This document shows positions 1 through 47,336 of a stretch of 47,336 nt of DNA, one piece after another. Location of the stretch: positions 1 to 47,336 of the forward strand of contig MHZT01000050.1 of NCBI GenBank assembly GCA_001828855.1, written 5' to 3'. The notes below the pieces were generated by a model that saw nothing but the letters and a program-made list of their open reading frames with translations, was not told the origin of the DNA and searched no databases. The stretch's first letter is position 1; the number at the start of each line of letters is the position of its first letter. The stretch is from Rhodobacterales bacterium RIFCSPHIGHO2_02_FULL_62_130 (GTDB taxonomy: Bacteria; Pseudomonadota; Alphaproteobacteria; Rhodobacterales; Rhodobacteraceae). Both the position numbers and the translations under genes were made by a program.

Positions 1-212
1 GCTTCACCGCACTCGGAACACCCGTTACGCAACGCGCAGGATAGGTCTGTCCAAGGGAAGGGGCACTCCGACCTTCAGGGGATTTGCGCAACAAAGCCTC
101 AAAGAGGTCTGGCATTTTTCGATCCTTTTAGCTCCGTTTGAGCAAAGGCTAGGGCGACCGGATGCCTCCAGAAAGTTGTAGGTGAATGCGGTAAGGTCGC
201 GGACGAGGTGAC

Positions 213-626
213 TTACTTGGGTGTCAGTGGCATTTTGGCTGGGCCTTCCACCGGTGGTTTAACGAGGCCTTCTCGGTATACACCCATTGAAAATTGGCGA
301 GAATACTCTTTCGCATCCCTTTCCTCTTGCTCCCGGCGCTCCTTGTCGAATTGGGCGATTGCCCGCTCGGCTGGCAGCCTTATGTCCCGCTTTATCTCCA
401 AGATTCTGAATATTTCCTCCAAAACGAGGCCGAATTTGGTCGATGAGTGACCACCCTGACTGGATGTGCCAAGGGTAGGTCTATTGCCAGTGTACCGATG
501 GAACAAACGCGCAAAGCGAAGGGCGATGATGTGGGCAAAATGGTCTGGTGGGCGATGTGACATGCTCCAGAACATTTCCTCTTGAGCAGTCAGTTGTTCC
601 AAGATTGCCTGATAGGCGAGAACCAT
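213..626 (-). CDS. hypothetical protein, downstream part of a gene split by an in-frame stop
   Basis: This reads as a 137-residue charged protein of no family I recognise. It has a helical stretch rich in Glu, Arg and Lys near residues 85-105 and a Pro-rich C-terminus. The same frame is open upstream of the ATG for 30 more codons, back to a TGA at 717-719 that ends the neighbouring reading frame (717..1007). The two pieces therefore lie in one frame with a single stop codon between them. I see no ATG, GTG or TTG in those 30 codons, so the ATG at 626 is the first plausible independent start. Base composition is less GC-rich than in the catabolic genes to the right. It may be the tail of a decayed gene or a separate small gene. 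Confidence 0.45.
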   Translation of the reverse strand: MVLAYQAILEQLTAQEEMFWSMSHRPPDHFAHIIALRFARLFHRYTGNRPTLGTSSQGGHSSTKFGLVLEEIFRILEIKRDIRLPAERAIAQFDKERREQEERDAKEYSRQFSMGVYREGLVKPPVEGPAKMPLTPK

Positions 627-716
627 ATCCCGTAAGATTTCGCGGGAACCTTCAAAGAAACCAGTTTCTCGAATGTTCTGAATGGCCAGATCCCGCGATG
701 AACCGCCGCGAAGTCT

Positions 717-1007
717 TCAGCGCCGAGTCCCGTTGCGAATTGCCATGTCCACATCTTCCTGGATTCGAGCTTTCTTGGGGGCCGTCCCGCCGTCTCCATC
801 GTCGATCAATTTCAGAACTGCGTTCAGGTGCTTTACGGTGCCTTCTATAATTTTCAGTTCGCCCAAGAATTCATGCTTGGTTTTGTGAAGGGCAACCTGA
901 GAAATAGCGAAAGGTGGATGCTCCTGACCAGCGTACTTTGGTTCGGTCGGTGAGAACAGATCATCCACCAACTGATTTAACCGATCAATCTTGTCTCGGT
1001 CGTGCAT
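717..1007 (-). CDS. hypothetical protein, upstream part of a gene split by an in-frame stop
   Basis: This is a 96-residue, mostly helical, charged protein starting with an ATG at 1007. I do not recognise a family. Its TGA stop at 717-719 is followed in the same frame by an open stretch that runs on into the reading frame ending at 213, so the natural product may once have been one protein of about 264 residues. A single CGA-to-TGA change would explain the break, because the residues before it are Arg-Arg and the next is Arg. The gene sits at the left end of the window in a lower-GC border next to the catabolic operon. Function unknown. Confidence 0.45.
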   Translation of the reverse strand: MHDRDKIDRLNQLVDDLFSPTEPKYAGQEHPPFAISQVALHKTKHEFLGELKIIEGTVKHLNAVLKLIDDGDGGTAPKKARIQEDVDMAIRNGTRR

Positions 1008-1467
1008 TAACTCGTCTCCACGTGGACCTTACTGCATTTACTTTCGGTCATCTGGCTCTGCCATTGGACGCCGAAACATCTGATGCGGTTGGTCAGACGT
1101 CATGATTGCAGGCACCTTTCGAGTCAATCAATGTGTCTGACGAGCGCCTGCTACATATCTCAACCATTGTTCCGTCAGATCGCGCCGCCTTTGCGGAAAC
1201 AGCCCCATATAGAGGCACTCGGGACGCATTTGCCGTATGTCCGCAAATCGCCAACCCTGATGGCGACGGCTGATCTGCCGATCAGCACTCAAGCGACCTT
1301 CATCGCCGCCGCCTCTGCCGCTGCAGACCTGCAAAAGCCCCTCAACGTTCTGCTGACGATCCGCTGGCGCAGCCTCTTCAGTGACAACGACGTCAATGCG
1401 TTGCGCGTAAAGAGTCCTGCCGAAGCGCACGGCGTTCCGGCAGGGCGGTTGCCTTCTGGATGCCGCG
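1008..1467. other. 460-base stretch without a confident gene; possible gene remnant
   Basis: No full-length gene convinces me here. The plus frame from about 1083 to 1467 is open and contains a locally protein-like stretch around 1270-1400 (an Ala-rich helix, then a Leu-Leu-Thr-Ile-Arg-Trp segment). It ends without a domain I can name and runs into the 3' end of the alcohol dehydrogenase. It may be the N-terminal remnant of a mobile-element or plasmid protein, but I cannot show that. The minus frame over the same bases looks like a shadow. Confidence 0.3.
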
Positions 1468-2490
1468 TCAGGCATCCACGCGAAGCAGAACCTTGATCGC
1501 GCGGCGTTCGTCCATCGCCTTGTATCCTTCCGCCACTTGCATAAGGGGCAGGTCAAGATCAAAGACCCTGCCGGGTTTTATCTTGCCCGACAAAACGCGG
1601 TTCATCAGATCGGGAAGGAAGCGCCGCACCGGAGCGGGGCCGCCCAGCATCCGGCGTTGTGCAAAGAACATCTGCGTGCCATCAAGCGTGATACCGTGTG
1701 GCACACCAACATAGCCAAGGCTTCCGCCCGGCCGCGTTACGGCGATTGCCTGATCCATCGAGTCCTTGGTGCCAACACATTCCAGAACCGAATCTGCACC
1801 GATCCCTTGGGTAAGTTCCATGATGCGGGCGATCCCCTCTTCGCCTCGCGCGGCTACGATATCGGTCGCACCATAGTCGATTGCCAATTTCTGGCGGGTT
1901 TCATGCCGGCTCATCGCGATGATCCGCGCAGCGCCCATTTCCTTGGCCGCAAGCACACCCATCAATCCAACAGCCCCATCCCCCACCACCACAACGGTCG
2001 ATCCTGATCGCACGCCAGCAGCGTGTGCGGCATACCAACCGGTGCCAAGCACGTCTGAGGTCGCCAAGAGATCGACGATCTGGTCAGGCGAGGGCGCCTC
2101 GGCAGTGGCGACCAAAGTCCCATCTGCCAGCGGAACGCGGGCAAACGGGGCTTGTGCGCCGGACATGAACTCTCGCTGAACACAAGAGGAATGGAAGCCG
2201 TATTCACAATGCGGACAGGTATTGTCCGACAGACAGAACGACCCCACCACGAACTGGCCGGGCTTGACGGTACGCACCTCGGAGCCGACCTCGACGACAT
2301 AGCCGCAGTATTCATGGCCCATATGCATCGGGCCGTCCATTGGTTGCAGCCCCCGATAGGGCCAAAGATCCGACCCGCAAATGCAGGTCGCGGCGAGTCT
2401 GATGATGGCATCCGTCGACTTGAGAATCTTCGGGTCGTCAACACGTTCAAAGCGAATGTCTTGCGGTCCGTGCAGCACGGTTGCGAACAT
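1468..2490 (-). CDS. zinc-dependent alcohol dehydrogenase (medium-chain MDR family)
   Basis: This is a 340-residue MDR oxidoreductase of usual length, expected to oxidise an alcohol or polyol with NAD(P). Catalytic zinc ligands are visible as Cys38 (in CGSD) and the GHE motif at 58-60. Cys86, Cys92, Cys95 and Cys103 form the structural-zinc lobe. The Rossmann motif VGDGAVGLMG lies near residue 170. The start at 2490 is supported by an AAGGAG ribosome binding site 7 bases upstream. It is the last gene of the long minus-strand operon, 18 bases after the cyclophilin-like gene, so it probably acts on a sugar-derived alcohol or aldehyde of the same pathway. The substrate cannot be told from the sequence. 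Confidence 0.88.
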   Translation of the reverse strand: MFATVLHGPQDIRFERVDDPKILKSTDAIIRLAATCICGSDLWPYRGLQPMDGPMHMGHEYCGYVVEVGSEVRTVKPGQFVVGSFCLSDNTCPHCEYGFHSSCVQREFMSGAQAPFARVPLADGTLVATAEAPSPDQIVDLLATSDVLGTGWYAAHAAGVRSGSTVVVVGDGAVGLMGVLAAKEMGAARIIAMSRHETRQKLAIDYGATDIVAARGEEGIARIMELTQGIGADSVLECVGTKDSMDQAIAVTRPGGSLGYVGVPHGITLDGTQMFFAQRRMLGGPAPVRRFLPDLMNRVLSGKIKPGRVFDLDLPLMQVAEGYKAMDERRAIKVLLRVDA

Positions 2491-2508
2491 GGATTGTCTC
2501 CTTTTGAG

Positions 2509-2859
2509 TCAGGTTAAAATCTCGCTGTGCAGCGGATAGGTGCCGCGCCGTAACAAGGGGCTGATGTCGCCATCCATCCGCCCGATCCGGATCAGGCCGG
2601 GCGAATAGCGGTATCCGGCATGGAAAAAGGCAAGGTTGTGCCACGGGGCGTAGTAGCAAAGATCACCCACCCGCTCATCCCTGAAGGGACCGGCAAACCG
2701 CTGTGACAAGGGGCGTGGCAGGCGGGCGATCTTTTCGTTGTGGCTGTAATCCTCGATCGCAAGGTCCAGAGGCAGCAGCGTCAGGAAATCGCGGGCGGTC
2801 GGGTTGCCCTCAAGCGTTACGCTGAATGACTGTCCACCAAAGGAAAAGCCGACCCGCAT
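2509..2859 (-). CDS. cyclophilin-like fold protein
   Basis: This is a 116-residue protein with a beta-rich pattern and the segment GDLCYYAPWHNLAFF near residues 65-79. That pattern is typical of the small cyclophilin-like domain proteins that accompany dehydrogenases in sugar-acid operons. Its ATG overlaps the stop of the upstream beta-hydroxyacid dehydrogenase as TGATG (2857-2861), which implies translational coupling. A longer frame continues upstream only as a shadow of that dehydrogenase. No catalytic role is established for this family that I know of. Tight pairing with a dehydrogenase suggests an accessory, isomerase or small-molecule-binding role. Family assignment is by pattern, function is open. 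Confidence 0.72.
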   Translation of the reverse strand: MRVGFSFGGQSFSVTLEGNPTARDFLTLLPLDLAIEDYSHNEKIARLPRPLSQRFAGPFRDERVGDLCYYAPWHNLAFFHAGYRYSPGLIRIGRMDGDISPLLRRGTYPLHSEILT

Positions 2860-3779
2860 CAGCCGCCCTTCTTCACCTCGGCGGCCATGTCGATGCCGTT
2901 CATCTCGCCGACCATATCGCTGAGCATCGGCACATAATCCTCGCCCTGCCCCGTCGCGATGGCGTGGGTGTAATAGTGCTTGGCCGCCCCCGCCATGATG
3001 TTCATCACATCGGCATCCGACGCCATGTCGTTCAGATAGCGCAGGTCCTTGGCCGCATTGGCGATGGAAAACTTGTGCGAGTCGCGGTTGCGGTCGACCA
3101 CATATCCCATGAAGGTTTCGAAGAACCCGTTGCCCATGCGGCTGGGCGAGATCACCTCGCGGATGGTCTGGGGCGAGATGCCAACCTTGGCCCCCAGCAC
3201 CACGACCTCGGAGAACAGCGCCCCGTAAGACAGGCCGATGAAGTTCATCAGCAGCTTCATCTTGTGGCCGCTGCCGACTTCGCCGATGCGAGTGGATTTC
3301 GCGGCCCAAGTATCCAGAACGGGGCGGATGCGGTCAAACACCTCGGCATTACAGCCGACCATGGCCGAAAGCTGGCCTGCCTCGGCCTGCACGGGGGTGC
3401 CGCCCAAGGGGGCATCGACAAAATGCCCACCCTTGTCCGCAAGTTCGGCTGCCAGTGCCTCGGTCGAGGCGGGGTTGGCAGTTGAGGTGTCGATCACGAT
3501 CAGCCCTTTGCGCGCGCCCGCCAAAATACCTTCCGGCCCGCGCATCGTGGCATCGATCTGGGGCGAGTTTGACAGGCAGATGTGGATGATATCACAGACC
3601 TCGGCCATATGGCGGGGGCTGGACGCCTCATGCGCGCCTATGGCCAGCAGGCTTTCGACGGGGGTGCGGTTGGCGCGGCCCCGCACCCAAAGCTCATATC
3701 CTTTGACGCGAATGTTCTTGGCCATTCCATGGCCCATGAAGCCAAGACCGATGAAGCCGATGACGGGTTTGTCAGACAT
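2859..3779 (-). CDS. NAD-dependent beta-hydroxyacid dehydrogenase (3-hydroxyisobutyrate dehydrogenase family)
   Basis: This is a 306-residue enzyme with the family layout: dinucleotide motif GLGFMG at 11-16, substrate loop DAPLGGTP at 122-129 (a variant of DAPVSGG), and the catalytic lysine in GSGHKMK at Lys175. It should oxidise or reduce a 2- or 3-hydroxyacid such as a tetronate or tartronate semialdehyde. The start at 3779 lies 8 bases inside the end of OtnI and gives a natural N-terminus. A longer upstream frame is a shadow. It is a second enzyme of this fold in the operon besides LtnD, so it may accept another epimer or chain length. GarR/GlxR-like reductase is an alternative. Confidence 0.85.
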   Translation of the reverse strand: MSDKPVIGFIGLGFMGHGMAKNIRVKGYELWVRGRANRTPVESLLAIGAHEASSPRHMAEVCDIIHICLSNSPQIDATMRGPEGILAGARKGLIVIDTSTANPASTEALAAELADKGGHFVDAPLGGTPVQAEAGQLSAMVGCNAEVFDRIRPVLDTWAAKSTRIGEVGSGHKMKLLMNFIGLSYGALFSEVVVLGAKVGISPQTIREVISPSRMGNGFFETFMGYVVDRNRDSHKFSIANAAKDLRYLNDMASDADVMNIMAGAAKHYYTHAIATGQGEDYVPMLSDMVGEMNGIDMAAEVKKGG

Positions 3780-4563
3780 GGGCGGTATCCTTTGCGCGTG
3801 TGTCTTTGTATGCGGCCAGCCAGCCGAGGGTTTTGTCGGTATCGCCCGCAGGCAGGTATTCGGCACCGATGGGATGCCCCCAGCCAAGGGCAGCGATGCG
3901 GTCGAACACATAGGCATAGTCCAGCTCGCCATGATCGGGTGCGGCGCGGTCGGGGACAGAGGCCACCTGAATATGTCCGACCAGCGGCAGCAGATGCGCC
4001 AGCCTGCGTGTCACATCGCCTTCGATGATCTGGACGTGATAGCAATCAAACATCAGCTTCAGGTTCGGGGCGGCGACCTCGCGGATGATATCCGCCGCCT
4101 GCCCCGTGCTGTTCAGGAAATAGCCGGGGGCGTTATAGGGGTTCAGCGGTTCGATCAGGATCGTCACCCCGTCTTGCGCCGCCACCGTGCAGGCATAGCG
4201 CAGGTTGGCCACAAAGGTCGCCCTTGCGCGCGGGCCGCTGCTGTTGCCCGCCATGACGTGAACGGCTTTGGTGTCAATGGCGCGGGCATAGTCCAACGCC
4301 TGATCTATCGCGGCCTGTGCCTCGGCTTCGCGGCCCGGCAGGGCGGCAAGGCCGTTTTCGCCGATGGCGGTGTTGCCGCGGTGCGTGTTCAGGCCAAGCA
4401 TGGCAAGGTCGGTCTCTTGCAGGGCCGCGCGGGTGTCGGCTGCGGGCGTGTCATAGGGCCAGTGACACTCTACCGCGTCAAAGCCTGCGGCCTTGGCGGC
4501 GCGGATGGCTGCAGGCAGCGGGCGGTCGGCCCATAGAAAGCCAAGGTTCGCGGAAAATCTCAT
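3772..4563 (-). CDS. otnI: 2-oxo-tetronate isomerase (hydroxypyruvate isomerase family)
   Basis: This is a 263-residue TIM-barrel enzyme of the xylose-isomerase-like superfamily. It should interconvert 2-oxo- and 3-oxo-tetronate, supplying OtnK. Family hallmarks are visible: Glu138 in IEPLN, the PGYFL loop at 146-150, DCYHVQ at 173-178 and the second metal-binding Glu235 in GAEYLP. I chose the ATG at 4563 because it overlaps the OtnC stop as ATGA; a GTG nine bases upstream is the alternative. Its neighbours OtnC and OtnK and the upstream LtnD make the OtnI assignment stronger than the generic Hyi (hydroxypyruvate isomerase) name. Confidence 0.9.
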   Translation of the reverse strand: MRFSANLGFLWADRPLPAAIRAAKAAGFDAVECHWPYDTPAADTRAALQETDLAMLGLNTHRGNTAIGENGLAALPGREAEAQAAIDQALDYARAIDTKAVHVMAGNSSGPRARATFVANLRYACTVAAQDGVTILIEPLNPYNAPGYFLNSTGQAADIIREVAAPNLKLMFDCYHVQIIEGDVTRRLAHLLPLVGHIQVASVPDRAAPDHGELDYAYVFDRIAALGWGHPIGAEYLPAGDTDKTLGWLAAYKDTRAKDTAHV

Positions 4564-5210
4564 GCATCCCACTCGACGTTGAAGGTGGTGACCAGATCCT
4601 GCACCTGCGCGTCGGTCAGAAGGCGCGGGGTCATCCCCCGCGTCACCAGGGCAAGGCGAGCGGTTGCCTCAAGCTCTTCGATGGCGTTACAGGCGGCTTC
4701 GACATCCCTGCCCGCCACCACTGGCCCGTGATTGGCCAACATCACAGCGCTGCGTTTGCCTGCAAGGCCGCGCACCGCCTGCCCCATCGCGGGATCACCG
4801 GGGCGCATATAGGGCAGGAGTTTCACCCGCCCCAGCAGCATGATCGCATAGGGCGTGATGCGGGGCAGGAAATCGTCGGGGTCCACTTCGGGCAGGGTGG
4901 ACAGGGCGACCGAATGGCAGGCGTGCAGATGCACCACCGCCCCCGCCGTGCTGCGCGTGTCGTAAAAGGCGGCGTGCAGCGGCATTTCCTTGGTGGGCGC
5001 GTCGCCCCCGATGTGGCGCCCCGCCGCATCGAACCGCGCCAGCCGCGCCGGATCAAGCCTGCCAAAGCTGGTGCCCGTAGGCGACACAAGCAGCCCGCCA
5101 TCGGGCAAGCGAGCCGAGATATTGCCCGTTGAACCGCTGGTCAGTCCCCGAGTGAACATGGATTTCGCAAGTGTGCAGATCGTCTCGCGGAGGCGGGTTT
5201 CTTCGGTCAT
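4560..5210 (-). CDS. otnC: 3-oxo-tetronate 4-phosphate decarboxylase (class II aldolase family)
   Basis: This is a 216-residue class II aldolase/adducin-fold enzyme. In the OtnKCI pathway it decarboxylates 3-oxo-tetronate 4-phosphate to dihydroxyacetone phosphate. The phosphate/substrate loop GSTGNIS is at 26-32, the catalytic acid Glu75 lies in TKEMPLH, and the zinc ligands are His94, His96 (HLHACHS) and His161 (ANHGP). The ATG at 5210 overlaps the OtnK stop as ATGA, and its own stop overlaps the OtnI start the same way, so the three genes are translationally coupled. L-fuculose-phosphate aldolase is the fold relative, but the neighbours favour OtnC. Confidence 0.9.
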   Translation of the reverse strand: MTEETRLRETICTLAKSMFTRGLTSGSTGNISARLPDGGLLVSPTGTSFGRLDPARLARFDAAGRHIGGDAPTKEMPLHAAFYDTRSTAGAVVHLHACHSVALSTLPEVDPDDFLPRITPYAIMLLGRVKLLPYMRPGDPAMGQAVRGLAGKRSAVMLANHGPVVAGRDVEAACNAIEELEATARLALVTRGMTPRLLTDAQVQDLVTTFNVEWDA

Positions 5211-6469
5211 GCCAGACGCTCCAGCGCATCGGCGAAAAAGGTTTCGGCCCCGAAGTTGCCCGATTTCAGCGTGATCGCCACGTCCTGCCCGCCGCTTTGC
5301 GCGAAACACCACGGCACGCCTGCGGCAATCTCGGGGCCGATGTCCAGCCGCTTGATGCCCAGAGCCTTGGCCACAGCGCCCGAGGTCTCACCCCCCGCCA
5401 CCACAAAGCGCCGCGCGCCCTGATCGCGCGCAAGCACCGCGCAGGCGGCCAGCGCGTCTTCCACCAGCTTGCCCGCGCAGTCCTTGCCCAGCCGGTCCTG
5501 TGCCGCCCGCACGGCAACGGGTTCGGCGGTGGCGTAAAGCAGCGGCGTTGCCGCCATATCCTGCGCCGCAAGCCAATCCAGCGCAGGCCTCGCCCCGCGT
5601 TCGGCCAGTTCCAGCGGATCAAGCCGGAACGCAGGCCGTCCCGCCGCCAGTGCCGCCGCAACCTGACGGTTGGTCATTGCCGAGCAACTGCCCGACAGCA
5701 GCACCGCAGGCCCGTCAACTCGCGCAAACCCAGCACCCTGCCGCCGCGCGACCAAGCCTTGCGCAGCCCAAAGCGCGGGCAGCGGCATGGCCACAGCACT
5801 GCCCCCCGTCATCAGGGCCATATCCTGACAAGCCGCGGCAATCACCGAAAGATCGTCATTCGACACCGCATCCACCAAGACATGCGCGATACCTTGTGCG
5901 CGCAATTCGGCAAGCCGCGCCGCCAGAGCCGCCGCCCCCTTGGCCACGACCAGACGGTTTGCCAGCCCGACAGCGCCCGTGACCTGAGGTGCCAGAAGCC
6001 GCATCAGGTTAGAATCTCGCATCGGCGTCAGCGGGTGGTCCTTCATCGGGCTTTCCGCCAGGGGCTGTTCGCCCACGAACAGATTACCCATGAAGATGCT
6101 GCGCCCGTTTTCGGGGAAAGCGGGGCAATAGATCGTCTGATAGGCCCCCAGATCGGCCATCAGCGCCTCGGCCACCGGACCGATATTGCCCTGCTGCGTT
6201 GAATCGAAAGTCGAGCAGTATTTCCAGAAAAACCGCTGCGCGCCCGCGCGGCGCAACCACGCAAGGGCCGCGCACGTTTCGGCGACGGCATCGGCCACCG
6301 GTTCGGTCCGGCATTTCAGCGCGATGATCTCGATTGCGGCGGCATCAACGGGCGGCCCGTCCGGCACCCCCATCCGCAGCGAGACCGGCACGCCCGACCG
6401 CGCCAGCAATCCGGCAAGATCGGTAGCGCCGGTCAGATCATCGGCGATGGCTCCGAAATAGGTTGCCAT
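5207..6469 (-). CDS. otnK: 3-oxo-tetronate kinase (DUF1537 family)
   Basis: This is a full-length 420-residue four-carbon acid-sugar kinase. It should phosphorylate the 4-hydroxyl of 3-oxo-tetronate with ATP. The N-terminal domain begins with the characteristic ADDLTGATD at 9-17 and carries KYCSTFDST and PAFPENGR. The C-terminal nucleotide domain carries a Gly-rich GGETSGAV motif. It starts 3 bases after the LtnD stop and overlaps OtnC by 4 bases. The set of four genes is the complete known threonate-to-DHAP route, which makes OtnK more likely than the other DUF1537 members (DtnK, YgbK-type). Confidence 0.92.
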   Translation of the reverse strand: MATYFGAIADDLTGATDLAGLLARSGVPVSLRMGVPDGPPVDAAAIEIIALKCRTEPVADAVAETCAALAWLRRAGAQRFFWKYCSTFDSTQQGNIGPVAEALMADLGAYQTIYCPAFPENGRSIFMGNLFVGEQPLAESPMKDHPLTPMRDSNLMRLLAPQVTGAVGLANRLVVAKGAAALAARLAELRAQGIAHVLVDAVSNDDLSVIAAACQDMALMTGGSAVAMPLPALWAAQGLVARRQGAGFARVDGPAVLLSGSCSAMTNRQVAAALAAGRPAFRLDPLELAERGARPALDWLAAQDMAATPLLYATAEPVAVRAAQDRLGKDCAGKLVEDALAACAVLARDQGARRFVVAGGETSGAVAKALGIKRLDIGPEIAAGVPWCFAQSGGQDVAITLKSGNFGAETFFADALERLA

Positions 6470-6472
6470 GGG

Positions 6473-7363
6473 TCAGCCCTGCCCGGGCAGGGCAAGCTGC
6501 GCGTTGCGGGCATAGACCTTGGCCACAGCGGCATCATCCTCGCGCCCCAGCCCCATGCCGCTGGCAGCGATGAACTGCTGCAAGGCCGCGGCCGTCAATG
6601 GGGCCGCGAATTTGGACGCGCGTGCTGCATCCAGCACGATCCCCAGATCCTTGGGCCAGATATCCACCGCCGAATGGGGGGTGTAGTCGCCCGCCACCAC
6701 ATGCGGCGCGCGGTTTTCCAGCATCCAGCTTGTACCTGCGCATTTCGGAATGACCTGCACAAATGTCTCGGGGGTGATGCCTTGGGTCATGCCAAAGGTG
6801 ATCGCCTCGGCCATGGCGGCGATATGGGTGCCGGCAAGCATCTGGTTCACCGCCTTCATGGCCGACCCCATCCCTGCGCTGTCGCCCAGTTCGAACACGG
6901 TTTCAGCGGTTGCCGCCAGCACGGGCCGCGCAGCAGCAAAGGCCGCTGGCGTGCCCGATGCCATGATCGACAGCTTGCCCGCCGCCGCCTTGACCGACCC
7001 GCCCGAAATCGGCGCGTCAAGGTAATGCAGACCCATGCCTACACAGCGCGAGGCCATCGCACGGGCGAAATCCGGCGCGACTGTAACGCAACAGACCACC
7101 ACAGCCCCTTGCGGCAGGTGCGCGGCGATGCCCTTGGGGCCGAACAACACCTCCTCTACCTGAGCCGCGTTCAGCACCACCACCATGGCGGCCTCCAGCG
7201 AGGCTGCCTCATCCGCGATGTTGCCCGCCAGTCCGCCCGCCGCCTGCAACCGCGCCACCGCCGCCGCACTGACATCCGCGCCGCATACCGCATGGCCCGC
7301 CCGCAACAGCGAAGCGGCAATGCCAAAGCCCATGGAGCCTAGGCCGATCACGCCGACTTTCAT
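6473..7363 (-). CDS. ltnD: L-threonate dehydrogenase
   Basis: This is a 296-residue beta-hydroxyacid dehydrogenase with the GLGSMG dinucleotide motif at 7-12, substrate loop DAPISGG at 116-122 and catalytic Lys170 in MGSAMK. The NAAQ segment after the fourth strand is typical of LtnD rather than of tartronate semialdehyde reductase. It should oxidise L-threonate to 2-oxo-tetronate with NAD. I chose the ATG at 7363, which begins directly with the Rossmann strand; an upstream extension rich in Cys is not part of the fold. It lies immediately before OtnK and 52 bases after the aldehyde dehydrogenase in the same operon. Confidence 0.88.
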   Translation of the reverse strand: MKVGVIGLGSMGFGIAASLLRAGHAVCGADVSAAAVARLQAAGGLAGNIADEAASLEAAMVVVLNAAQVEEVLFGPKGIAAHLPQGAVVVCCVTVAPDFARAMASRCVGMGLHYLDAPISGGSVKAAAGKLSIMASGTPAAFAAARPVLAATAETVFELGDSAGMGSAMKAVNQMLAGTHIAAMAEAITFGMTQGITPETFVQVIPKCAGTSWMLENRAPHVVAGDYTPHSAVDIWPKDLGIVLDAARASKFAAPLTAAALQQFIAASGMGLGREDDAAVAKVYARNAQLALPGQG

Positions 7364-7415
7364 GATTTTCGTATCCTTCTGTCCCGCGCATCCCGCGCGG
7401 CAGTTTCCGCAACCG

Positions 7416-8864
7416 TCACACATGTTCGGGCAACCCCGCAGCCTCGGGCGCAAAGCCGTAAACCGACTTCACCTCCAGATATTCCTCAAGCCCGAACACG
7501 CCCATCGACCGGCCAATGCCTGACTGTTTATACCCCCCCATCGGCGTCAGCGAATTGGTGGCAGCGCCGTTGAAGCACACCCGACCCGCTGCAATCTGCG
7601 ACGCCACGCGGTAGCCCCGCGCGCGGTCGGTGCCAAAGACATAGCCGCCAAGCCCGAAGATGGAATCGTTGGCGATCTGCACCGCCTCGTCCTCGGTCCG
7701 GTAGGGGATCACGGCAAGAACGGGGCCAAAGATTTCCTCGGTCGCAATCGCCATGTCGGGGCGCACATCGGCAAAGACCGTGGGGCGCAGGAAATAACCG
7801 CGTTCAAAGCCTTCGGGCCGCCCAAGCCCGCCACAGACCAGCCGCGCGCCCTGATCGATGCCCGACTGGATATAGCGTTGCACGGTGGCAAACTGCCCCT
7901 CGCTGACCGCAGGCCCCATTGTGGTGGCCGGATCGCGCGGGTCACCGATGACAAAGCGCGCGGCCTCGTCGGCAAGGAAGGGCAAGACCGCCTCGACCTG
8001 ATCTTCATGCACGATCATGCGGCTGGGGGCGTGGCAGGACTGGCCGGTGTTCATGAAACACCGCTGGATATTCCAGCGCGCGGCCTTTTCCAGATCGGCA
8101 TCGGGCAGCACTACATTGGCGGACTTGCCGCCCAGTTCCAGACAGGTGCGCTTGATGCTGCGCGCCGCAGCCTCGCCCACCTTGACACCCGCACCGGTCG
8201 ATCCGGTAAAGGACACCATATCGACGCCCGGATGCGCGGCCATGGCTTCGCCCACCACCCGACCGCGCCCGATGATCAGGTTGAACACCCCCGCCGGAAC
8301 GCCCGCCTCGTGCAGAACCTTTGCCAGCAGGATGGCCGACAGGGGCGATGCATCCGACGGCTTCAGGATGGATGTGCATCCGCCAGCAATCGCATAGATC
8401 AGCTTGATGACCGAAGTCTGGATCGGCCAGTTCCACGGCGAAATCAGCGCGCAAACCCCAATCGGTTCGCGCCGGATGATGGTATCGCCCATGCGCGACT
8501 CGAAGGCATAGGATTTCAGCAGATCGCGCGCCACCTCCATATGACCCACAGGGCCGTTAACCTGTGCGGCAAAGCTGACCGGAACGCCAACCTCGCGCGC
8601 GATCACATCGGCAAACTCAGCCGCCCGCGCCTTGTAGGCGGCAATAATGCTGTCGATCAGCGCAACACGGTCCGCCACGCTGGTCTGCGAAAAGCCCACA
8701 AACGCGCGACGGGCCGCCGCAACGGCGCGGTCCACATCGGCAACCCCCGCCTGCCCGACAGAGGCAAAGGCCGCCTCGGTCGTCGGATCAATCACCGCGC
8801 GAGTCGCGTCGGTCGACGGATCAACCCATGCCCCGTCAATGTATATCTGCCCGTAATGCGTCAT
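7416..8864 (-). CDS. NAD(P)-dependent aldehyde dehydrogenase
   Basis: This is a 482-residue ALDH-superfamily enzyme of normal length. The active-site set is complete: Asn145 in PWNWP, Lys168 in LKPS, FTGSTGAG at 219-226, general base Glu243 in ELGGKS and nucleophile Cys277 in GQSC. It converts an aldehyde to the acid. An AGAAGGA ribosome binding site precedes the ATG. It follows an SDR by 27 bases and precedes LtnD, so a plausible role is oxidation of a hydroxyaldehyde (for example a tetrose or glycolaldehyde-type product) to the acid used by the Otn branch. The exact substrate is unknown. Confidence 0.9.
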   Translation of the reverse strand: MTHYGQIYIDGAWVDPSTDATRAVIDPTTEAAFASVGQAGVADVDRAVAAARRAFVGFSQTSVADRVALIDSIIAAYKARAAEFADVIAREVGVPVSFAAQVNGPVGHMEVARDLLKSYAFESRMGDTIIRREPIGVCALISPWNWPIQTSVIKLIYAIAGGCTSILKPSDASPLSAILLAKVLHEAGVPAGVFNLIIGRGRVVGEAMAAHPGVDMVSFTGSTGAGVKVGEAAARSIKRTCLELGGKSANVVLPDADLEKAARWNIQRCFMNTGQSCHAPSRMIVHEDQVEAVLPFLADEAARFVIGDPRDPATTMGPAVSEGQFATVQRYIQSGIDQGARLVCGGLGRPEGFERGYFLRPTVFADVRPDMAIATEEIFGPVLAVIPYRTEDEAVQIANDSIFGLGGYVFGTDRARGYRVASQIAAGRVCFNGAATNSLTPMGGYKQSGIGRSMGVFGLEEYLEVKSVYGFAPEAAGLPEHV

Positions 8865-8891
8865 GGTATTTCCTTCTGTCGCAAGTGCCGG

Positions 8892-9716
8892 TCAGGAACT
8901 GTGGGTATAGCCGCCGTCGCAGGCGATGGTCTGGCCGGTGATAAAGCTGGAGGCGGGTGCAGACAGGAACATCATCAGCCCCACCAGATCCGGCGGCTCC
9001 ATCCCGCGCTTGATGCATTGCTGCGCGATCTGGGTGCGCTTCAGATCCTGCGTCGGGTTCACCGCGCGGTCCACCTCGGTTGCCACCGCACCGGGGCGCA
9101 CGCAGTTGACGTTGATCCCGTCCTCGCCCAATTCGCGGGCCATGGCGTTGGTAAAGCCGATCATCGCCGATTTCGACGTGACATAATGCATGTAGTTCAT
9201 CACGCCCTTCGGCACGGCATCCGAGGCGATGTTGATGATCCGGCCCCAGCCCGCCTTGCGCATCACAGGTGCCACAGCGCGCGCGCACAGCAGCGGGCCG
9301 TTGATATTGACCCGCATCACGCGGTCCCATTCCTCCATCGGGATCAGCTCGAACTTGCGCTTTTCCAGCGAGGCGAAGATCGCCGCATTGTTGATCAACA
9401 CATCGACACGGCCAAGTTCAGCCACAACCGCCGCAATCATCGCGTTGACCGAAGCCTCGTCCGCGACATCAACCTTGACGGCCATCGCCCGCCCGCCGCG
9501 CGCCTCGATCTCGGCTTTAACCAGTGCGGCGTTGTCGATCAGCAGATCGGCCACCACCGGAATTGCCCCCGCAGCGCCGAACTGGCGGGCCAGTTCGCGC
9601 CCGATCCCCTGCCCTGCACCGGTGATCACCACCACACGGTCTTTCACGCTGAAGTCACGCGCCCATTCCGGCACGCCGGAGTCCTGCGGGGCTTTGACGT
9701 GTTGCACTTCGTTCAT
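8892..9716 (-). CDS. SDR family oxidoreductase
   Basis: This is a 274-residue classical short-chain dehydrogenase. It has an N-terminal extension of about 24 residues, then TGAGQGIG at 32-39, NNAA at 109-112 and the catalytic Ser165, Tyr178 and Lys182 (YVTSK). The C-terminus ends with the usual TGQTIACDGG. A strong GGGAGGAA ribosome binding site lies 4 bases before the ATG. It is the second gene of the long minus operon, between an HpcH/HpaI aldolase and the aldehyde dehydrogenase, so it likely oxidises a sugar or hydroxyacid intermediate. It is one of six SDRs in the window and is not a recent copy of any of the others by eye. Confidence 0.88.
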   Translation of the reverse strand: MNEVQHVKAPQDSGVPEWARDFSVKDRVVVITGAGQGIGRELARQFGAAGAIPVVADLLIDNAALVKAEIEARGGRAMAVKVDVADEASVNAMIAAVVAELGRVDVLINNAAIFASLEKRKFELIPMEEWDRVMRVNINGPLLCARAVAPVMRKAGWGRIINIASDAVPKGVMNYMHYVTSKSAMIGFTNAMARELGEDGINVNCVRPGAVATEVDRAVNPTQDLKRTQIAQQCIKRGMEPPDLVGLMMFLSAPASSFITGQTIACDGGYTHSS

Positions 9717-9780
9717 GACTTCCTCCCAAGAATGTCGTGGGCAAGGTCGGCTGGTGCGCGCGTGGCACCGGCCCCGACGC

Positions 9781-10569
9781 TCACCTGAATGTCTTTGCTG
9801 TTGCTGTTGCCGCGCTCATCAGAAAGCCGGTGTCGCTGCCCGCCGAAACATAGCTGGCCCCCAGCGCAATCATCTCTTTCGCCAGTTCAGGGCGCGAGTT
9901 CAGCCCGCCCACCCCCAGCCGCTTGCCATGCCGCCGACAGGCCGCCGCAACATGTTCGTAAGCCTCGCGCACCTGCGGATGATCCAACTGCCCCGGCACC
10001 CCTAGCGAGTTGCACAGGTCATTCGTGCCGATCAGCAGCATGTCCAGACCGTCCACCGCCGCGATATCATCGGCATTGGCCACCGCCGTCACGGATTCGA
10101 TCATCCCCGTCACAAGTGTGGCGTCGTTCATCGCCTGCATGGTTTCGGCAGCAGGGCCAACGCGGAACAGCGTGTGCGGGTTCGGTCCCAGCAGCGACCG
10201 GTTTCCCATCGGCGGGAACTTGGCCGCATCCACCAGTGCCACCGCATCGGCGCGCGTTTCCAGATGCGGCAGGATCACGCCCTGCGCGCCTGCCTCAAGC
10301 GTGCGGCCAATGTCCGCCGCGTTCAGCCCCGGCACGCGCACCAGCGGGGTGATGCCCAGCGCGGTTGCGGTCATGCAGATCTGGCTGACCGTTTCCAGCG
10401 AGAAGCTGCAGTGTTCCAGATCAATATACAGGCAATCGAAACCGGCACTTTTGGCGATGGCCGCAATCTCGACCCCGCGCATCAGCCGGACGATCATGCC
10501 GACGGCAAGACCGCCCGCCTCCATCCTTTGCTTCATCCGGTTTTCCGAAACGATCGGCGCGGTGTTCAT
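9781..10569 (-). CDS. HpcH/HpaI family aldolase
   Basis: This is a 262-residue class II pyruvate aldolase of the HpcH/HpaI fold. Conserved residues are His53 (DLEH), Arg78 (VRVP), and the metal ligands Glu158 (MIES) and Asp184 (GTNDL). Such enzymes cleave 2-keto-3-deoxy or 4-hydroxy-2-oxo acids to pyruvate plus an aldehyde; here the aldehyde could feed the downstream aldehyde dehydrogenase. The start at 10569 is preceded by GGAAG and removes an Ala-rich upstream extension. It is the first gene of the ten-gene minus operon, whose promoter region holds the shared palindrome at 10698-10712. Confidence 0.87.
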   Translation of the reverse strand: MNTAPIVSENRMKQRMEAGGLAVGMIVRLMRGVEIAAIAKSAGFDCLYIDLEHCSFSLETVSQICMTATALGITPLVRVPGLNAADIGRTLEAGAQGVILPHLETRADAVALVDAAKFPPMGNRSLLGPNPHTLFRVGPAAETMQAMNDATLVTGMIESVTAVANADDIAAVDGLDMLLIGTNDLCNSLGVPGQLDHPQVREAYEHVAAACRRHGKRLGVGGLNSRPELAKEMIALGASYVSAGSDTGFLMSAATATAKTFR

Positions 10570-10697
10570 GGGGCTTCCAGTGCCTGACAGAGTTGCGACG
10601 AACCGGCCCGATTGGGGGCGCAGTCGTGGCCTTTCCTGACTCTTGGCGGCCTTTGCCTTGCCGATCAAGCGACAGCAGGCGGCGGCGGCAGCAGCCA

Positions 10698-10712
10698 ATA
10701 ACCTAGCATTAT
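10698..10712. promoter_or_regulatory. ATAAC-N5-ATTAT palindrome, putative LysR-type operator
   Basis: The sequence ATAAC-ctagc-ATTAT lies between the divergent HpcH/HpaI operon and the bicupin gene. It matches three other sites at 15193, 21576 and 37192 in the form ATAAY-N5-RTTAT and contains the LysR box T-N11-A. It sits about 130 bases upstream of the aldolase start and 85 bases upstream of the bicupin start. The function is inferred from recurrence and position. Confidence 0.6.
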
Positions 10713-10796
10713 AGGGCCGGAATTTACCGGATATCGCTGCGGGGGCGTCCTGCCTTAACTGGCGTCAACCGCAACCAGACACAAAGGAGTTGGATC

Positions 10797-11636
10797 ATGC
10801 GTATTTCCGAAGCAGCCACATCGGACGGCGGAAATGTCGGTTCGATGCGGACAGGGACGCTGTCGCAAAAGTTCCTGTTGCAGGGCGAAGAAGGCTCGCC
10901 GAACAACTATCTGCTGAATGTGGGCCTGACCGGTTCGGGCGGCTGGGGTACTCCGCGCCACCGTCACAACTTTGATCAGATCCGCTATGTGCTGAAGGGG
11001 AAATATCCGGCCTCGCCGCACAAGATCATGGGCGAAGGCTCGGTCGCCTATTTCCCCGAAAGCGTGCATTACGGCCCGCAAGACCGCCCCGAGGGGCTTG
11101 AAATGATGGTGATCCAGTTCGGCGGGGCCAGCGGTTCGGGCTTCCTTTCGACCCCCGACCGCGAGGCCGCGAACAAACGGCTGGAAAGCAAGGGCACCTT
11201 CAAGGACGGCATCTTCACTTGGGTTGATGACAAGGGCAAGAAGCACAACATGGACGGCTCTGCCGCCTGTTTCGAAGAGGCGACCGGCCAGAAACTGGTG
11301 TTCCACCCTGCCCGTTACGATGACGTGGTGATGATGGACGCCGAGGCTTACGACTGGGCACCGACAGGCACGGCAGGGGTTTCGACCAAGCTGTTGGGCG
11401 TGTTCACCGAGCGCAACATCCAGATCCGTTTCATCAAGATCGACGCCGGTGCCACCTTTAACACCGGCACCCGCGACCAGATCGAAGTGCTGTTCTTGGG
11501 GACCGGCAGCATTACCGTTGACGGCAAGACCTATGGCGACAAGACCGGCATCGAGTTGCTGCCTGAAGACAAGCCGACGGACATCACCGCACAGGCAGAG
11601 TCGATCCTGTTCTCGGTGACGCTGCCGAAGTTCTGA
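10797..11636 (+). CDS. bicupin domain protein
   Basis: This is a 279-residue protein with two cupin barrels. The first carries the metal-binding pattern: His55 and His57 in RHRH, Gln61 in place of the usual Glu, and His91. The second, from about residue 190, has the barrel strands and a GTGSITVDG turn but lacks the His pair, so it is probably structural. A clear AAAGGAG ribosome binding site precedes the ATG. It is a single gene divergent from the threonate operon and is followed by a strong terminator. It could be a sugar-acid isomerase, dioxygenase or binding protein. The substrate is unknown. Confidence 0.8.
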   Translation: MRISEAATSDGGNVGSMRTGTLSQKFLLQGEEGSPNNYLLNVGLTGSGGWGTPRHRHNFDQIRYVLKGKYPASPHKIMGEGSVAYFPESVHYGPQDRPEGLEMMVIQFGGASGSGFLSTPDREAANKRLESKGTFKDGIFTWVDDKGKKHNMDGSAACFEEATGQKLVFHPARYDDVVMMDAEAYDWAPTGTAGVSTKLLGVFTERNIQIRFIKIDAGATFNTGTRDQIEVLFLGTGSITVDGKTYGDKTGIELLPEDKPTDITAQAESILFSVTLPKF

Positions 11637-11644
11637 CGGCGACA

Positions 11645-11675
11645 CCCCGGCGCGCGCTCCCCGCGCCGGGGCTTT
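11645..11675. terminator. strong GC-rich hairpin terminator between convergent genes
   Basis: A perfect 10-bp stem (11645-11654 with 11662-11671) with a 7-base loop is followed on the plus strand by CTTTCTC. It lies between the ends of the bicupin gene and the convergent LysR gene and can end transcription of the bicupin. The U-run is short. Confidence 0.75.
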
Positions 11676-11676
11676 C

Positions 11677-12603
11677 TCAGGGGGCGGGCGCGGTGCGTGA
11701 CAGTTCCAGCCCGACTTCCTTGACACAGGCGACCAGATCCTTGCGCGGCTGGTCCATCTCATAGCCTTCGCGGAAAAACACCGCGATGTTGCGGCTTAGG
11801 ATCGGGTCCTCGAACGGCAGGGCAACCAGACGGCCATCGGCAAATTCCGAACTGGCGGCATGGAACGGCAAAAGCGCCAGATAGTCCGATGTCGCCACAA
11901 GCGATTTCAGCAAGGACAAAGACCCGCAGACCGTCACCTGCTGAGGTGCCGCGACGTTCAGGGTTTTCATCACATATTCAAGAACCGAATGGGACCGCCG
12001 CGAGGTCGGCGAGATCCACGGATGTTTCACCAGATCATCCCAAGTCAGATTTTCCACCTCGAACAGAGGGTGGCCGGGCCGCGCAATGACGCAGCGGTTG
12101 TCGCGGAACAGCACTTGCTGGCGCAAACCGTCCAGCATGTCGAAAACCTCGGTCAGGCCGATCACAAAGTCGAAGTCCCGCCGCAGCAGACCCGTCAGCA
12201 GATCGAACTGCGCGTTTTCAACAACCTGCAAATCCCCGTCGGGATACATCGCGCGCCAGCGGCCCAAGGCCATGGGAATGACGCTGCCTGCCATGCTTGG
12301 CAGACTTCCGACGCGGATCGATTCAACCTCGCCGTTGCGGGCGTTCAGCAGGGCGCGCTTGGCAAGTTCGACTTCCTCGCGGATCAGGCGGGCATGACAG
12401 TAAAGAATCTCGCCAAAGCTGGTCGGAACGATGCCGGATGGGCCGCGTTCCATCAGATGCATCCCCATTTCTGCCTCAAGCCGATCCATCGAGGTGGACA
12501 GGGCGGGCTGCGAGACATGCAGCGTCTTGGCTGCCTTGTTCAGGCTGCCATGCTCGATCACGGTTGCGAAATAGAGCAGCTTCTTGGGGTCGATCTCGAA
12601 CAT
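11677..12603 (-). CDS. LysR family transcriptional regulator (candidate regulator of the whole region)
   Basis: This is a 308-residue LysR regulator. An N-terminal winged helix-turn-helix is visible at residues 20-45 (GSLNKAAKTLHVSQPALS), and a periplasmic-binding-like co-inducer domain follows from about residue 95. I prefer the ATG at 12603 because it gives the normal LysR N-terminus. An upstream ATG at 12714 overlaps the ALDH stop as ATGA and would add 37 residues; neither has a good Shine-Dalgarno. It is the last gene of a hydroxyacid dehydrogenase-ALDH-LysR operon whose promoter carries one of four copies of the same T-N11-A palindrome, making it the best candidate for binding them. Confidence 0.88.
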   Translation of the reverse strand: MFEIDPKKLLYFATVIEHGSLNKAAKTLHVSQPALSTSMDRLEAEMGMHLMERGPSGIVPTSFGEILYCHARLIREEVELAKRALLNARNGEVESIRVGSLPSMAGSVIPMALGRWRAMYPDGDLQVVENAQFDLLTGLLRRDFDFVIGLTEVFDMLDGLRQQVLFRDNRCVIARPGHPLFEVENLTWDDLVKHPWISPTSRRSHSVLEYVMKTLNVAAPQQVTVCGSLSLLKSLVATSDYLALLPFHAASSEFADGRLVALPFEDPILSRNIAVFFREGYEMDQPRKDLVACVKEVGLELSRTAPAP

Positions 12604-12710
12604 GTCGGCGGTGTCCTGCTCTTGCGGCAACGCGCACGCCGCAAGGGCAGAGTGTATAGGGAACGCACCGGCGGGCAAGCCCGCTGGCAGCGCCCTGTCG
12701 TCAACCGCAG

Positions 12711-14162
12711 TCATACCCGAACGCGACGCTCGGCGATGGTTTTGGCAACGGTATAGCTTTGATACATCTCGGGGCCGCCCTCGCGCCCGATCCCGCTTTC
12801 GCGGTAGCCACCGAAGGGCGCATCGGCACCGGGGCTGGTAAAGCAGTTCAGTGCTACAGACCCCACCTGCAATTCATGCGTCAGCCAGTTCGCTGTCGCC
12901 ATTTCATTGGTAAAGACGAAACCGGCCAGACCCATCTCAAGGCTGTTGCTGATCTGAAGCGCCTGTTCCATCGACTTGACCGCCATGCAGGGCGCAATCG
13001 GGCCGAAGGTTTCCTCGGTCATCACCTGCGCATCGGGCGGCACATCGGCCAGCACCGTGGGCTGGAAGAACCAGCCGCGATTGCCAAGCCGCGCGCCGCC
13101 TGTGGCCAGCCGCGCGCCACGGTCCACGGCATCTTTCACAAACGCCTCCATCGTCGCCAGACGGCGGCGATTGGCCAACGCACCCATCTGCACGCCCTCC
13201 ATAAAGCCGTCCCCCACCTTCAGCTTTTCCGCCTCATGCGTCAGGGCGGCCACGAAATCGTCATAGACGCGCTCATGGATCAGAAAGCGTGACGCGGCAG
13301 AACAGAACTGCCCCGCCATGCGGAATTTCCAATGCGCCGCCAGCCGCGCCACCTCGGCGGGATCAACGTTTTCGTCGATCAGAACGGGGGCATGACCGCC
13401 CAGCTCCATCAGCACGGGCTTCATGGTTTCAACGGCAAGGCGGCTTAGATGCTTGCCGACATGGATCGATCCGGTCAGCGTCACCAGCCGCGTGATGGGC
13501 GACAGAACCAGCGTGCGCGACACCTGATCAGAGTCGCCGAACACCACGTTCAGCACCCCCTTGGGCAGGCCTGCGTCGATAAAGCACTGCGCGAACAGGC
13601 AGGCGGTGGCGGGCGTATCCGACGACGGTTTCAGGATTATCGAACAGCCCGTCGCCAGCGAGGCGCTGATCTTGCGCGACGGCGCGCTCATCGGGACGTT
13701 CCACGGGGTAAAGGCGGCAACGGGGCCGACGGGTTCGCGGATCACATATTGCTGGATCGGCGGATCGGTCGGCACGATGCGGCCATAGATGCGGCGGATT
13801 TCCTCGGAATCCCAGTCAAGGAAGGTGGCCGAGCGTTCGATTTCGGCCCGCACCTCGGCCAAGGTGCGACCGGATTCCTGCACAAAGATCGGCGCGATTT
13901 CCTCGGCCCGCTGCCGTACCAGTGCCGCCGCCCGCCGCATCAACGCGGCCCGTTCGCTGGGCGAAGTTTTGCGCCACACCTCGAACCCGCGCGCGGATGA
14001 CGCAAGTGCTGCGTTCAGATCATCCTCGGTTGCCTTCGGCACGGTGCCGATGATCGCCTCGGTGCTAGGGTTTTCGACGTTGCACAGGGTCGGGCGGTCA
14101 TAAATCCATTCACCGTCGATCAACAGGCCGATGCGCGGATAGGAAAGGGTGGGTTCGGTCAT
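12711..14162 (-). CDS. NAD(P)-dependent aldehyde dehydrogenase
   Basis: This is a 483-residue ALDH-superfamily enzyme with a full active site: Asn155 in PWNVP, Lys178 in LKPS, Glu253 in MELGG and Cys287 in GQFC. It resembles the succinate-semialdehyde or glycolaldehyde type by length and motif spacing, but the substrate is not decided by the sequence. It lies 27 bases downstream of the D-2-hydroxyacid dehydrogenase, and its stop overlaps a possible LysR start. It is one of three aldehyde dehydrogenases in the window, which differ clearly from each other around the catalytic cysteine. Confidence 0.9.
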   Translation of the reverse strand: MTEPTLSYPRIGLLIDGEWIYDRPTLCNVENPSTEAIIGTVPKATEDDLNAALASSARGFEVWRKTSPSERAALMRRAAALVRQRAEEIAPIFVQESGRTLAEVRAEIERSATFLDWDSEEIRRIYGRIVPTDPPIQQYVIREPVGPVAAFTPWNVPMSAPSRKISASLATGCSIILKPSSDTPATACLFAQCFIDAGLPKGVLNVVFGDSDQVSRTLVLSPITRLVTLTGSIHVGKHLSRLAVETMKPVLMELGGHAPVLIDENVDPAEVARLAAHWKFRMAGQFCSAASRFLIHERVYDDFVAALTHEAEKLKVGDGFMEGVQMGALANRRRLATMEAFVKDAVDRGARLATGGARLGNRGWFFQPTVLADVPPDAQVMTEETFGPIAPCMAVKSMEQALQISNSLEMGLAGFVFTNEMATANWLTHELQVGSVALNCFTSPGADAPFGGYRESGIGREGGPEMYQSYTVAKTIAERRVRV

Positions 14163-14189
14163 AGCGGGCGTCCTTTGCAGTCGGTCTGC

Positions 14190-15098
14190 TTAAAGCGTGT
14201 CAAGAAAGGCCAAAACCTCGGCCTCGGCGAGTGTGGCGGCGCGGGCGCGTTGGCCCCAAGTCTGCGCGCCGATATGCGGGGTCAGGATGACGTTGTTCAG
14301 GGCTGAAAGGCGGGCGGGCACCTGTGGTTCGCTGTCCAGCACGTCCAGCGCGGCCCCCGCGATCCGGCCTGTTTCAAGCGCGTCAATCAGGGCAAAGGTA
14401 TCAACCAAAGTGCCGCGACCTACGTTCACCAGCCGTCCCTTTGGCCCCAATGCCGCCAGCACGTCGGAATCAATCACGCCTGCCAGATCATCGGTCCCCG
14501 GCACGGCCAGCACCAGCACATCCGATGCCGCCGCCAGCGCCTGCCAGCCATCATGCAGCGCGCCCAAACCGGCGTTCGAGGTGCGATCAAGCCCCGCGAT
14601 CTGCATCCCCGACACCCGCGCTCGCGCGGAAATCGCCTGCCCTATCCGCCCGCTTAGCCCCGCGATGCCCATGGTCATCCCGACCAGACTATCGCCCAGA
14701 TCGAACCGCTGCCCCTCCCAAGCGCCACTGCGGGCAAAGGCATCGGCGTTGCGCAGGTTGCGGCACAGCATCTGCGTCAGCGCCATCGCCAGATCGGCCA
14801 CGTCCTCGGTCACCGTCTCGGAAACCGGCCGCAGCCTGATCCCGCGCGCCGCCAATGCGCCCGAGTCAATCTTGTCCAGCCCCGCCCCTTGCGAGATGAC
14901 AAAGGCCAGATTTGGCAGCAGATCGACCATCGCCGCCGAACACCCGCGCGAGGCACTGGTCATCAGCACGCGCACCTTGGCACGCGCATCGACGGGCAAG
15001 GCAGCAATAGCCGCCGCATCGGGCGCGATCTGCCAGAACGGCTCTAGTCGTGGATAGGACATGCCCGCAAGTGCGGGAAAGGCAAGGATCGGCGGCAT
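14190..15098 (-). CDS. D-2-hydroxyacid dehydrogenase
   Basis: This is a 302-residue NAD-dependent dehydrogenase of the D-isomer family. It has GLSGRIG at 147-153, catalytic Arg228 in VGRGT, Glu257 in DSEP and His275 in TPHIG, so the active-site triad is complete. It interconverts a 2-oxoacid and a D-2-hydroxyacid such as glycerate, glyoxylate/glycolate or a sugar acid. I chose the ATG at 15098, with GGAAG upstream, over a TTG 36 bases earlier. It is the first gene of the operon with ALDH and LysR, divergent from the MmgE/PrpD gene, with a putative operator between them. Confidence 0.87.
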   Translation of the reverse strand: MPPILAFPALAGMSYPRLEPFWQIAPDAAAIAALPVDARAKVRVLMTSASRGCSAAMVDLLPNLAFVISQGAGLDKIDSGALAARGIRLRPVSETVTEDVADLAMALTQMLCRNLRNADAFARSGAWEGQRFDLGDSLVGMTMGIAGLSGRIGQAISARARVSGMQIAGLDRTSNAGLGALHDGWQALAAASDVLVLAVPGTDDLAGVIDSDVLAALGPKGRLVNVGRGTLVDTFALIDALETGRIAGAALDVLDSEPQVPARLSALNNVILTPHIGAQTWGQRARAATLAEAEVLAFLDTL

Positions 15099-15192
15099 CG
15101 GAAAGGGGCTTCCAGCTTGGGAAATCAGGGGCAAACTACTCCGCGCGCGACGGGTGGCGCAACGCGGGGCAGGACATACGCGGCCCTTTGAT

Positions 15193-15207
15193 ATAACCTT
15201 GTGTTAT
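15193..15207. promoter_or_regulatory. ATAAC-N5-GTTAT perfect palindrome, putative LysR-type operator
   Basis: ATAAC-cttgt-GTTAT is a perfect inverted repeat between the divergent hydroxyacid dehydrogenase/ALDH/LysR operon and the PrpD gene. It is the most symmetric of the four copies in the window. The spacing gives the LysR T-N11-A box. The location suggests auto-regulation of the LysR operon together with control of PrpD. Confidence 0.65.
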
Positions 15208-15289
15208 GACTGGTTGATTTCTGCTGCGGCCTTGCCCCCTGCAGCGGCTATAAGGTTGGCACCACAGAATTAAGCCAAAGGCGCAGCCC

Positions 15290-16687
15290 ATGTCTGACTC
15301 CCGCGACCCCGACACCCGTGACCTTGTTCACATCTTTGCCGACCACGCGGCGAACCTGCGCTATGACGATCTGTCCCCAAGCGCCCGCGACGCCGCCAAG
15401 CAAAGCATCCTTGACACGCTGGGCGTGATCCTTGCGGCCAGCGGGATGGAACCGGCCGTGCAGGCGGTGATCGAGATCGTGCGCGAAACGGGCGGCGCGC
15501 CCGATTGCACGCTGCTGGCCTTTGGCGGCAAGGCCCCTGCCCTGATGGCGGCCTTTGCCAATGGCGCCTTGGCTCATTGTCTGGATTATGACGACCAGAC
15601 CCCATGGGGCCAGCATTGCGCCAGCTCGATCATCCCCGCTTGCTTTGCCCTTGCTGAACGACGCGGTGGCGTGACGGGGGCAGAGCTGATCACCGCCGTT
15701 GCCATCGGTCAGGATATCTTTGCCCGCCTGCGCTGCAATGTTGGTTGGAAGAAAGACTGGAACCTGTCGACCGTGCTGGCGGTCTTTGCCGCCACGGCCG
15801 CCGCTGCCCGCGTGGCGGGGCTGCCTGCCGAAAAGATCGCGCATGCCATCGGCATCGCCTCGATGCAGTCCAGTGGCATCATGGAGATGATAGCCGGACG
15901 CGGCAGCGACCTGCGCGGCATGTATGCGGGCTTTTCGGCCAAGGGCGCGGTGCTGGCGGTCATGATGGCGGAAAAGGGGGTGACGGGTATCGACCGGATG
16001 TTCGAAGGCCAATACGGTTTTTTCAACAGCTATTTCGGCGGGCGCTATGACCGCGCGGCCATGCTGGCGGGGCTGGGCACCGACATGCTGGGCGCAGGCA
16101 CGCTGTATAAACGCTGGCCCTGCGTTGGCACGGCACATAGCCATATGAAAGCAGCCATCGACATTGTGACCGAACAGAACCTGTCGCTGGCCGAGATCGC
16201 CGAAATCCGCCTGCATGTTGGGGATTACCATGATCTGATGTGCCAGCCGCTGGCAGAGCGTCGCGCGCCTGCGACCCTTGCCGATGCCAAATTCAGCCTG
16301 CCGTTTCTGGTGTCCGTTGCCATCGTGCGCAAAGGCATGGCGGTGACGGACTTTTCCGAAACCGGCCTGCGCGATGCAGAGGTGCTTGCGGCGGGCCGCA
16401 AGATCAGCCTTGTGTCTGACCCCGCGCTGGACTGGACGCTAGAGCTTCCGGCAGGTCGGGTCGAAATCGTGGCCAACGACGGGCGGTCTTGGATGAAAAC
16501 CGGCACCGGCGTTCCGGGCAATGCCGACAACCCTATGGACTGGGAGGACGTCTGCGCCAAGTTCCGCGAATGTGCGCGTGTCGCCATCACCCCCGTCGCG
16601 GAAAGCAAGATCGCCCGTGCCATCGAACTGGCACGGGCGCTGGAAGACGTCGCGGATGCGGCAGATCTGATCCGGTCGCTGGCCTAG
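15290..16687 (+). CDS. MmgE/PrpD family protein
   Basis: This is a 465-residue member of the MmgE/PrpD (2-methylcitrate dehydratase-like) fold, with the N-terminal all-helical domain containing HCLDYDDQTPWG near residue 96 and the small C-terminal lid. Family members dehydrate, isomerise or decarboxylate tri- or dicarboxylic hydroxyacids; members in sugar-acid clusters are largely uncharacterised. A paralogue lies at 40645..42018 with the same SGMEPAV, WNLS and GSDLRG blocks. The gene is monocistronic, divergent from the LysR operon. Its TAG stop shares the four bases CTAG with the stop of the convergent SDR. Confidence 0.87.
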   Translation: MSDSRDPDTRDLVHIFADHAANLRYDDLSPSARDAAKQSILDTLGVILAASGMEPAVQAVIEIVRETGGAPDCTLLAFGGKAPALMAAFANGALAHCLDYDDQTPWGQHCASSIIPACFALAERRGGVTGAELITAVAIGQDIFARLRCNVGWKKDWNLSTVLAVFAATAAAARVAGLPAEKIAHAIGIASMQSSGIMEMIAGRGSDLRGMYAGFSAKGAVLAVMMAEKGVTGIDRMFEGQYGFFNSYFGGRYDRAAMLAGLGTDMLGAGTLYKRWPCVGTAHSHMKAAIDIVTEQNLSLAEIAEIRLHVGDYHDLMCQPLAERRAPATLADAKFSLPFLVSVAIVRKGMAVTDFSETGLRDAEVLAAGRKISLVSDPALDWTLELPAGRVEIVANDGRSWMKTGTGVPGNADNPMDWEDVCAKFRECARVAITPVAESKIARAIELARALEDVADAADLIRSLA

Positions 16688-17460
16688 ATGCCAGCGGTCT
16701 GCGCCCCATCGGCCACCAGAGCGTGGCCGGTGATGAAGGCGCCCGACTCTGAACACAGGAACAGCACGGTGGCGGCAATCTCTTCGGGCTTGCCCATGCG
16801 GCCCACGGGTTCCTGTTCGATGATGCGCGCGCGGCCTTCCTCGGTTCCGCCGGTGTAGCGGGCGATCATGGGGGTGTCGATGATGCCTGGACACAGCGCG
16901 TTCACGCGGATGCCCTGATCGGCATATTCCAGCGCTGCCACCTTCGACGCCACGGTCACCCCGAACTTCGACGCGCAATAGCCCGACTGGTTGCGGATGG
17001 CGATCACCCCCGCGCCGGACGAGGTGTTCACAATCGCCCCGCCGCCGTTCGCCAGCATCAGCGGAATCTGATGCTTCATGCACAGGAACACGCTTTTGAG
17101 ATTCACCGCCAGAACGCGGTCCAGCATCTCTTCGGTCAGATCGACAATCGACGCGCCGGGCTGTTCGATGCCTGCATTGTTGAAGGCCGCGTCCAACCGG
17201 CCAAAGGCGGCGACAGTCTGGTCCAGCGCCGCCTTGATCTCGGCGGATTTCGTCACATCGGCGCGCAGGGACAGCGATGTGCCGCCCAGCGCGGCAATCT
17301 GCGCCGCCGTTTCGGTCAAGCCCCGATCCGAGATATCGACAATCGCAACGCTTGCACCGGCTGCGGCAAAGGCCAGCGCGGTGGCCCGCCCGATCCCGCT
17401 GCCGGCACCCGTTACAAAGGCAACCTTGCCGGAGAAATTGAATACGGGGGCTGTGGTCAT
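16684..17460 (-). CDS. SDR family oxidoreductase
   Basis: This is a 258-residue classical SDR with TGAGSGIG at 17-24, NNAG at 94-97, Ser147/148, Tyr161 and Lys165 (YCASK). A conserved TGHALVADG segment closes the C-terminus. It is downstream of, and in the same direction as, the sugar importer genes but separated from them by a hairpin terminator at 17481-17519, so read-through from that operon would be partial. Its 3' end overlaps the PrpD gene by the palindrome CTAG. A role in oxidising the imported sugar is plausible; the substrate is unknown. Confidence 0.87.
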   Translation of the reverse strand: MTTAPVFNFSGKVAFVTGAGSGIGRATALAFAAAGASVAIVDISDRGLTETAAQIAALGGTSLSLRADVTKSAEIKAALDQTVAAFGRLDAAFNNAGIEQPGASIVDLTEEMLDRVLAVNLKSVFLCMKHQIPLMLANGGGAIVNTSSGAGVIAIRNQSGYCASKFGVTVASKVAALEYADQGIRVNALCPGIIDTPMIARYTGGTEEGRARIIEQEPVGRMGKPEEIAATVLFLCSESGAFITGHALVADGAQTAGI

Positions 17461-17480
17461 GATCGGTCCTTGTCGTTCGA

Positions 17481-17519
17481 TAAAAATGGCAAGCGCCCGC
17501 TAACAGGCAGGCGCCTGTC
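17481..17519 (-). terminator. intrinsic terminator or attenuator after the ABC permease gene
   Basis: On the minus strand, arms 17519-17510 and 17497-17488 pair over ten positions with one mismatch, and the run ATTTTTA follows (17487-17481). It lies just after the permease stop and before the SDR, so it can end or attenuate the importer transcript. Confidence 0.7.
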
Positions 17520-17521
17520 TT

Positions 17522-18733
17522 TCAGTGGCCCTTGGCCTGCCCCTGGTTGCCCACGGTATAGATGGCGGCGGCAACAACCACGACGATGCCTTCGATCAGC
17601 CCCTGCCAGTTTGCCCCAAGGTTCAGGATGTTGAAGCCGTTGGTCAGCGAATACAGCAGCAGCGCCCCCGCCAGCGTCTTGATCACACTGCCCGCCCCGC
17701 CGAAAAGCGAGGTGCCGCCAAGGATCGCCGCCGCAATCACCGTCAGCTCGGCCCCCGTCAGGCCGGCGGGGTTGATCGAGCGCAGGCGGCTGGCGAACAG
17801 CACACCGGCAAAGCCCGCCGCCCCGCTGCACAGCACAAAGGCCATCAGCTTGTAACGCAGCACATTGATGCCCGACAAACGTGCGGCTTCGGGATTGCCG
17901 CCCACGGCGTAAAGACGGCGGCCCACCATGGTGAAGGTCAGCACAAACCACACCAGCGTGGTAAAGATGCCCATGTAGACAACCGGCGTGCGCAACACCA
18001 GCTCGCCCCCCGAGGCCGTCGCAAAGGCCAGCAGGGCCGCGCCCCCGATGATCGTGCCCACCGCCGCTGGTCGCAGTTGCTTTTGCGCTGCACGCGATTT
18101 CAGGATGCTGCCGATGCCCAGCGCCAGACAGGCGACCCCGGCGGCAACCAACAGCCAGAACACGTCGAACTTTCCGCCTTCAAAGGCTTTCATGGTGGCG
18201 ATCACCTCGGGGTCCTTGACCGAAAGCGACCGCCCGTCGGTGTAGATCAGGATCAGGCCGCGCACGGCGGTCATGGTGCCCAAGGTCACGATGAAGGCGT
18301 TGATGCCCAGAAACTGCACGATAGAGCCGTTCAGCAGGCCGATGCCCATGGCCACGGCCATCGCCAGCGCCACGGCAGGCCAGAAGCCGACCGCATCAGC
18401 ATTGCCCACCAGCACCGCCGCCGAGATCGCCGCAACCGAGGCTACGGAAAGGTCGAAGTTGCCGCTTATCAGGATCACCGTCATCGCGACCGCCATGATC
18501 GCGATCAGCGATGCCTGATAGATCACGTTGGTCATGTTCAGGATACTTAGGTAATTGTCCTGCCCCGTATAGGTGGTGATCATCGTCAGCACGAAGATCA
18601 GCAGGATCAGCGCATAATAGACGCCCATCTCGCGCAGCCCGAACATGCGCGCCCAGTTATTCTTCTTCGGGGTGGCCGACGGCGCGGCGCGGGATTCGGT
18701 CTTTTGCATTGGGGTCTCGCTTGCCATGGTCAT
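17522..18733 (-). CDS. sugar ABC transporter permease (RbsC family)
   Basis: This is a 403-residue inner-membrane permease of the ribose/xylose type. It begins with a polar N-terminus of about 35 residues and then has around ten hydrophobic segments. The conserved NAFIVTLGTMTAVRGL block and the cytoplasmic GGNPEAARLSGI loop that contacts the ATPase are both present. I chose the ATG at 18733, one base after the ATPase stop with AGGAC upstream; an ATG at 18769 inside the ATPase gene is the alternative. It forms the channel of the importer with the adjacent ATPase and binding protein. The substrate is a sugar or sugar derivative that cannot be specified. Confidence 0.9.
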   Translation of the reverse strand: MTMASETPMQKTESRAAPSATPKKNNWARMFGLREMGVYYALILLIFVLTMITTYTGQDNYLSILNMTNVIYQASLIAIMAVAMTVILISGNFDLSVASVAAISAAVLVGNADAVGFWPAVALAMAVAMGIGLLNGSIVQFLGINAFIVTLGTMTAVRGLILIYTDGRSLSVKDPEVIATMKAFEGGKFDVFWLLVAAGVACLALGIGSILKSRAAQKQLRPAAVGTIIGGAALLAFATASGGELVLRTPVVYMGIFTTLVWFVLTFTMVGRRLYAVGGNPEAARLSGINVLRYKLMAFVLCSGAAGFAGVLFASRLRSINPAGLTGAELTVIAAAILGGTSLFGGAGSVIKTLAGALLLYSLTNGFNILNLGANWQGLIEGIVVVVAAAIYTVGNQGQAKGH

Positions 18734-18734
18734 G

Positions 18735-20291
18735 TCAATGTCCTGCCGCTTGATCTGAATTGTGGCCATCGGCCGGTTTGGCTGTGGCTTGCCCGCCTGC
18801 CAGCAACAGAAGTTCGTGTTCGGTGGTCTGATGCGCGTGACGAATGGCGGTGCATTCGCCGTCGCGCATCACCAGAATCCGGTCGGCAACTGCCAGCAAC
18901 TCTTCAAATTCGGACGAGACCATCACAACGGTCTTGCCCTCGTCCGCCAGTTTACGGATCAGCCGCAGGATGTCGGTCTTGGCACCGATGTCGATGCCTG
19001 CCGTCGGTTCATCCAGCAGGAACAGCTTCACATCGCTGAACATCCATTTGGCGATGGTGACCTTTTGCGCGTTGCCGCCGCTGAGTTCGCGCACCAGAAT
19101 ATCCGGAGAGCTTGCCTTGATCGACAGCATGCGGATCGCCTCTTCGCCGCGGTCCTTTTCGCGTTGGGTGACGGGCAGCGACCCCAGCACCGACACGCTG
19201 TGCAAGGCAGGCAGCGTCAGGTTGCGCCAGATTTCAAAATCCGGCACCAGCCCCTGCCCCATCCGGTCTTCGGGCACCAGACCGATGCCCGCCTTGACCG
19301 CCGCCGCCGTGCCAATCGGCACGGGCTGACCATCCAGCACAACCGTGCCAGTGGCATGTTTGTCCGCGCCAAAGATGGCATGGATCAACTCGCTGCGCCC
19401 AGACCCAAGCAGGCCAGCAATCCCGATCACCTCGCCCTTGGCAACCTTTAGCGACAGCGGCTTCAACCGCCCCGACGAGGCAAGGTCGCGCAGTTCCAGC
19501 CGGATGGGTGCCGCGGCCAAGGCCGCTTCGCTGCGCCCCTGTGCCGCGCGTTCCAACTCGACAATCTGCTTGCCCACGATGGCTTCGGCCAGACGGCTTT
19601 CGTCCAGCGTATGGGTTTCGGCGCGCAGAACCGCCTCGCCGTCGCGCAGCACCGTCACCTGATCGGTCAGCGCCATCACCTCATCAAGGAAGTGCGAGAC
19701 GAAGAGAACCGCCTTGTTTTCAACCTTGGAAAGCTGCTTGACCGCCGCGTAGACCAGTTCGCGTTCGTCGGTGGCCAGCGAGGCGGTAGGTTCGTCCATC
19801 ACGATCAGATCGGCACCGGTTCCCAAAGCCTGCAGGATGCAGACCATCTGCCGCGCGCCGATGGACAGATCGCTGACCAGCGCATCCGGATCAGGCCAAT
19901 AGTTCATCCGCGCGCACAGCTCGTCAAACCGCTTGCGCGAGGCACGGGCCAGACGCCACGCCCCCCCACTGCCCAGAAACACGTTTTCAAGCACCGAAAG
20001 CGTGGGAACCAAAGGGATATGCTGGTGGATCGTGGCCACCCCCATATCATTCGCAGCCTTGGGGCTGTCCCAGCTTACGGGTTGCCCGCGCCAGATGATG
20101 GTTCCGCCCGATGCCTTGAAGGTTCCGGACAGAATTTTGATAAGGGTAGACTTACCCGCACCGTTCGCGCCCAAAAGGCCGTGAACCTTGCCTTGCACGA
20201 TGTCGAGATCGACCCCGCGCAAGGCAACTGTGGCGTTGCCAAAGGTCTTTGCGACCGAACGCAGGGTCATGATCGGAGTGTTCTGGTCCAT
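18735..20291 (-). CDS. sugar ABC transporter ATP-binding protein, two ABC domains (RbsA family)
   Basis: This is a 518-residue fused ATPase. Domain 1 has Walker A GANGAGKST at 41-49, signature LSIGARQ and Walker B IVMDEPTAS. Domain 2 has the degenerate Walker A GLLGSGRSE, signature LSGGNAQK and FLLDEPTAG. This asymmetry is normal for RbsA/XylG proteins. It powers import of the sugar captured by the binding protein encoded 38 bases upstream and precedes the permease by one base. It is a complete, ordinary member of the family. Confidence 0.93.
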   Translation of the reverse strand: MDQNTPIMTLRSVAKTFGNATVALRGVDLDIVQGKVHGLLGANGAGKSTLIKILSGTFKASGGTIIWRGQPVSWDSPKAANDMGVATIHQHIPLVPTLSVLENVFLGSGGAWRLARASRKRFDELCARMNYWPDPDALVSDLSIGARQMVCILQALGTGADLIVMDEPTASLATDERELVYAAVKQLSKVENKAVLFVSHFLDEVMALTDQVTVLRDGEAVLRAETHTLDESRLAEAIVGKQIVELERAAQGRSEAALAAAPIRLELRDLASSGRLKPLSLKVAKGEVIGIAGLLGSGRSELIHAIFGADKHATGTVVLDGQPVPIGTAAAVKAGIGLVPEDRMGQGLVPDFEIWRNLTLPALHSVSVLGSLPVTQREKDRGEEAIRMLSIKASSPDILVRELSGGNAQKVTIAKWMFSDVKLFLLDEPTAGIDIGAKTDILRLIRKLADEGKTVVMVSSEFEELLAVADRILVMRDGECTAIRHAHQTTEHELLLLAGGQATAKPADGHNSDQAAGH

Positions 20292-20329
20292 GCGTTATGC
20301 CGCTCCTTCAGGTCAACGCCGCGTGTCGA

Positions 20330-21301
20330 TCACCACTGCTCGGGGCAGTCGGCGATGGTGTCCTTGGTGATTTGCGGCATGTCATACGAGACATAGCGCG
20401 CCTTCGGCGTGTCGGGGTTGGTGACAGCTTCATACATCGCCTGGAACATCAACTCGCCCAGATAACGCGGACGGGTGCAAACCGAACCATACATCTCGCC
20501 TGCCATGATGGCATCAGCGCCCAGCTTGGAACCGCCGCCCGTGGCGATCAGCGTGACATCCGACCCTGCCGCCTCGATGGCGCGGGCGCAGCCGATAGCC
20601 ATGTCGTCAGCCTGGCTGAAGATCAGGTCCAGATCTTCATGGGCAGTCAGGAAGTTCTGGCAAACCGCTTCGCCTTCGTCCGGTGTCCAGTTGGTCGGCT
20701 GGGCGGCAACGATCTCATAGTTGGCACCGGCCTTGTCCAGCGCGGCGCGAAACCCGTCAGTGTCCAGCTTGACCACGGCATAGGCCGGATCACCTTCCAC
20801 GATTGCGATCTTGGCGGTGCGGTCTTTCGGCAGGATGGCCGCTGCCATTTCGCCCGAAACGTAACCGGCCTTGAAGTTGTCGGTGGCGACGAAAGCCGTC
20901 AGTTTCGGATAGGGATCATCAACGGCGCGGGTGTTCGGATCACCGACCTGCGATGCGATGGCAACAACCGGTTTGCCCGCCTCGTCGATCTTGTCCACGA
21001 AGGCTTCGGCCACGACCGAGTCCAGCGGCAAGAAACCGATGGCGTCCACGTTCTGCGTCAGCAGATCGTCGATGGCGTTGCCCTGCTTTTCCACGCTGCC
21101 GCGCGGATCAAGCACCACAACCGCCACGCCTGCTTTGGCCGCCGCCTCTTTGAAGCCTTCGGCCGTCTGCACGTTATAGGGATACTCAAGGCTGGCCGGA
21201 ACATAGCCGAAGGTCAGTTCCTCGGCATAGGCGGCACCTGCCGACAACAGCGTTGCAGCCATCAGCGCGGAACGGATAGTCCCTTTCGACGTCATTTTCA
21301 T
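20330..21301 (-). CDS. sugar ABC transporter substrate-binding protein
   Basis: This is a 323-residue periplasmic binding protein of the ribose-binding type. A Sec signal peptide is clear (AGAAYA then EE, cleavage near 26/27). A strong GGGAGG precedes the ATG at 21301. Unusually it has four cysteines, at 214, 238, 275 and 319, all repeated in the same order in the paralogue at 23535..24512, suggesting two disulfides. The binding cleft has TGGGS where many relatives have Gly-Phe/Asn-Asp. It is the first gene of the importer operon, and its upstream region contains one of the shared palindromes. Confidence 0.9.
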   Translation of the reverse strand: MKMTSKGTIRSALMAATLLSAGAAYAEELTFGYVPASLEYPYNVQTAEGFKEAAAKAGVAVVVLDPRGSVEKQGNAIDDLLTQNVDAIGFLPLDSVVAEAFVDKIDEAGKPVVAIASQVGDPNTRAVDDPYPKLTAFVATDNFKAGYVSGEMAAAILPKDRTAKIAIVEGDPAYAVVKLDTDGFRAALDKAGANYEIVAAQPTNWTPDEGEAVCQNFLTAHEDLDLIFSQADDMAIGCARAIEAAGSDVTLIATGGGSKLGADAIMAGEMYGSVCTRPRYLGELMFQAMYEAVTNPDTPKARYVSYDMPQITKDTIADCPEQW

Positions 21302-21575
21302 ATGATCCTCCCTGATCAGTATGTTAAGGTTTCGCGGGCCGATTGATATCGACAAGCGTTCAAGTCTCGGGGCGCAGGGCAAGGCATGGTCTGCCGCCTG
21401 CGTCCTTGCTTTTCCGTATTGGTCTTGGCTTCAGCTTTGCTGTGCCACAGCCACCAGGTCTGGTTGAATGTTTCGCGGCAGCCTTCCGAAGCGCCCACCG
21501 CAGTTCCTCCATCCTTGGCGTAGCATGGCGAGTTTACCCGATACAGGGGTTCGGCCAGACGCGGACAGGGGGGTT

Positions 21576-21590
21576 ATAACTACGTATTAT
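21576..21590. promoter_or_regulatory. ATAAC-N5-ATTAT palindrome, putative LysR-type operator
   Basis: ATAAC-tacgt-ATTAT lies in the 547-base region between the importer operon and the divergent MFS gene, 275 bases from the binding-protein start. It fits the consensus ATAAY-N5-RTTAT of the other three sites. A weaker copy, ATAGG-tcagc-ATTAT, is at 21731-21745 nearer the MFS gene. No gene is recognisable in this intergenic region. Confidence 0.6.
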
Positions 21591-21779
21591 GCCATTCACT
21601 GCACGCCCCGACGGCGCGGCAGGACAAGGGCCTGTCACTTTGATCGCCAAAGGGCGCAAGAGCCGGATAAAGCCCCTGAGAACCTTGGTCTTTGCGCTAA
21701 ATCAACCGCATCAAAACGGGTCGGGCTGGTATAGGTCAGCATTATAGCCAGACACCGCGAGTCCCGCGTGGCAAGCGTT

Positions 21780-21800
21780 GCAGATCGCGGGCCGATCTGC
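21780..21800. promoter_or_regulatory. perfect 8-bp inverted repeat upstream of the MFS gene
   Basis: GCAGATCG-cgggc-CGATCTGC is a perfect inverted repeat with a 5-base loop, ending 48 bases before the MFS start codon. It has no U-run, so it is more like an operator for a dimeric repressor than a terminator. It differs in sequence from the ATAAY palindromes, which suggests a second regulator. Confidence 0.45.
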
Positions 21801-21848
21801 GACTTCGTTTGAAATGGCCCGACTGCGCGGGGCCGGGGGAATCTCCCG

Positions 21849-23474
21849 ATGTCAAAATCGTCTTTGTCCGGCCCGCTTTCCAGCCCTGTCTTTCGCTTGC
21901 TGTGGCTGGGCGGCGTGATTTCCAACCTTGGGACCATGGTGCAGACGGTGGGGGCGGGGTGGCTGATGGCGACCATCGCCAGCTCGAACGACATGGTGGC
22001 CTTTGTGCAGGCGGCGACGACGCTGCCGATCATGCTGTTTTCGATCCCTTCGGGTGCCATCGCCGACAGCTATGAACGGCGGCGCGTGCTGCTGGTGGCG
22101 CAGGTGTTCATGATGGCTGTGGCGATCGGGCTTGCGGCAGTGGCCGTTGCCGGACATGTCACGCCTTGGCTGTTGCTGGCGCTGACGTTCCTGCTGGGCT
22201 GCGGCACCGCCCTTCATACGCCCGCATGGCAGGCCTCGGTTGGCGATATCGGGCCGCGCGACCAGATCGCGGGGGCGGTCACGCTGAACAGCATGGGCCT
22301 GAATATGACCCGCAGCGTCGGCCCTGCGCTTGGCGGCTTTATCGTGGCGGCGGCGGGGGCGGCGGCAGCTTTTGCCTTCAATGCGCTCAGCTTTGTGCCG
22401 ATGGTATTTGCGCTGCTGAAGATGCCCGCCGCACAGCCCAAGGCCCTTTTGCCGCGCGAAAACCTGTCGCGGGCGGTCTGGGCAGGTCTGCGCTATGTAT
22501 CGATGTCGCCCGACCTGATGATCGTGATCCTGCGCGGCTTTGCCTTTGGCGTCTCGGCTGTGGCCATCCTGGCCCTGCTGCCATTGGTGGCGCGCGACCT
22601 GCTCGATGGCAGCGCCTTGGTCTTTGGCGTCCTGCTGGGGGCGTTTGGCATCGGCGCGATCCTTGGCGGTCTGGCGAACGGCTGGCTGCGCGCCCGCCTA
22701 AGCAGCGAAGCCGTGGTGCGGCTTGCCTTCATCGGCATGGGCTTGGCCGCCTGTCTGGTGGGCATCAGCCGGTCAGTCTGGCTGACCAGTCTTGTGCTGC
22801 TGCCTGCGGGCGCAAGTTGGGTGCTGGCGCTGTCGTTGTTCAACGTGGTGGTGCAACTTTCCACCCCGCGCTGGGTGGTTGGGCGGGTGCTGTCGATCTA
22901 TCAGACCGCGATTTTCGGCGGGATGACAGCGGGAGGCTGGATCTGGGGCGCGCTGTCGCAAGGCTTTGATGTGCCAACCGCACTTTATGCGGCCTCTGCG
23001 GCATCGGTCGCAGGGGCGGCCATCGGGTTGCGGTTCCGCTTGCCTGCGCTAAGCGCGCAGAACCTTGATCCCTTGAACCAGTTTCAAGAACCCCCGACCC
23101 AGCTTGACATCCAGCCCCGCAGCGGCCCAATCTTTATCCTGATCGAATATGACATCGACCAAGCCGATGTGCCCGCCTTTCTGGCCGTGATGACCGACCG
23201 CCGCCGCATCCGCATCCGCGACGGCGCCCGCCATTGGGTGCTGTTGCGCGATGTGGAAAACCCGAACCTGTGGAAAGAGGCCTACCATGTGCCGACATGG
23301 GCGGATTACCTGCGCCACAACCAGCGCCGCACCCGCATGGACGCCGATGTGACTGACAGGCTTGTCGCCCTGAACCGGCGCGGTGAGAAACCGCATGTCC
23401 GCCGCATGATCGAACGCGAGACCGTGCCGCAGACCGACGACATGATGATGAAACCGTTTCAGGACCTGCACTAG
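21849..23474 (+). CDS. MFS transporter with C-terminal soluble domain (MFS_3 family)
   Basis: This is a 541-residue protein. The first 410 residues form the membrane part of an MFS exporter, with the cytoplasmic ERRRVL motif after the second helix and Pro- and Gly-rich helices. The last roughly 125 residues are soluble and resemble a monooxygenase-like alpha/beta domain (IFILIEYDID onward) known at the C-terminus of MFS_3/EntS-like proteins. It probably exports a small molecule such as a pathway intermediate or toxic analogue, but direction and substrate are not shown. It is divergent from the sugar importer and is followed by a hairpin facing the second binding-protein gene. Confidence 0.85.
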   Translation: MSKSSLSGPLSSPVFRLLWLGGVISNLGTMVQTVGAGWLMATIASSNDMVAFVQAATTLPIMLFSIPSGAIADSYERRRVLLVAQVFMMAVAIGLAAVAVAGHVTPWLLLALTFLLGCGTALHTPAWQASVGDIGPRDQIAGAVTLNSMGLNMTRSVGPALGGFIVAAAGAAAAFAFNALSFVPMVFALLKMPAAQPKALLPRENLSRAVWAGLRYVSMSPDLMIVILRGFAFGVSAVAILALLPLVARDLLDGSALVFGVLLGAFGIGAILGGLANGWLRARLSSEAVVRLAFIGMGLAACLVGISRSVWLTSLVLLPAGASWVLALSLFNVVVQLSTPRWVVGRVLSIYQTAIFGGMTAGGWIWGALSQGFDVPTALYAASAASVAGAAIGLRFRLPALSAQNLDPLNQFQEPPTQLDIQPRSGPIFILIEYDIDQADVPAFLAVMTDRRRIRIRDGARHWVLLRDVENPNLWKEAYHVPTWADYLRHNQRRTRMDADVTDRLVALNRRGEKPHVRRMIERETVPQTDDMMMKPFQDLH

Positions 23475-23483
23475 CGCGCACAG

Positions 23484-23514
23484 AAAAGGGCGGTGCCGTT
23501 GCCAGCGCCGCCCT
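23484..23514 (-). terminator. hairpin terminator for the second binding-protein gene
   Basis: On the minus strand the arms AGGGCGG and CCGCCCT (23514-23508 and 23493-23487) are followed by TTTT (23487-23484). It lies 20 bases after the end of the binding-protein gene and also between it and the convergent MFS gene. Confidence 0.7.
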
Positions 23515-23534
23515 GTGTCATTCCTAGCGCAGGC

Positions 23535-24512
23535 TTACCACTGCGGGCAGCTATCCACGTTCTCTTTGGTCAGGGCCACCATCTCATAGGTTACATACTG
23601 CCCCTTGGCGGCATTGGCCGGATCGGCCGCCGCCTTTTGCAACTCCTTGGCCGACAAATCGCCGATCAGACCGGGCTGCGTGCAGACCGAGGCTTCGATC
23701 TCGCCGTCCTTGATCGCCACCGCGCCCAAGGCCGAACCGCCGCCCGTGGCGATCAGCCGTGCCGACGAACCGGCAGCCGAAATCGCCTTGGCACAGCCCA
23801 GCGCCATATCGTCGGCGTGGCTGAAGATCGCGTCCAGATCGGGGTTGGCGGTCAGCGCGTTCTGGCAAATCGCCTCGCCCGATTCAGGGGTCCAGTCCGA
23901 TGCCTGCGAAGACACGATCTTGAACTGGATGCCGCCTTCGGTCAGCGCGGCCTCAAAGCCTTCCTGACGCTGCTTGACCACCGAGAAACCCGGCGCGCCC
24001 TCGACCACGGCGATTTTCACCTCGCGGTCTTTCGGCAGCACGCTTGCGGCATAAACGCCCGCGACATGGCCCGCCAGAACATCCTGCGTTGCCACCAGCG
24101 CGTTCAGGTTCGGATAGGCATAGTCAACGGGGTTCACGTTCGGATCGCCCACCGGAACCGCCGCCGATACGATCGGAATACCGGCCTCGGCCACCTTGTC
24201 GACCAGCGCCGTCACGGCCAGCGAGTCGTTCGGCATGAAGGCAATACCATCCACCTTTTGCGCGATCAGATCGTCGATCTGGTTCGCCTGCGTCTCCATG
24301 CTCATCTTCGAGTCAAGCACAACGGCCTTGTCACCGCTGGCGGCAAGGGCTGCGGTAAAGCCGTCGGCCAGCACCACGTTATAGGGGAAGGCCATATTGT
24401 TGACGATCAGGCCAAAGGTCTTGCCCTCGGCCAAGGCCTGCGTGCCAAGCAGGGCGGTTGTCAGCATCAGACCTGCGGCCAGACGGCCCACGACCTTGTT
24501 TGCGAATTTCAT
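23535..24512 (-). CDS. orphan sugar ABC substrate-binding protein, paralogue of 20330..21301
   Basis: This is a 325-residue ribose-binding-type periplasmic protein with signal peptide ending TQALA near residue 28. It is clearly related to the first binding protein throughout: FPYNV, NQIDDL, LPKDR, WTPESGEA, ADDMALGCA, IATGGGS and a C-terminal SCPQW. Its four cysteines (216, 240, 277, 322) match those of the paralogue. No permease or ATPase gene adjoins it, so it likely feeds the importer encoded at 17522-20291 with a different ligand. GGAGGAA precedes the ATG. It is monocistronic with its own terminator. Confidence 0.9.
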   Translation of the reverse strand: MKFANKVVGRLAAGLMLTTALLGTQALAEGKTFGLIVNNMAFPYNVVLADGFTAALAASGDKAVVLDSKMSMETQANQIDDLIAQKVDGIAFMPNDSLAVTALVDKVAEAGIPIVSAAVPVGDPNVNPVDYAYPNLNALVATQDVLAGHVAGVYAASVLPKDREVKIAVVEGAPGFSVVKQRQEGFEAALTEGGIQFKIVSSQASDWTPESGEAICQNALTANPDLDAIFSHADDMALGCAKAISAAGSSARLIATGGGSALGAVAIKDGEIEASVCTQPGLIGDLSAKELQKAAADPANAAKGQYVTYEMVALTKENVDSCPQW

Positions 24513-24860
24513 TCTTATTCCTCCACTTGCGACCTGACCCGCGGGTTTGGTCGCCCTCCCTGATGTAGCGATGTGTCGCGACGGCGCTGCTACTTCACCC
24601 CAGTCGCCCTTTCTGCGGCCTCCCTACAAGGGGTAAGCCCGCCTGTCACCGCAAGCGTCAGCCCTGCGGGTTCAAAAACGCTACCACCCCGTGGCCTGTG
24701 CAGTAGCCGCCTTGGGTGAAAACGTCTTTTGCGCGTCATGCAAAGCGCAAGCAGGCAAGCAGCCGCGCGCAACAGAGTTTTGCACCCCCCGCTGTTGCCA
24801 AACGCCGCCTTTCCCGAAATGCTGCGCCCCTACCGCCCACAGGCAGCCAAAGGCCCGCAG
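24513..24860. other. 348-base divergent intergenic region
   Basis: The region separates the orphan binding-protein gene from the amidohydrolase gene and must hold both promoters. Near the left edge is the GGAGGAA ribosome binding site of the binding protein. I see no ATAAY-N5-RTTAT palindrome, no RNA gene and no coding signal. In-frame ATGs at 24729 and 24819 could extend the amidohydrolase at its N-terminus. Confidence 0.5.
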
Positions 24861-25904
24861 ATGCCCAAGCCCCCCACCGCCTTTGACCTGCGCCCTGATT
24901 GGTTGGCCCTGCGGTCCGAACCGGCCATCGCGCCCGACCTGCCGGTGATCGACAGCCATCATCACCTGTATCACCGCCCCGGCCTGCGCTATCTGCTGGA
25001 GGATTATCTGGCAGACCTGCACAGCGGCCATGACATCCGCGCCAGCGTCGCCGTTCAGGCGCGCGCCATGCTGCGCAGCGAAGGACCGCGCGATCTTGCA
25101 TCTCTGGGCGAGACGGAATTCCTGAACGGTCAGGCCGCGATGAGTGCAAGCGGGCTTTATGGCAATGCGCGCATCGCGGCCCGCATCGTGGCGCATGTCG
25201 ATCTGACGCTGGGCGCGCGGCTGCTGCCAGTGCTGCAGCGTCATATCGCGGCGGCAGGCGGGTTGGCGCGCGATGGCGGGCGGCTTGGCGGTATCCGGCA
25301 ACCGCTGGCGTGGGACGCCGATGCCAGCCTCTACAATCCCGCCTACCCGACGACTGAGGACATGGCCGACAGCCCCAGCTTTCGGGCGGGACTGTCACTG
25401 CTGCAAAGCCTTGGTCTGCCATTTGAAATCTGGGCCTATTATCCGCGACTGCCCCGCCTCGCCGCCTTGGCCCGCGCCTTTCCCGACCTGCCCTTTGTCG
25501 TGAACCACCTTGGCGGCATTGTCCGCGCCCATGCCCATGCTGAACGTGATGTTTTTGCGGCGTGGCATGGCGGGATGGCGGCGCTGGCGGCTTGTCCGAA
25601 TGTGCTGATGAAACTGTCGGGCCTTGGGATGCGGCTTTCGTCCTTCGGGTTTGACGACGCGCCGCTGCCGCCAAGCTCTGCCGACCTTGCAGCCGTCTGG
25701 CGGCCTTGGGTGCATACCGCGCTGGATCTGTTCGGGCCTGACCGCTGCATGTGGGGCAGCAACTTTCCGGTCGACAAGGGCAGCTATAGTTATGCAACGG
25801 GGCTGAACGCTTTCAAGCTGCTGCTGCAAGATGCCCCGACCAAGGCGCAAGAGGATGTGTTCTGGCGTACCGCCTCGCGCCACTATGCGCTTGAAATGCA
25901 ATAA
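24861..25904 (+). CDS. amidohydrolase family protein (2-pyrone-4,6-dicarboxylate lactonase-like)
   Basis: This is a 347-residue metal-dependent hydrolase of the amidohydrolase_2 group. The metal motif DSHHHLY is at 31-37, NHLGG appears mid-protein, and GSNFPVDK with the catalytic Asp comes near the C-terminus. Relatives hydrolyse lactones such as fuconolactone or 2-pyrone-4,6-dicarboxylate, which suits a sugar-lactone or carboxylate pathway. The start at 24861 gives the usual N-terminus. Upstream in-frame ATGs would add low-complexity residues. It precedes a LysR gene in the same direction, which may regulate it. The substrate is unknown. Confidence 0.82.
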   Translation: MPKPPTAFDLRPDWLALRSEPAIAPDLPVIDSHHHLYHRPGLRYLLEDYLADLHSGHDIRASVAVQARAMLRSEGPRDLASLGETEFLNGQAAMSASGLYGNARIAARIVAHVDLTLGARLLPVLQRHIAAAGGLARDGGRLGGIRQPLAWDADASLYNPAYPTTEDMADSPSFRAGLSLLQSLGLPFEIWAYYPRLPRLAALARAFPDLPFVVNHLGGIVRAHAHAERDVFAAWHGGMAALAACPNVLMKLSGLGMRLSSFGFDDAPLPPSSADLAAVWRPWVHTALDLFGPDRCMWGSNFPVDKGSYSYATGLNAFKLLLQDAPTKAQEDVFWRTASRHYALEMQ

Positions 25905-25916
25905 CCAGCAGCGACT

Positions 25917-25932
25917 TATAGGCGAATATAGG
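25917..25932. repeat. direct repeat TATAGG-N4-TATAGG in the LysR promoter region
   Basis: Two copies of TATAGG lie ten bases apart, one helical turn, about 65 bases before the LysR start at 25996. This could be a binding site for an activator or for the LysR protein itself, or chance in a short AT-rich intergenic stretch. Confidence 0.3.
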
Positions 25933-25995
25933 TTGCATCTTTGCGATTTTTGCAGATAATCGCCCGAATACGGCAGTTTGCAGGGGCGCCCTTCG

Positions 25996-26895
25996 ATGGA
26001 CGAGATGATGACCAACCGCGCCTTTTTGCAGGTGGTCGAAAGCGGCAGCTTTTCCGCAGCTGCCGCCGAGATCGGGGTTTCGGTTGCCACCGTGGCGCGA
26101 CAGGTTAACAGCCTTGAACAGCGACTTGGCGTGCATCTTCTGCACCGCACCACCCGCAGCTTGTCCCTGACCGAGGCGGGCAAACTTTATCACGCCCGCA
26201 TCCGAGAGGTTTTGCAAACCTACGACTCGGTAAAGCGCGAGGTTGCGTCGTTCCAGAAAGACGTGAAGGGCCTGCTCCGGCTGCATCTGCGTCATTCGGT
26301 GGGCAATCAGGTTATCGTGCCCGCCCTGCCCGCTTTTCTGAAGAAGCATCCCAATATCAAACTGGATGTCACCCTGACCGATGTGCGCGAGGATCTGGTG
26401 TCGCAGGGCGTCGATGTGGCGGTCTGGCTGGGCAGTCTTGAGGATTCCAGCCTGATCGCGCGCCGCCTGTCGCCCGGCAAACGGCTGGTCTGTTGCAGTC
26501 CCGGCTATCTTGCCGCCAACGGGATGCCCACGAATCCTGACGCGCTTGAGACCCACAATTGCATCGTCTACCGCGCCAAAAGCTATGACAGTTCTTGGCG
26601 CTTTAGCAGGGACGGCAAGACCACCTCTGTCAGCGTGTCCGGCAATCTGGAATCCGAAAGTTCCGCCGTGCTGATGACAGCGGCGCTCAACGGGCTGGGG
26701 CTGGTGATGCTGCAAGAGGCGATGGTGCGCGCCTCGATCCAAAGCGGGGCGCTGGTGGACGTGTTCCCCGATTATCAGGTCAGCTCGACCGATTCGGATA
26801 TCGCGCTTTACGCGGTGTATCCGGGGTCAAAGCAAACCTCGCCCAAGACGCGGGCCTTCATTGATTTCCTTGTGCGGCTGTTCAAGGAATACTAG
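25996..26895 (+). CDS. LysR family transcriptional regulator
   Basis: This is a 299-residue LysR protein of the AaeR/DmlR-like type. It has a DNA-binding domain at 1-60 (SGSFSAAAAEIGVSVATVARQ, then RTTRSLSLTEAG) and a co-inducer-binding domain after residue 85. I chose the ATG at 25996; a TTG 18 bases upstream keeps the frame. It lies between the amidohydrolase (same strand) and the convergent FMO-BKACE operon and may control either. Its TAG stop shares CTAG with the stop of the convergent carboxymuconolactone-decarboxylase-like gene. Confidence 0.87.
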   Translation: MDEMMTNRAFLQVVESGSFSAAAAEIGVSVATVARQVNSLEQRLGVHLLHRTTRSLSLTEAGKLYHARIREVLQTYDSVKREVASFQKDVKGLLRLHLRHSVGNQVIVPALPAFLKKHPNIKLDVTLTDVREDLVSQGVDVAVWLGSLEDSSLIARRLSPGKRLVCCSPGYLAANGMPTNPDALETHNCIVYRAKSYDSSWRFSRDGKTTSVSVSGNLESESSAVLMTAALNGLGLVMLQEAMVRASIQSGALVDVFPDYQVSSTDSDIALYAVYPGSKQTSPKTRAFIDFLVRLFKEY

Positions 26896-27437
26896 TCGAG
26901 TTCCGGCGCATGGGCTTCGGGCAGGCCCAGTTCGAACGCGTTCAGGGTCAGCGCGACAAGGCTGTAATAGCCAAGGATTCCCACCAGATCGACCATGCCC
27001 CGCAGCCCCAGTATCGCCACCCCTTCGGCATAAAGCGCATCCGGCAGCTTGGTCTGCGCCAGCAGCACCGAGGCCACCCGCAGCACGATCCTTTCGCGGT
27101 CATTGCGGGCAAAGGGATCGGGTTTGCGCGCAGCGATATCGGCGACGGTGCGCGGATCAACGCCCGCCTCCAGCGCGATCCGCTTATGCGCGCTCCATTC
27201 ATGATGCGAGGTCCAGTGCCGCCCGCAGACCAGAATCGCAATCTCGCTCAGCGCCGGTTCAAGTGAGGTGTCATAGCGCAGCAGCGCCCCCAAATGCTGC
27301 GCCCGCCGTGCCAGTTCGGGGTTGGGCAGCCAGCCGATCATCGGCGCGGGCACCTTGCCGCGCTTGCCGGCTATCGCCTCGGCAATCACCTTTTCCTGTT
27401 CGGGGGTCGGGATTTCGGGCAGGGAAAGCCGCGCCAC
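26892..27437 (-). CDS. carboxymuconolactone decarboxylase family protein
   Basis: This is a 181-residue all-helical AhpD/CMD-fold protein. The conserved block CGRHWTSHHEWSAH (71-84) contains Cys71 and His78, His79 and His84, which resemble the active-site pattern of the family, although the second cysteine of AhpD is absent. Members range from decarboxylases to peroxidases, so the activity is uncertain. The start is a GTG at 27437, 3 bases after the BKACE stop. It is the last gene of the FMO-SDR-BKACE operon and probably removes or isomerises a ring-derived or lactone intermediate. Confidence 0.78.
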   Translation of the reverse strand: MARLSLPEIPTPEQEKVIAEAIAGKRGKVPAPMIGWLPNPELARRAQHLGALLRYDTSLEPALSEIAILVCGRHWTSHHEWSAHKRIALEAGVDPRTVADIAARKPDPFARNDRERIVLRVASVLLAQTKLPDALYAEGVAILGLRGMVDLVGILGYYSLVALTLNAFELGLPEAHAPELD

Positions 27438-27440
27438 GGG

Positions 27441-28313
27441 CTAGCCCAGCCCCAGAATCTTGCGCGCCTCGGCGGGAGATGCGGGTTCGGCCCCGATTTC
27501 GCGGATGATCCGTGCGGCGCGGGCGACAAGGGGGGCGTTGCCTTCGGCCAGCACGCCCTTGGACATGTAAAGATTATCCTCAAGCCCCACCCGCACATGG
27601 CCGCCGTTCACCACCGCCATCGCCACGGTGGCAAAATGCTGCGCGCCGACACCAAAGGCCGACCAGTTTGAACCCGCAGGCAGCATCGCCCGCATTGCCA
27701 TCATGGACTCGGTGGTCGCAGGTGCGCCCCATGGCACGCCAAGGCAAAGCTGGTAAAACGGCGGATCGGCGAAGAGGCCCTTGCCCCCCAGATGTTTCGC
27801 AAGCGCGATATGGCCCAGATCGAACACCTCAAGCTCCGGCTTCACGCCCACGGCGCGCACGGCCTCGGCGATCTGCGTGATATGGTCGGGAGTGTTCACA
27901 AAGGCATGTTTGCCAAAGTTCATCGTCGCGACATCAAGACTGCAAATCTCGGGGCGCAACTCCAGCACATGGCTGATGCGGTCGGCAGGGCTGGCCATTC
28001 CGGCCGAGGCATTGCGGTTCGGATCATCCTGATCCGGCGCAAAGCGCGCGCCGATGCCGGTAGTCAGGTTTATGATGACATCCGTGCCCGCCGCGCGGAT
28101 GCGGCTGACCACATCGCGATACAGCGCCATGTCGCGGCTTGGCCCGCCGTTTTCGGGGTTGCGCACATGCAGATGCACCACCGCCGCCCCCGCCGCATGG
28201 GCCGCCAGCGCATCATCCGCGATCTGCGCGGGGGTTACGGGGACAAAGCGGCTTAGGCCAACCGTGTCACCCGATCCGGTGACGGCACAGCTGATGATAA
28301 CAGGACGGGACAT
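27441..28313 (-). CDS. 3-keto-5-aminohexanoate cleavage-type enzyme (BKACE, DUF849)
   Basis: This is a 290-residue TIM-barrel enzyme of the beta-keto acid cleavage family. Zinc ligands His47 and His49 lie in HLHVR, and Glu245 in the GLEDN motif is the third. These enzymes condense a beta-keto acid with acetyl-CoA to give acetoacetate and a new acyl-CoA. Substrates vary widely and are set by side-pocket residues that I cannot interpret. It sits 10 bases after the SDR stop and 3 bases before the CMD-like gene. Its presence implies the operon yields a beta-keto acid, presumably made by the SDR. Confidence 0.88.
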   Translation of the reverse strand: MSRPVIISCAVTGSGDTVGLSRFVPVTPAQIADDALAAHAAGAAVVHLHVRNPENGGPSRDMALYRDVVSRIRAAGTDVIINLTTGIGARFAPDQDDPNRNASAGMASPADRISHVLELRPEICSLDVATMNFGKHAFVNTPDHITQIAEAVRAVGVKPELEVFDLGHIALAKHLGGKGLFADPPFYQLCLGVPWGAPATTESMMAMRAMLPAGSNWSAFGVGAQHFATVAMAVVNGGHVRVGLEDNLYMSKGVLAEGNAPLVARAARIIREIGAEPASPAEARKILGLG

Positions 28314-28323
28314 GGCGAACCTT

Positions 28324-29151
28324 TCAGGCGGTGCGGGCGGCGGTCATGCCACCATCGACGACAAGCTGGGTGGCAGTGATATATCGCGCTTCGTCACTGG
28401 CAAGGAAGGCAACGGCATGGGCCACATCCCACGCATCGCCCATAAACCCCATCGGCACCGCCGCATGACGCTTGGCAATCAGCGCCGCCGCATCCACCGT
28501 TCCCAGTTGCTTGACCAGCCGGTGTTCCACCAAAGGCGTGTGCATCGACCCCGGGATCACCGTGTTCACGCGGATACCGCGCTGCACATAGGCAATCGCG
28601 GTAGACCGCCCAAAGGCCACCAGCCCCGCCTTTGACGCCGCATAGCCCGCGCTGACCCGACCGCCCAGTTGGAACGTCATCGACCCGACGCTGCCGATAT
28701 TCACAATCGCACCGCCCTTGCCGGTATCGTCAAACTGCCGTGCCATCACCGGCAGGACATGTTTGCAGCCCAGAAAGGCCGAAGTCAGGTTCAGGTCTAG
28801 TTGCTGCTGCCAGACCTCTTCGGGCATCGACACCGGATCACCGGGGGCGGACCCGCCGACGTTATTCACCAGCACATCAATCCGGCCAAAGCGGGCAAGG
28901 CAGGCGGCAACCGCCCGCTCGACCGCTGCGCTGTCCAGCATGTCGCAAGGGATCGCCAGCCAGTTCTGCGCCAGCCCCTCCTGCTGCAGAATGTCGGTCG
29001 TGGCCTGCAACGCCCCTGCATCAAGGTCCAGCCCGCAGACCATCGCGCCCCGCCGCGCCAGCAGAACCGCCGTGGCCTTGCCATTGCCCCAGCCCTCCCC
29101 GACCGAGCCTGCGCCGGTGACAAAAGCCACCTTTCCGGTGAAATCCAGCAT
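28324..29151 (-). CDS. SDR family oxidoreductase with extended glycine-rich motif
   Basis: This is a 275-residue SDR. The cofactor motif is lengthened to TGAGSVGEGWGNG at 12-24 instead of TGxxxGIG. NNVG lies at 96-99 and the catalytic residues are Ser154, Tyr170 and Lys174 (YAASK). It starts 3 bases after the FMO stop and is followed by the BKACE gene, so a natural role is oxidation of a hydroxyacid to the beta-keto acid that BKACE cleaves. The C-terminus carries the usual TQLVVDGG. The substrate is unknown. Confidence 0.85.
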   Translation of the reverse strand: MLDFTGKVAFVTGAGSVGEGWGNGKATAVLLARRGAMVCGLDLDAGALQATTDILQQEGLAQNWLAIPCDMLDSAAVERAVAACLARFGRIDVLVNNVGGSAPGDPVSMPEEVWQQQLDLNLTSAFLGCKHVLPVMARQFDDTGKGGAIVNIGSVGSMTFQLGGRVSAGYAASKAGLVAFGRSTAIAYVQRGIRVNTVIPGSMHTPLVEHRLVKQLGTVDAAALIAKRHAAVPMGFMGDAWDVAHAVAFLASDEARYITATQLVVDGGMTAARTA

Positions 29152-29154
29152 GGT

Positions 29155-30915
29155 TCAGGCCACCAGTCCCATTTCTCGCACCTTTATCCCCAGCGCGATG
29201 AAATGCGAGTAGATCCGGCAATGCGCAAAGCCGCCCCCCGTGAACCACAGCCCCGGCTGCGGGGTGGACACGAACATGTTCGCAATCTCGCCATTCGGCG
29301 CGATGCCCCAGATTTGCCCCACGCGGTCGGCAATCCTGTCGCCCAGCATTTCACGCACCACGGCCTCTTGGCTTTGATACCCCGTCGCCAGCACAACCAG
29401 ATCCGCCGCCTCGACAGACCCGTCCTGCATCAGCAACCCGCCCTTGACGAATTGCGCGGTGTCCTCGTGCTGGATCAACCCGATCTCGCCCGCCACGATC
29501 AGTTCCGAACAGCCGCAGTTCAGGTAATAGCCCCCGTGCTTGCGGCGGAATTTCATCTGGTGGCCGGTGTTGTCATCGCCCCAGTCCAGCTTGAACCCCC
29601 GCGCGGTAAGGCCCGCCAGCAGATCGGCGTCGACCTGTTTCATCTTTTCGACCGCCGCCTGATAGGACCGCACCAGCAGCGGATAGGACGACGCCGCCGC
29701 GATCATGTCGCAATCGGGCAGCGGCAGATCTTCCTCGTAATAGACCGAATGGACCAGACCGGCGGCCTTGACGCTGGCAATGGTGGCCGATCCGCGCTGG
29801 ATCATCTTCACCTGCGCACCATGCCCGTGCAGATCCTGCGCCACATCATGCGCCGAGGTGCCAACCCCCACCACGATCACCTTCTTGCCCTTCCACTTCG
29901 CGCCCTCGCGGTAGTGGTGGGTGTGCATGACCGTGCCCTTGAACTGATCCAGCCCCGGCAGTTTCGCCAGCAGGGGCCGCCCCGCCACGCCATTGGCCAT
30001 GATCAGATGTTTCGGGCGCATCACCCGTTCGCTGCCATCCGCACGGGTCAGACGCACCGTCCACAGCCCCGTCGCATCGTCATAATCGGCACCAAGGAAG
30101 GCGGTCTTGTTCCAGACATTGCACTCCATCGCCCAGGCATAGGTTTCCAGCCATCCGGCGATCATGTCCTTGGGCAGGTATTTCGGCCAGTTCGGCGGCC
30201 AGGGCAGATAGGGCATGTGATTCAGCTTGACCTGATTGTGCAGGGCAAGGCTGTGATAGCGCTCGCGCCAGATATCGCCCACGCGTTCGCGCATATCGAC
30301 CAGAAGCGTATCCACCCCCAGCAGGCCAAGCCGCGCTGCAATCGCCAGCCCTGCCTGCCCAGCGCCGACGATCAGAACCGTCGGGTCGTGATCGGCATAT
30401 TCCTGCGCCTTGCGGCGATTATCGCTCCAGTTGTCACCGCCGAAGGTACGGCTATAGGCCGATCCGGCAGGGCGGCGCATGTTGATCGGTTCCTCGTGGC
30501 CCTTGATCTCGTCGATCTGGGTCGCCAGAACCCACGCCTTTTCGGGCGCATCCGCGACCAGCCGCACGATCCCGCTGCAGCGCGCCGTCTCGGTTTCAAA
30601 CGCGAAGAACGCCTCGATCGAGGGCACGCCATGCCGCATCACCCGACGCGGCGCGGTGCGGTTTTCGCCCAGCCGGAAGTTGCGCGCCTTGATCGTGGGC
30701 TGCGCCGCCACCAGACCTGCAATCGTCGCCGCGGCAGTGTCATGCGGCGTGATCGTCCATGTTAACGCCATAAGGTCGCGCCAATGCGTCTCCCGCTCCC
30801 ATAGCACAGCGGCCAAGGCGGCCTCGGTCCCCTGTGCCAGCGCCGCCTCGAACGCGGCCAGCCACTGGATCACCGCCTGCGCCTCGCTATGCGCCCCAGT
30901 CATGACCTCGTTCAT
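29155..30915 (-). CDS. flavin-containing monooxygenase with N-terminal extension domain
   Basis: This is a 586-residue FAD/NADPH monooxygenase. An N-terminal region of about 150 residues looks like an NTF2/SnoaL-type domain. The FAD motif GAGQAGLA follows at 184-191, the FMO/Baeyer-Villiger fingerprint FKGTVMHTHHY at 325-335, and the NADPH motif VGVGTSAHD at 349-357. It should insert oxygen into a ketone or oxidise a heteroatom. It is the first gene of the operon with SDR, BKACE and CMD-like genes, so Baeyer-Villiger oxidation of a ketone to an ester or lactone is plausible. Its promoter lies in the 166-base gap opposite the racemase-like gene. Confidence 0.88.
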   Translation of the reverse strand: MNEVMTGAHSEAQAVIQWLAAFEAALAQGTEAALAAVLWERETHWRDLMALTWTITPHDTAAATIAGLVAAQPTIKARNFRLGENRTAPRRVMRHGVPSIEAFFAFETETARCSGIVRLVADAPEKAWVLATQIDEIKGHEEPINMRRPAGSAYSRTFGGDNWSDNRRKAQEYADHDPTVLIVGAGQAGLAIAARLGLLGVDTLLVDMRERVGDIWRERYHSLALHNQVKLNHMPYLPWPPNWPKYLPKDMIAGWLETYAWAMECNVWNKTAFLGADYDDATGLWTVRLTRADGSERVMRPKHLIMANGVAGRPLLAKLPGLDQFKGTVMHTHHYREGAKWKGKKVIVVGVGTSAHDVAQDLHGHGAQVKMIQRGSATIASVKAAGLVHSVYYEEDLPLPDCDMIAAASSYPLLVRSYQAAVEKMKQVDADLLAGLTARGFKLDWGDDNTGHQMKFRRKHGGYYLNCGCSELIVAGEIGLIQHEDTAQFVKGGLLMQDGSVEAADLVVLATGYQSQEAVVREMLGDRIADRVGQIWGIAPNGEIANMFVSTPQPGLWFTGGGFAHCRIYSHFIALGIKVREMGLVA

Positions 30916-31081
30916 CAGATATCCTTCCCCGCAAACTTGCTTGCGCCGACCTTAGGGGCGAAGCGACGGCGGAAACACCGGGCCAAAGGGGAAGCATCTT
31001 GGCGCAGGGCGCAAAAATGGCCTGCTTGACGCAAGCCCCTTTGCCAGCCCATCACAGTCTGGCCAGAAGCGGAGTTTCCCC

Positions 31082-31888
31082 ATGCGCCTTTACTATCAAA
31101 CCCTCGGCATGTCGCGCGGATCGAAGTCGGGCCATTACGGCCAGCTTTTGCGCCGCGTGATCGAAGGGGCAGTCGCTCCGGGCACGACAATCGACATCTT
31201 CGGCCTTGCCCCGCATCGCGCGGTGGCCGACCAGTATCGCTATCTGGAATTTCTCGATACCGCCGAGGTGATCGAAAACGGGCTGAAGGCGCAGGCCGAT
31301 GGCTATGACGCCTTTCTGATCGGCAATTTCTTCCAGCCCGGCCTGCACGAGCTGCGCGAGCTGCTGACGATCCCCGTGCTTGGCCTGTCGGAAAGTTCGG
31401 TCTCGATGGCCTGCCTGATGGGGCCCAGCTTTTCCCTGATCAACGTGAACCCGAAATTCAACCGCCGCATCGTCGAAGGCATCACCCTGCAGGGTCTGGC
31501 GGGCCGGATGGTGTCGGTGGAAATGCTGACCGTCGAACGCCCCGGCACCTTTGACATCGCCCTGCAGGACGCAGCCACCCGCGATGGAATCGTCGCCCAG
31601 TTCACCGAAACGGCCAAGCGCGCGCTGGACAAGGGGGCCGAAGTGCTGATCCCCGCCGGTGGCAGCCTGATGGCCGTGCTGCTGCAGGCCGGCGTGCAGG
31701 ATATCGACGGCGCACCGGTGCTGAACGGCATCACGGCGCTGGTGAAAACCGCCGAGATGGCGGTGCAGATGAAGGCGCTGACCGGCACCTTCACCTCGAA
31801 ACGGCTGACTTATGCGCCCCCGCGCGGCAAGATCCTTGCCGATGCCCGCGCCTCCTATGGCGCGCAGATTTATCCGGGTGTGGACTGA
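31082..31888 (+). CDS. Asp/Glu/hydantoin racemase-like protein lacking the catalytic cysteines
   Basis: This is a 268-residue protein with the two-domain fold of the Asp/Glu/hydantoin racemase superfamily. The first active-site position, normally Cys in GCxxDPG, reads GNFFQPG at 81-87. The second, normally LGCAGM, reads IPAGGSLMAVL from residue 190. The only nearby cysteine is Cys111. It therefore should not racemise by the two-cysteine mechanism; a decarboxylase-, isomerase- or binding-type role is possible. A GCGGAG lies upstream of the start. It is monocistronic, divergent from the FMO operon and convergent with the duplicated-domain dehydrogenase, overlapping its end by 19 bases. Confidence 0.82.
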   Translation: MRLYYQTLGMSRGSKSGHYGQLLRRVIEGAVAPGTTIDIFGLAPHRAVADQYRYLEFLDTAEVIENGLKAQADGYDAFLIGNFFQPGLHELRELLTIPVLGLSESSVSMACLMGPSFSLINVNPKFNRRIVEGITLQGLAGRMVSVEMLTVERPGTFDIALQDAATRDGIVAQFTETAKRALDKGAEVLIPAGGSLMAVLLQAGVQDIDGAPVLNGITALVKTAEMAVQMKALTGTFTSKRLTYAPPRGKILADARASYGAQIYPGVD

Positions 31889-33162
31889 TCTTCAAAGCCG
31901 AAGGTCAGGCAACCAAGGCTGGCCTCCGCGCCATGCAACCGCACCGCCTCTTGCACAAAGGCCAGCGCAATTCCCGGCAAGGTAAAGGGCGTGCCAATCT
32001 GTGCCGACAGGCTGGCCAAGGCCGACAGCGCGGCAGCGGCCTGCCCAAGGCTGACGGGCAGGTCAGGCACCACGCCTTTGGCCAGTGCAGGCAGGATCAT
32101 ATCGGATACCGCGCACCATGCCGAGCCCACATTGAGAATCCGCGCCATCTGATCGGCGGGCAGGCCAAACCGCCGCCCCATCGCGATACATTCGCTGACC
32201 GCGATCACATTGCCAACCAGCACACCGGTTTCAATCAGCACCAGCAGTTCAGGGTCCGAACCGCCATCCCCCCGCATCTGAACCTGCGCCAACTGCCCCG
32301 TCAGCCCGATGATATCATCCAGCTTGGCATCCGGCCCCAAAACCGCCAGCCCCGTCTGCACCAGACCGCGCGCGGCCCCCGTAAAGGGCAGCGCGGCCCC
32401 GCTTGCCAGCCCCAGCGCCATCGCCTCACCCAGATCCTTGGCCATCAGCGACAGCGCGAAATTGGTGGTCGACTGCCCTTCGACCAGCCCTGCCAGCATG
32501 TGCCGTGTGGTGAAATTCGCGGCTTGCCCAGCGTTCAGCCGGTCCACCATCGGGGCCAGCCCCAGCCCCGCCTTGCGCCCCAAGGCGACCAGTTCGAGCG
32601 CGGCCACGCGAAATCCCATGCCGATGGCATTGTTCACCAGCTTTAGCGCCTGCCCGTCGCCCACGCGGTCGCTGCAGCGAAACACCTTGTCGCTGATCCC
32701 CTCCAGCACAGCCGCGCCCTTGGCCCAGGCCGCATCTGGCCCGCTGGCCATGATGGTCACCTTGCCTGCCGCAGCCGCCGGAACCCCGCCACTTACAGGC
32801 GCATCCAGCATCAGGATACCGCGCGCGGCCAGTTCGGCGGCGATGGCGGCAGTCTGCGCCGGCACGCCGCTGGTCTGGTCGATCACCAGCGAGCCTGCCG
32901 CCATGCCCTCGGCCAAACCGCCCGCATCAAACAGCGCCGCGCGCACGTCCGAACTGCGCGGCAGGCACAGCACCACGACCTGACAGACAGCACCCAGTGC
33001 GGCCCCGCTGGTCATGCCTAGCGCGCCCTTGGCCTCAAGCGCCGCGATGGCTGCAGGGTTGCGGTCCAGCACCCGCAGGTCAAACCCGCGGGTCAGATGC
33101 TGCGCCAAGGCCCCGCCCATTGCGCCAAGGCCGACATAGCCAACGGTCTGGCGCACGGTCAC
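31870..33162 (-). CDS. beta-hydroxyacid dehydrogenase with duplicated C-terminal domain
   Basis: This is a 430-residue protein, about 135 longer than usual for the 3-hydroxyisobutyrate dehydrogenase family. It has an N-terminal Rossmann domain (GLGAMG at 11-16, DAPVSGG at 120-126), the catalytic Lys174 in GDGQALK, and a helical domain at about 167-290. A second helical domain at about 305-420 resembles the first (ETGVLVGNVIAVSE against NNAIGMGFRVAALE) but lacks the lysine and the KDLG segment. The start is a GTG overlapping the YciI stop as GTGA. The second domain may mimic the dimer partner and give a pseudo-dimer. It is the last gene of a six-gene minus operon. Confidence 0.85.
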   Translation of the reverse strand: MTVRQTVGYVGLGAMGGALAQHLTRGFDLRVLDRNPAAIAALEAKGALGMTSGAALGAVCQVVVLCLPRSSDVRAALFDAGGLAEGMAAGSLVIDQTSGVPAQTAAIAAELAARGILMLDAPVSGGVPAAAAGKVTIMASGPDAAWAKGAAVLEGISDKVFRCSDRVGDGQALKLVNNAIGMGFRVAALELVALGRKAGLGLAPMVDRLNAGQAANFTTRHMLAGLVEGQSTTNFALSLMAKDLGEAMALGLASGAALPFTGAARGLVQTGLAVLGPDAKLDDIIGLTGQLAQVQMRGDGGSDPELLVLIETGVLVGNVIAVSECIAMGRRFGLPADQMARILNVGSAWCAVSDMILPALAKGVVPDLPVSLGQAAAALSALASLSAQIGTPFTLPGIALAFVQEAVRLHGAEASLGCLTFGFEDQSTPG

Positions 33163-33461
33163 AGTCCTTCGATCAGCGCGGGATTATAGCGTCCTTTGCG
33201 CATCCGACGGATGGTGACGCTAGCGAAAATGCCCGCGTTATAGAAGGTCTCGGTCTGGATGAACCTTTCGGCCTCGGCGCGGTCGGCCACGTTCAGGATG
33301 AACAGGCTGCCCAGCGCCACCGAAGCGTCATCGGTCTGCAACGGACCCGAGAAAAAGATCTGTTCGCGCCACGCATCCAGATGGGCACGATGCGCCACCA
33401 GATGTTTTTCCCGCAGCGCGGCGGTGTTTTCGGCATCCTGACAATAGACGGAATAAAGCAT
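33159..33461 (-). CDS. YciI family protein
   Basis: This is a 100-residue protein of the YciI/dimeric alpha-beta barrel type, with the helix REKHLVAHRAHLDAW near the N-terminus and the strand GSLFILNVAD. Relatives include muconolactone isomerase-like and dehydrochlorinase-like proteins. The start at 33461 is preceded by AAGGGA; an in-frame upstream extension is not protein-like. It lies between an SDR and the duplicated-domain dehydrogenase with a GTGA overlap. It may isomerise a lactone or act as a small-molecule chaperone. The activity is not shown. Confidence 0.8.
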   Translation of the reverse strand: MLYSVYCQDAENTAALREKHLVAHRAHLDAWREQIFFSGPLQTDDASVALGSLFILNVADRAEAERFIQTETFYNAGIFASVTIRRMRKGRYNPALIEGL

Positions 33462-33471
33462 CAGTTTTCCC

Positions 33472-34257
33472 TTACATGCGGTCCGAACGACCGCCATCAA
33501 CATGAAGCGTGTGGCCGGTCACATAGCTGGACTCGTCCGAGGCAAAGAACAGGATCGTGTCCGCCAGTTCCTCCAGCGTGCCGATCCGGCCCAGCACCAC
33601 GGTTTTCTTGCGGTGTTCCAGATGTTCCTGCACCTGTTCCGGCGTCCGGCTTGACGCGGAAATCGGCGTCAGGAACGTGCCGGGAGCGACGCAGTTTACC
33701 GTCACCCCGTCGGGGCCTAGTTCGCGCGCAAGGGTCTTGGTCAGCATGATGACCCCCGCCTTGGCAGCAGCATAGGCCGCACTGCCCCCCGGACTGCCCG
33801 CCGTGCCATGCGGGGCCGCCCCCGTGCCCAAGGCCGACGAGATGTTGACGATCCGCCCGTATTGCTGCGCCCGCATCTGCGGCGCAACGGCTTGGGCGCA
33901 AAAGAATACGCCCTTCAGATCAACCCCCAGAACCGCATCCCAATCCGCGCCCGTGGCCTCGGCAAAGGGGCGATAGCGGCTGATACCGGCGTTGTTCACC
34001 AGAATGTCGATGCGCCCCAGCTTTGCGGCGACAGCGCGCGCCATCTCGTGGGTGTTGGCCTGATCGGTCACATCGCAAATCTGGCCGTGGGCGGTGATGC
34101 CCTTGGCCGCCAGTGCGTCAACGGCGCGGTCGATATTGGCCTGACTGATATCGGCCAGCACCACAACAGCCCCTTCCCCGCCGAACCGTTCGGCAGCTGC
34201 AAAGCCGATCCCCGACGCCCCGCCCGTGATCACGGCGACCCTGTTCTTCAACCGCAT
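33472..34257 (-). CDS. SDR family oxidoreductase
   Basis: This is a 261-residue classical SDR with TGGASGIG at 11-18, NNAG at 88-91, Ser140, Tyr162 and Lys166 (YAAAK). Residues 145-160 form a Gly-rich insertion just before the catalytic tyrosine. It starts one base after the stop of the Ldh2 gene and ends 10 bases before YciI, within the six-gene minus operon. It is likely a sugar or hydroxyacid dehydrogenase of the same pathway as the SMP-30 lactonase upstream. Confidence 0.88.
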   Translation of the reverse strand: MRLKNRVAVITGGASGIGFAAAERFGGEGAVVVLADISQANIDRAVDALAAKGITAHGQICDVTDQANTHEMARAVAAKLGRIDILVNNAGISRYRPFAEATGADWDAVLGVDLKGVFFCAQAVAPQMRAQQYGRIVNISSALGTGAAPHGTAGSPGGSAAYAAAKAGVIMLTKTLARELGPDGVTVNCVAPGTFLTPISASSRTPEQVQEHLEHRKKTVVLGRIGTLEELADTILFFASDESSYVTGHTLHVDGGRSDRM

Positions 34258-34258
34258 G

Positions 34259-35254
34259 TCAGTTTCCTTTCGGCCCGCCCCGCAGGGCAACCAGAGTGTC
34301 AAACACGGCCTGATCCACCTCAATCATGCCCGCCGCCTGTGCTTTCGCGCGCTTGGCCAGACTGCCCCGCCCATGCACCCGCACGCGGTCGGTCCCCGGT
34401 GCAGGGCGCGAGTCTTCGATATGCTGCACAAGGGCGGTGACGTTTTCCCTGAACGCGGTGGCCGACCCCAGCAGCGCCGGATCAAGCACCAGAAAGAAAA
34501 AGCCGCTGTCGGTCACCTCTTCGGCCACCATCTTGCCGCCCGCCATCATCGCCAGCACCTGCACCACCAGCGCCAGCCCATAGCCGCGATGCCCGCCCCA
34601 AGGCAGAAACGCACCCTCCAGCGCCGCTGATGGGTCAAGCGTCGGGTTGCCGTCGCGGTCCACCGCGCTCTCAGGATCAAGCTCTTGCCCCAGCTTGCGG
34701 CGCAAAAGCACGTTGCCCCAAGTGGTCATGCCAGTGCCGAAATCGATCACCAAGGGATCAGGATCGCAGGGGAAGGCAAAGGCGACGGGATTGGTCCCGA
34801 AAATACGGTCGATGCCACCGGCAGGGGCCACTCGCGCCTGCGTGCTGGCGGTGTGAAAGGCCACAAAACCCTGCCGTGCCGCGCGTTCGACGTAATAGGC
34901 CAGCCGCCCGCTGAACCACGTATCCTTGATCCCGACCACCCCGACGCCCGTGGCCCGCGCCAGCTCGACCGCCTTGTCGATCCCGATGATCGACGTGACA
35001 TAGCCGTTGTTCCCCGCCCCGTCGATCATCGCGGAACTGGGGCCACGGTCCTGCACCGTGATCGGATTGCCTGCCGGATGATCCTTAAGATGTTCGACCA
35101 GTGCCATCACGCGCGGCAGTCCGGCAAAGGCATGGCCCGCCCCCGCCGCATCGACAAGATGATCAGCGACCGTGGCCGCATGATCGCGCGGCATGCCGTG
35201 GCTGTGCAGCACATCCACGGCCAGCGCCTTGGCCTCGGCAAAGCTAAGCAGCAT
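34259..35254 (-). CDS. Ldh2 family oxidoreductase (malate/L-lactate dehydrogenase-like)
   Basis: This is a 331-residue NAD(P)-dependent enzyme of the Ldh_2 family (YiaK, AllD and ComC relatives), which does not have a Rossmann fold. The N-terminal His41 in AGHAFAGLPR aligns with the conserved SHG histidine of the family. GTNPVAFAFP, DFGTGMTTWG and the GGHRGYGLAL block are intact. The usual SNHFG segment reads DTWFSG near residue 111, so its histidine is replaced. It probably reduces or oxidises a 2-oxo sugar acid. It is the third gene of the operon that starts with SDR and SMP-30, and a 102-base gap precedes it. Confidence 0.87.
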   Translation of the reverse strand: MLLSFAEAKALAVDVLHSHGMPRDHAATVADHLVDAAGAGHAFAGLPRVMALVEHLKDHPAGNPITVQDRGPSSAMIDGAGNNGYVTSIIGIDKAVELARATGVGVVGIKDTWFSGRLAYYVERAARQGFVAFHTASTQARVAPAGGIDRIFGTNPVAFAFPCDPDPLVIDFGTGMTTWGNVLLRRKLGQELDPESAVDRDGNPTLDPSAALEGAFLPWGGHRGYGLALVVQVLAMMAGGKMVAEEVTDSGFFFLVLDPALLGSATAFRENVTALVQHIEDSRPAPGTDRVRVHGRGSLAKRAKAQAAGMIEVDQAVFDTLVALRGGPKGN

Positions 35255-35356
35255 ATGAAACCTCCCTTTTCTTTCCCCCGTTTAGCGCGCCAGAGGGGCG
35301 GCAAGTATCACCAGCATCCGGTGACAATCTTTGCGCCGCGCGTTCAAATCGCGATG

Positions 35357-36196
35357 TCAGGCAGCGCCCACCTCGACATGCAGCGTAAAGACAGCGGCAT
35401 TGCGCTTGCCCGCCACAAGATCCTGAACGGGGCCGCAATAGACGGTGCAGAACAGCGTATGCCCCTCCGGACCGCCAATGGTGCAGGCCACCCCGCAGCC
35501 GTCAAAGGCGATGCGGTCGGTGATCTGGCCGCCGTCCAGCACACGCAGAAATTCGCCGGTGTTGAAACAACCGGTCCAGATCGCGCCGCTGGCATCGGCG
35601 CAAATCCCGTCGGGCTGACGCTGGCCCAGATCGGCAAAGGTGCGGCGGTTGGCCAATGCGCCATCAGGCGACAGATCGAACGCGGTCAACTTGCCGCGCC
35701 AAGTCTCGGCCACGACCAGAGTGCGCCCTCCGTCGATGATGACCATGGCATTGGGAAACTCGATATCCCCCGCCACCGCGCGAATACTGCCATCGGGATC
35801 GACACGGTGGATGGAGGTCGCCTTGATCGGGTCGCCCGCATCATAGTCATAGCCGAAATCGCCCACATAGATCCGTCCAGCGTGGTCGATGGTGAAATCG
35901 TTGACATCGCCGCCGACAAAAGGCGTCAGATCTGCGTATTCCGCAATCCCGTCACCTGTGATGCGATACAGCCGGAAATCCTTGGAGGACGCGACAATCG
36001 GCGTGCCATCGGGCAAAAAGCCAAGCCCCGAAGGCCGGTGCGGCACCTCGGCGATCTTTTCCCGCTCTCCGTTCAGGCCAAGCCGGTAAACCTTGTGGTC
36101 GAACACATCCGAAACCCAAAGCCGCCCGTCGCGCCATTTGGCACCTTCAAGGAAAATGAAATCCTCGGCCAGCCTTTCGGCCTTGTGGTCACGCAT
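35357..36196 (-). CDS. SMP-30/gluconolactonase family lactonase
   Basis: This is a 279-residue six-bladed propeller enzyme that hydrolyses sugar lactones. The four metal ligands of the family are visible: Glu17 (LEGAKW), Asn99 (VNDF), Asn149 (FPNAM) and Asp196 (QPDGIC). It lies 50 bases after the SDR at 36247 and before Ldh2 in the minus operon. The pairing with an SDR suggests oxidation of a cyclic sugar to the lactone, then opening. A second SMP-30 protein is encoded on the other arm at 39728..40630. The two are distant by sequence and may act on different ring sizes. Confidence 0.88.
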   Translation of the reverse strand: MRDHKAERLAEDFIFLEGAKWRDGRLWVSDVFDHKVYRLGLNGEREKIAEVPHRPSGLGFLPDGTPIVASSKDFRLYRITGDGIAEYADLTPFVGGDVNDFTIDHAGRIYVGDFGYDYDAGDPIKATSIHRVDPDGSIRAVAGDIEFPNAMVIIDGGRTLVVAETWRGKLTAFDLSPDGALANRRTFADLGQRQPDGICADASGAIWTGCFNTGEFLRVLDGGQITDRIAFDGCGVACTIGGPEGHTLFCTVYCGPVQDLVAGKRNAAVFTLHVEVGAA

Positions 36197-36246
36197 CGCT
36201 TCCCCCCCCGTGTATCGGGCCGGCCCGCAGACCGACCCGCAGTTTT

Positions 36247-36990
36247 TTACCAGCCGCCATCAACCTGAATGTTCTGGCCGGTGATCAGATCGGATTGCGG
36301 CGTGGACAGGAACACCGCCAGATTGGCGATATCCACCGCCTCGATCCGCTTTTTCATGCTTTGGTTTTCCAGAATCCACTGGTGATATTCTTCGCGCTTG
36401 TCGCCACGGTCGCGGAATTCGGCCTCGGACAGCACGGCGCCAGGCGAGATGCCGTTGACGTTGATCAGCCATTCGCCCAACTCGCGCGCCATGCCCTTTA
36501 TCAGGCCATACATCGCGCCCTTCGACGCGATATAGGGCACATAGCCATCCCAGCGCCCCGTCAGTGTCAGCGAGGTGATGTTGACAATCTTGCCCGCCTT
36601 CTTGCGCTTCATATGTTCGGCGCAGGCCCGCGACAGCACGAAAACGGCGGTCGAGTTGATGCGGATCTGGTCCTCGTATTCCTGAATCGAAAAGGCGTCG
36701 TGCTGCTTGAAGATCACAAGTGCCGCGTTGTTCACCAGCACATCGATGCCGCCGACCTCACCCCCCAAAACCTTGGCCATCGACTCAAGCGCGTCCAGCT
36801 TGCCCAGATCGCAGCCGATATAGCGCACGCCCGCGCCGATCTTGTCCAACCGCGCCTGCGCGTCCGGTGCGTCGGGCATGTCCAGCGCGATGACGTTGGC
36901 CCCTTCTTCAAGATACCGCTTGACCAGCGCCTGCCCGATCGTCCCCAAAGCCCCCGTGATAAGGACGTTCTTTCCCTGAAGTTGCGCCAT
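36247..36990 (-). CDS. SDR family oxidoreductase
   Basis: This is a 247-residue SDR with an unusual cofactor loop TGALGTIG at 12-19 where TGxxxGIG is normal. NNAA is at 87-90, and Ser140, Tyr153 and Lys157 (YIASK) complete the catalytic set. The ATG at 36990 follows GGAAGGAA; a long upstream frame is not coding. It is the first gene of the six-gene minus operon, divergent from the GMC operon, with a putative operator at 37192-37206 between them. A sugar 1-dehydrogenase feeding the SMP-30 lactonase is the simplest role. Confidence 0.88.
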   Translation of the reverse strand: MAQLQGKNVLITGALGTIGQALVKRYLEEGANVIALDMPDAPDAQARLDKIGAGVRYIGCDLGKLDALESMAKVLGGEVGGIDVLVNNAALVIFKQHDAFSIQEYEDQIRINSTAVFVLSRACAEHMKRKKAGKIVNITSLTLTGRWDGYVPYIASKGAMYGLIKGMARELGEWLINVNGISPGAVLSEAEFRDRGDKREEYHQWILENQSMKKRIEAVDIANLAVFLSTPQSDLITGQNIQVDGGW

Positions 36991-37191
36991 CGCATTTCCT
37001 TCCGTTTCCGCAGTCTGCGGCAAGTTTCGTTGCATCGGCCGGACCCTAGGGTCCAACCCGCGCGGGCGATACCGGACAGGCCGGAAAACACCTTTTCGGC
37101 CAGCGTAAAGGGCGGCGCGTAGGCTGGCGGTCAGAATTGGACAAAAGCACGGGTGGCGGCAATCGCTGATCGGCATGGCGCGGCGCAGGCA

Positions 37192-37206
37192 ATAATCTTT
37201 TGTTAT
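37192..37206. promoter_or_regulatory. ATAAT-N5-GTTAT palindrome, putative LysR-type operator
   Basis: ATAAT-ctttt-GTTAT lies between the two divergent SMP-30 operons, 86 bases upstream of the GMC start. It is the fourth match to ATAAY-N5-RTTAT in the window and again gives T-N11-A spacing. Function is inferred from recurrence and position. Confidence 0.6.
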
Positions 37207-37292
37207 ACCGCGGCAACGACGCGGGGCGTTTTCGACTGCGCCTGCCCGACCAGACTTTTACACTGGCGGCGCAAGGACAGATCGGAAAAACC

Positions 37293-38915
37293 ATGGACAG
37301 TTTCGACTACATCATCGTTGGCGCAGGTTCGGCCGGTTGCCCCGTGGCGCGCACGCTGACCGATGATCCCAGCATCTCGGTGCTGCTGGTCGAGGCCGGG
37401 CCCCATGCCGACCGCTTCTGGATCAACACGCCTGCGGGCATGGCCAAGCTTTACTTCAACGAAAAGCTGAACTGGAATTACAACACCGAACCCCTGTCGC
37501 GGCTGAAGAACCGCCGGATGTATTGGCCCCGTGGCAAGACGCTGGGCGGATCGTCCTCGATCAACGGGATGGTGTTCATCCGTGGCCATGCCAAGGATTT
37601 CGACAGTTGGCGCGATCTGGGAAATGCGGGCTGGGGCTATGTCGATGTGTTGCCCCACTTCAAGGCGATGGAGCATTTCGAACGCCGCGCCGATGCATGG
37701 CGCGGTCAGGGCGGCCCCCTGTGGGTCAGCGATCCGGTGGTCAAATCGGCCTCCAGCTATGATTTCATCGAAGCTGCCGCAGGGCTGGGCCATGCGAAAA
37801 CCGACGATATGAACGGCGAGGTGCATGACGGCGTGGGCTTCATGCAGCACAGCATCAAGGGGGGCCGCCGCCATTCGGCCTTTGCCGCCTTTGTCAAACC
37901 GATCCTGCACCGCCGCAACCTGACCGTTGTGACCGAAGCCCATGTCCAGCGCGTGCTGTTCGACGGCAAGGCCGCCACCGGAATCGAGGTGATGCACAAG
38001 GGCCAGTTGCGCCGCTTTACCGCCACGCGTGAAGTGATCCTGTCGGGCGGTGCGCTGAACACGCCGCAACTGCTGATGCTGTCGGGGGTGGGTCCGGCTG
38101 CCGAACTGCATAGGCACGGCATCCCCGTTTTGCACGAAAGCGCGGGCGTGGGACAGAACCTGCAAGACCATTTCTACATGCATACCGGCTGGCGGGCGAC
38201 AGCGGACAGCTCCTACAACGCCAATATCGCGGGCCTGCGCAAGTATTGGGAGGGCTTCAAATACCTGATGACCCGTCGCGGTTATCTTGCGCTGGGGTCA
38301 TCCCAAGTCGCGGCCTTTGTCAAAAGCAGCCCCGAAGAACCCTATGCCGATCTGCAGATCAGCTTCCGCCCGATGACCTTCCAGTATTTCCCCGATGGCA
38401 CGGTTGCGGTGGAAAAGCAGCCCGGGATGGGCGTTTCGGTCTATCAGTTGCGCCCGCAGACCACCGGTACGGTGACGCTGCGGTCAAACCGCGCCTCGGA
38501 CAAGGCGGTATCCTCGCCCGAGTTCCTGACCGACCCTTACGATATTTCCGCCATGATCAGCGGCATCAAGCAAATCCGCCAGATCATGAACACCGACCCG
38601 ATCCGGTCGCGCGTTGTGGCCGAAGAAGTCCCCGGCCCGCGCGTGAAAACCGACGAGGATATCTTCAACTTCATGGTCGAGACCGGCAATTCGGCCCACC
38701 ATCAGGGCGGCACGTGCAAAATGGGAAGCGATGCGATGGCGGTGGTCGATAACCGCCTGCGCCTGCGCGGGATGGAACGCTTGCGCGTAGTGGACGCCTC
38801 GATCATGCCGCACCTGACTTCGGGCAACACCAACGCACCCACGATCATGATCGGCGTCAAAGGCGGGCAGATGATCAGGGAAGACGCCCTGCCCCGCCGC
38901 GAGATCACGGCCTGA
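37293..38915 (+). CDS. GMC family oxidoreductase (choline dehydrogenase-like)
   Basis: This is a 540-residue FAD-dependent alcohol oxidase or dehydrogenase. It begins with the FAD motif GAGSAG at 10-15, carries signature 1 (PRGKTLGGSSSINGM) and signature 2 (GALNTPQLLMLSGVG), and has the active-site His469-His470 in HHQGGTCKMG. The usual second residue, Asn in NTNAPTIMIG, follows. No signal peptide is seen, so it acts in the cytoplasm. It is the first gene of the rightward operon GMC-SDR-SMP-30-PrpD-ALDH and likely oxidises a sugar or polyol hydroxyl. The ATG at 37293 is chosen because it starts just before the FAD strand. Confidence 0.9.
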   Translation: MDSFDYIIVGAGSAGCPVARTLTDDPSISVLLVEAGPHADRFWINTPAGMAKLYFNEKLNWNYNTEPLSRLKNRRMYWPRGKTLGGSSSINGMVFIRGHAKDFDSWRDLGNAGWGYVDVLPHFKAMEHFERRADAWRGQGGPLWVSDPVVKSASSYDFIEAAAGLGHAKTDDMNGEVHDGVGFMQHSIKGGRRHSAFAAFVKPILHRRNLTVVTEAHVQRVLFDGKAATGIEVMHKGQLRRFTATREVILSGGALNTPQLLMLSGVGPAAELHRHGIPVLHESAGVGQNLQDHFYMHTGWRATADSSYNANIAGLRKYWEGFKYLMTRRGYLALGSSQVAAFVKSSPEEPYADLQISFRPMTFQYFPDGTVAVEKQPGMGVSVYQLRPQTTGTVTLRSNRASDKAVSSPEFLTDPYDISAMISGIKQIRQIMNTDPIRSRVVAEEVPGPRVKTDEDIFNFMVETGNSAHHQGGTCKMGSDAMAVVDNRLRLRGMERLRVVDASIMPHLTSGNTNAPTIMIGVKGGQMIREDALPRREITA

Positions 38916-38960
38916 CAGGCTTTTAAAAATACCACACAAACCAGAACAGGGACACAGCCC

Positions 38961-39716
38961 ATGGCACAATTCACCGACCGGACGATCATGGTCACAGGTG
39001 CGGCAAGCGGCATCGGCGCGGCCGTTGTCAGACGGCTTTACCGCGACGGCGCAACCGTGATTGCCTGCGATCTGTCGCCCGAAGCCTTGGCCAAGCTTGC
39101 CGCCGAATTTCTCGACAGCGCCCGCGTCGAAACCGCAGCCCTTGATGTGACATCGCGCGATGCTGCCTTGAACTGTGTGGCTTTGGCCCGCGCACGGCAC
39201 GGGGCCTTGCACGGGCTGGTCAATTGCGCCGGTATTGCGGGTGTAGGCAATATCATGGACGTCGAACCCGAAGCCTACCACAAGGTAATGGCCGTCAATC
39301 TCGATGGCACAATCAACATGTGCCAAGCTTTTGTCCGCGCTGTAGAAAAAGACACTTGCCCGCGGGCGATCGTCAATATCTCGTCGGGCGCGGGGTTGAT
39401 GGGGGTGGCAAACCGGCTGCCCTATGTTGCGTCAAAATTCGGCGTCACGGGCATCACGAAATCCATGTCCCCCGAACTTGGCCCGCTGGGGATCAGGATC
39501 AACGCCGTGGCCCCCGGCGTCACCCGCACGCCCTTTATGGAATATGTCCTGAAAGACCCTGCCGCCGCGGCACGCATCATCGCCGCCCATCCCATTGGCC
39601 GCATTGGCGAACCCGAGGAGATTGCCAATGTCATCGTCTTCCTGCTGACCGATGACGCCAGCTTTATGACCGGCGCGGTAGTATCGGTCGATGGCGGCCA
39701 GACCGCCTGCCTGTGA
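38961..39716 (+). CDS. SDR family oxidoreductase
   Basis: This is a 251-residue classical SDR with TGAASGIG at 12-19, a variant NCAG at 88-91 (NNAG is normal), Ser141/142 and Tyr155-Lys159 (YVASK). The C-terminus is the usual TGAVVSVDGG. CAGGGA precedes the ATG. It lies 45 bases after GMC, and its TGA overlaps a possible GTG start of the SMP-30 gene. It presumably oxidises the sugar at C1 to the lactone for the next enzyme, or a hydroxyacid after ring opening. Confidence 0.88.
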   Translation: MAQFTDRTIMVTGAASGIGAAVVRRLYRDGATVIACDLSPEALAKLAAEFLDSARVETAALDVTSRDAALNCVALARARHGALHGLVNCAGIAGVGNIMDVEPEAYHKVMAVNLDGTINMCQAFVRAVEKDTCPRAIVNISSGAGLMGVANRLPYVASKFGVTGITKSMSPELGPLGIRINAVAPGVTRTPFMEYVLKDPAAAARIIAAHPIGRIGEPEEIANVIVFLLTDDASFMTGAVVSVDGGQTACL

Positions 39717-39727
39717 CGGGGCGGGCC

Positions 39728-40630
39728 ATGGTCGAAATCCGCCCCCTTGTCGATTGCCGCAACCATCTGGGCGAGAACCCGCTTTGGGATATCGCCGAGG
39801 AACGGCTTTACTGGATCGACAGCACCGCCTGCGAAATCTGGAGCTGCCGCGCTGATGGCAGCGAAGTGCAGACCCGCTACGTGCCGGACTATATCGGCTC
39901 GATGGCTCTGCGCTGCGGCGGGGGCGCGGTGCTGGCCCTTGCCAGCGGCTTTCATCTGTACGACTTCACCCGCCAGAAAACCGACCTGATTGCCAACCCG
40001 CTGGCCGACCTGCCCGATTACCGCTTTAACGATGGCAAGGTTGATCGGGCGGGCCGGTTTTTCGCGGGCGCGATGGGCTATGATTTCCACCGCCCCGACG
40101 TGGCGACCCAGCGCAGTCCCGGTGATCAAGGCCCACTGTTCCGGCTTGACCCCGACCTATCGGTGCATCGGATCGACGATGGCATGATCTGCTTTAACGC
40201 CCCCTGCTGGAGCCCTGACAACAGAACTTTCTACTACGGTGACAGCGAACACAGAACCATCTGGGCCAGCGATTACGATATGGCCACGGGCAACGTAACC
40301 AACCGGCGCACGTTTATCTCGGACCACGGCTTTGCGGGAACTGTCGATGGCGCAACGGTAGACAGCGAAGGCTTCATTTGGAACGCCAAGGTTCTGGGCG
40401 GCCAGATCATCCGCTATGCGCCCGATGGCAGCATCGACCGAATCATCAACATGCCCGTTCGGAATGTGACCTCTGTCATGTTCGGCGGGCCACAGCTTGA
40501 CATCCTCTTCGTGACCTCGATGGCCAAGCCCCTGCGCGGCGTGCCGACCACGCAATCGGACGCAGGCGCTGTTTTTGCCATTCATGGCCTTGGCGTGCAG
40601 GGCCTGCCCGAAACCCGCTTTGCCGGATAA
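39728..40630 (+). CDS. SMP-30/gluconolactonase family lactonase
   Basis: This is a 300-residue sugar lactonase. The metal ligands are Glu16 (LGENPLW), Asn101 (YRFNDGK), Asn157 (CFNAP) and Asp207 (TVDGAT), a complete set. It matches the L-arabinono- or gluconolactonase type more closely than the copy at 35357. I prefer the ATG at 39728; a GTG at 39713 overlapping the SDR stop would add five residues. It is followed after 14 bases by PrpD. It should open the lactone made by the upstream dehydrogenases. Confidence 0.9.
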   Translation: MVEIRPLVDCRNHLGENPLWDIAEERLYWIDSTACEIWSCRADGSEVQTRYVPDYIGSMALRCGGGAVLALASGFHLYDFTRQKTDLIANPLADLPDYRFNDGKVDRAGRFFAGAMGYDFHRPDVATQRSPGDQGPLFRLDPDLSVHRIDDGMICFNAPCWSPDNRTFYYGDSEHRTIWASDYDMATGNVTNRRTFISDHGFAGTVDGATVDSEGFIWNAKVLGGQIIRYAPDGSIDRIINMPVRNVTSVMFGGPQLDILFVTSMAKPLRGVPTTQSDAGAVFAIHGLGVQGLPETRFAG

Positions 40631-40644
40631 TCAGAAAGCCATAC

Positions 40645-42018
40645 ATGCGTGATATCGTCCACGACTTTGCCCGATTTGCCGCCACCACCACCTTTGCCGA
40701 TCTGCCCGAGGCTGCGGTCGAGTCCGCAAAGAAAAGCCTGTTGGATACGCTGGGCGTCATGCTGGGGGCCAGTGGCATGGAACCTGCCGTGCGCCCGGTC
40801 ATTGATCTGATGACCGAAACCGGCGGGCGGGCCGAGGCCACCGTGATCGGCTTTGGTACTCGCCTTCCCGCTGCCGCTGCCGCCTTTGCCAATGGCACCT
40901 TGGCGCACGGACTGGATTACGACAGCCAGACGCCGTGGGGCGCACATCCTGACAGCTCGCTGATCCCCGCCCTTCTGGCACTTGCGGAACGTATGGGGGA
41001 TGTCAGCGGTGAAAGGCTGATCGCCGCCATTGCCATCGGACAGGAACTGTTCATCCGGCTGCGCTGCAACGTGCGCTGGAACATGGACTGGAACCTGTCC
41101 AGCGCCGTCGGCGTCTATTCCGGTACCGCCGCATGCGGCGCACTTCTGGGACTGGATGCTGAACAGATCGCCCATGCCATGGGCATTGTCAGCCTTCATG
41201 CGGGCGGCACGATGCAGCAGATTTTCGGCACCGGCAGCGACCTGCGCGGCCTTTATGCTGGCTTCATCGCACAAAGCTGCGTGACAGCGGCCCTTTTGGC
41301 GCAAAAGGGCATGCTTGGCATGGAGCAGTTGTTCGAAGGCGAGGCGGGAATCTTCAAGGTCTATTTCGGCGGCGAATATGACCGCCAGAAGATGCTGCAC
41401 GGTCTGGGAAACACCTTCCTTTGCCAAGGAATGACCTACAAGTACTGGCCCGCCGTCGGCAATGCCCATACCTACATCCATGCGGCCATCGAACTGATGC
41501 GTGAACACCCGATTTCCGTCGCGGATATCGCGGCAGTCCGCGTCTATGTTGGCAGCTTTGCCGAACGGATGGTGCAACCCGCCGCAGCACGCAAAACGCC
41601 TGCCACGATGATGGACGCGAAATTCTCTCTGCCCTTCACCGTTGCCATCGCCCTGTCTGCGGGTCGCATGTCGATCACCGATTTCGCGCCCGAGGCGCTG
41701 AAAAATCCGGATATTCTTGCCCTTGCCGACAAGATCGAAGGTATCGCGGACCCTGCCTTCAATTGGAACCTGAAGCTGCCTGCCGGCAAGGTCGAGGTGG
41801 AAACAACCGACGGGCGCATCTTCTCGCGCTTGGGGGATGCGGTGCCCGGAACGCCCGAACGGCCGATGACATGGGACGAGTTGGGTCACAAATTCGCCGG
41901 ATGTGCCGCCGTTGCCGCAACCCCGCTTGCACCCGCGCGCATCGCAAAAACGCAAGGCTTTGTCCGCGTCTTGCAGGATACCAAGGACGCAACACTGATA
42001 TTGGAGCTTCTGGCATGA
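40645..42018 (+). CDS. MmgE/PrpD family protein, paralogue of 15290..16687
   Basis: This is a 457-residue MmgE/PrpD-fold enzyme. It shares long blocks with the copy at 15290: DTLGV, SGMEPAV, AFANG, QTPWG, RLRCNV, DWNLS, IAHA, GSDLRG and YFGG. It differs at HGLDYDSQ against HCLDYDDQ near residue 90, where active-site residues are expected. It probably dehydrates, isomerises or decarboxylates an acid made by the lactonase. It is the fourth gene of the GMC operon and its stop overlaps the ALDH start as ATGA. Confidence 0.88.
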   Translation: MRDIVHDFARFAATTTFADLPEAAVESAKKSLLDTLGVMLGASGMEPAVRPVIDLMTETGGRAEATVIGFGTRLPAAAAAFANGTLAHGLDYDSQTPWGAHPDSSLIPALLALAERMGDVSGERLIAAIAIGQELFIRLRCNVRWNMDWNLSSAVGVYSGTAACGALLGLDAEQIAHAMGIVSLHAGGTMQQIFGTGSDLRGLYAGFIAQSCVTAALLAQKGMLGMEQLFEGEAGIFKVYFGGEYDRQKMLHGLGNTFLCQGMTYKYWPAVGNAHTYIHAAIELMREHPISVADIAAVRVYVGSFAERMVQPAAARKTPATMMDAKFSLPFTVAIALSAGRMSITDFAPEALKNPDILALADKIEGIADPAFNWNLKLPAGKVEVETTDGRIFSRLGDAVPGTPERPMTWDELGHKFAGCAAVAATPLAPARIAKTQGFVRVLQDTKDATLILELLA

Positions 42019-43505
42019 CCGCAAACCTGATCCCCAGCTATGGCCATTGGATAAACGGGGCCGAAGTCCCGCCCGAAAGTGGAAACTGGATCGAAACGTC
42101 TGACCCCTACCGTGGCACAGTCTGGGCAAGGATAGCGCGCGGTGGGCCGCAAGACGTAAACCGCGCCGTCGCAGCCGCCAAGGCCGCAATGACGACAGGC
42201 CCTTGGGCAAAAATGTCAGCAACCCAGCGCGGCAAAATCCTGCGAAGGATCGCCGACGCAACCTTGACCGAAATCGACCGCCTCACGGAACTTGAGGTGC
42301 GGGACAACGGCAAGCTGGTCGGCGACATTCGGGGCGGTCTGAATTTCAAGGCCGATGTCTGGACCTACTACGCAGGTCTTGCTGACAAGATAGAAGGTTC
42401 CGTACTGCCAATCGACAAACCCGACATGCTCGCCCTTACCTTCCGTGAGCCGGTCGGGGTCGTCGCCGCCATCACCGCGTGGAACTCCCCACTCCAGTTC
42501 CTTGCCGTGAAATGCGCCCCCGCTTTGGCCGCAGGCTGTGCCGTGGTCGTCAAACCATCCGAGTTTTCAACCGTCACCTCGCTCGAATTTGCCCGCATCG
42601 CCAGTGCTGCCGGATTGCCGGACGGGGTGCTGAACGTCATCAGTGGCTTCGGGGCCGAAGTGGGGCCAGCCCTTGTAGATCACCGCGATGTCGCGATGAT
42701 CACGTTCACAGGATCGGACACGACGGGCGCCCGTATCTACGAACAAGCGGCCCGCAGTATGAAGCGCGTCACAATGGAGCTGGGTGGCAAATCCCCCAAC
42801 ATCATTTTCGAAGATGCCAACCTTGATGCGGCCGCCGCAGGTGCGGTTTCCGGCATCTTCGGCGCGGCAGGCCAGATGTGTACGGCAGGCTCGCGGCTTC
42901 TGGTGCAGAATTCGGTGAAAGAGGAGATCACACGCCGCATCCTTGCCATCGCCCGCAATGTCAAACTGGGCGATCCGATGGACGCCGCAACCCAGATGGG
43001 GCCAATCTCGAACCGCCCGCAATTCGACAAAGTGCTGTCCTATATCGAGATTGCGCGTCACGATGGCGCGCTACTGATCCACGGTGGCAAACCGGCGCAA
43101 GGTGAGGGGCTGGCAAGCGGCAGCTTTTTCGAACCCACGATCTTTGCCGATGTCCGCAACGACATGCGAATCGCGCAGGAAGAGGTTTTCGGGCCGGTCC
43201 TGTCGATCATCGGCTTCGACACCGAAGAAGAAGCCATCCACATCGCCAATGATATCAACTTCGGTCTGGCCGCAGGTATCTGGACCAAAGACATGGGCCG
43301 CATGATCCGCATGGTCAAGGCCATCGACGCCGGGACAGTCTGGGGCAACACTTACCGGACATACTCTTTCATGATGCCCTTCGGAGGCCGAAAACGCTCG
43401 GGCCTTGGCAAGGAATGGGGGATCGAAGGCATGGAAGAGTTTCTGGATACAAAATCCGTGATGATCTCGACCGCAGACGTCCTGCCGGGCTTTGTGCCAG
43501 GCTAA
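42015..43505 (+). CDS. NAD(P)-dependent aldehyde dehydrogenase
   Basis: This is a 496-residue ALDH with the full active site: Asn156 in AWNSP, Lys180 in VKPS, FTGSDTTG at 231-238, Glu255 in MELGG and Cys289 in GQMC. The ATG at 42015 overlaps the PrpD stop as ATGA; a longer upstream frame is a shadow of PrpD. It closes the GMC operon and should oxidise an aldehyde intermediate, for example a semialdehyde formed after the PrpD step. It is the most betaine-aldehyde-like of the three ALDHs by motif. The substrate is unknown. Confidence 0.9.
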   Translation: MTANLIPSYGHWINGAEVPPESGNWIETSDPYRGTVWARIARGGPQDVNRAVAAAKAAMTTGPWAKMSATQRGKILRRIADATLTEIDRLTELEVRDNGKLVGDIRGGLNFKADVWTYYAGLADKIEGSVLPIDKPDMLALTFREPVGVVAAITAWNSPLQFLAVKCAPALAAGCAVVVKPSEFSTVTSLEFARIASAAGLPDGVLNVISGFGAEVGPALVDHRDVAMITFTGSDTTGARIYEQAARSMKRVTMELGGKSPNIIFEDANLDAAAAGAVSGIFGAAGQMCTAGSRLLVQNSVKEEITRRILAIARNVKLGDPMDAATQMGPISNRPQFDKVLSYIEIARHDGALLIHGGKPAQGEGLASGSFFEPTIFADVRNDMRIAQEEVFGPVLSIIGFDTEEEAIHIANDINFGLAAGIWTKDMGRMIRMVKAIDAGTVWGNTYRTYSFMMPFGGRKRSGLGKEWGIEGMEEFLDTKSVMISTADVLPGFVPG

Positions 43506-43926
43506 TACCAACCGCGTCAGGCATGCTGATTTCAATAGGCGATGGCGGTGGTTGATGCCATGTTGCACACTGCGGTAGCGTCTGTGGCACTATCACGATC
43601 AATGGAACCCGACCATCCGCCTAGCAGCCTCCTCATTCCGGGAGTCGCGGCCTTTGCAAAGGGGCGATTTGCCAACCGATGCAAATGCAGCATGGCAGCT
43701 GCAATAATTGGCTGGAGCGGACACTCGGTCGCGGCTCCGCATATGGCGCAGCGGAAAGACGTCGAGGGCGGAGGGCCGCCCGATGCCGTTGCGGCAGCGC
43801 ATTTTCAGTATTCTACCGATTCAGCCATTCGGCAACGCCCCAGCATTCGTCAACCATCCCAACGCGAGGACCGTTCTCAGCCGTCATATTCGGGCCTCTC
43901 TCCTTTGACACCTTTCTCTTCGCCTC
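43506..43926. other. 421-base stretch without a recognisable gene
   Basis: This stretch lies between the ALDH gene and the decayed IS element. Open frames here have no domain, poor start signals and unbiased codon use. A short minus-strand frame and a plus frame from 43542 are probably noise. It marks the change from the catabolic region to the mobile and polysaccharide segment. I see no terminator of note. Confidence 0.4.
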
Positions 43927-44742
43927 GGCTGTGTTGCACAAACAGCCTGAGAGGATTCATCTTTTGAATCCAGCGTGATAGCCGGGGTGGATGAGCAGAC
44001 CGAACGCCCTGAGCTACAAGACCCTGAACTGGCCCGCGTATAACAAGGCGCTCAAGCGGCGGGGATCGCTGACGGTTTGGTTCGATTCTGAGATGACGTG
44101 GGCGGCGAAGCCCACCGGCAAGCGGGGTCGGCAGTCCGTGTATAGCGACGCAGCCCTTCAAACCTACTTCACGATGAAGGTGCTGTGCGGTATGGCACTA
44201 AGGCAAACCACCGGCTTCGTGGAGAGCCTGCTGCATCTTATCGGGCTGGACTGGGCGGTTCCGGATTTCAGCACCTTGAGCCGTCGCCAGAAAACCCTTG
44301 CCGTGATCATCCCTTTTCGCGGGTCACAGGGGCCGCTGCACCTGCTGATCGACAGCAGCACGGCTGACGGTGCCTATGACACGCGCAAGTGCCACGATGC
44401 AGTTGCCGAACGTGGCGCTGCCGCCGTCATTCCACCTCGCAAGAACGCCAAGCCTTGGAGCGCCGGGGCGTTTGCCCGCAACGAGGCGCTACGGGTATCA
44501 AAATACCTGGGCCGTACGCTGTGGCGACGATGGAGCGGATACCACCGCCGAAGCCGTGTCGAAACGAAGATGCATTGTGTGAAGCTGCCAGGGTAGCGCC
44601 TGATGGCGCGTGACTTCGATCGTCAGGTCGCGGAATTCCAGGTTCGTGTCGCCGTCCTGGGCATCCCCGTCACGAAGGTCGTGGGATAGGTCAGTCTGGC
44701 AGCAGGGACAACTCGGCCATCAAACGCTTTGTGCAACAGAGT
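43927..44742. mobile_element. decayed IS5-family (IS427-like) insertion sequence
   Basis: An 816-base element is bounded by imperfect 16-bp terminal inverted repeats, GGCTGTGTTGCACAAA at 43927-43942 and TTTGTGCAACAGAGTC at 44727-44742, with two mismatches. It holds one transposase reading frame that is broken. I see no convincing target duplication at the ends. The element is shorter than a typical member because of a deletion inside the transposase. A related end lies at 47250, in the same orientation. Confidence 0.8.
43991..44689 (+). pseudogene. broken IS5-family transposase
   Basis: The frame begins with the typical N-terminus (SRPNALSYKTLNWPAYNKAL) and carries the first catalytic Asp in HLLIDS. 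It then jumps directly to TADGAYDTRKCHD, so about 65 residues expected between the first two acidic residues are missing. The third residue, Glu in RSRVETKM, is present. A TAG at 44594-44596 interrupts the frame where relatives have a glutamine, and coding similarity continues in frame (LMARDFDRQVAEFQ) to 44687-44689. Both defects argue that it is inactive. The intact sequence is known to me from the family, not from this window. Confidence 0.75.
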
Positions 44743-44923
44743 CGAAGTTCGGTAGTTGTCGATGTGAACAGAAACACCAGAGCGCCCGGTTCTCCGTAAC
44801 GTTTCGACTGGCAACACGACGTGTTTGGGCAAAGCAGACTTCCCAGTCGTAGCCTGCCCTTCAACTCTGGCAGATTGCAGGCATAGTCACCGGTTTCCGC
44901 CCCATCTCGCTCCGCTGCGTGAT

Positions 44924-46048
44924 TCAGTTCAAACCCATCGCGTGCAGCATGTGTGCGTTGACATGGTTCACATCGAAACGCGCTTCGGCGAGGCGGCGCG
45001 AGGCTTCGCCCATTTCTGCAATCAAGGCTGGCTCTTGCAAAAAGCGCAGCATGGCCTGTGCAAGCGCCTGCTCATCCCCGACCGGCACCAGAAACCCGTT
45101 TTCCTCGGCAACGACCGTCTGACGACACCCCGGAGCGTCGGTGGTGATGATCGCGCGGCCCGTGGCCATGGCCTCAAGCACGGTGCGCGGCGTGCCTTCG
45201 CGATAGCTGGGCAGCACATAGACATGCGTCGCGGCCAGAACGGGGCGGACATCGGCAAGATGGCCATGCCAGATGATCGCCCCCGAAGCATGCCACGCGG
45301 CAGCCTCGGACTCGGGGATGGCGGCGGGGTTGGGGTCCGTTCCGCCCACCAGATGGAACTCGGCCTGCGGCCAGTGCGCGCGGACCAGCCGCGCGGCGGC
45401 GACATATTCGCCGATGCCCTTGTCCCGCAGCAGGCGCGCGATCAGGGTAAAGCGAATTGGACCCTCGGGCAGCGGCTGCACCGGAAACGCGCGCAGATCG
45501 ACCCCCGATCCGGCAACGCGCTCAACCGCAACATGGTCCGGCAACAACCCCATGCGCGCGAAATCCGCCTGATCGTCGGGGTTCTGAAAGAAGATCAGCG
45601 TCGCCTGTCGCAGCGCCAGACCATAAAGCGCCCGCACAATCCGGCGCAGCACGGCTCGAAAGCCGCGCTGATCGCCGGTAAAGGCATAACCCAGCCCCGT
45701 GATCAGGGCCACGCGCTGCGGCACACCGGCAAGACGGGCAGCAAGGATGCCCCAGACCACCGGCTTGACCGTATAACCAAGAACCAATCGGGGTCGCAGC
45801 CGCCGCATCAGCCGCCAAAGCGCCAGAAACGTGGAAAGATCGGCCAGCGGATTGATCCCCGCGCGTGCCATCGGCACGTCATGCCAAACCACCCCGCGCC
45901 CCGACAACCAAGCCCGCGTCGGCGCATCTGCCCCCAATCCGGGCGCCGCGACATGGACCTTGTGACCCTTTGCCAGCATGGACTCGATCAAAGCACCCCG
46001 AAAGTTACGCAGTGAACCGGGGTGAGAGGCAAGGATAAGGATGGTCAT
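44924..46048 (-). CDS. glycosyltransferase family 4 protein
   Basis: This is a 374-residue GT-B retaining glycosyltransferase. The N-terminal acceptor domain has HPGSLRNFRG near residue 9 and GYTVKP near 91. The donor domain has the Arg205/Lys210 pair in ARLLRDKG and the E-x7-E motif Glu284/Glu292 in REGTPRTVLEAMATG. It transfers an activated sugar onto a lipid-linked saccharide during capsule, exopolysaccharide or O-antigen synthesis. Its start overlaps the stop of the upstream membrane protein as ATGA. It is GC-rich, unlike that neighbour. It probably belongs to a surface-polysaccharide locus extending beyond the right edge. Confidence 0.88.
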   Translation of the reverse strand: MTILILASHPGSLRNFRGALIESMLAKGHKVHVAAPGLGADAPTRAWLSGRGVVWHDVPMARAGINPLADLSTFLALWRLMRRLRPRLVLGYTVKPVVWGILAARLAGVPQRVALITGLGYAFTGDQRGFRAVLRRIVRALYGLALRQATLIFFQNPDDQADFARMGLLPDHVAVERVAGSGVDLRAFPVQPLPEGPIRFTLIARLLRDKGIGEYVAAARLVRAHWPQAEFHLVGGTDPNPAAIPESEAAAWHASGAIIWHGHLADVRPVLAATHVYVLPSYREGTPRTVLEAMATGRAIITTDAPGCRQTVVAEENGFLVPVGDEQALAQAMLRFLQEPALIAEMGEASRRLAEARFDVNHVNAHMLHAMGLN

Positions 46049-47196
46049 GGGCGTTTGCCTTTACCTAGATATGAGAACGCAAGCATCATTAACATGGGCA
46101 GAAACATCCACTTTTGACGCATAGCAATTCCCAGATTTGCAGTCGTGTTGGCAAGAACGAACAATGACGCAGCCGCAAAGAGTGCGCAAAACCAAAATGA
46201 AAATCCGTCCAATCTGGATTTGCGGCCTAGAAATCTCAAAGCAATCGCAATCGCCATAAGGAGCAACTGGAAAAGATTCTCAAAACTAACCGCAACTCCC
46301 AAAAGCCCTGAGGCATCAAAGAAAAGTGGGCGAAAAAGAAAGGTGAACAGTCTTGCGGGCATGGACAGGCTGGCGATATCAACAGAGCTTCCACCCTCCA
46401 GATTATAGCTTTGGCGCAAAGAGAAATACTCATCGACATCACCAAGCGTCGATACGTCACCAAGCCCTGCAAACTCGGCGCCATAAGTTGCGGCGATAAC
46501 AGCCAGTGGCACAGCAATCAGAGTCAGGACCGACTTTCTCAGCAGGCCCAAACGGCTTGCAAAGACCAGTGCAACAGCGAAAGCAAGCAACAGGATTCCT
46601 GCCATGTGGGGGCGGACAAGGAGCATACACAGCGATGCAATCACAAAAGCGGGATAGCGTCTCCCCAGATTCATAGCCGCCCAGACACTTAGACCCGCCG
46701 CCATGAATGCCAGCGCATCTTTTCCGATTGAACCACTCCAGAAACTCAACCCCGGCAGCAAAAGACAAAAAAATGCCAATCGCCTTGCCGTTCGGCCGGA
46801 TGTTTTTAACACTTGTTGAAGGGCCGACCCAAAGGCAAGCATCCCAACATAGCCAAACAAGTTATAAACAAGAAATACCCCACCATAGGACATTCCAAGC
46901 CCAACCGAAAACAAAGATGTCAGAAGATACACACCCTGCGTGCCAAACGTAAGGCTTGCATCCTCCGAGATCGAGAACAGGTAATAGTTGGTAGAATCTG
47001 CGACATTGCTAAGAGAATACCAGAAATAGAATATGCAAAACGCTGTGTGCCAAGCATACAGAAACAGTGCGCGCTTTTGTGCAACACCAAAAACACCGCG
47101 CTGAGCAATTGCCAACAAAACGCCAAAACCAAATACCAGAACAATGGTAACAAGGTGCCAGACGCTATCAACGAAAACAAGCACGTCAGTCACCAT
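46045..47196 (-). CDS. polytopic membrane protein, polysaccharide polymerase-like (Wzy/EpsG type)
   Basis: This is a 383-residue inner-membrane protein with about ten hydrophobic helices. A long periplasmic loop near residues 250-275 (GDVDEYFSLRQSYNLEGG) is typical of Wzy-like polymerases, as is a Phe- and Leu-rich context. Sequence motifs for Wzy are weak, so the assignment is by topology and by its overlap with a glycosyltransferase. It is markedly AT-richer than the rest of the window, which suggests recent transfer. The start at 47196 has a poor Shine-Dalgarno. An alternative is a generic lipid-linked oligosaccharide processing protein. Confidence 0.65.
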   Translation of the reverse strand: MVTDVLVFVDSVWHLVTIVLVFGFGVLLAIAQRGVFGVAQKRALFLYAWHTAFCIFYFWYSLSNVADSTNYYLFSISEDASLTFGTQGVYLLTSLFSVGLGMSYGGVFLVYNLFGYVGMLAFGSALQQVLKTSGRTARRLAFFCLLLPGLSFWSGSIGKDALAFMAAGLSVWAAMNLGRRYPAFVIASLCMLLVRPHMAGILLLAFAVALVFASRLGLLRKSVLTLIAVPLAVIAATYGAEFAGLGDVSTLGDVDEYFSLRQSYNLEGGSSVDIASLSMPARLFTFLFRPLFFDASGLLGVAVSFENLFQLLLMAIAIALRFLGRKSRLDGFSFWFCALFAAASLFVLANTTANLGIAMRQKWMFLPMLMMLAFSYLGKGKRP

Positions 47197-47249
47197 GACT
47201 TTGCGAAGATGTATTCCACGCGCGGAACATCAATATTGTCCAAAGCTGG

Positions 47250-47336
47250 GGCTTTGTTGCGCAAATGGGATGGAGGATTCACTCTGTGAATCCAGCGTGG
47301 TAGCTGGGATGCATGAGCAAACCGAAGCCCTCCGTC
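47250..47336. mobile_element. left end of a second IS5-family element, cut by the window edge
   Basis: GGCTTTGTTGCGCAAA at 47250-47265 resembles the terminal repeat of the element at 43927. It is followed by the same leader layout (GGATTCA, then TGAATCCAGCGTG) before a transposase ATG. The sequence differs from the first copy at many bases, so it is a related element rather than an identical copy. It lies in the same orientation. Confidence 0.72.
47313..47336 (+). CDS. start of an IS5-family transposase, truncated by the window edge
   Basis: Only eight codons are visible, MSKPKPSV. They correspond in place to the MSRPNAL start of the transposase at 43991. Whether the remainder is intact cannot be seen. 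Confidence 0.55.

Follow-up and report, generated by a model that had tools for sequence, protein, structure and literature searches.

The window, by which we mean the whole 47,336-nt stretch of DNA analyzed here, carries a set of divergent catabolic operons (Table 1). In the threonate operon, LtnD, OtnK and OtnC matched their NCBIfam models over the cut-off. The bicupin-like protein had no match by sequence in Pfam, NCBIfam or PDB. AlphaFold gave a mediocre model (mean pLDDT 69). Foldseek matched it broadly to two-cupin proteins; over the 50 matches listed, query TM-scores were 0.38-0.50. These model matches support the predicted fold class only. The binding protein of the ABC importer scored far below the cut-off with ribose/allose-type models, and its PDB matches are ribose- or monosaccharide-binding proteins. 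We chose ATG 21301 as the start of the importer operon from its ribosome-binding site. Genes downstream of the SDR5-SMP-30 pair on the same strand may be co-transcribed with that pair.

Table 1. Predicted genes and candidate operators of the window, with matrix scores for the latter.
Feature	Coordinates	Strand	Basis or position
Threonate operon: HpcH aldolase, SDR, ALDH, LtnD (L-threonate dehydrogenase), OtnK, OtnC, OtnI, second LtnD-like gene	1468..10569	-	Pfam and NCBIfam
Zinc alcohol dehydrogenase	1468-2490	-	uncertain member at end of threonate operon
Operator 1 (candidate), ATAACCTAGCATTAT	10698..10712	.	between HpcH-led threonate operon (-) and bicupin (+); score 21.2
Bicupin-like protein	10797..11636	+	no Pfam or NCBIfam family
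LysR A, proposed regulator	11677..12603	-	last gene of operon behind operator 2; PF00126 and PF03466
Aldehyde dehydrogenase (ALDH) and D-2-hydroxyacid dehydrogenase, upstream of LysR A	12711..15134	-	Pfam
Operator 2 (candidate), ATAACCTTGTGTTAT	15193..15207	.	between 2-hydroxyacid dehydrogenase-ALDH-LysR A operon (-) and PrpD1 (+); score 24.2
MmgE/PrpD family protein 1 (PrpD1)	15290..16687	+	Pfam
Sugar ABC importer (binding protein, ATPase, permease) and SDR	16684..21301	-	Pfam
Operator 3a (candidate), ATAACTACGTATTAT	21576..21590	.	between sugar ABC importer operon (-) and MFS gene (+); score 20.7
Operator 3b (candidate), ATAGGTCAGCATTAT	21731..21745	.	closer to MFS gene; score 16.6
MFS_3 transporter	21849..23474	+	Pfam
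LysR B, judged not the regulator of these sites	25978..26895	+	20% identical to LysR A, with another recognition helix
SDR5 and SMP-30 lactonase	35357..37176	-	Pfam
Operator 4 (candidate), ATAATCTTTTGTTAT	37192..37206	.	between SDR5-SMP30 operon (-) and GMC-SDR6-SMP30-PrpD2 operon (+); score 22.9
GMC oxidoreductase, SDR6, SMP-30 lactonase, MmgE/PrpD 2	37294..42018	+	Pfam

The first-pass annotation had reported four copies of the palindrome ATAAY-N5-RTTAT, all between divergent genes and none noticed in a coding region. This is what we found: the pattern has exactly four matches in the window (operators 1, 2, 3a and 4), and each sits in a gap between divergent genes. Two mechanically called ORFs, 9781-10698 and 37200-38915, overlap operators 1 and 4 only via unlikely TTG starts; the likely starts are ATG 10569 and ATG 37294. 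The gene map also agrees with the operons that these sites had been said to front. With the fifth site discussed below included, position 2 is T and position 14 is A in every one of the five window sites, which gives the T-N11-A interrupted dyad of LysR boxes already noted for the four.

In 100 dinucleotide shuffles of the window, the pattern occurred 0.02 times on average and at most once. The G+C content of the window is 62.3%, not the roughly 64% assumed in the first estimate of about 0.01 expected matches. To correct for the after-the-fact choice of motif, 21,760 gapped palindromes (half-site 4 or 5, gap 0-16) were surveyed. ATAA-N7-TTAT ranked second behind GATC-N2-GATC, with 4 occurrences where 0.049 would be expected (Poisson probability 2.4e-7, or roughly 0.005 once Bonferroni-corrected).

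The 4.97-Mb genome of the organism has five exact places, four of them inside the window, compared with one place for the motif read backwards, which served as the control in all exact-count comparisons. The whole-genome scan proposed in the first-pass annotation therefore gave no surplus of equal matches elsewhere. Allowing up to one mismatch gave 52 places for the motif and 47 for the control, so that only the exact copies are in excess, and we rejected a regulon spread over the genome at that level. The fifth exact copy (contig C30:76607) spans GGAGG; it ends one base before the start ATG of a gene for a short protein that looks secreted. Because it overlaps a ribosome-binding site, it is probably there by chance; by eye, no sugar-catabolic gene was recognized among the ORFs listed nearby, and the copy was not taken as a regulon member.

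We built a scoring matrix from 41 sites of other genomes, whose core is not independent of the starting pattern because most of these sites were picked within one mismatch of it. Their arms carry 0.89-2.0 bits and the five spacer bases 0.02-0.35 bits; ATA and TAT are invariant, again among sites mostly picked that way. The top five scores in the window, 24.2 to 16.6, belong to the four exact sites and operator 3b. The next best score is 4.6, and the highest in 60 simulated windows was 14.35. A matrix from 20 sites outside Rhodobacterales gave an identical top five. Operator 3b differs from the literal pattern by two bases, and its center is 111 bp before the ATG of the MFS gene. Four relatives (L057, L059, L066 and L069) likewise have two sites at the importer promoter, 98-120 bp apart. 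On this sequence evidence the sites most likely number five, the four of the first-pass annotation plus operator 3b.

LysR boxes are expected as dyads centered near -65 from the start of transcription; measured here to start codons, the dyad centers lie 90-111 bp before bicupin, PrpD1, GMC and MFS. The nearer of the two sites at the importer lies 282 bp from its start codon, a long distance for a LysR site. A sigma-70 consensus scan of the first gap (10560-10800) found no promoter.

The first-pass annotation had asked whether the sites are kept in related genomes. Orthologous promoters carry the dyad in Rhodobacterales, in Rhizobiales and on a Cupriavidus plasmid. We retrieved 15 clusters via LysR A, the window included, so the co-occurrence of LysR A among them reflects selection; genomes and two Paraburkholderia loci without LysR A were used as controls. 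A site before bicupin scoring at least 17 after rounding is present in 12 of the 15 clusters (11 of the 14 others), with its center 82-118 bp before the bicupin start. Among clusters having PrpD1, 10 of 11 have a PrpD1 site scoring about 14 or more (9 of 10 without the window). Operator 3a has counterparts at the importer promoter in relatives. The counterparts of operator 4 lie upstream of the orthologous GMC operon in L066 and upstream of SDR6 in L070; L017 has no site within 450 bp of GMC. When the bicupin-HpcH gap was aligned for the 11 clusters having the site, the dyad was the best conserved 15-column stretch (0.80 vs 0.45 overall).

Exact copies numbered 44 against 11 for the control in nine genomes with LysR A and 18 against 0 on six plasmids with LysR A. 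In 24 same-family genomes without LysR A the counts were 40 and 40. The Cupriavidus plasmid has both of its exact copies in the neighborhood of LysR A. Carrier genomes have exact copies outside the cluster as well (for example, G437 has 5 of its 9 there, and G790 has 6 of its 10). In G773 the cluster holds a single site, PrpD1 has none, and the three exact matches of this genome all lie elsewhere. In Limimaricola (L020) LysR A has 68% identity, yet the bicupin site scores only 10; this genome has two exact copies against one for the control. L060 and L061 have sites at other promoters only and none at bicupin, and their LysR A proteins group with paralogues in the tree (99/98). The two Paraburkholderia loci, fetched via bicupin and with no LysR A match, have no site scoring 10 or more, a weak control because bicupin and HpcH are on one strand there and not divergent.

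LysR A has the LysR helix-turn-helix (PF00126, 1.5e-17) and substrate-binding (PF03466, 1.7e-36) domains. Its ORF extends to 12714, but homologues start at about 12603. Across the 18 homologues used for an alignment and a tree, the recognition helix SQPALSTSM shows few substitutions. The gene is third in its operon and is not divergent from any target in the window. Among paralogues of LysR A, the dyad lies between the paralogue and a divergent aldehyde dehydrogenase gene (score 20.2 in L067 and 13.2 in L068). Because the sites are rare, conserved and associated with LysR A, this regulator most likely acts via them as predicted operators, activating about 25 genes. That the dyads are operators through which LysR A activates the flanking operons is, in our judgment, highly probable. 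The first-pass annotation had named the same gene as regulator, and the site excess that tracks LysR A speaks for its choice.

The only other regulator among the 40 predicted window proteins scanned is LysR B, also a LysR, which might bind the sites alone or together with LysR A. In Mesorhizobium L069 its module occurs together with the cluster, but L069 is the only one of 24 compared genomic stretches with a LysR B match of at least 50% identity. The recognition helix of LysR B reads SVATVARQV against SQPALSTSM in LysR A, and nothing at its module's promoters reaches a matrix score of zero, either in the window or in L069. On the helix and the absence of sites at its own module we rejected LysR B as regulator, and consider a role for it very improbable. 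A regulator encoded elsewhere in the genome, such as another PcaQ-like LysR, is improbable too. Three further LysR genes of this genome do come near LysR A against the PcaQ model (131, 129 and 114 bits). Of three other LysR proteins of this genome compared with LysR A itself, two show 27% and 23% identity and one gave no match. Same-family genomes without LysR A have no dyad excess despite 13 to 48 LysR candidates each, and the exact copies on the Cupriavidus plasmid, adjoining LysR A, also argue against a distant regulator.

Recent shared ancestry of the clusters could keep a dyad without selection. The clusters are homologous and sporadic: LysR A turned up in 2 of the family's 393 other genomes and in none of the 384 others of the class sample, in a survey that scored at most five candidates in most genomes. 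However, the rest of the bicupin-HpcH gap has diverged and the dyad has not, the gap alignments show less conserved flanks, and the spacer carries little information compared with the arms; we find this explanation hardly credible. Chance combined with post-hoc choice of the pattern might be suggested by AT-rich palindromes, which are common in AT-rich genomes, and by the scattered exact matches in relatives. Against the shuffle expectation, the Bonferroni-corrected value and the conservation at orthologous promoters, its probability is negligible.

The best NCBIfam score of LysR A is to PcaQ (TIGR02424), at 132.3 bits far below the cut-off of 303.8, a cut-off that no protein of this genome passed. 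PcaQ of Sinorhizobium meliloti regulates the pca genes and a protocatechuate-inducible ABC importer, and the joint control of catabolic genes and their importer would be alike here. However, the PcaQ operator is 16 bp (ATAACC-N4-GGTTAT), and the one here, at 15 bp, is one base shorter. Score and spacing led us to reject LysR A as PcaQ itself. The PcaQ-spaced form ATAAC-N6-GTTAW has one copy in the genome, on another contig (C20), and no protocatechuate genes were found among the 40 window proteins scanned. By sequence, the closest solved LysR is TsaR (3fxq, E 1.5e-22), named as the regulator of tsaMBCD. The OccR operator core is ATAA-N7-TTAT. OccR controls octopine catabolism from one divergent promoter, in contrast to the several promoters here. 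In Agrobacterium this LysR has two dyads, a strong distal one some 64 bp upstream of the transcription start and a weaker one near -33 (PMC5002191). VdtR of Brucella regulates erythronate and threonate use through an LtnD/OtnK-type four-carbon acid pathway (PMC10580937); it belongs to the DeoR family, whereas LysR A is a LysR. In the open-licence literature searched, GguR and OccR-type leads included, we recognized no paper on LysR A, its motif or cluster and no description of the pathway and substrate; the accessible portion of a Rhizobium Tn-seq paper (PMC5118466) does not name the cluster genes.

We infer that LysR A binds and activates, that there is an inducer, and at which promoters this happens. 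In this model the protein, as a dimer or tetramer, would occupy TATAAC-N5-GTTATA upstream of each promoter. Once bound by a pathway intermediate, it would activate transcription to one or both sides of the site and so turn on uptake, oxidation, lactone opening and the threonate route jointly. Since the LysR A gene lies in the operon behind operator 2, we propose positive autoregulation. The first-pass annotation had placed most of the genes in one sugar-utilization system. Conserved sites at orthologous promoters bear this out for much of the cluster, but not for the BKACE-SDR-FMO, Asp/Glu-racemase and LysR B genes, which have no site and form a block of their own in a Mesorhizobium; this BKACE/monooxygenase block with LysR B lies outside the regulon.

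An imported sugar undergoing oxidation to an aldonic acid is the probable substrate; that the acid is split to a tetronate entering the LtnD/OtnI/OtnK/OtnC route is a guess. Tentatively, and with considerable doubt, LysR A and its putative operators may define one undescribed non-phosphorylative sugar pathway, running from lactonase to PrpD to HpcH to the LtnD route. In this scheme the importer, dehydrogenases and SMP-30 lactonases would yield the aldonic acid, and the MmgE/PrpD proteins would be its dehydratases. The HpcH aldolase would split the 2-keto-3-deoxy acid into pyruvate and a tetrose, which would be oxidized to tetronate and carried by LtnD, OtnI, OtnK and OtnC to DHAP. If true, this would fit a seven-carbon or branched sugar. 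One regulator would tie together about 25 genes, among them the importer, two lactonases, two PrpD proteins, the family-less bicupin and the threonate route, and a list of enzymes would become a single testable pathway. The operator could then serve for searches of further genomes, legume-symbiont plasmids like pRL11 among them.

Scanning of the window with the dyad ATAAY-N5-RTTAT gave exactly four matches, compared with 0.02 expected from shuffles, and these were the four copies named in the first-pass annotation. Each of them lies between divergent genes, as had also been claimed. Of 21,760 gapped palindromes, only one was more over-represented in the window than the core ATAA-N7-TTAT (Poisson 2.4e-7, or about 0.005 once corrected for that number). 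Equal matches showed no genome-wide surplus: the exact dyad was found at five places in 4,970,223 bases, four of them inside the window, and the same pattern reversed (the backwards control) at one. The fifth copy, on another contig, overlaps the ribosome-binding site of a gene for a short, secreted-looking protein and is most likely due to chance. When one mismatch was allowed, 52 places were found against 47 for the control, so the exact copies alone stand out.

Positions of operators and associated features
Feature	Position	Context
Operator 1	10698-10712	between HpcH-led threonate operon and bicupin (divergent)
Operator 2	15193-15207	between 2-hydroxyacid dehydrogenase-ALDH-LysR A operon and PrpD1 (divergent)
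Operator 3	21576-21590	between sugar ABC importer and MFS (divergent)
Further site ATAGGTCAGCATTAT	21731-21745	111 bp upstream of MFS start
Operator 4	37192-37206	between SDR5-SMP30 and GMC-SDR6-SMP30-PrpD2 (divergent)
Bicupin-like protein	10797-11636	
LysR A	11677-12603 (-)	
LysR B	25978-26895 (+)	
FMO-racemase-Ldh2-SDR4-YCII module	25978-35254	
Insertion element	43925-44745	transposase 43991-44596; 18-bp inverted ends
Apparent start of second element copy	47273-47326	contig stops in it; 54 bases, 83% alike
Sites in Rhizobium plasmids (exact and one-mismatch)	L057:31080-31094, L058:27032-27046	between irrA and alpha/beta hydrolase gene; between repressor gene and PQQ-dependent sugar dehydrogenase gene

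For comparison, clusters carrying LysR A, the putative regulator, were collected from other bacteria (loci designated L, genomes G). A LysR A scan of genome contigs gave six loci. With at most five candidates scored per genome, a search of 393 other genomes of the family added two genomes, and one of the class sample (384 other genomes) added none. Using tblastn, we obtained 25 plasmid records, six of which were taken in through their LysR A match. The resulting 15 clusters, including the window, were thus selected for LysR A. Bicupin as query led to three Paraburkholderia records, and two of these were added for comparison.

A position weight matrix was trained on 41 sites, all from other genomes. 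These were chosen within one mismatch of the dyad, mostly before cluster genes, so the matrix core is not independent, whereas its flanks and spacer are. The matrix revealed a further window site, ATAGGTCAGCATTAT, which is two bases off the literal pattern yet scored 16.6; the next place in the window scored 4.6. A matrix made from 20 non-Rhodobacterales sites ranked the same five window sites at the top (22.6 to 16.0, then 6.4). The distance from site centre to start codon was 92 bp for bicupin, 90 bp for PrpD1 and 95 bp for GMC. At the window importer promoter the two dyads are spaced 155 bp. Eight other clusters have sequence there, and in four of them (L057, L059, L066 and L069) a second dyad was found 98-120 bp from the first.

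The sites proved to be conserved in orthologous clusters. A site scoring at least 17 (rounded) was present before bicupin in 12 of the 15 clusters, its centre 82-118 bp from the bicupin start. L020 scored only 10 there, at 108 bp, and L060 and L061 had no site before bicupin, with sites at other promoters. In the tree their LysR A groups with the paralogues (99/98), so L060 and L061 are perhaps not true orthologues. PrpD1 had a promoter site of about 14 or more in 10 of the 11 clusters that contain it, the exception being G773. The 2-hydroxyacid dehydrogenase gene had a site in nine of 12 clusters; of the other three, L020 lacked a site at this gene, and L054 and L055 have the gene behind SDR5 on the same strand. 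A site lay within 450 bp upstream of the importer binding protein in eight of the nine clusters with sequence there. In the ninth, L058, the match to this gene is split in two, with an exact site 309 bp upstream of the first part. GMC had an upstream site in L066 (score 22) and L073 (score 15, at 259 bp), and SDR6 in L070, L060 and L061. GMC of L017 and SDR6 of L075 had no site within 450 bp; in L075 an exact one is located about 1.1 kb upstream of SDR6. Among 47 sites with at most one mismatch in 16 loci, none was inside a gene matching a window protein, the check being limited to such genes.

We aligned the bicupin-HpcH gap from 11 of the 12 site-bearing clusters, omitting L058, where the HpcH match is split in two. 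The dyad was the best conserved 15-column stretch (0.80 vs 0.45 for the whole). Two more short blocks are conserved between the dyad and bicupin, at distances of about 25 and 50 bp from the dyad. They could be an activation subsite and a -10 element, which would put the dyad near -60. A sigma-70 scan of the gap gave no consensus promoter. In L058 (Rhizobium leguminosarum Ta6), the matches to SBP1, SDR2, SGL1, ALDH2, HpcH, ALDH1 and OtnK are each broken into two or three parts, reflecting decay or sequencing errors. The Rhizobium plasmid sites near irrA and the PQQ-dependent dehydrogenase gene are a possible extra regulon member.

Among 40 predicted window proteins, the only regulators detected by Pfam were two LysR proteins. 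The two, LysR A and LysR B, are 20% identical and differ in their recognition helices; that of LysR A shows few substitutions across 18 homologues. LysR B had a match of at least 50% identity only in Mesorhizobium L069 among 24 stretches compared. In L069 its module adjoins the cluster, and the module promoters scored below zero both there and in the window. FMO, Asp/Glu racemase, Ldh2, SDR4 and YCII are also found together in both L069 and L086; L069 has BKACE and LysR B as well, and L086 has HIBDH3. No ATAAY-N5-RTTAT dyad was found among these module genes in the window, L069 or L086, and they form a separate module, probably with its own regulator. In the two Paraburkholderia loci, where bicupin and HpcH occur but LysR A has no match, no site scored 10 or more; this is a weak control, as both genes are on one strand there, and each plasmid has one exact copy elsewhere. 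Second LysR A-like genes are present in Ensifer, Sinorhizobium, a Rhizobiales isolate and Mesorhizobium (L060, L061, L067 and L068), and these loci contain the same dyad. They are 56-59% identical to LysR A, or 47% for the L061 copy, which has three stops. In L067 (score 20.2) and L068 (13.2) the dyad lies between the paralogue and a divergent aldehyde dehydrogenase gene. LysR A-like genes may be a regulator subfamily sharing one operator.

Exact copies numbered 44 in nine genomes with LysR A (control 11) and 18 in six plasmids with LysR A (control 0). In 24 same-family genomes without LysR A (no match at E of 1e-50 or better), 40 copies were found and 40 for the control. All five copies in Gemmobacter G787 fall within 15 kb, all four of pRL11 within 26 kb, and both of Cupriavidus pENH92 within 15 kb. 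Against this, none of the three G773 copies is on the contig that carries its cluster, and copies lie on other contigs in G437 (5/9), G790 (6/10), G789 (2/5) and G791 (2/4). Limimaricola G792 has two copies against one control, neither inside the 21-kb locus examined.

The observation is confirmed, and comparative evidence supports the dyads as regulon operators, to which binding is predicted. With the known LysR activators described in PMC5002191 and PMC3557286 as a model, LysR A would sit on the strong dyad and switch on the promoters beside it once a pathway intermediate is bound. Because it is encoded in the operon behind operator 2, LysR A would also raise its own level. The claim of one regulon is supported for about 25 genes at site-bearing promoters. 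Eight genes of the threonate operon would belong to it, perhaps joined by the terminal zinc dehydrogenase. So would bicupin and PrpD1, the LysR A operon (three genes), the importer operon (four genes), MFS, SDR5 with SMP-30, and the GMC operon (four genes). LysR B, Asp/Glu racemase and the BKACE-SDR-FMO genes would fall outside. Transcription from SMP-30 may extend into Ldh2, SDR4, YCII and HIBDH3, which come after it on the same strand.

LtnD, OtnI, OtnK and OtnC form a route from tetronate to DHAP. In the window, LtnD, OtnK and OtnC scored above the NCBIfam cut-offs and OtnI below (278 of 325 bits). The HpaI/GarL-type aldolase, lactonases, dehydrogenases and ribose-type importer suggest that a sugar is oxidised to an acid and then split; carbon counting alone gives the idea of a seven-carbon or branched sugar. 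The bicupin-like protein is 74-90% identical in six relatives, yet its sequence had no match in Pfam, NCBIfam or the PDB.

The window sites belong to a known kind, the LysR box of T-N11-A type. PcaQ is the family model nearest to LysR A, but the LysR A score falls far short of the PcaQ cut-off, and the PcaQ operator is one base longer. PMC10580937 reports VdtR, of the DeoR family, as a regulator of threonate genes elsewhere. No account of this regulon was found in the literature searched. The finding is of moderate interest, mainly because the regulon would group an undescribed pathway.
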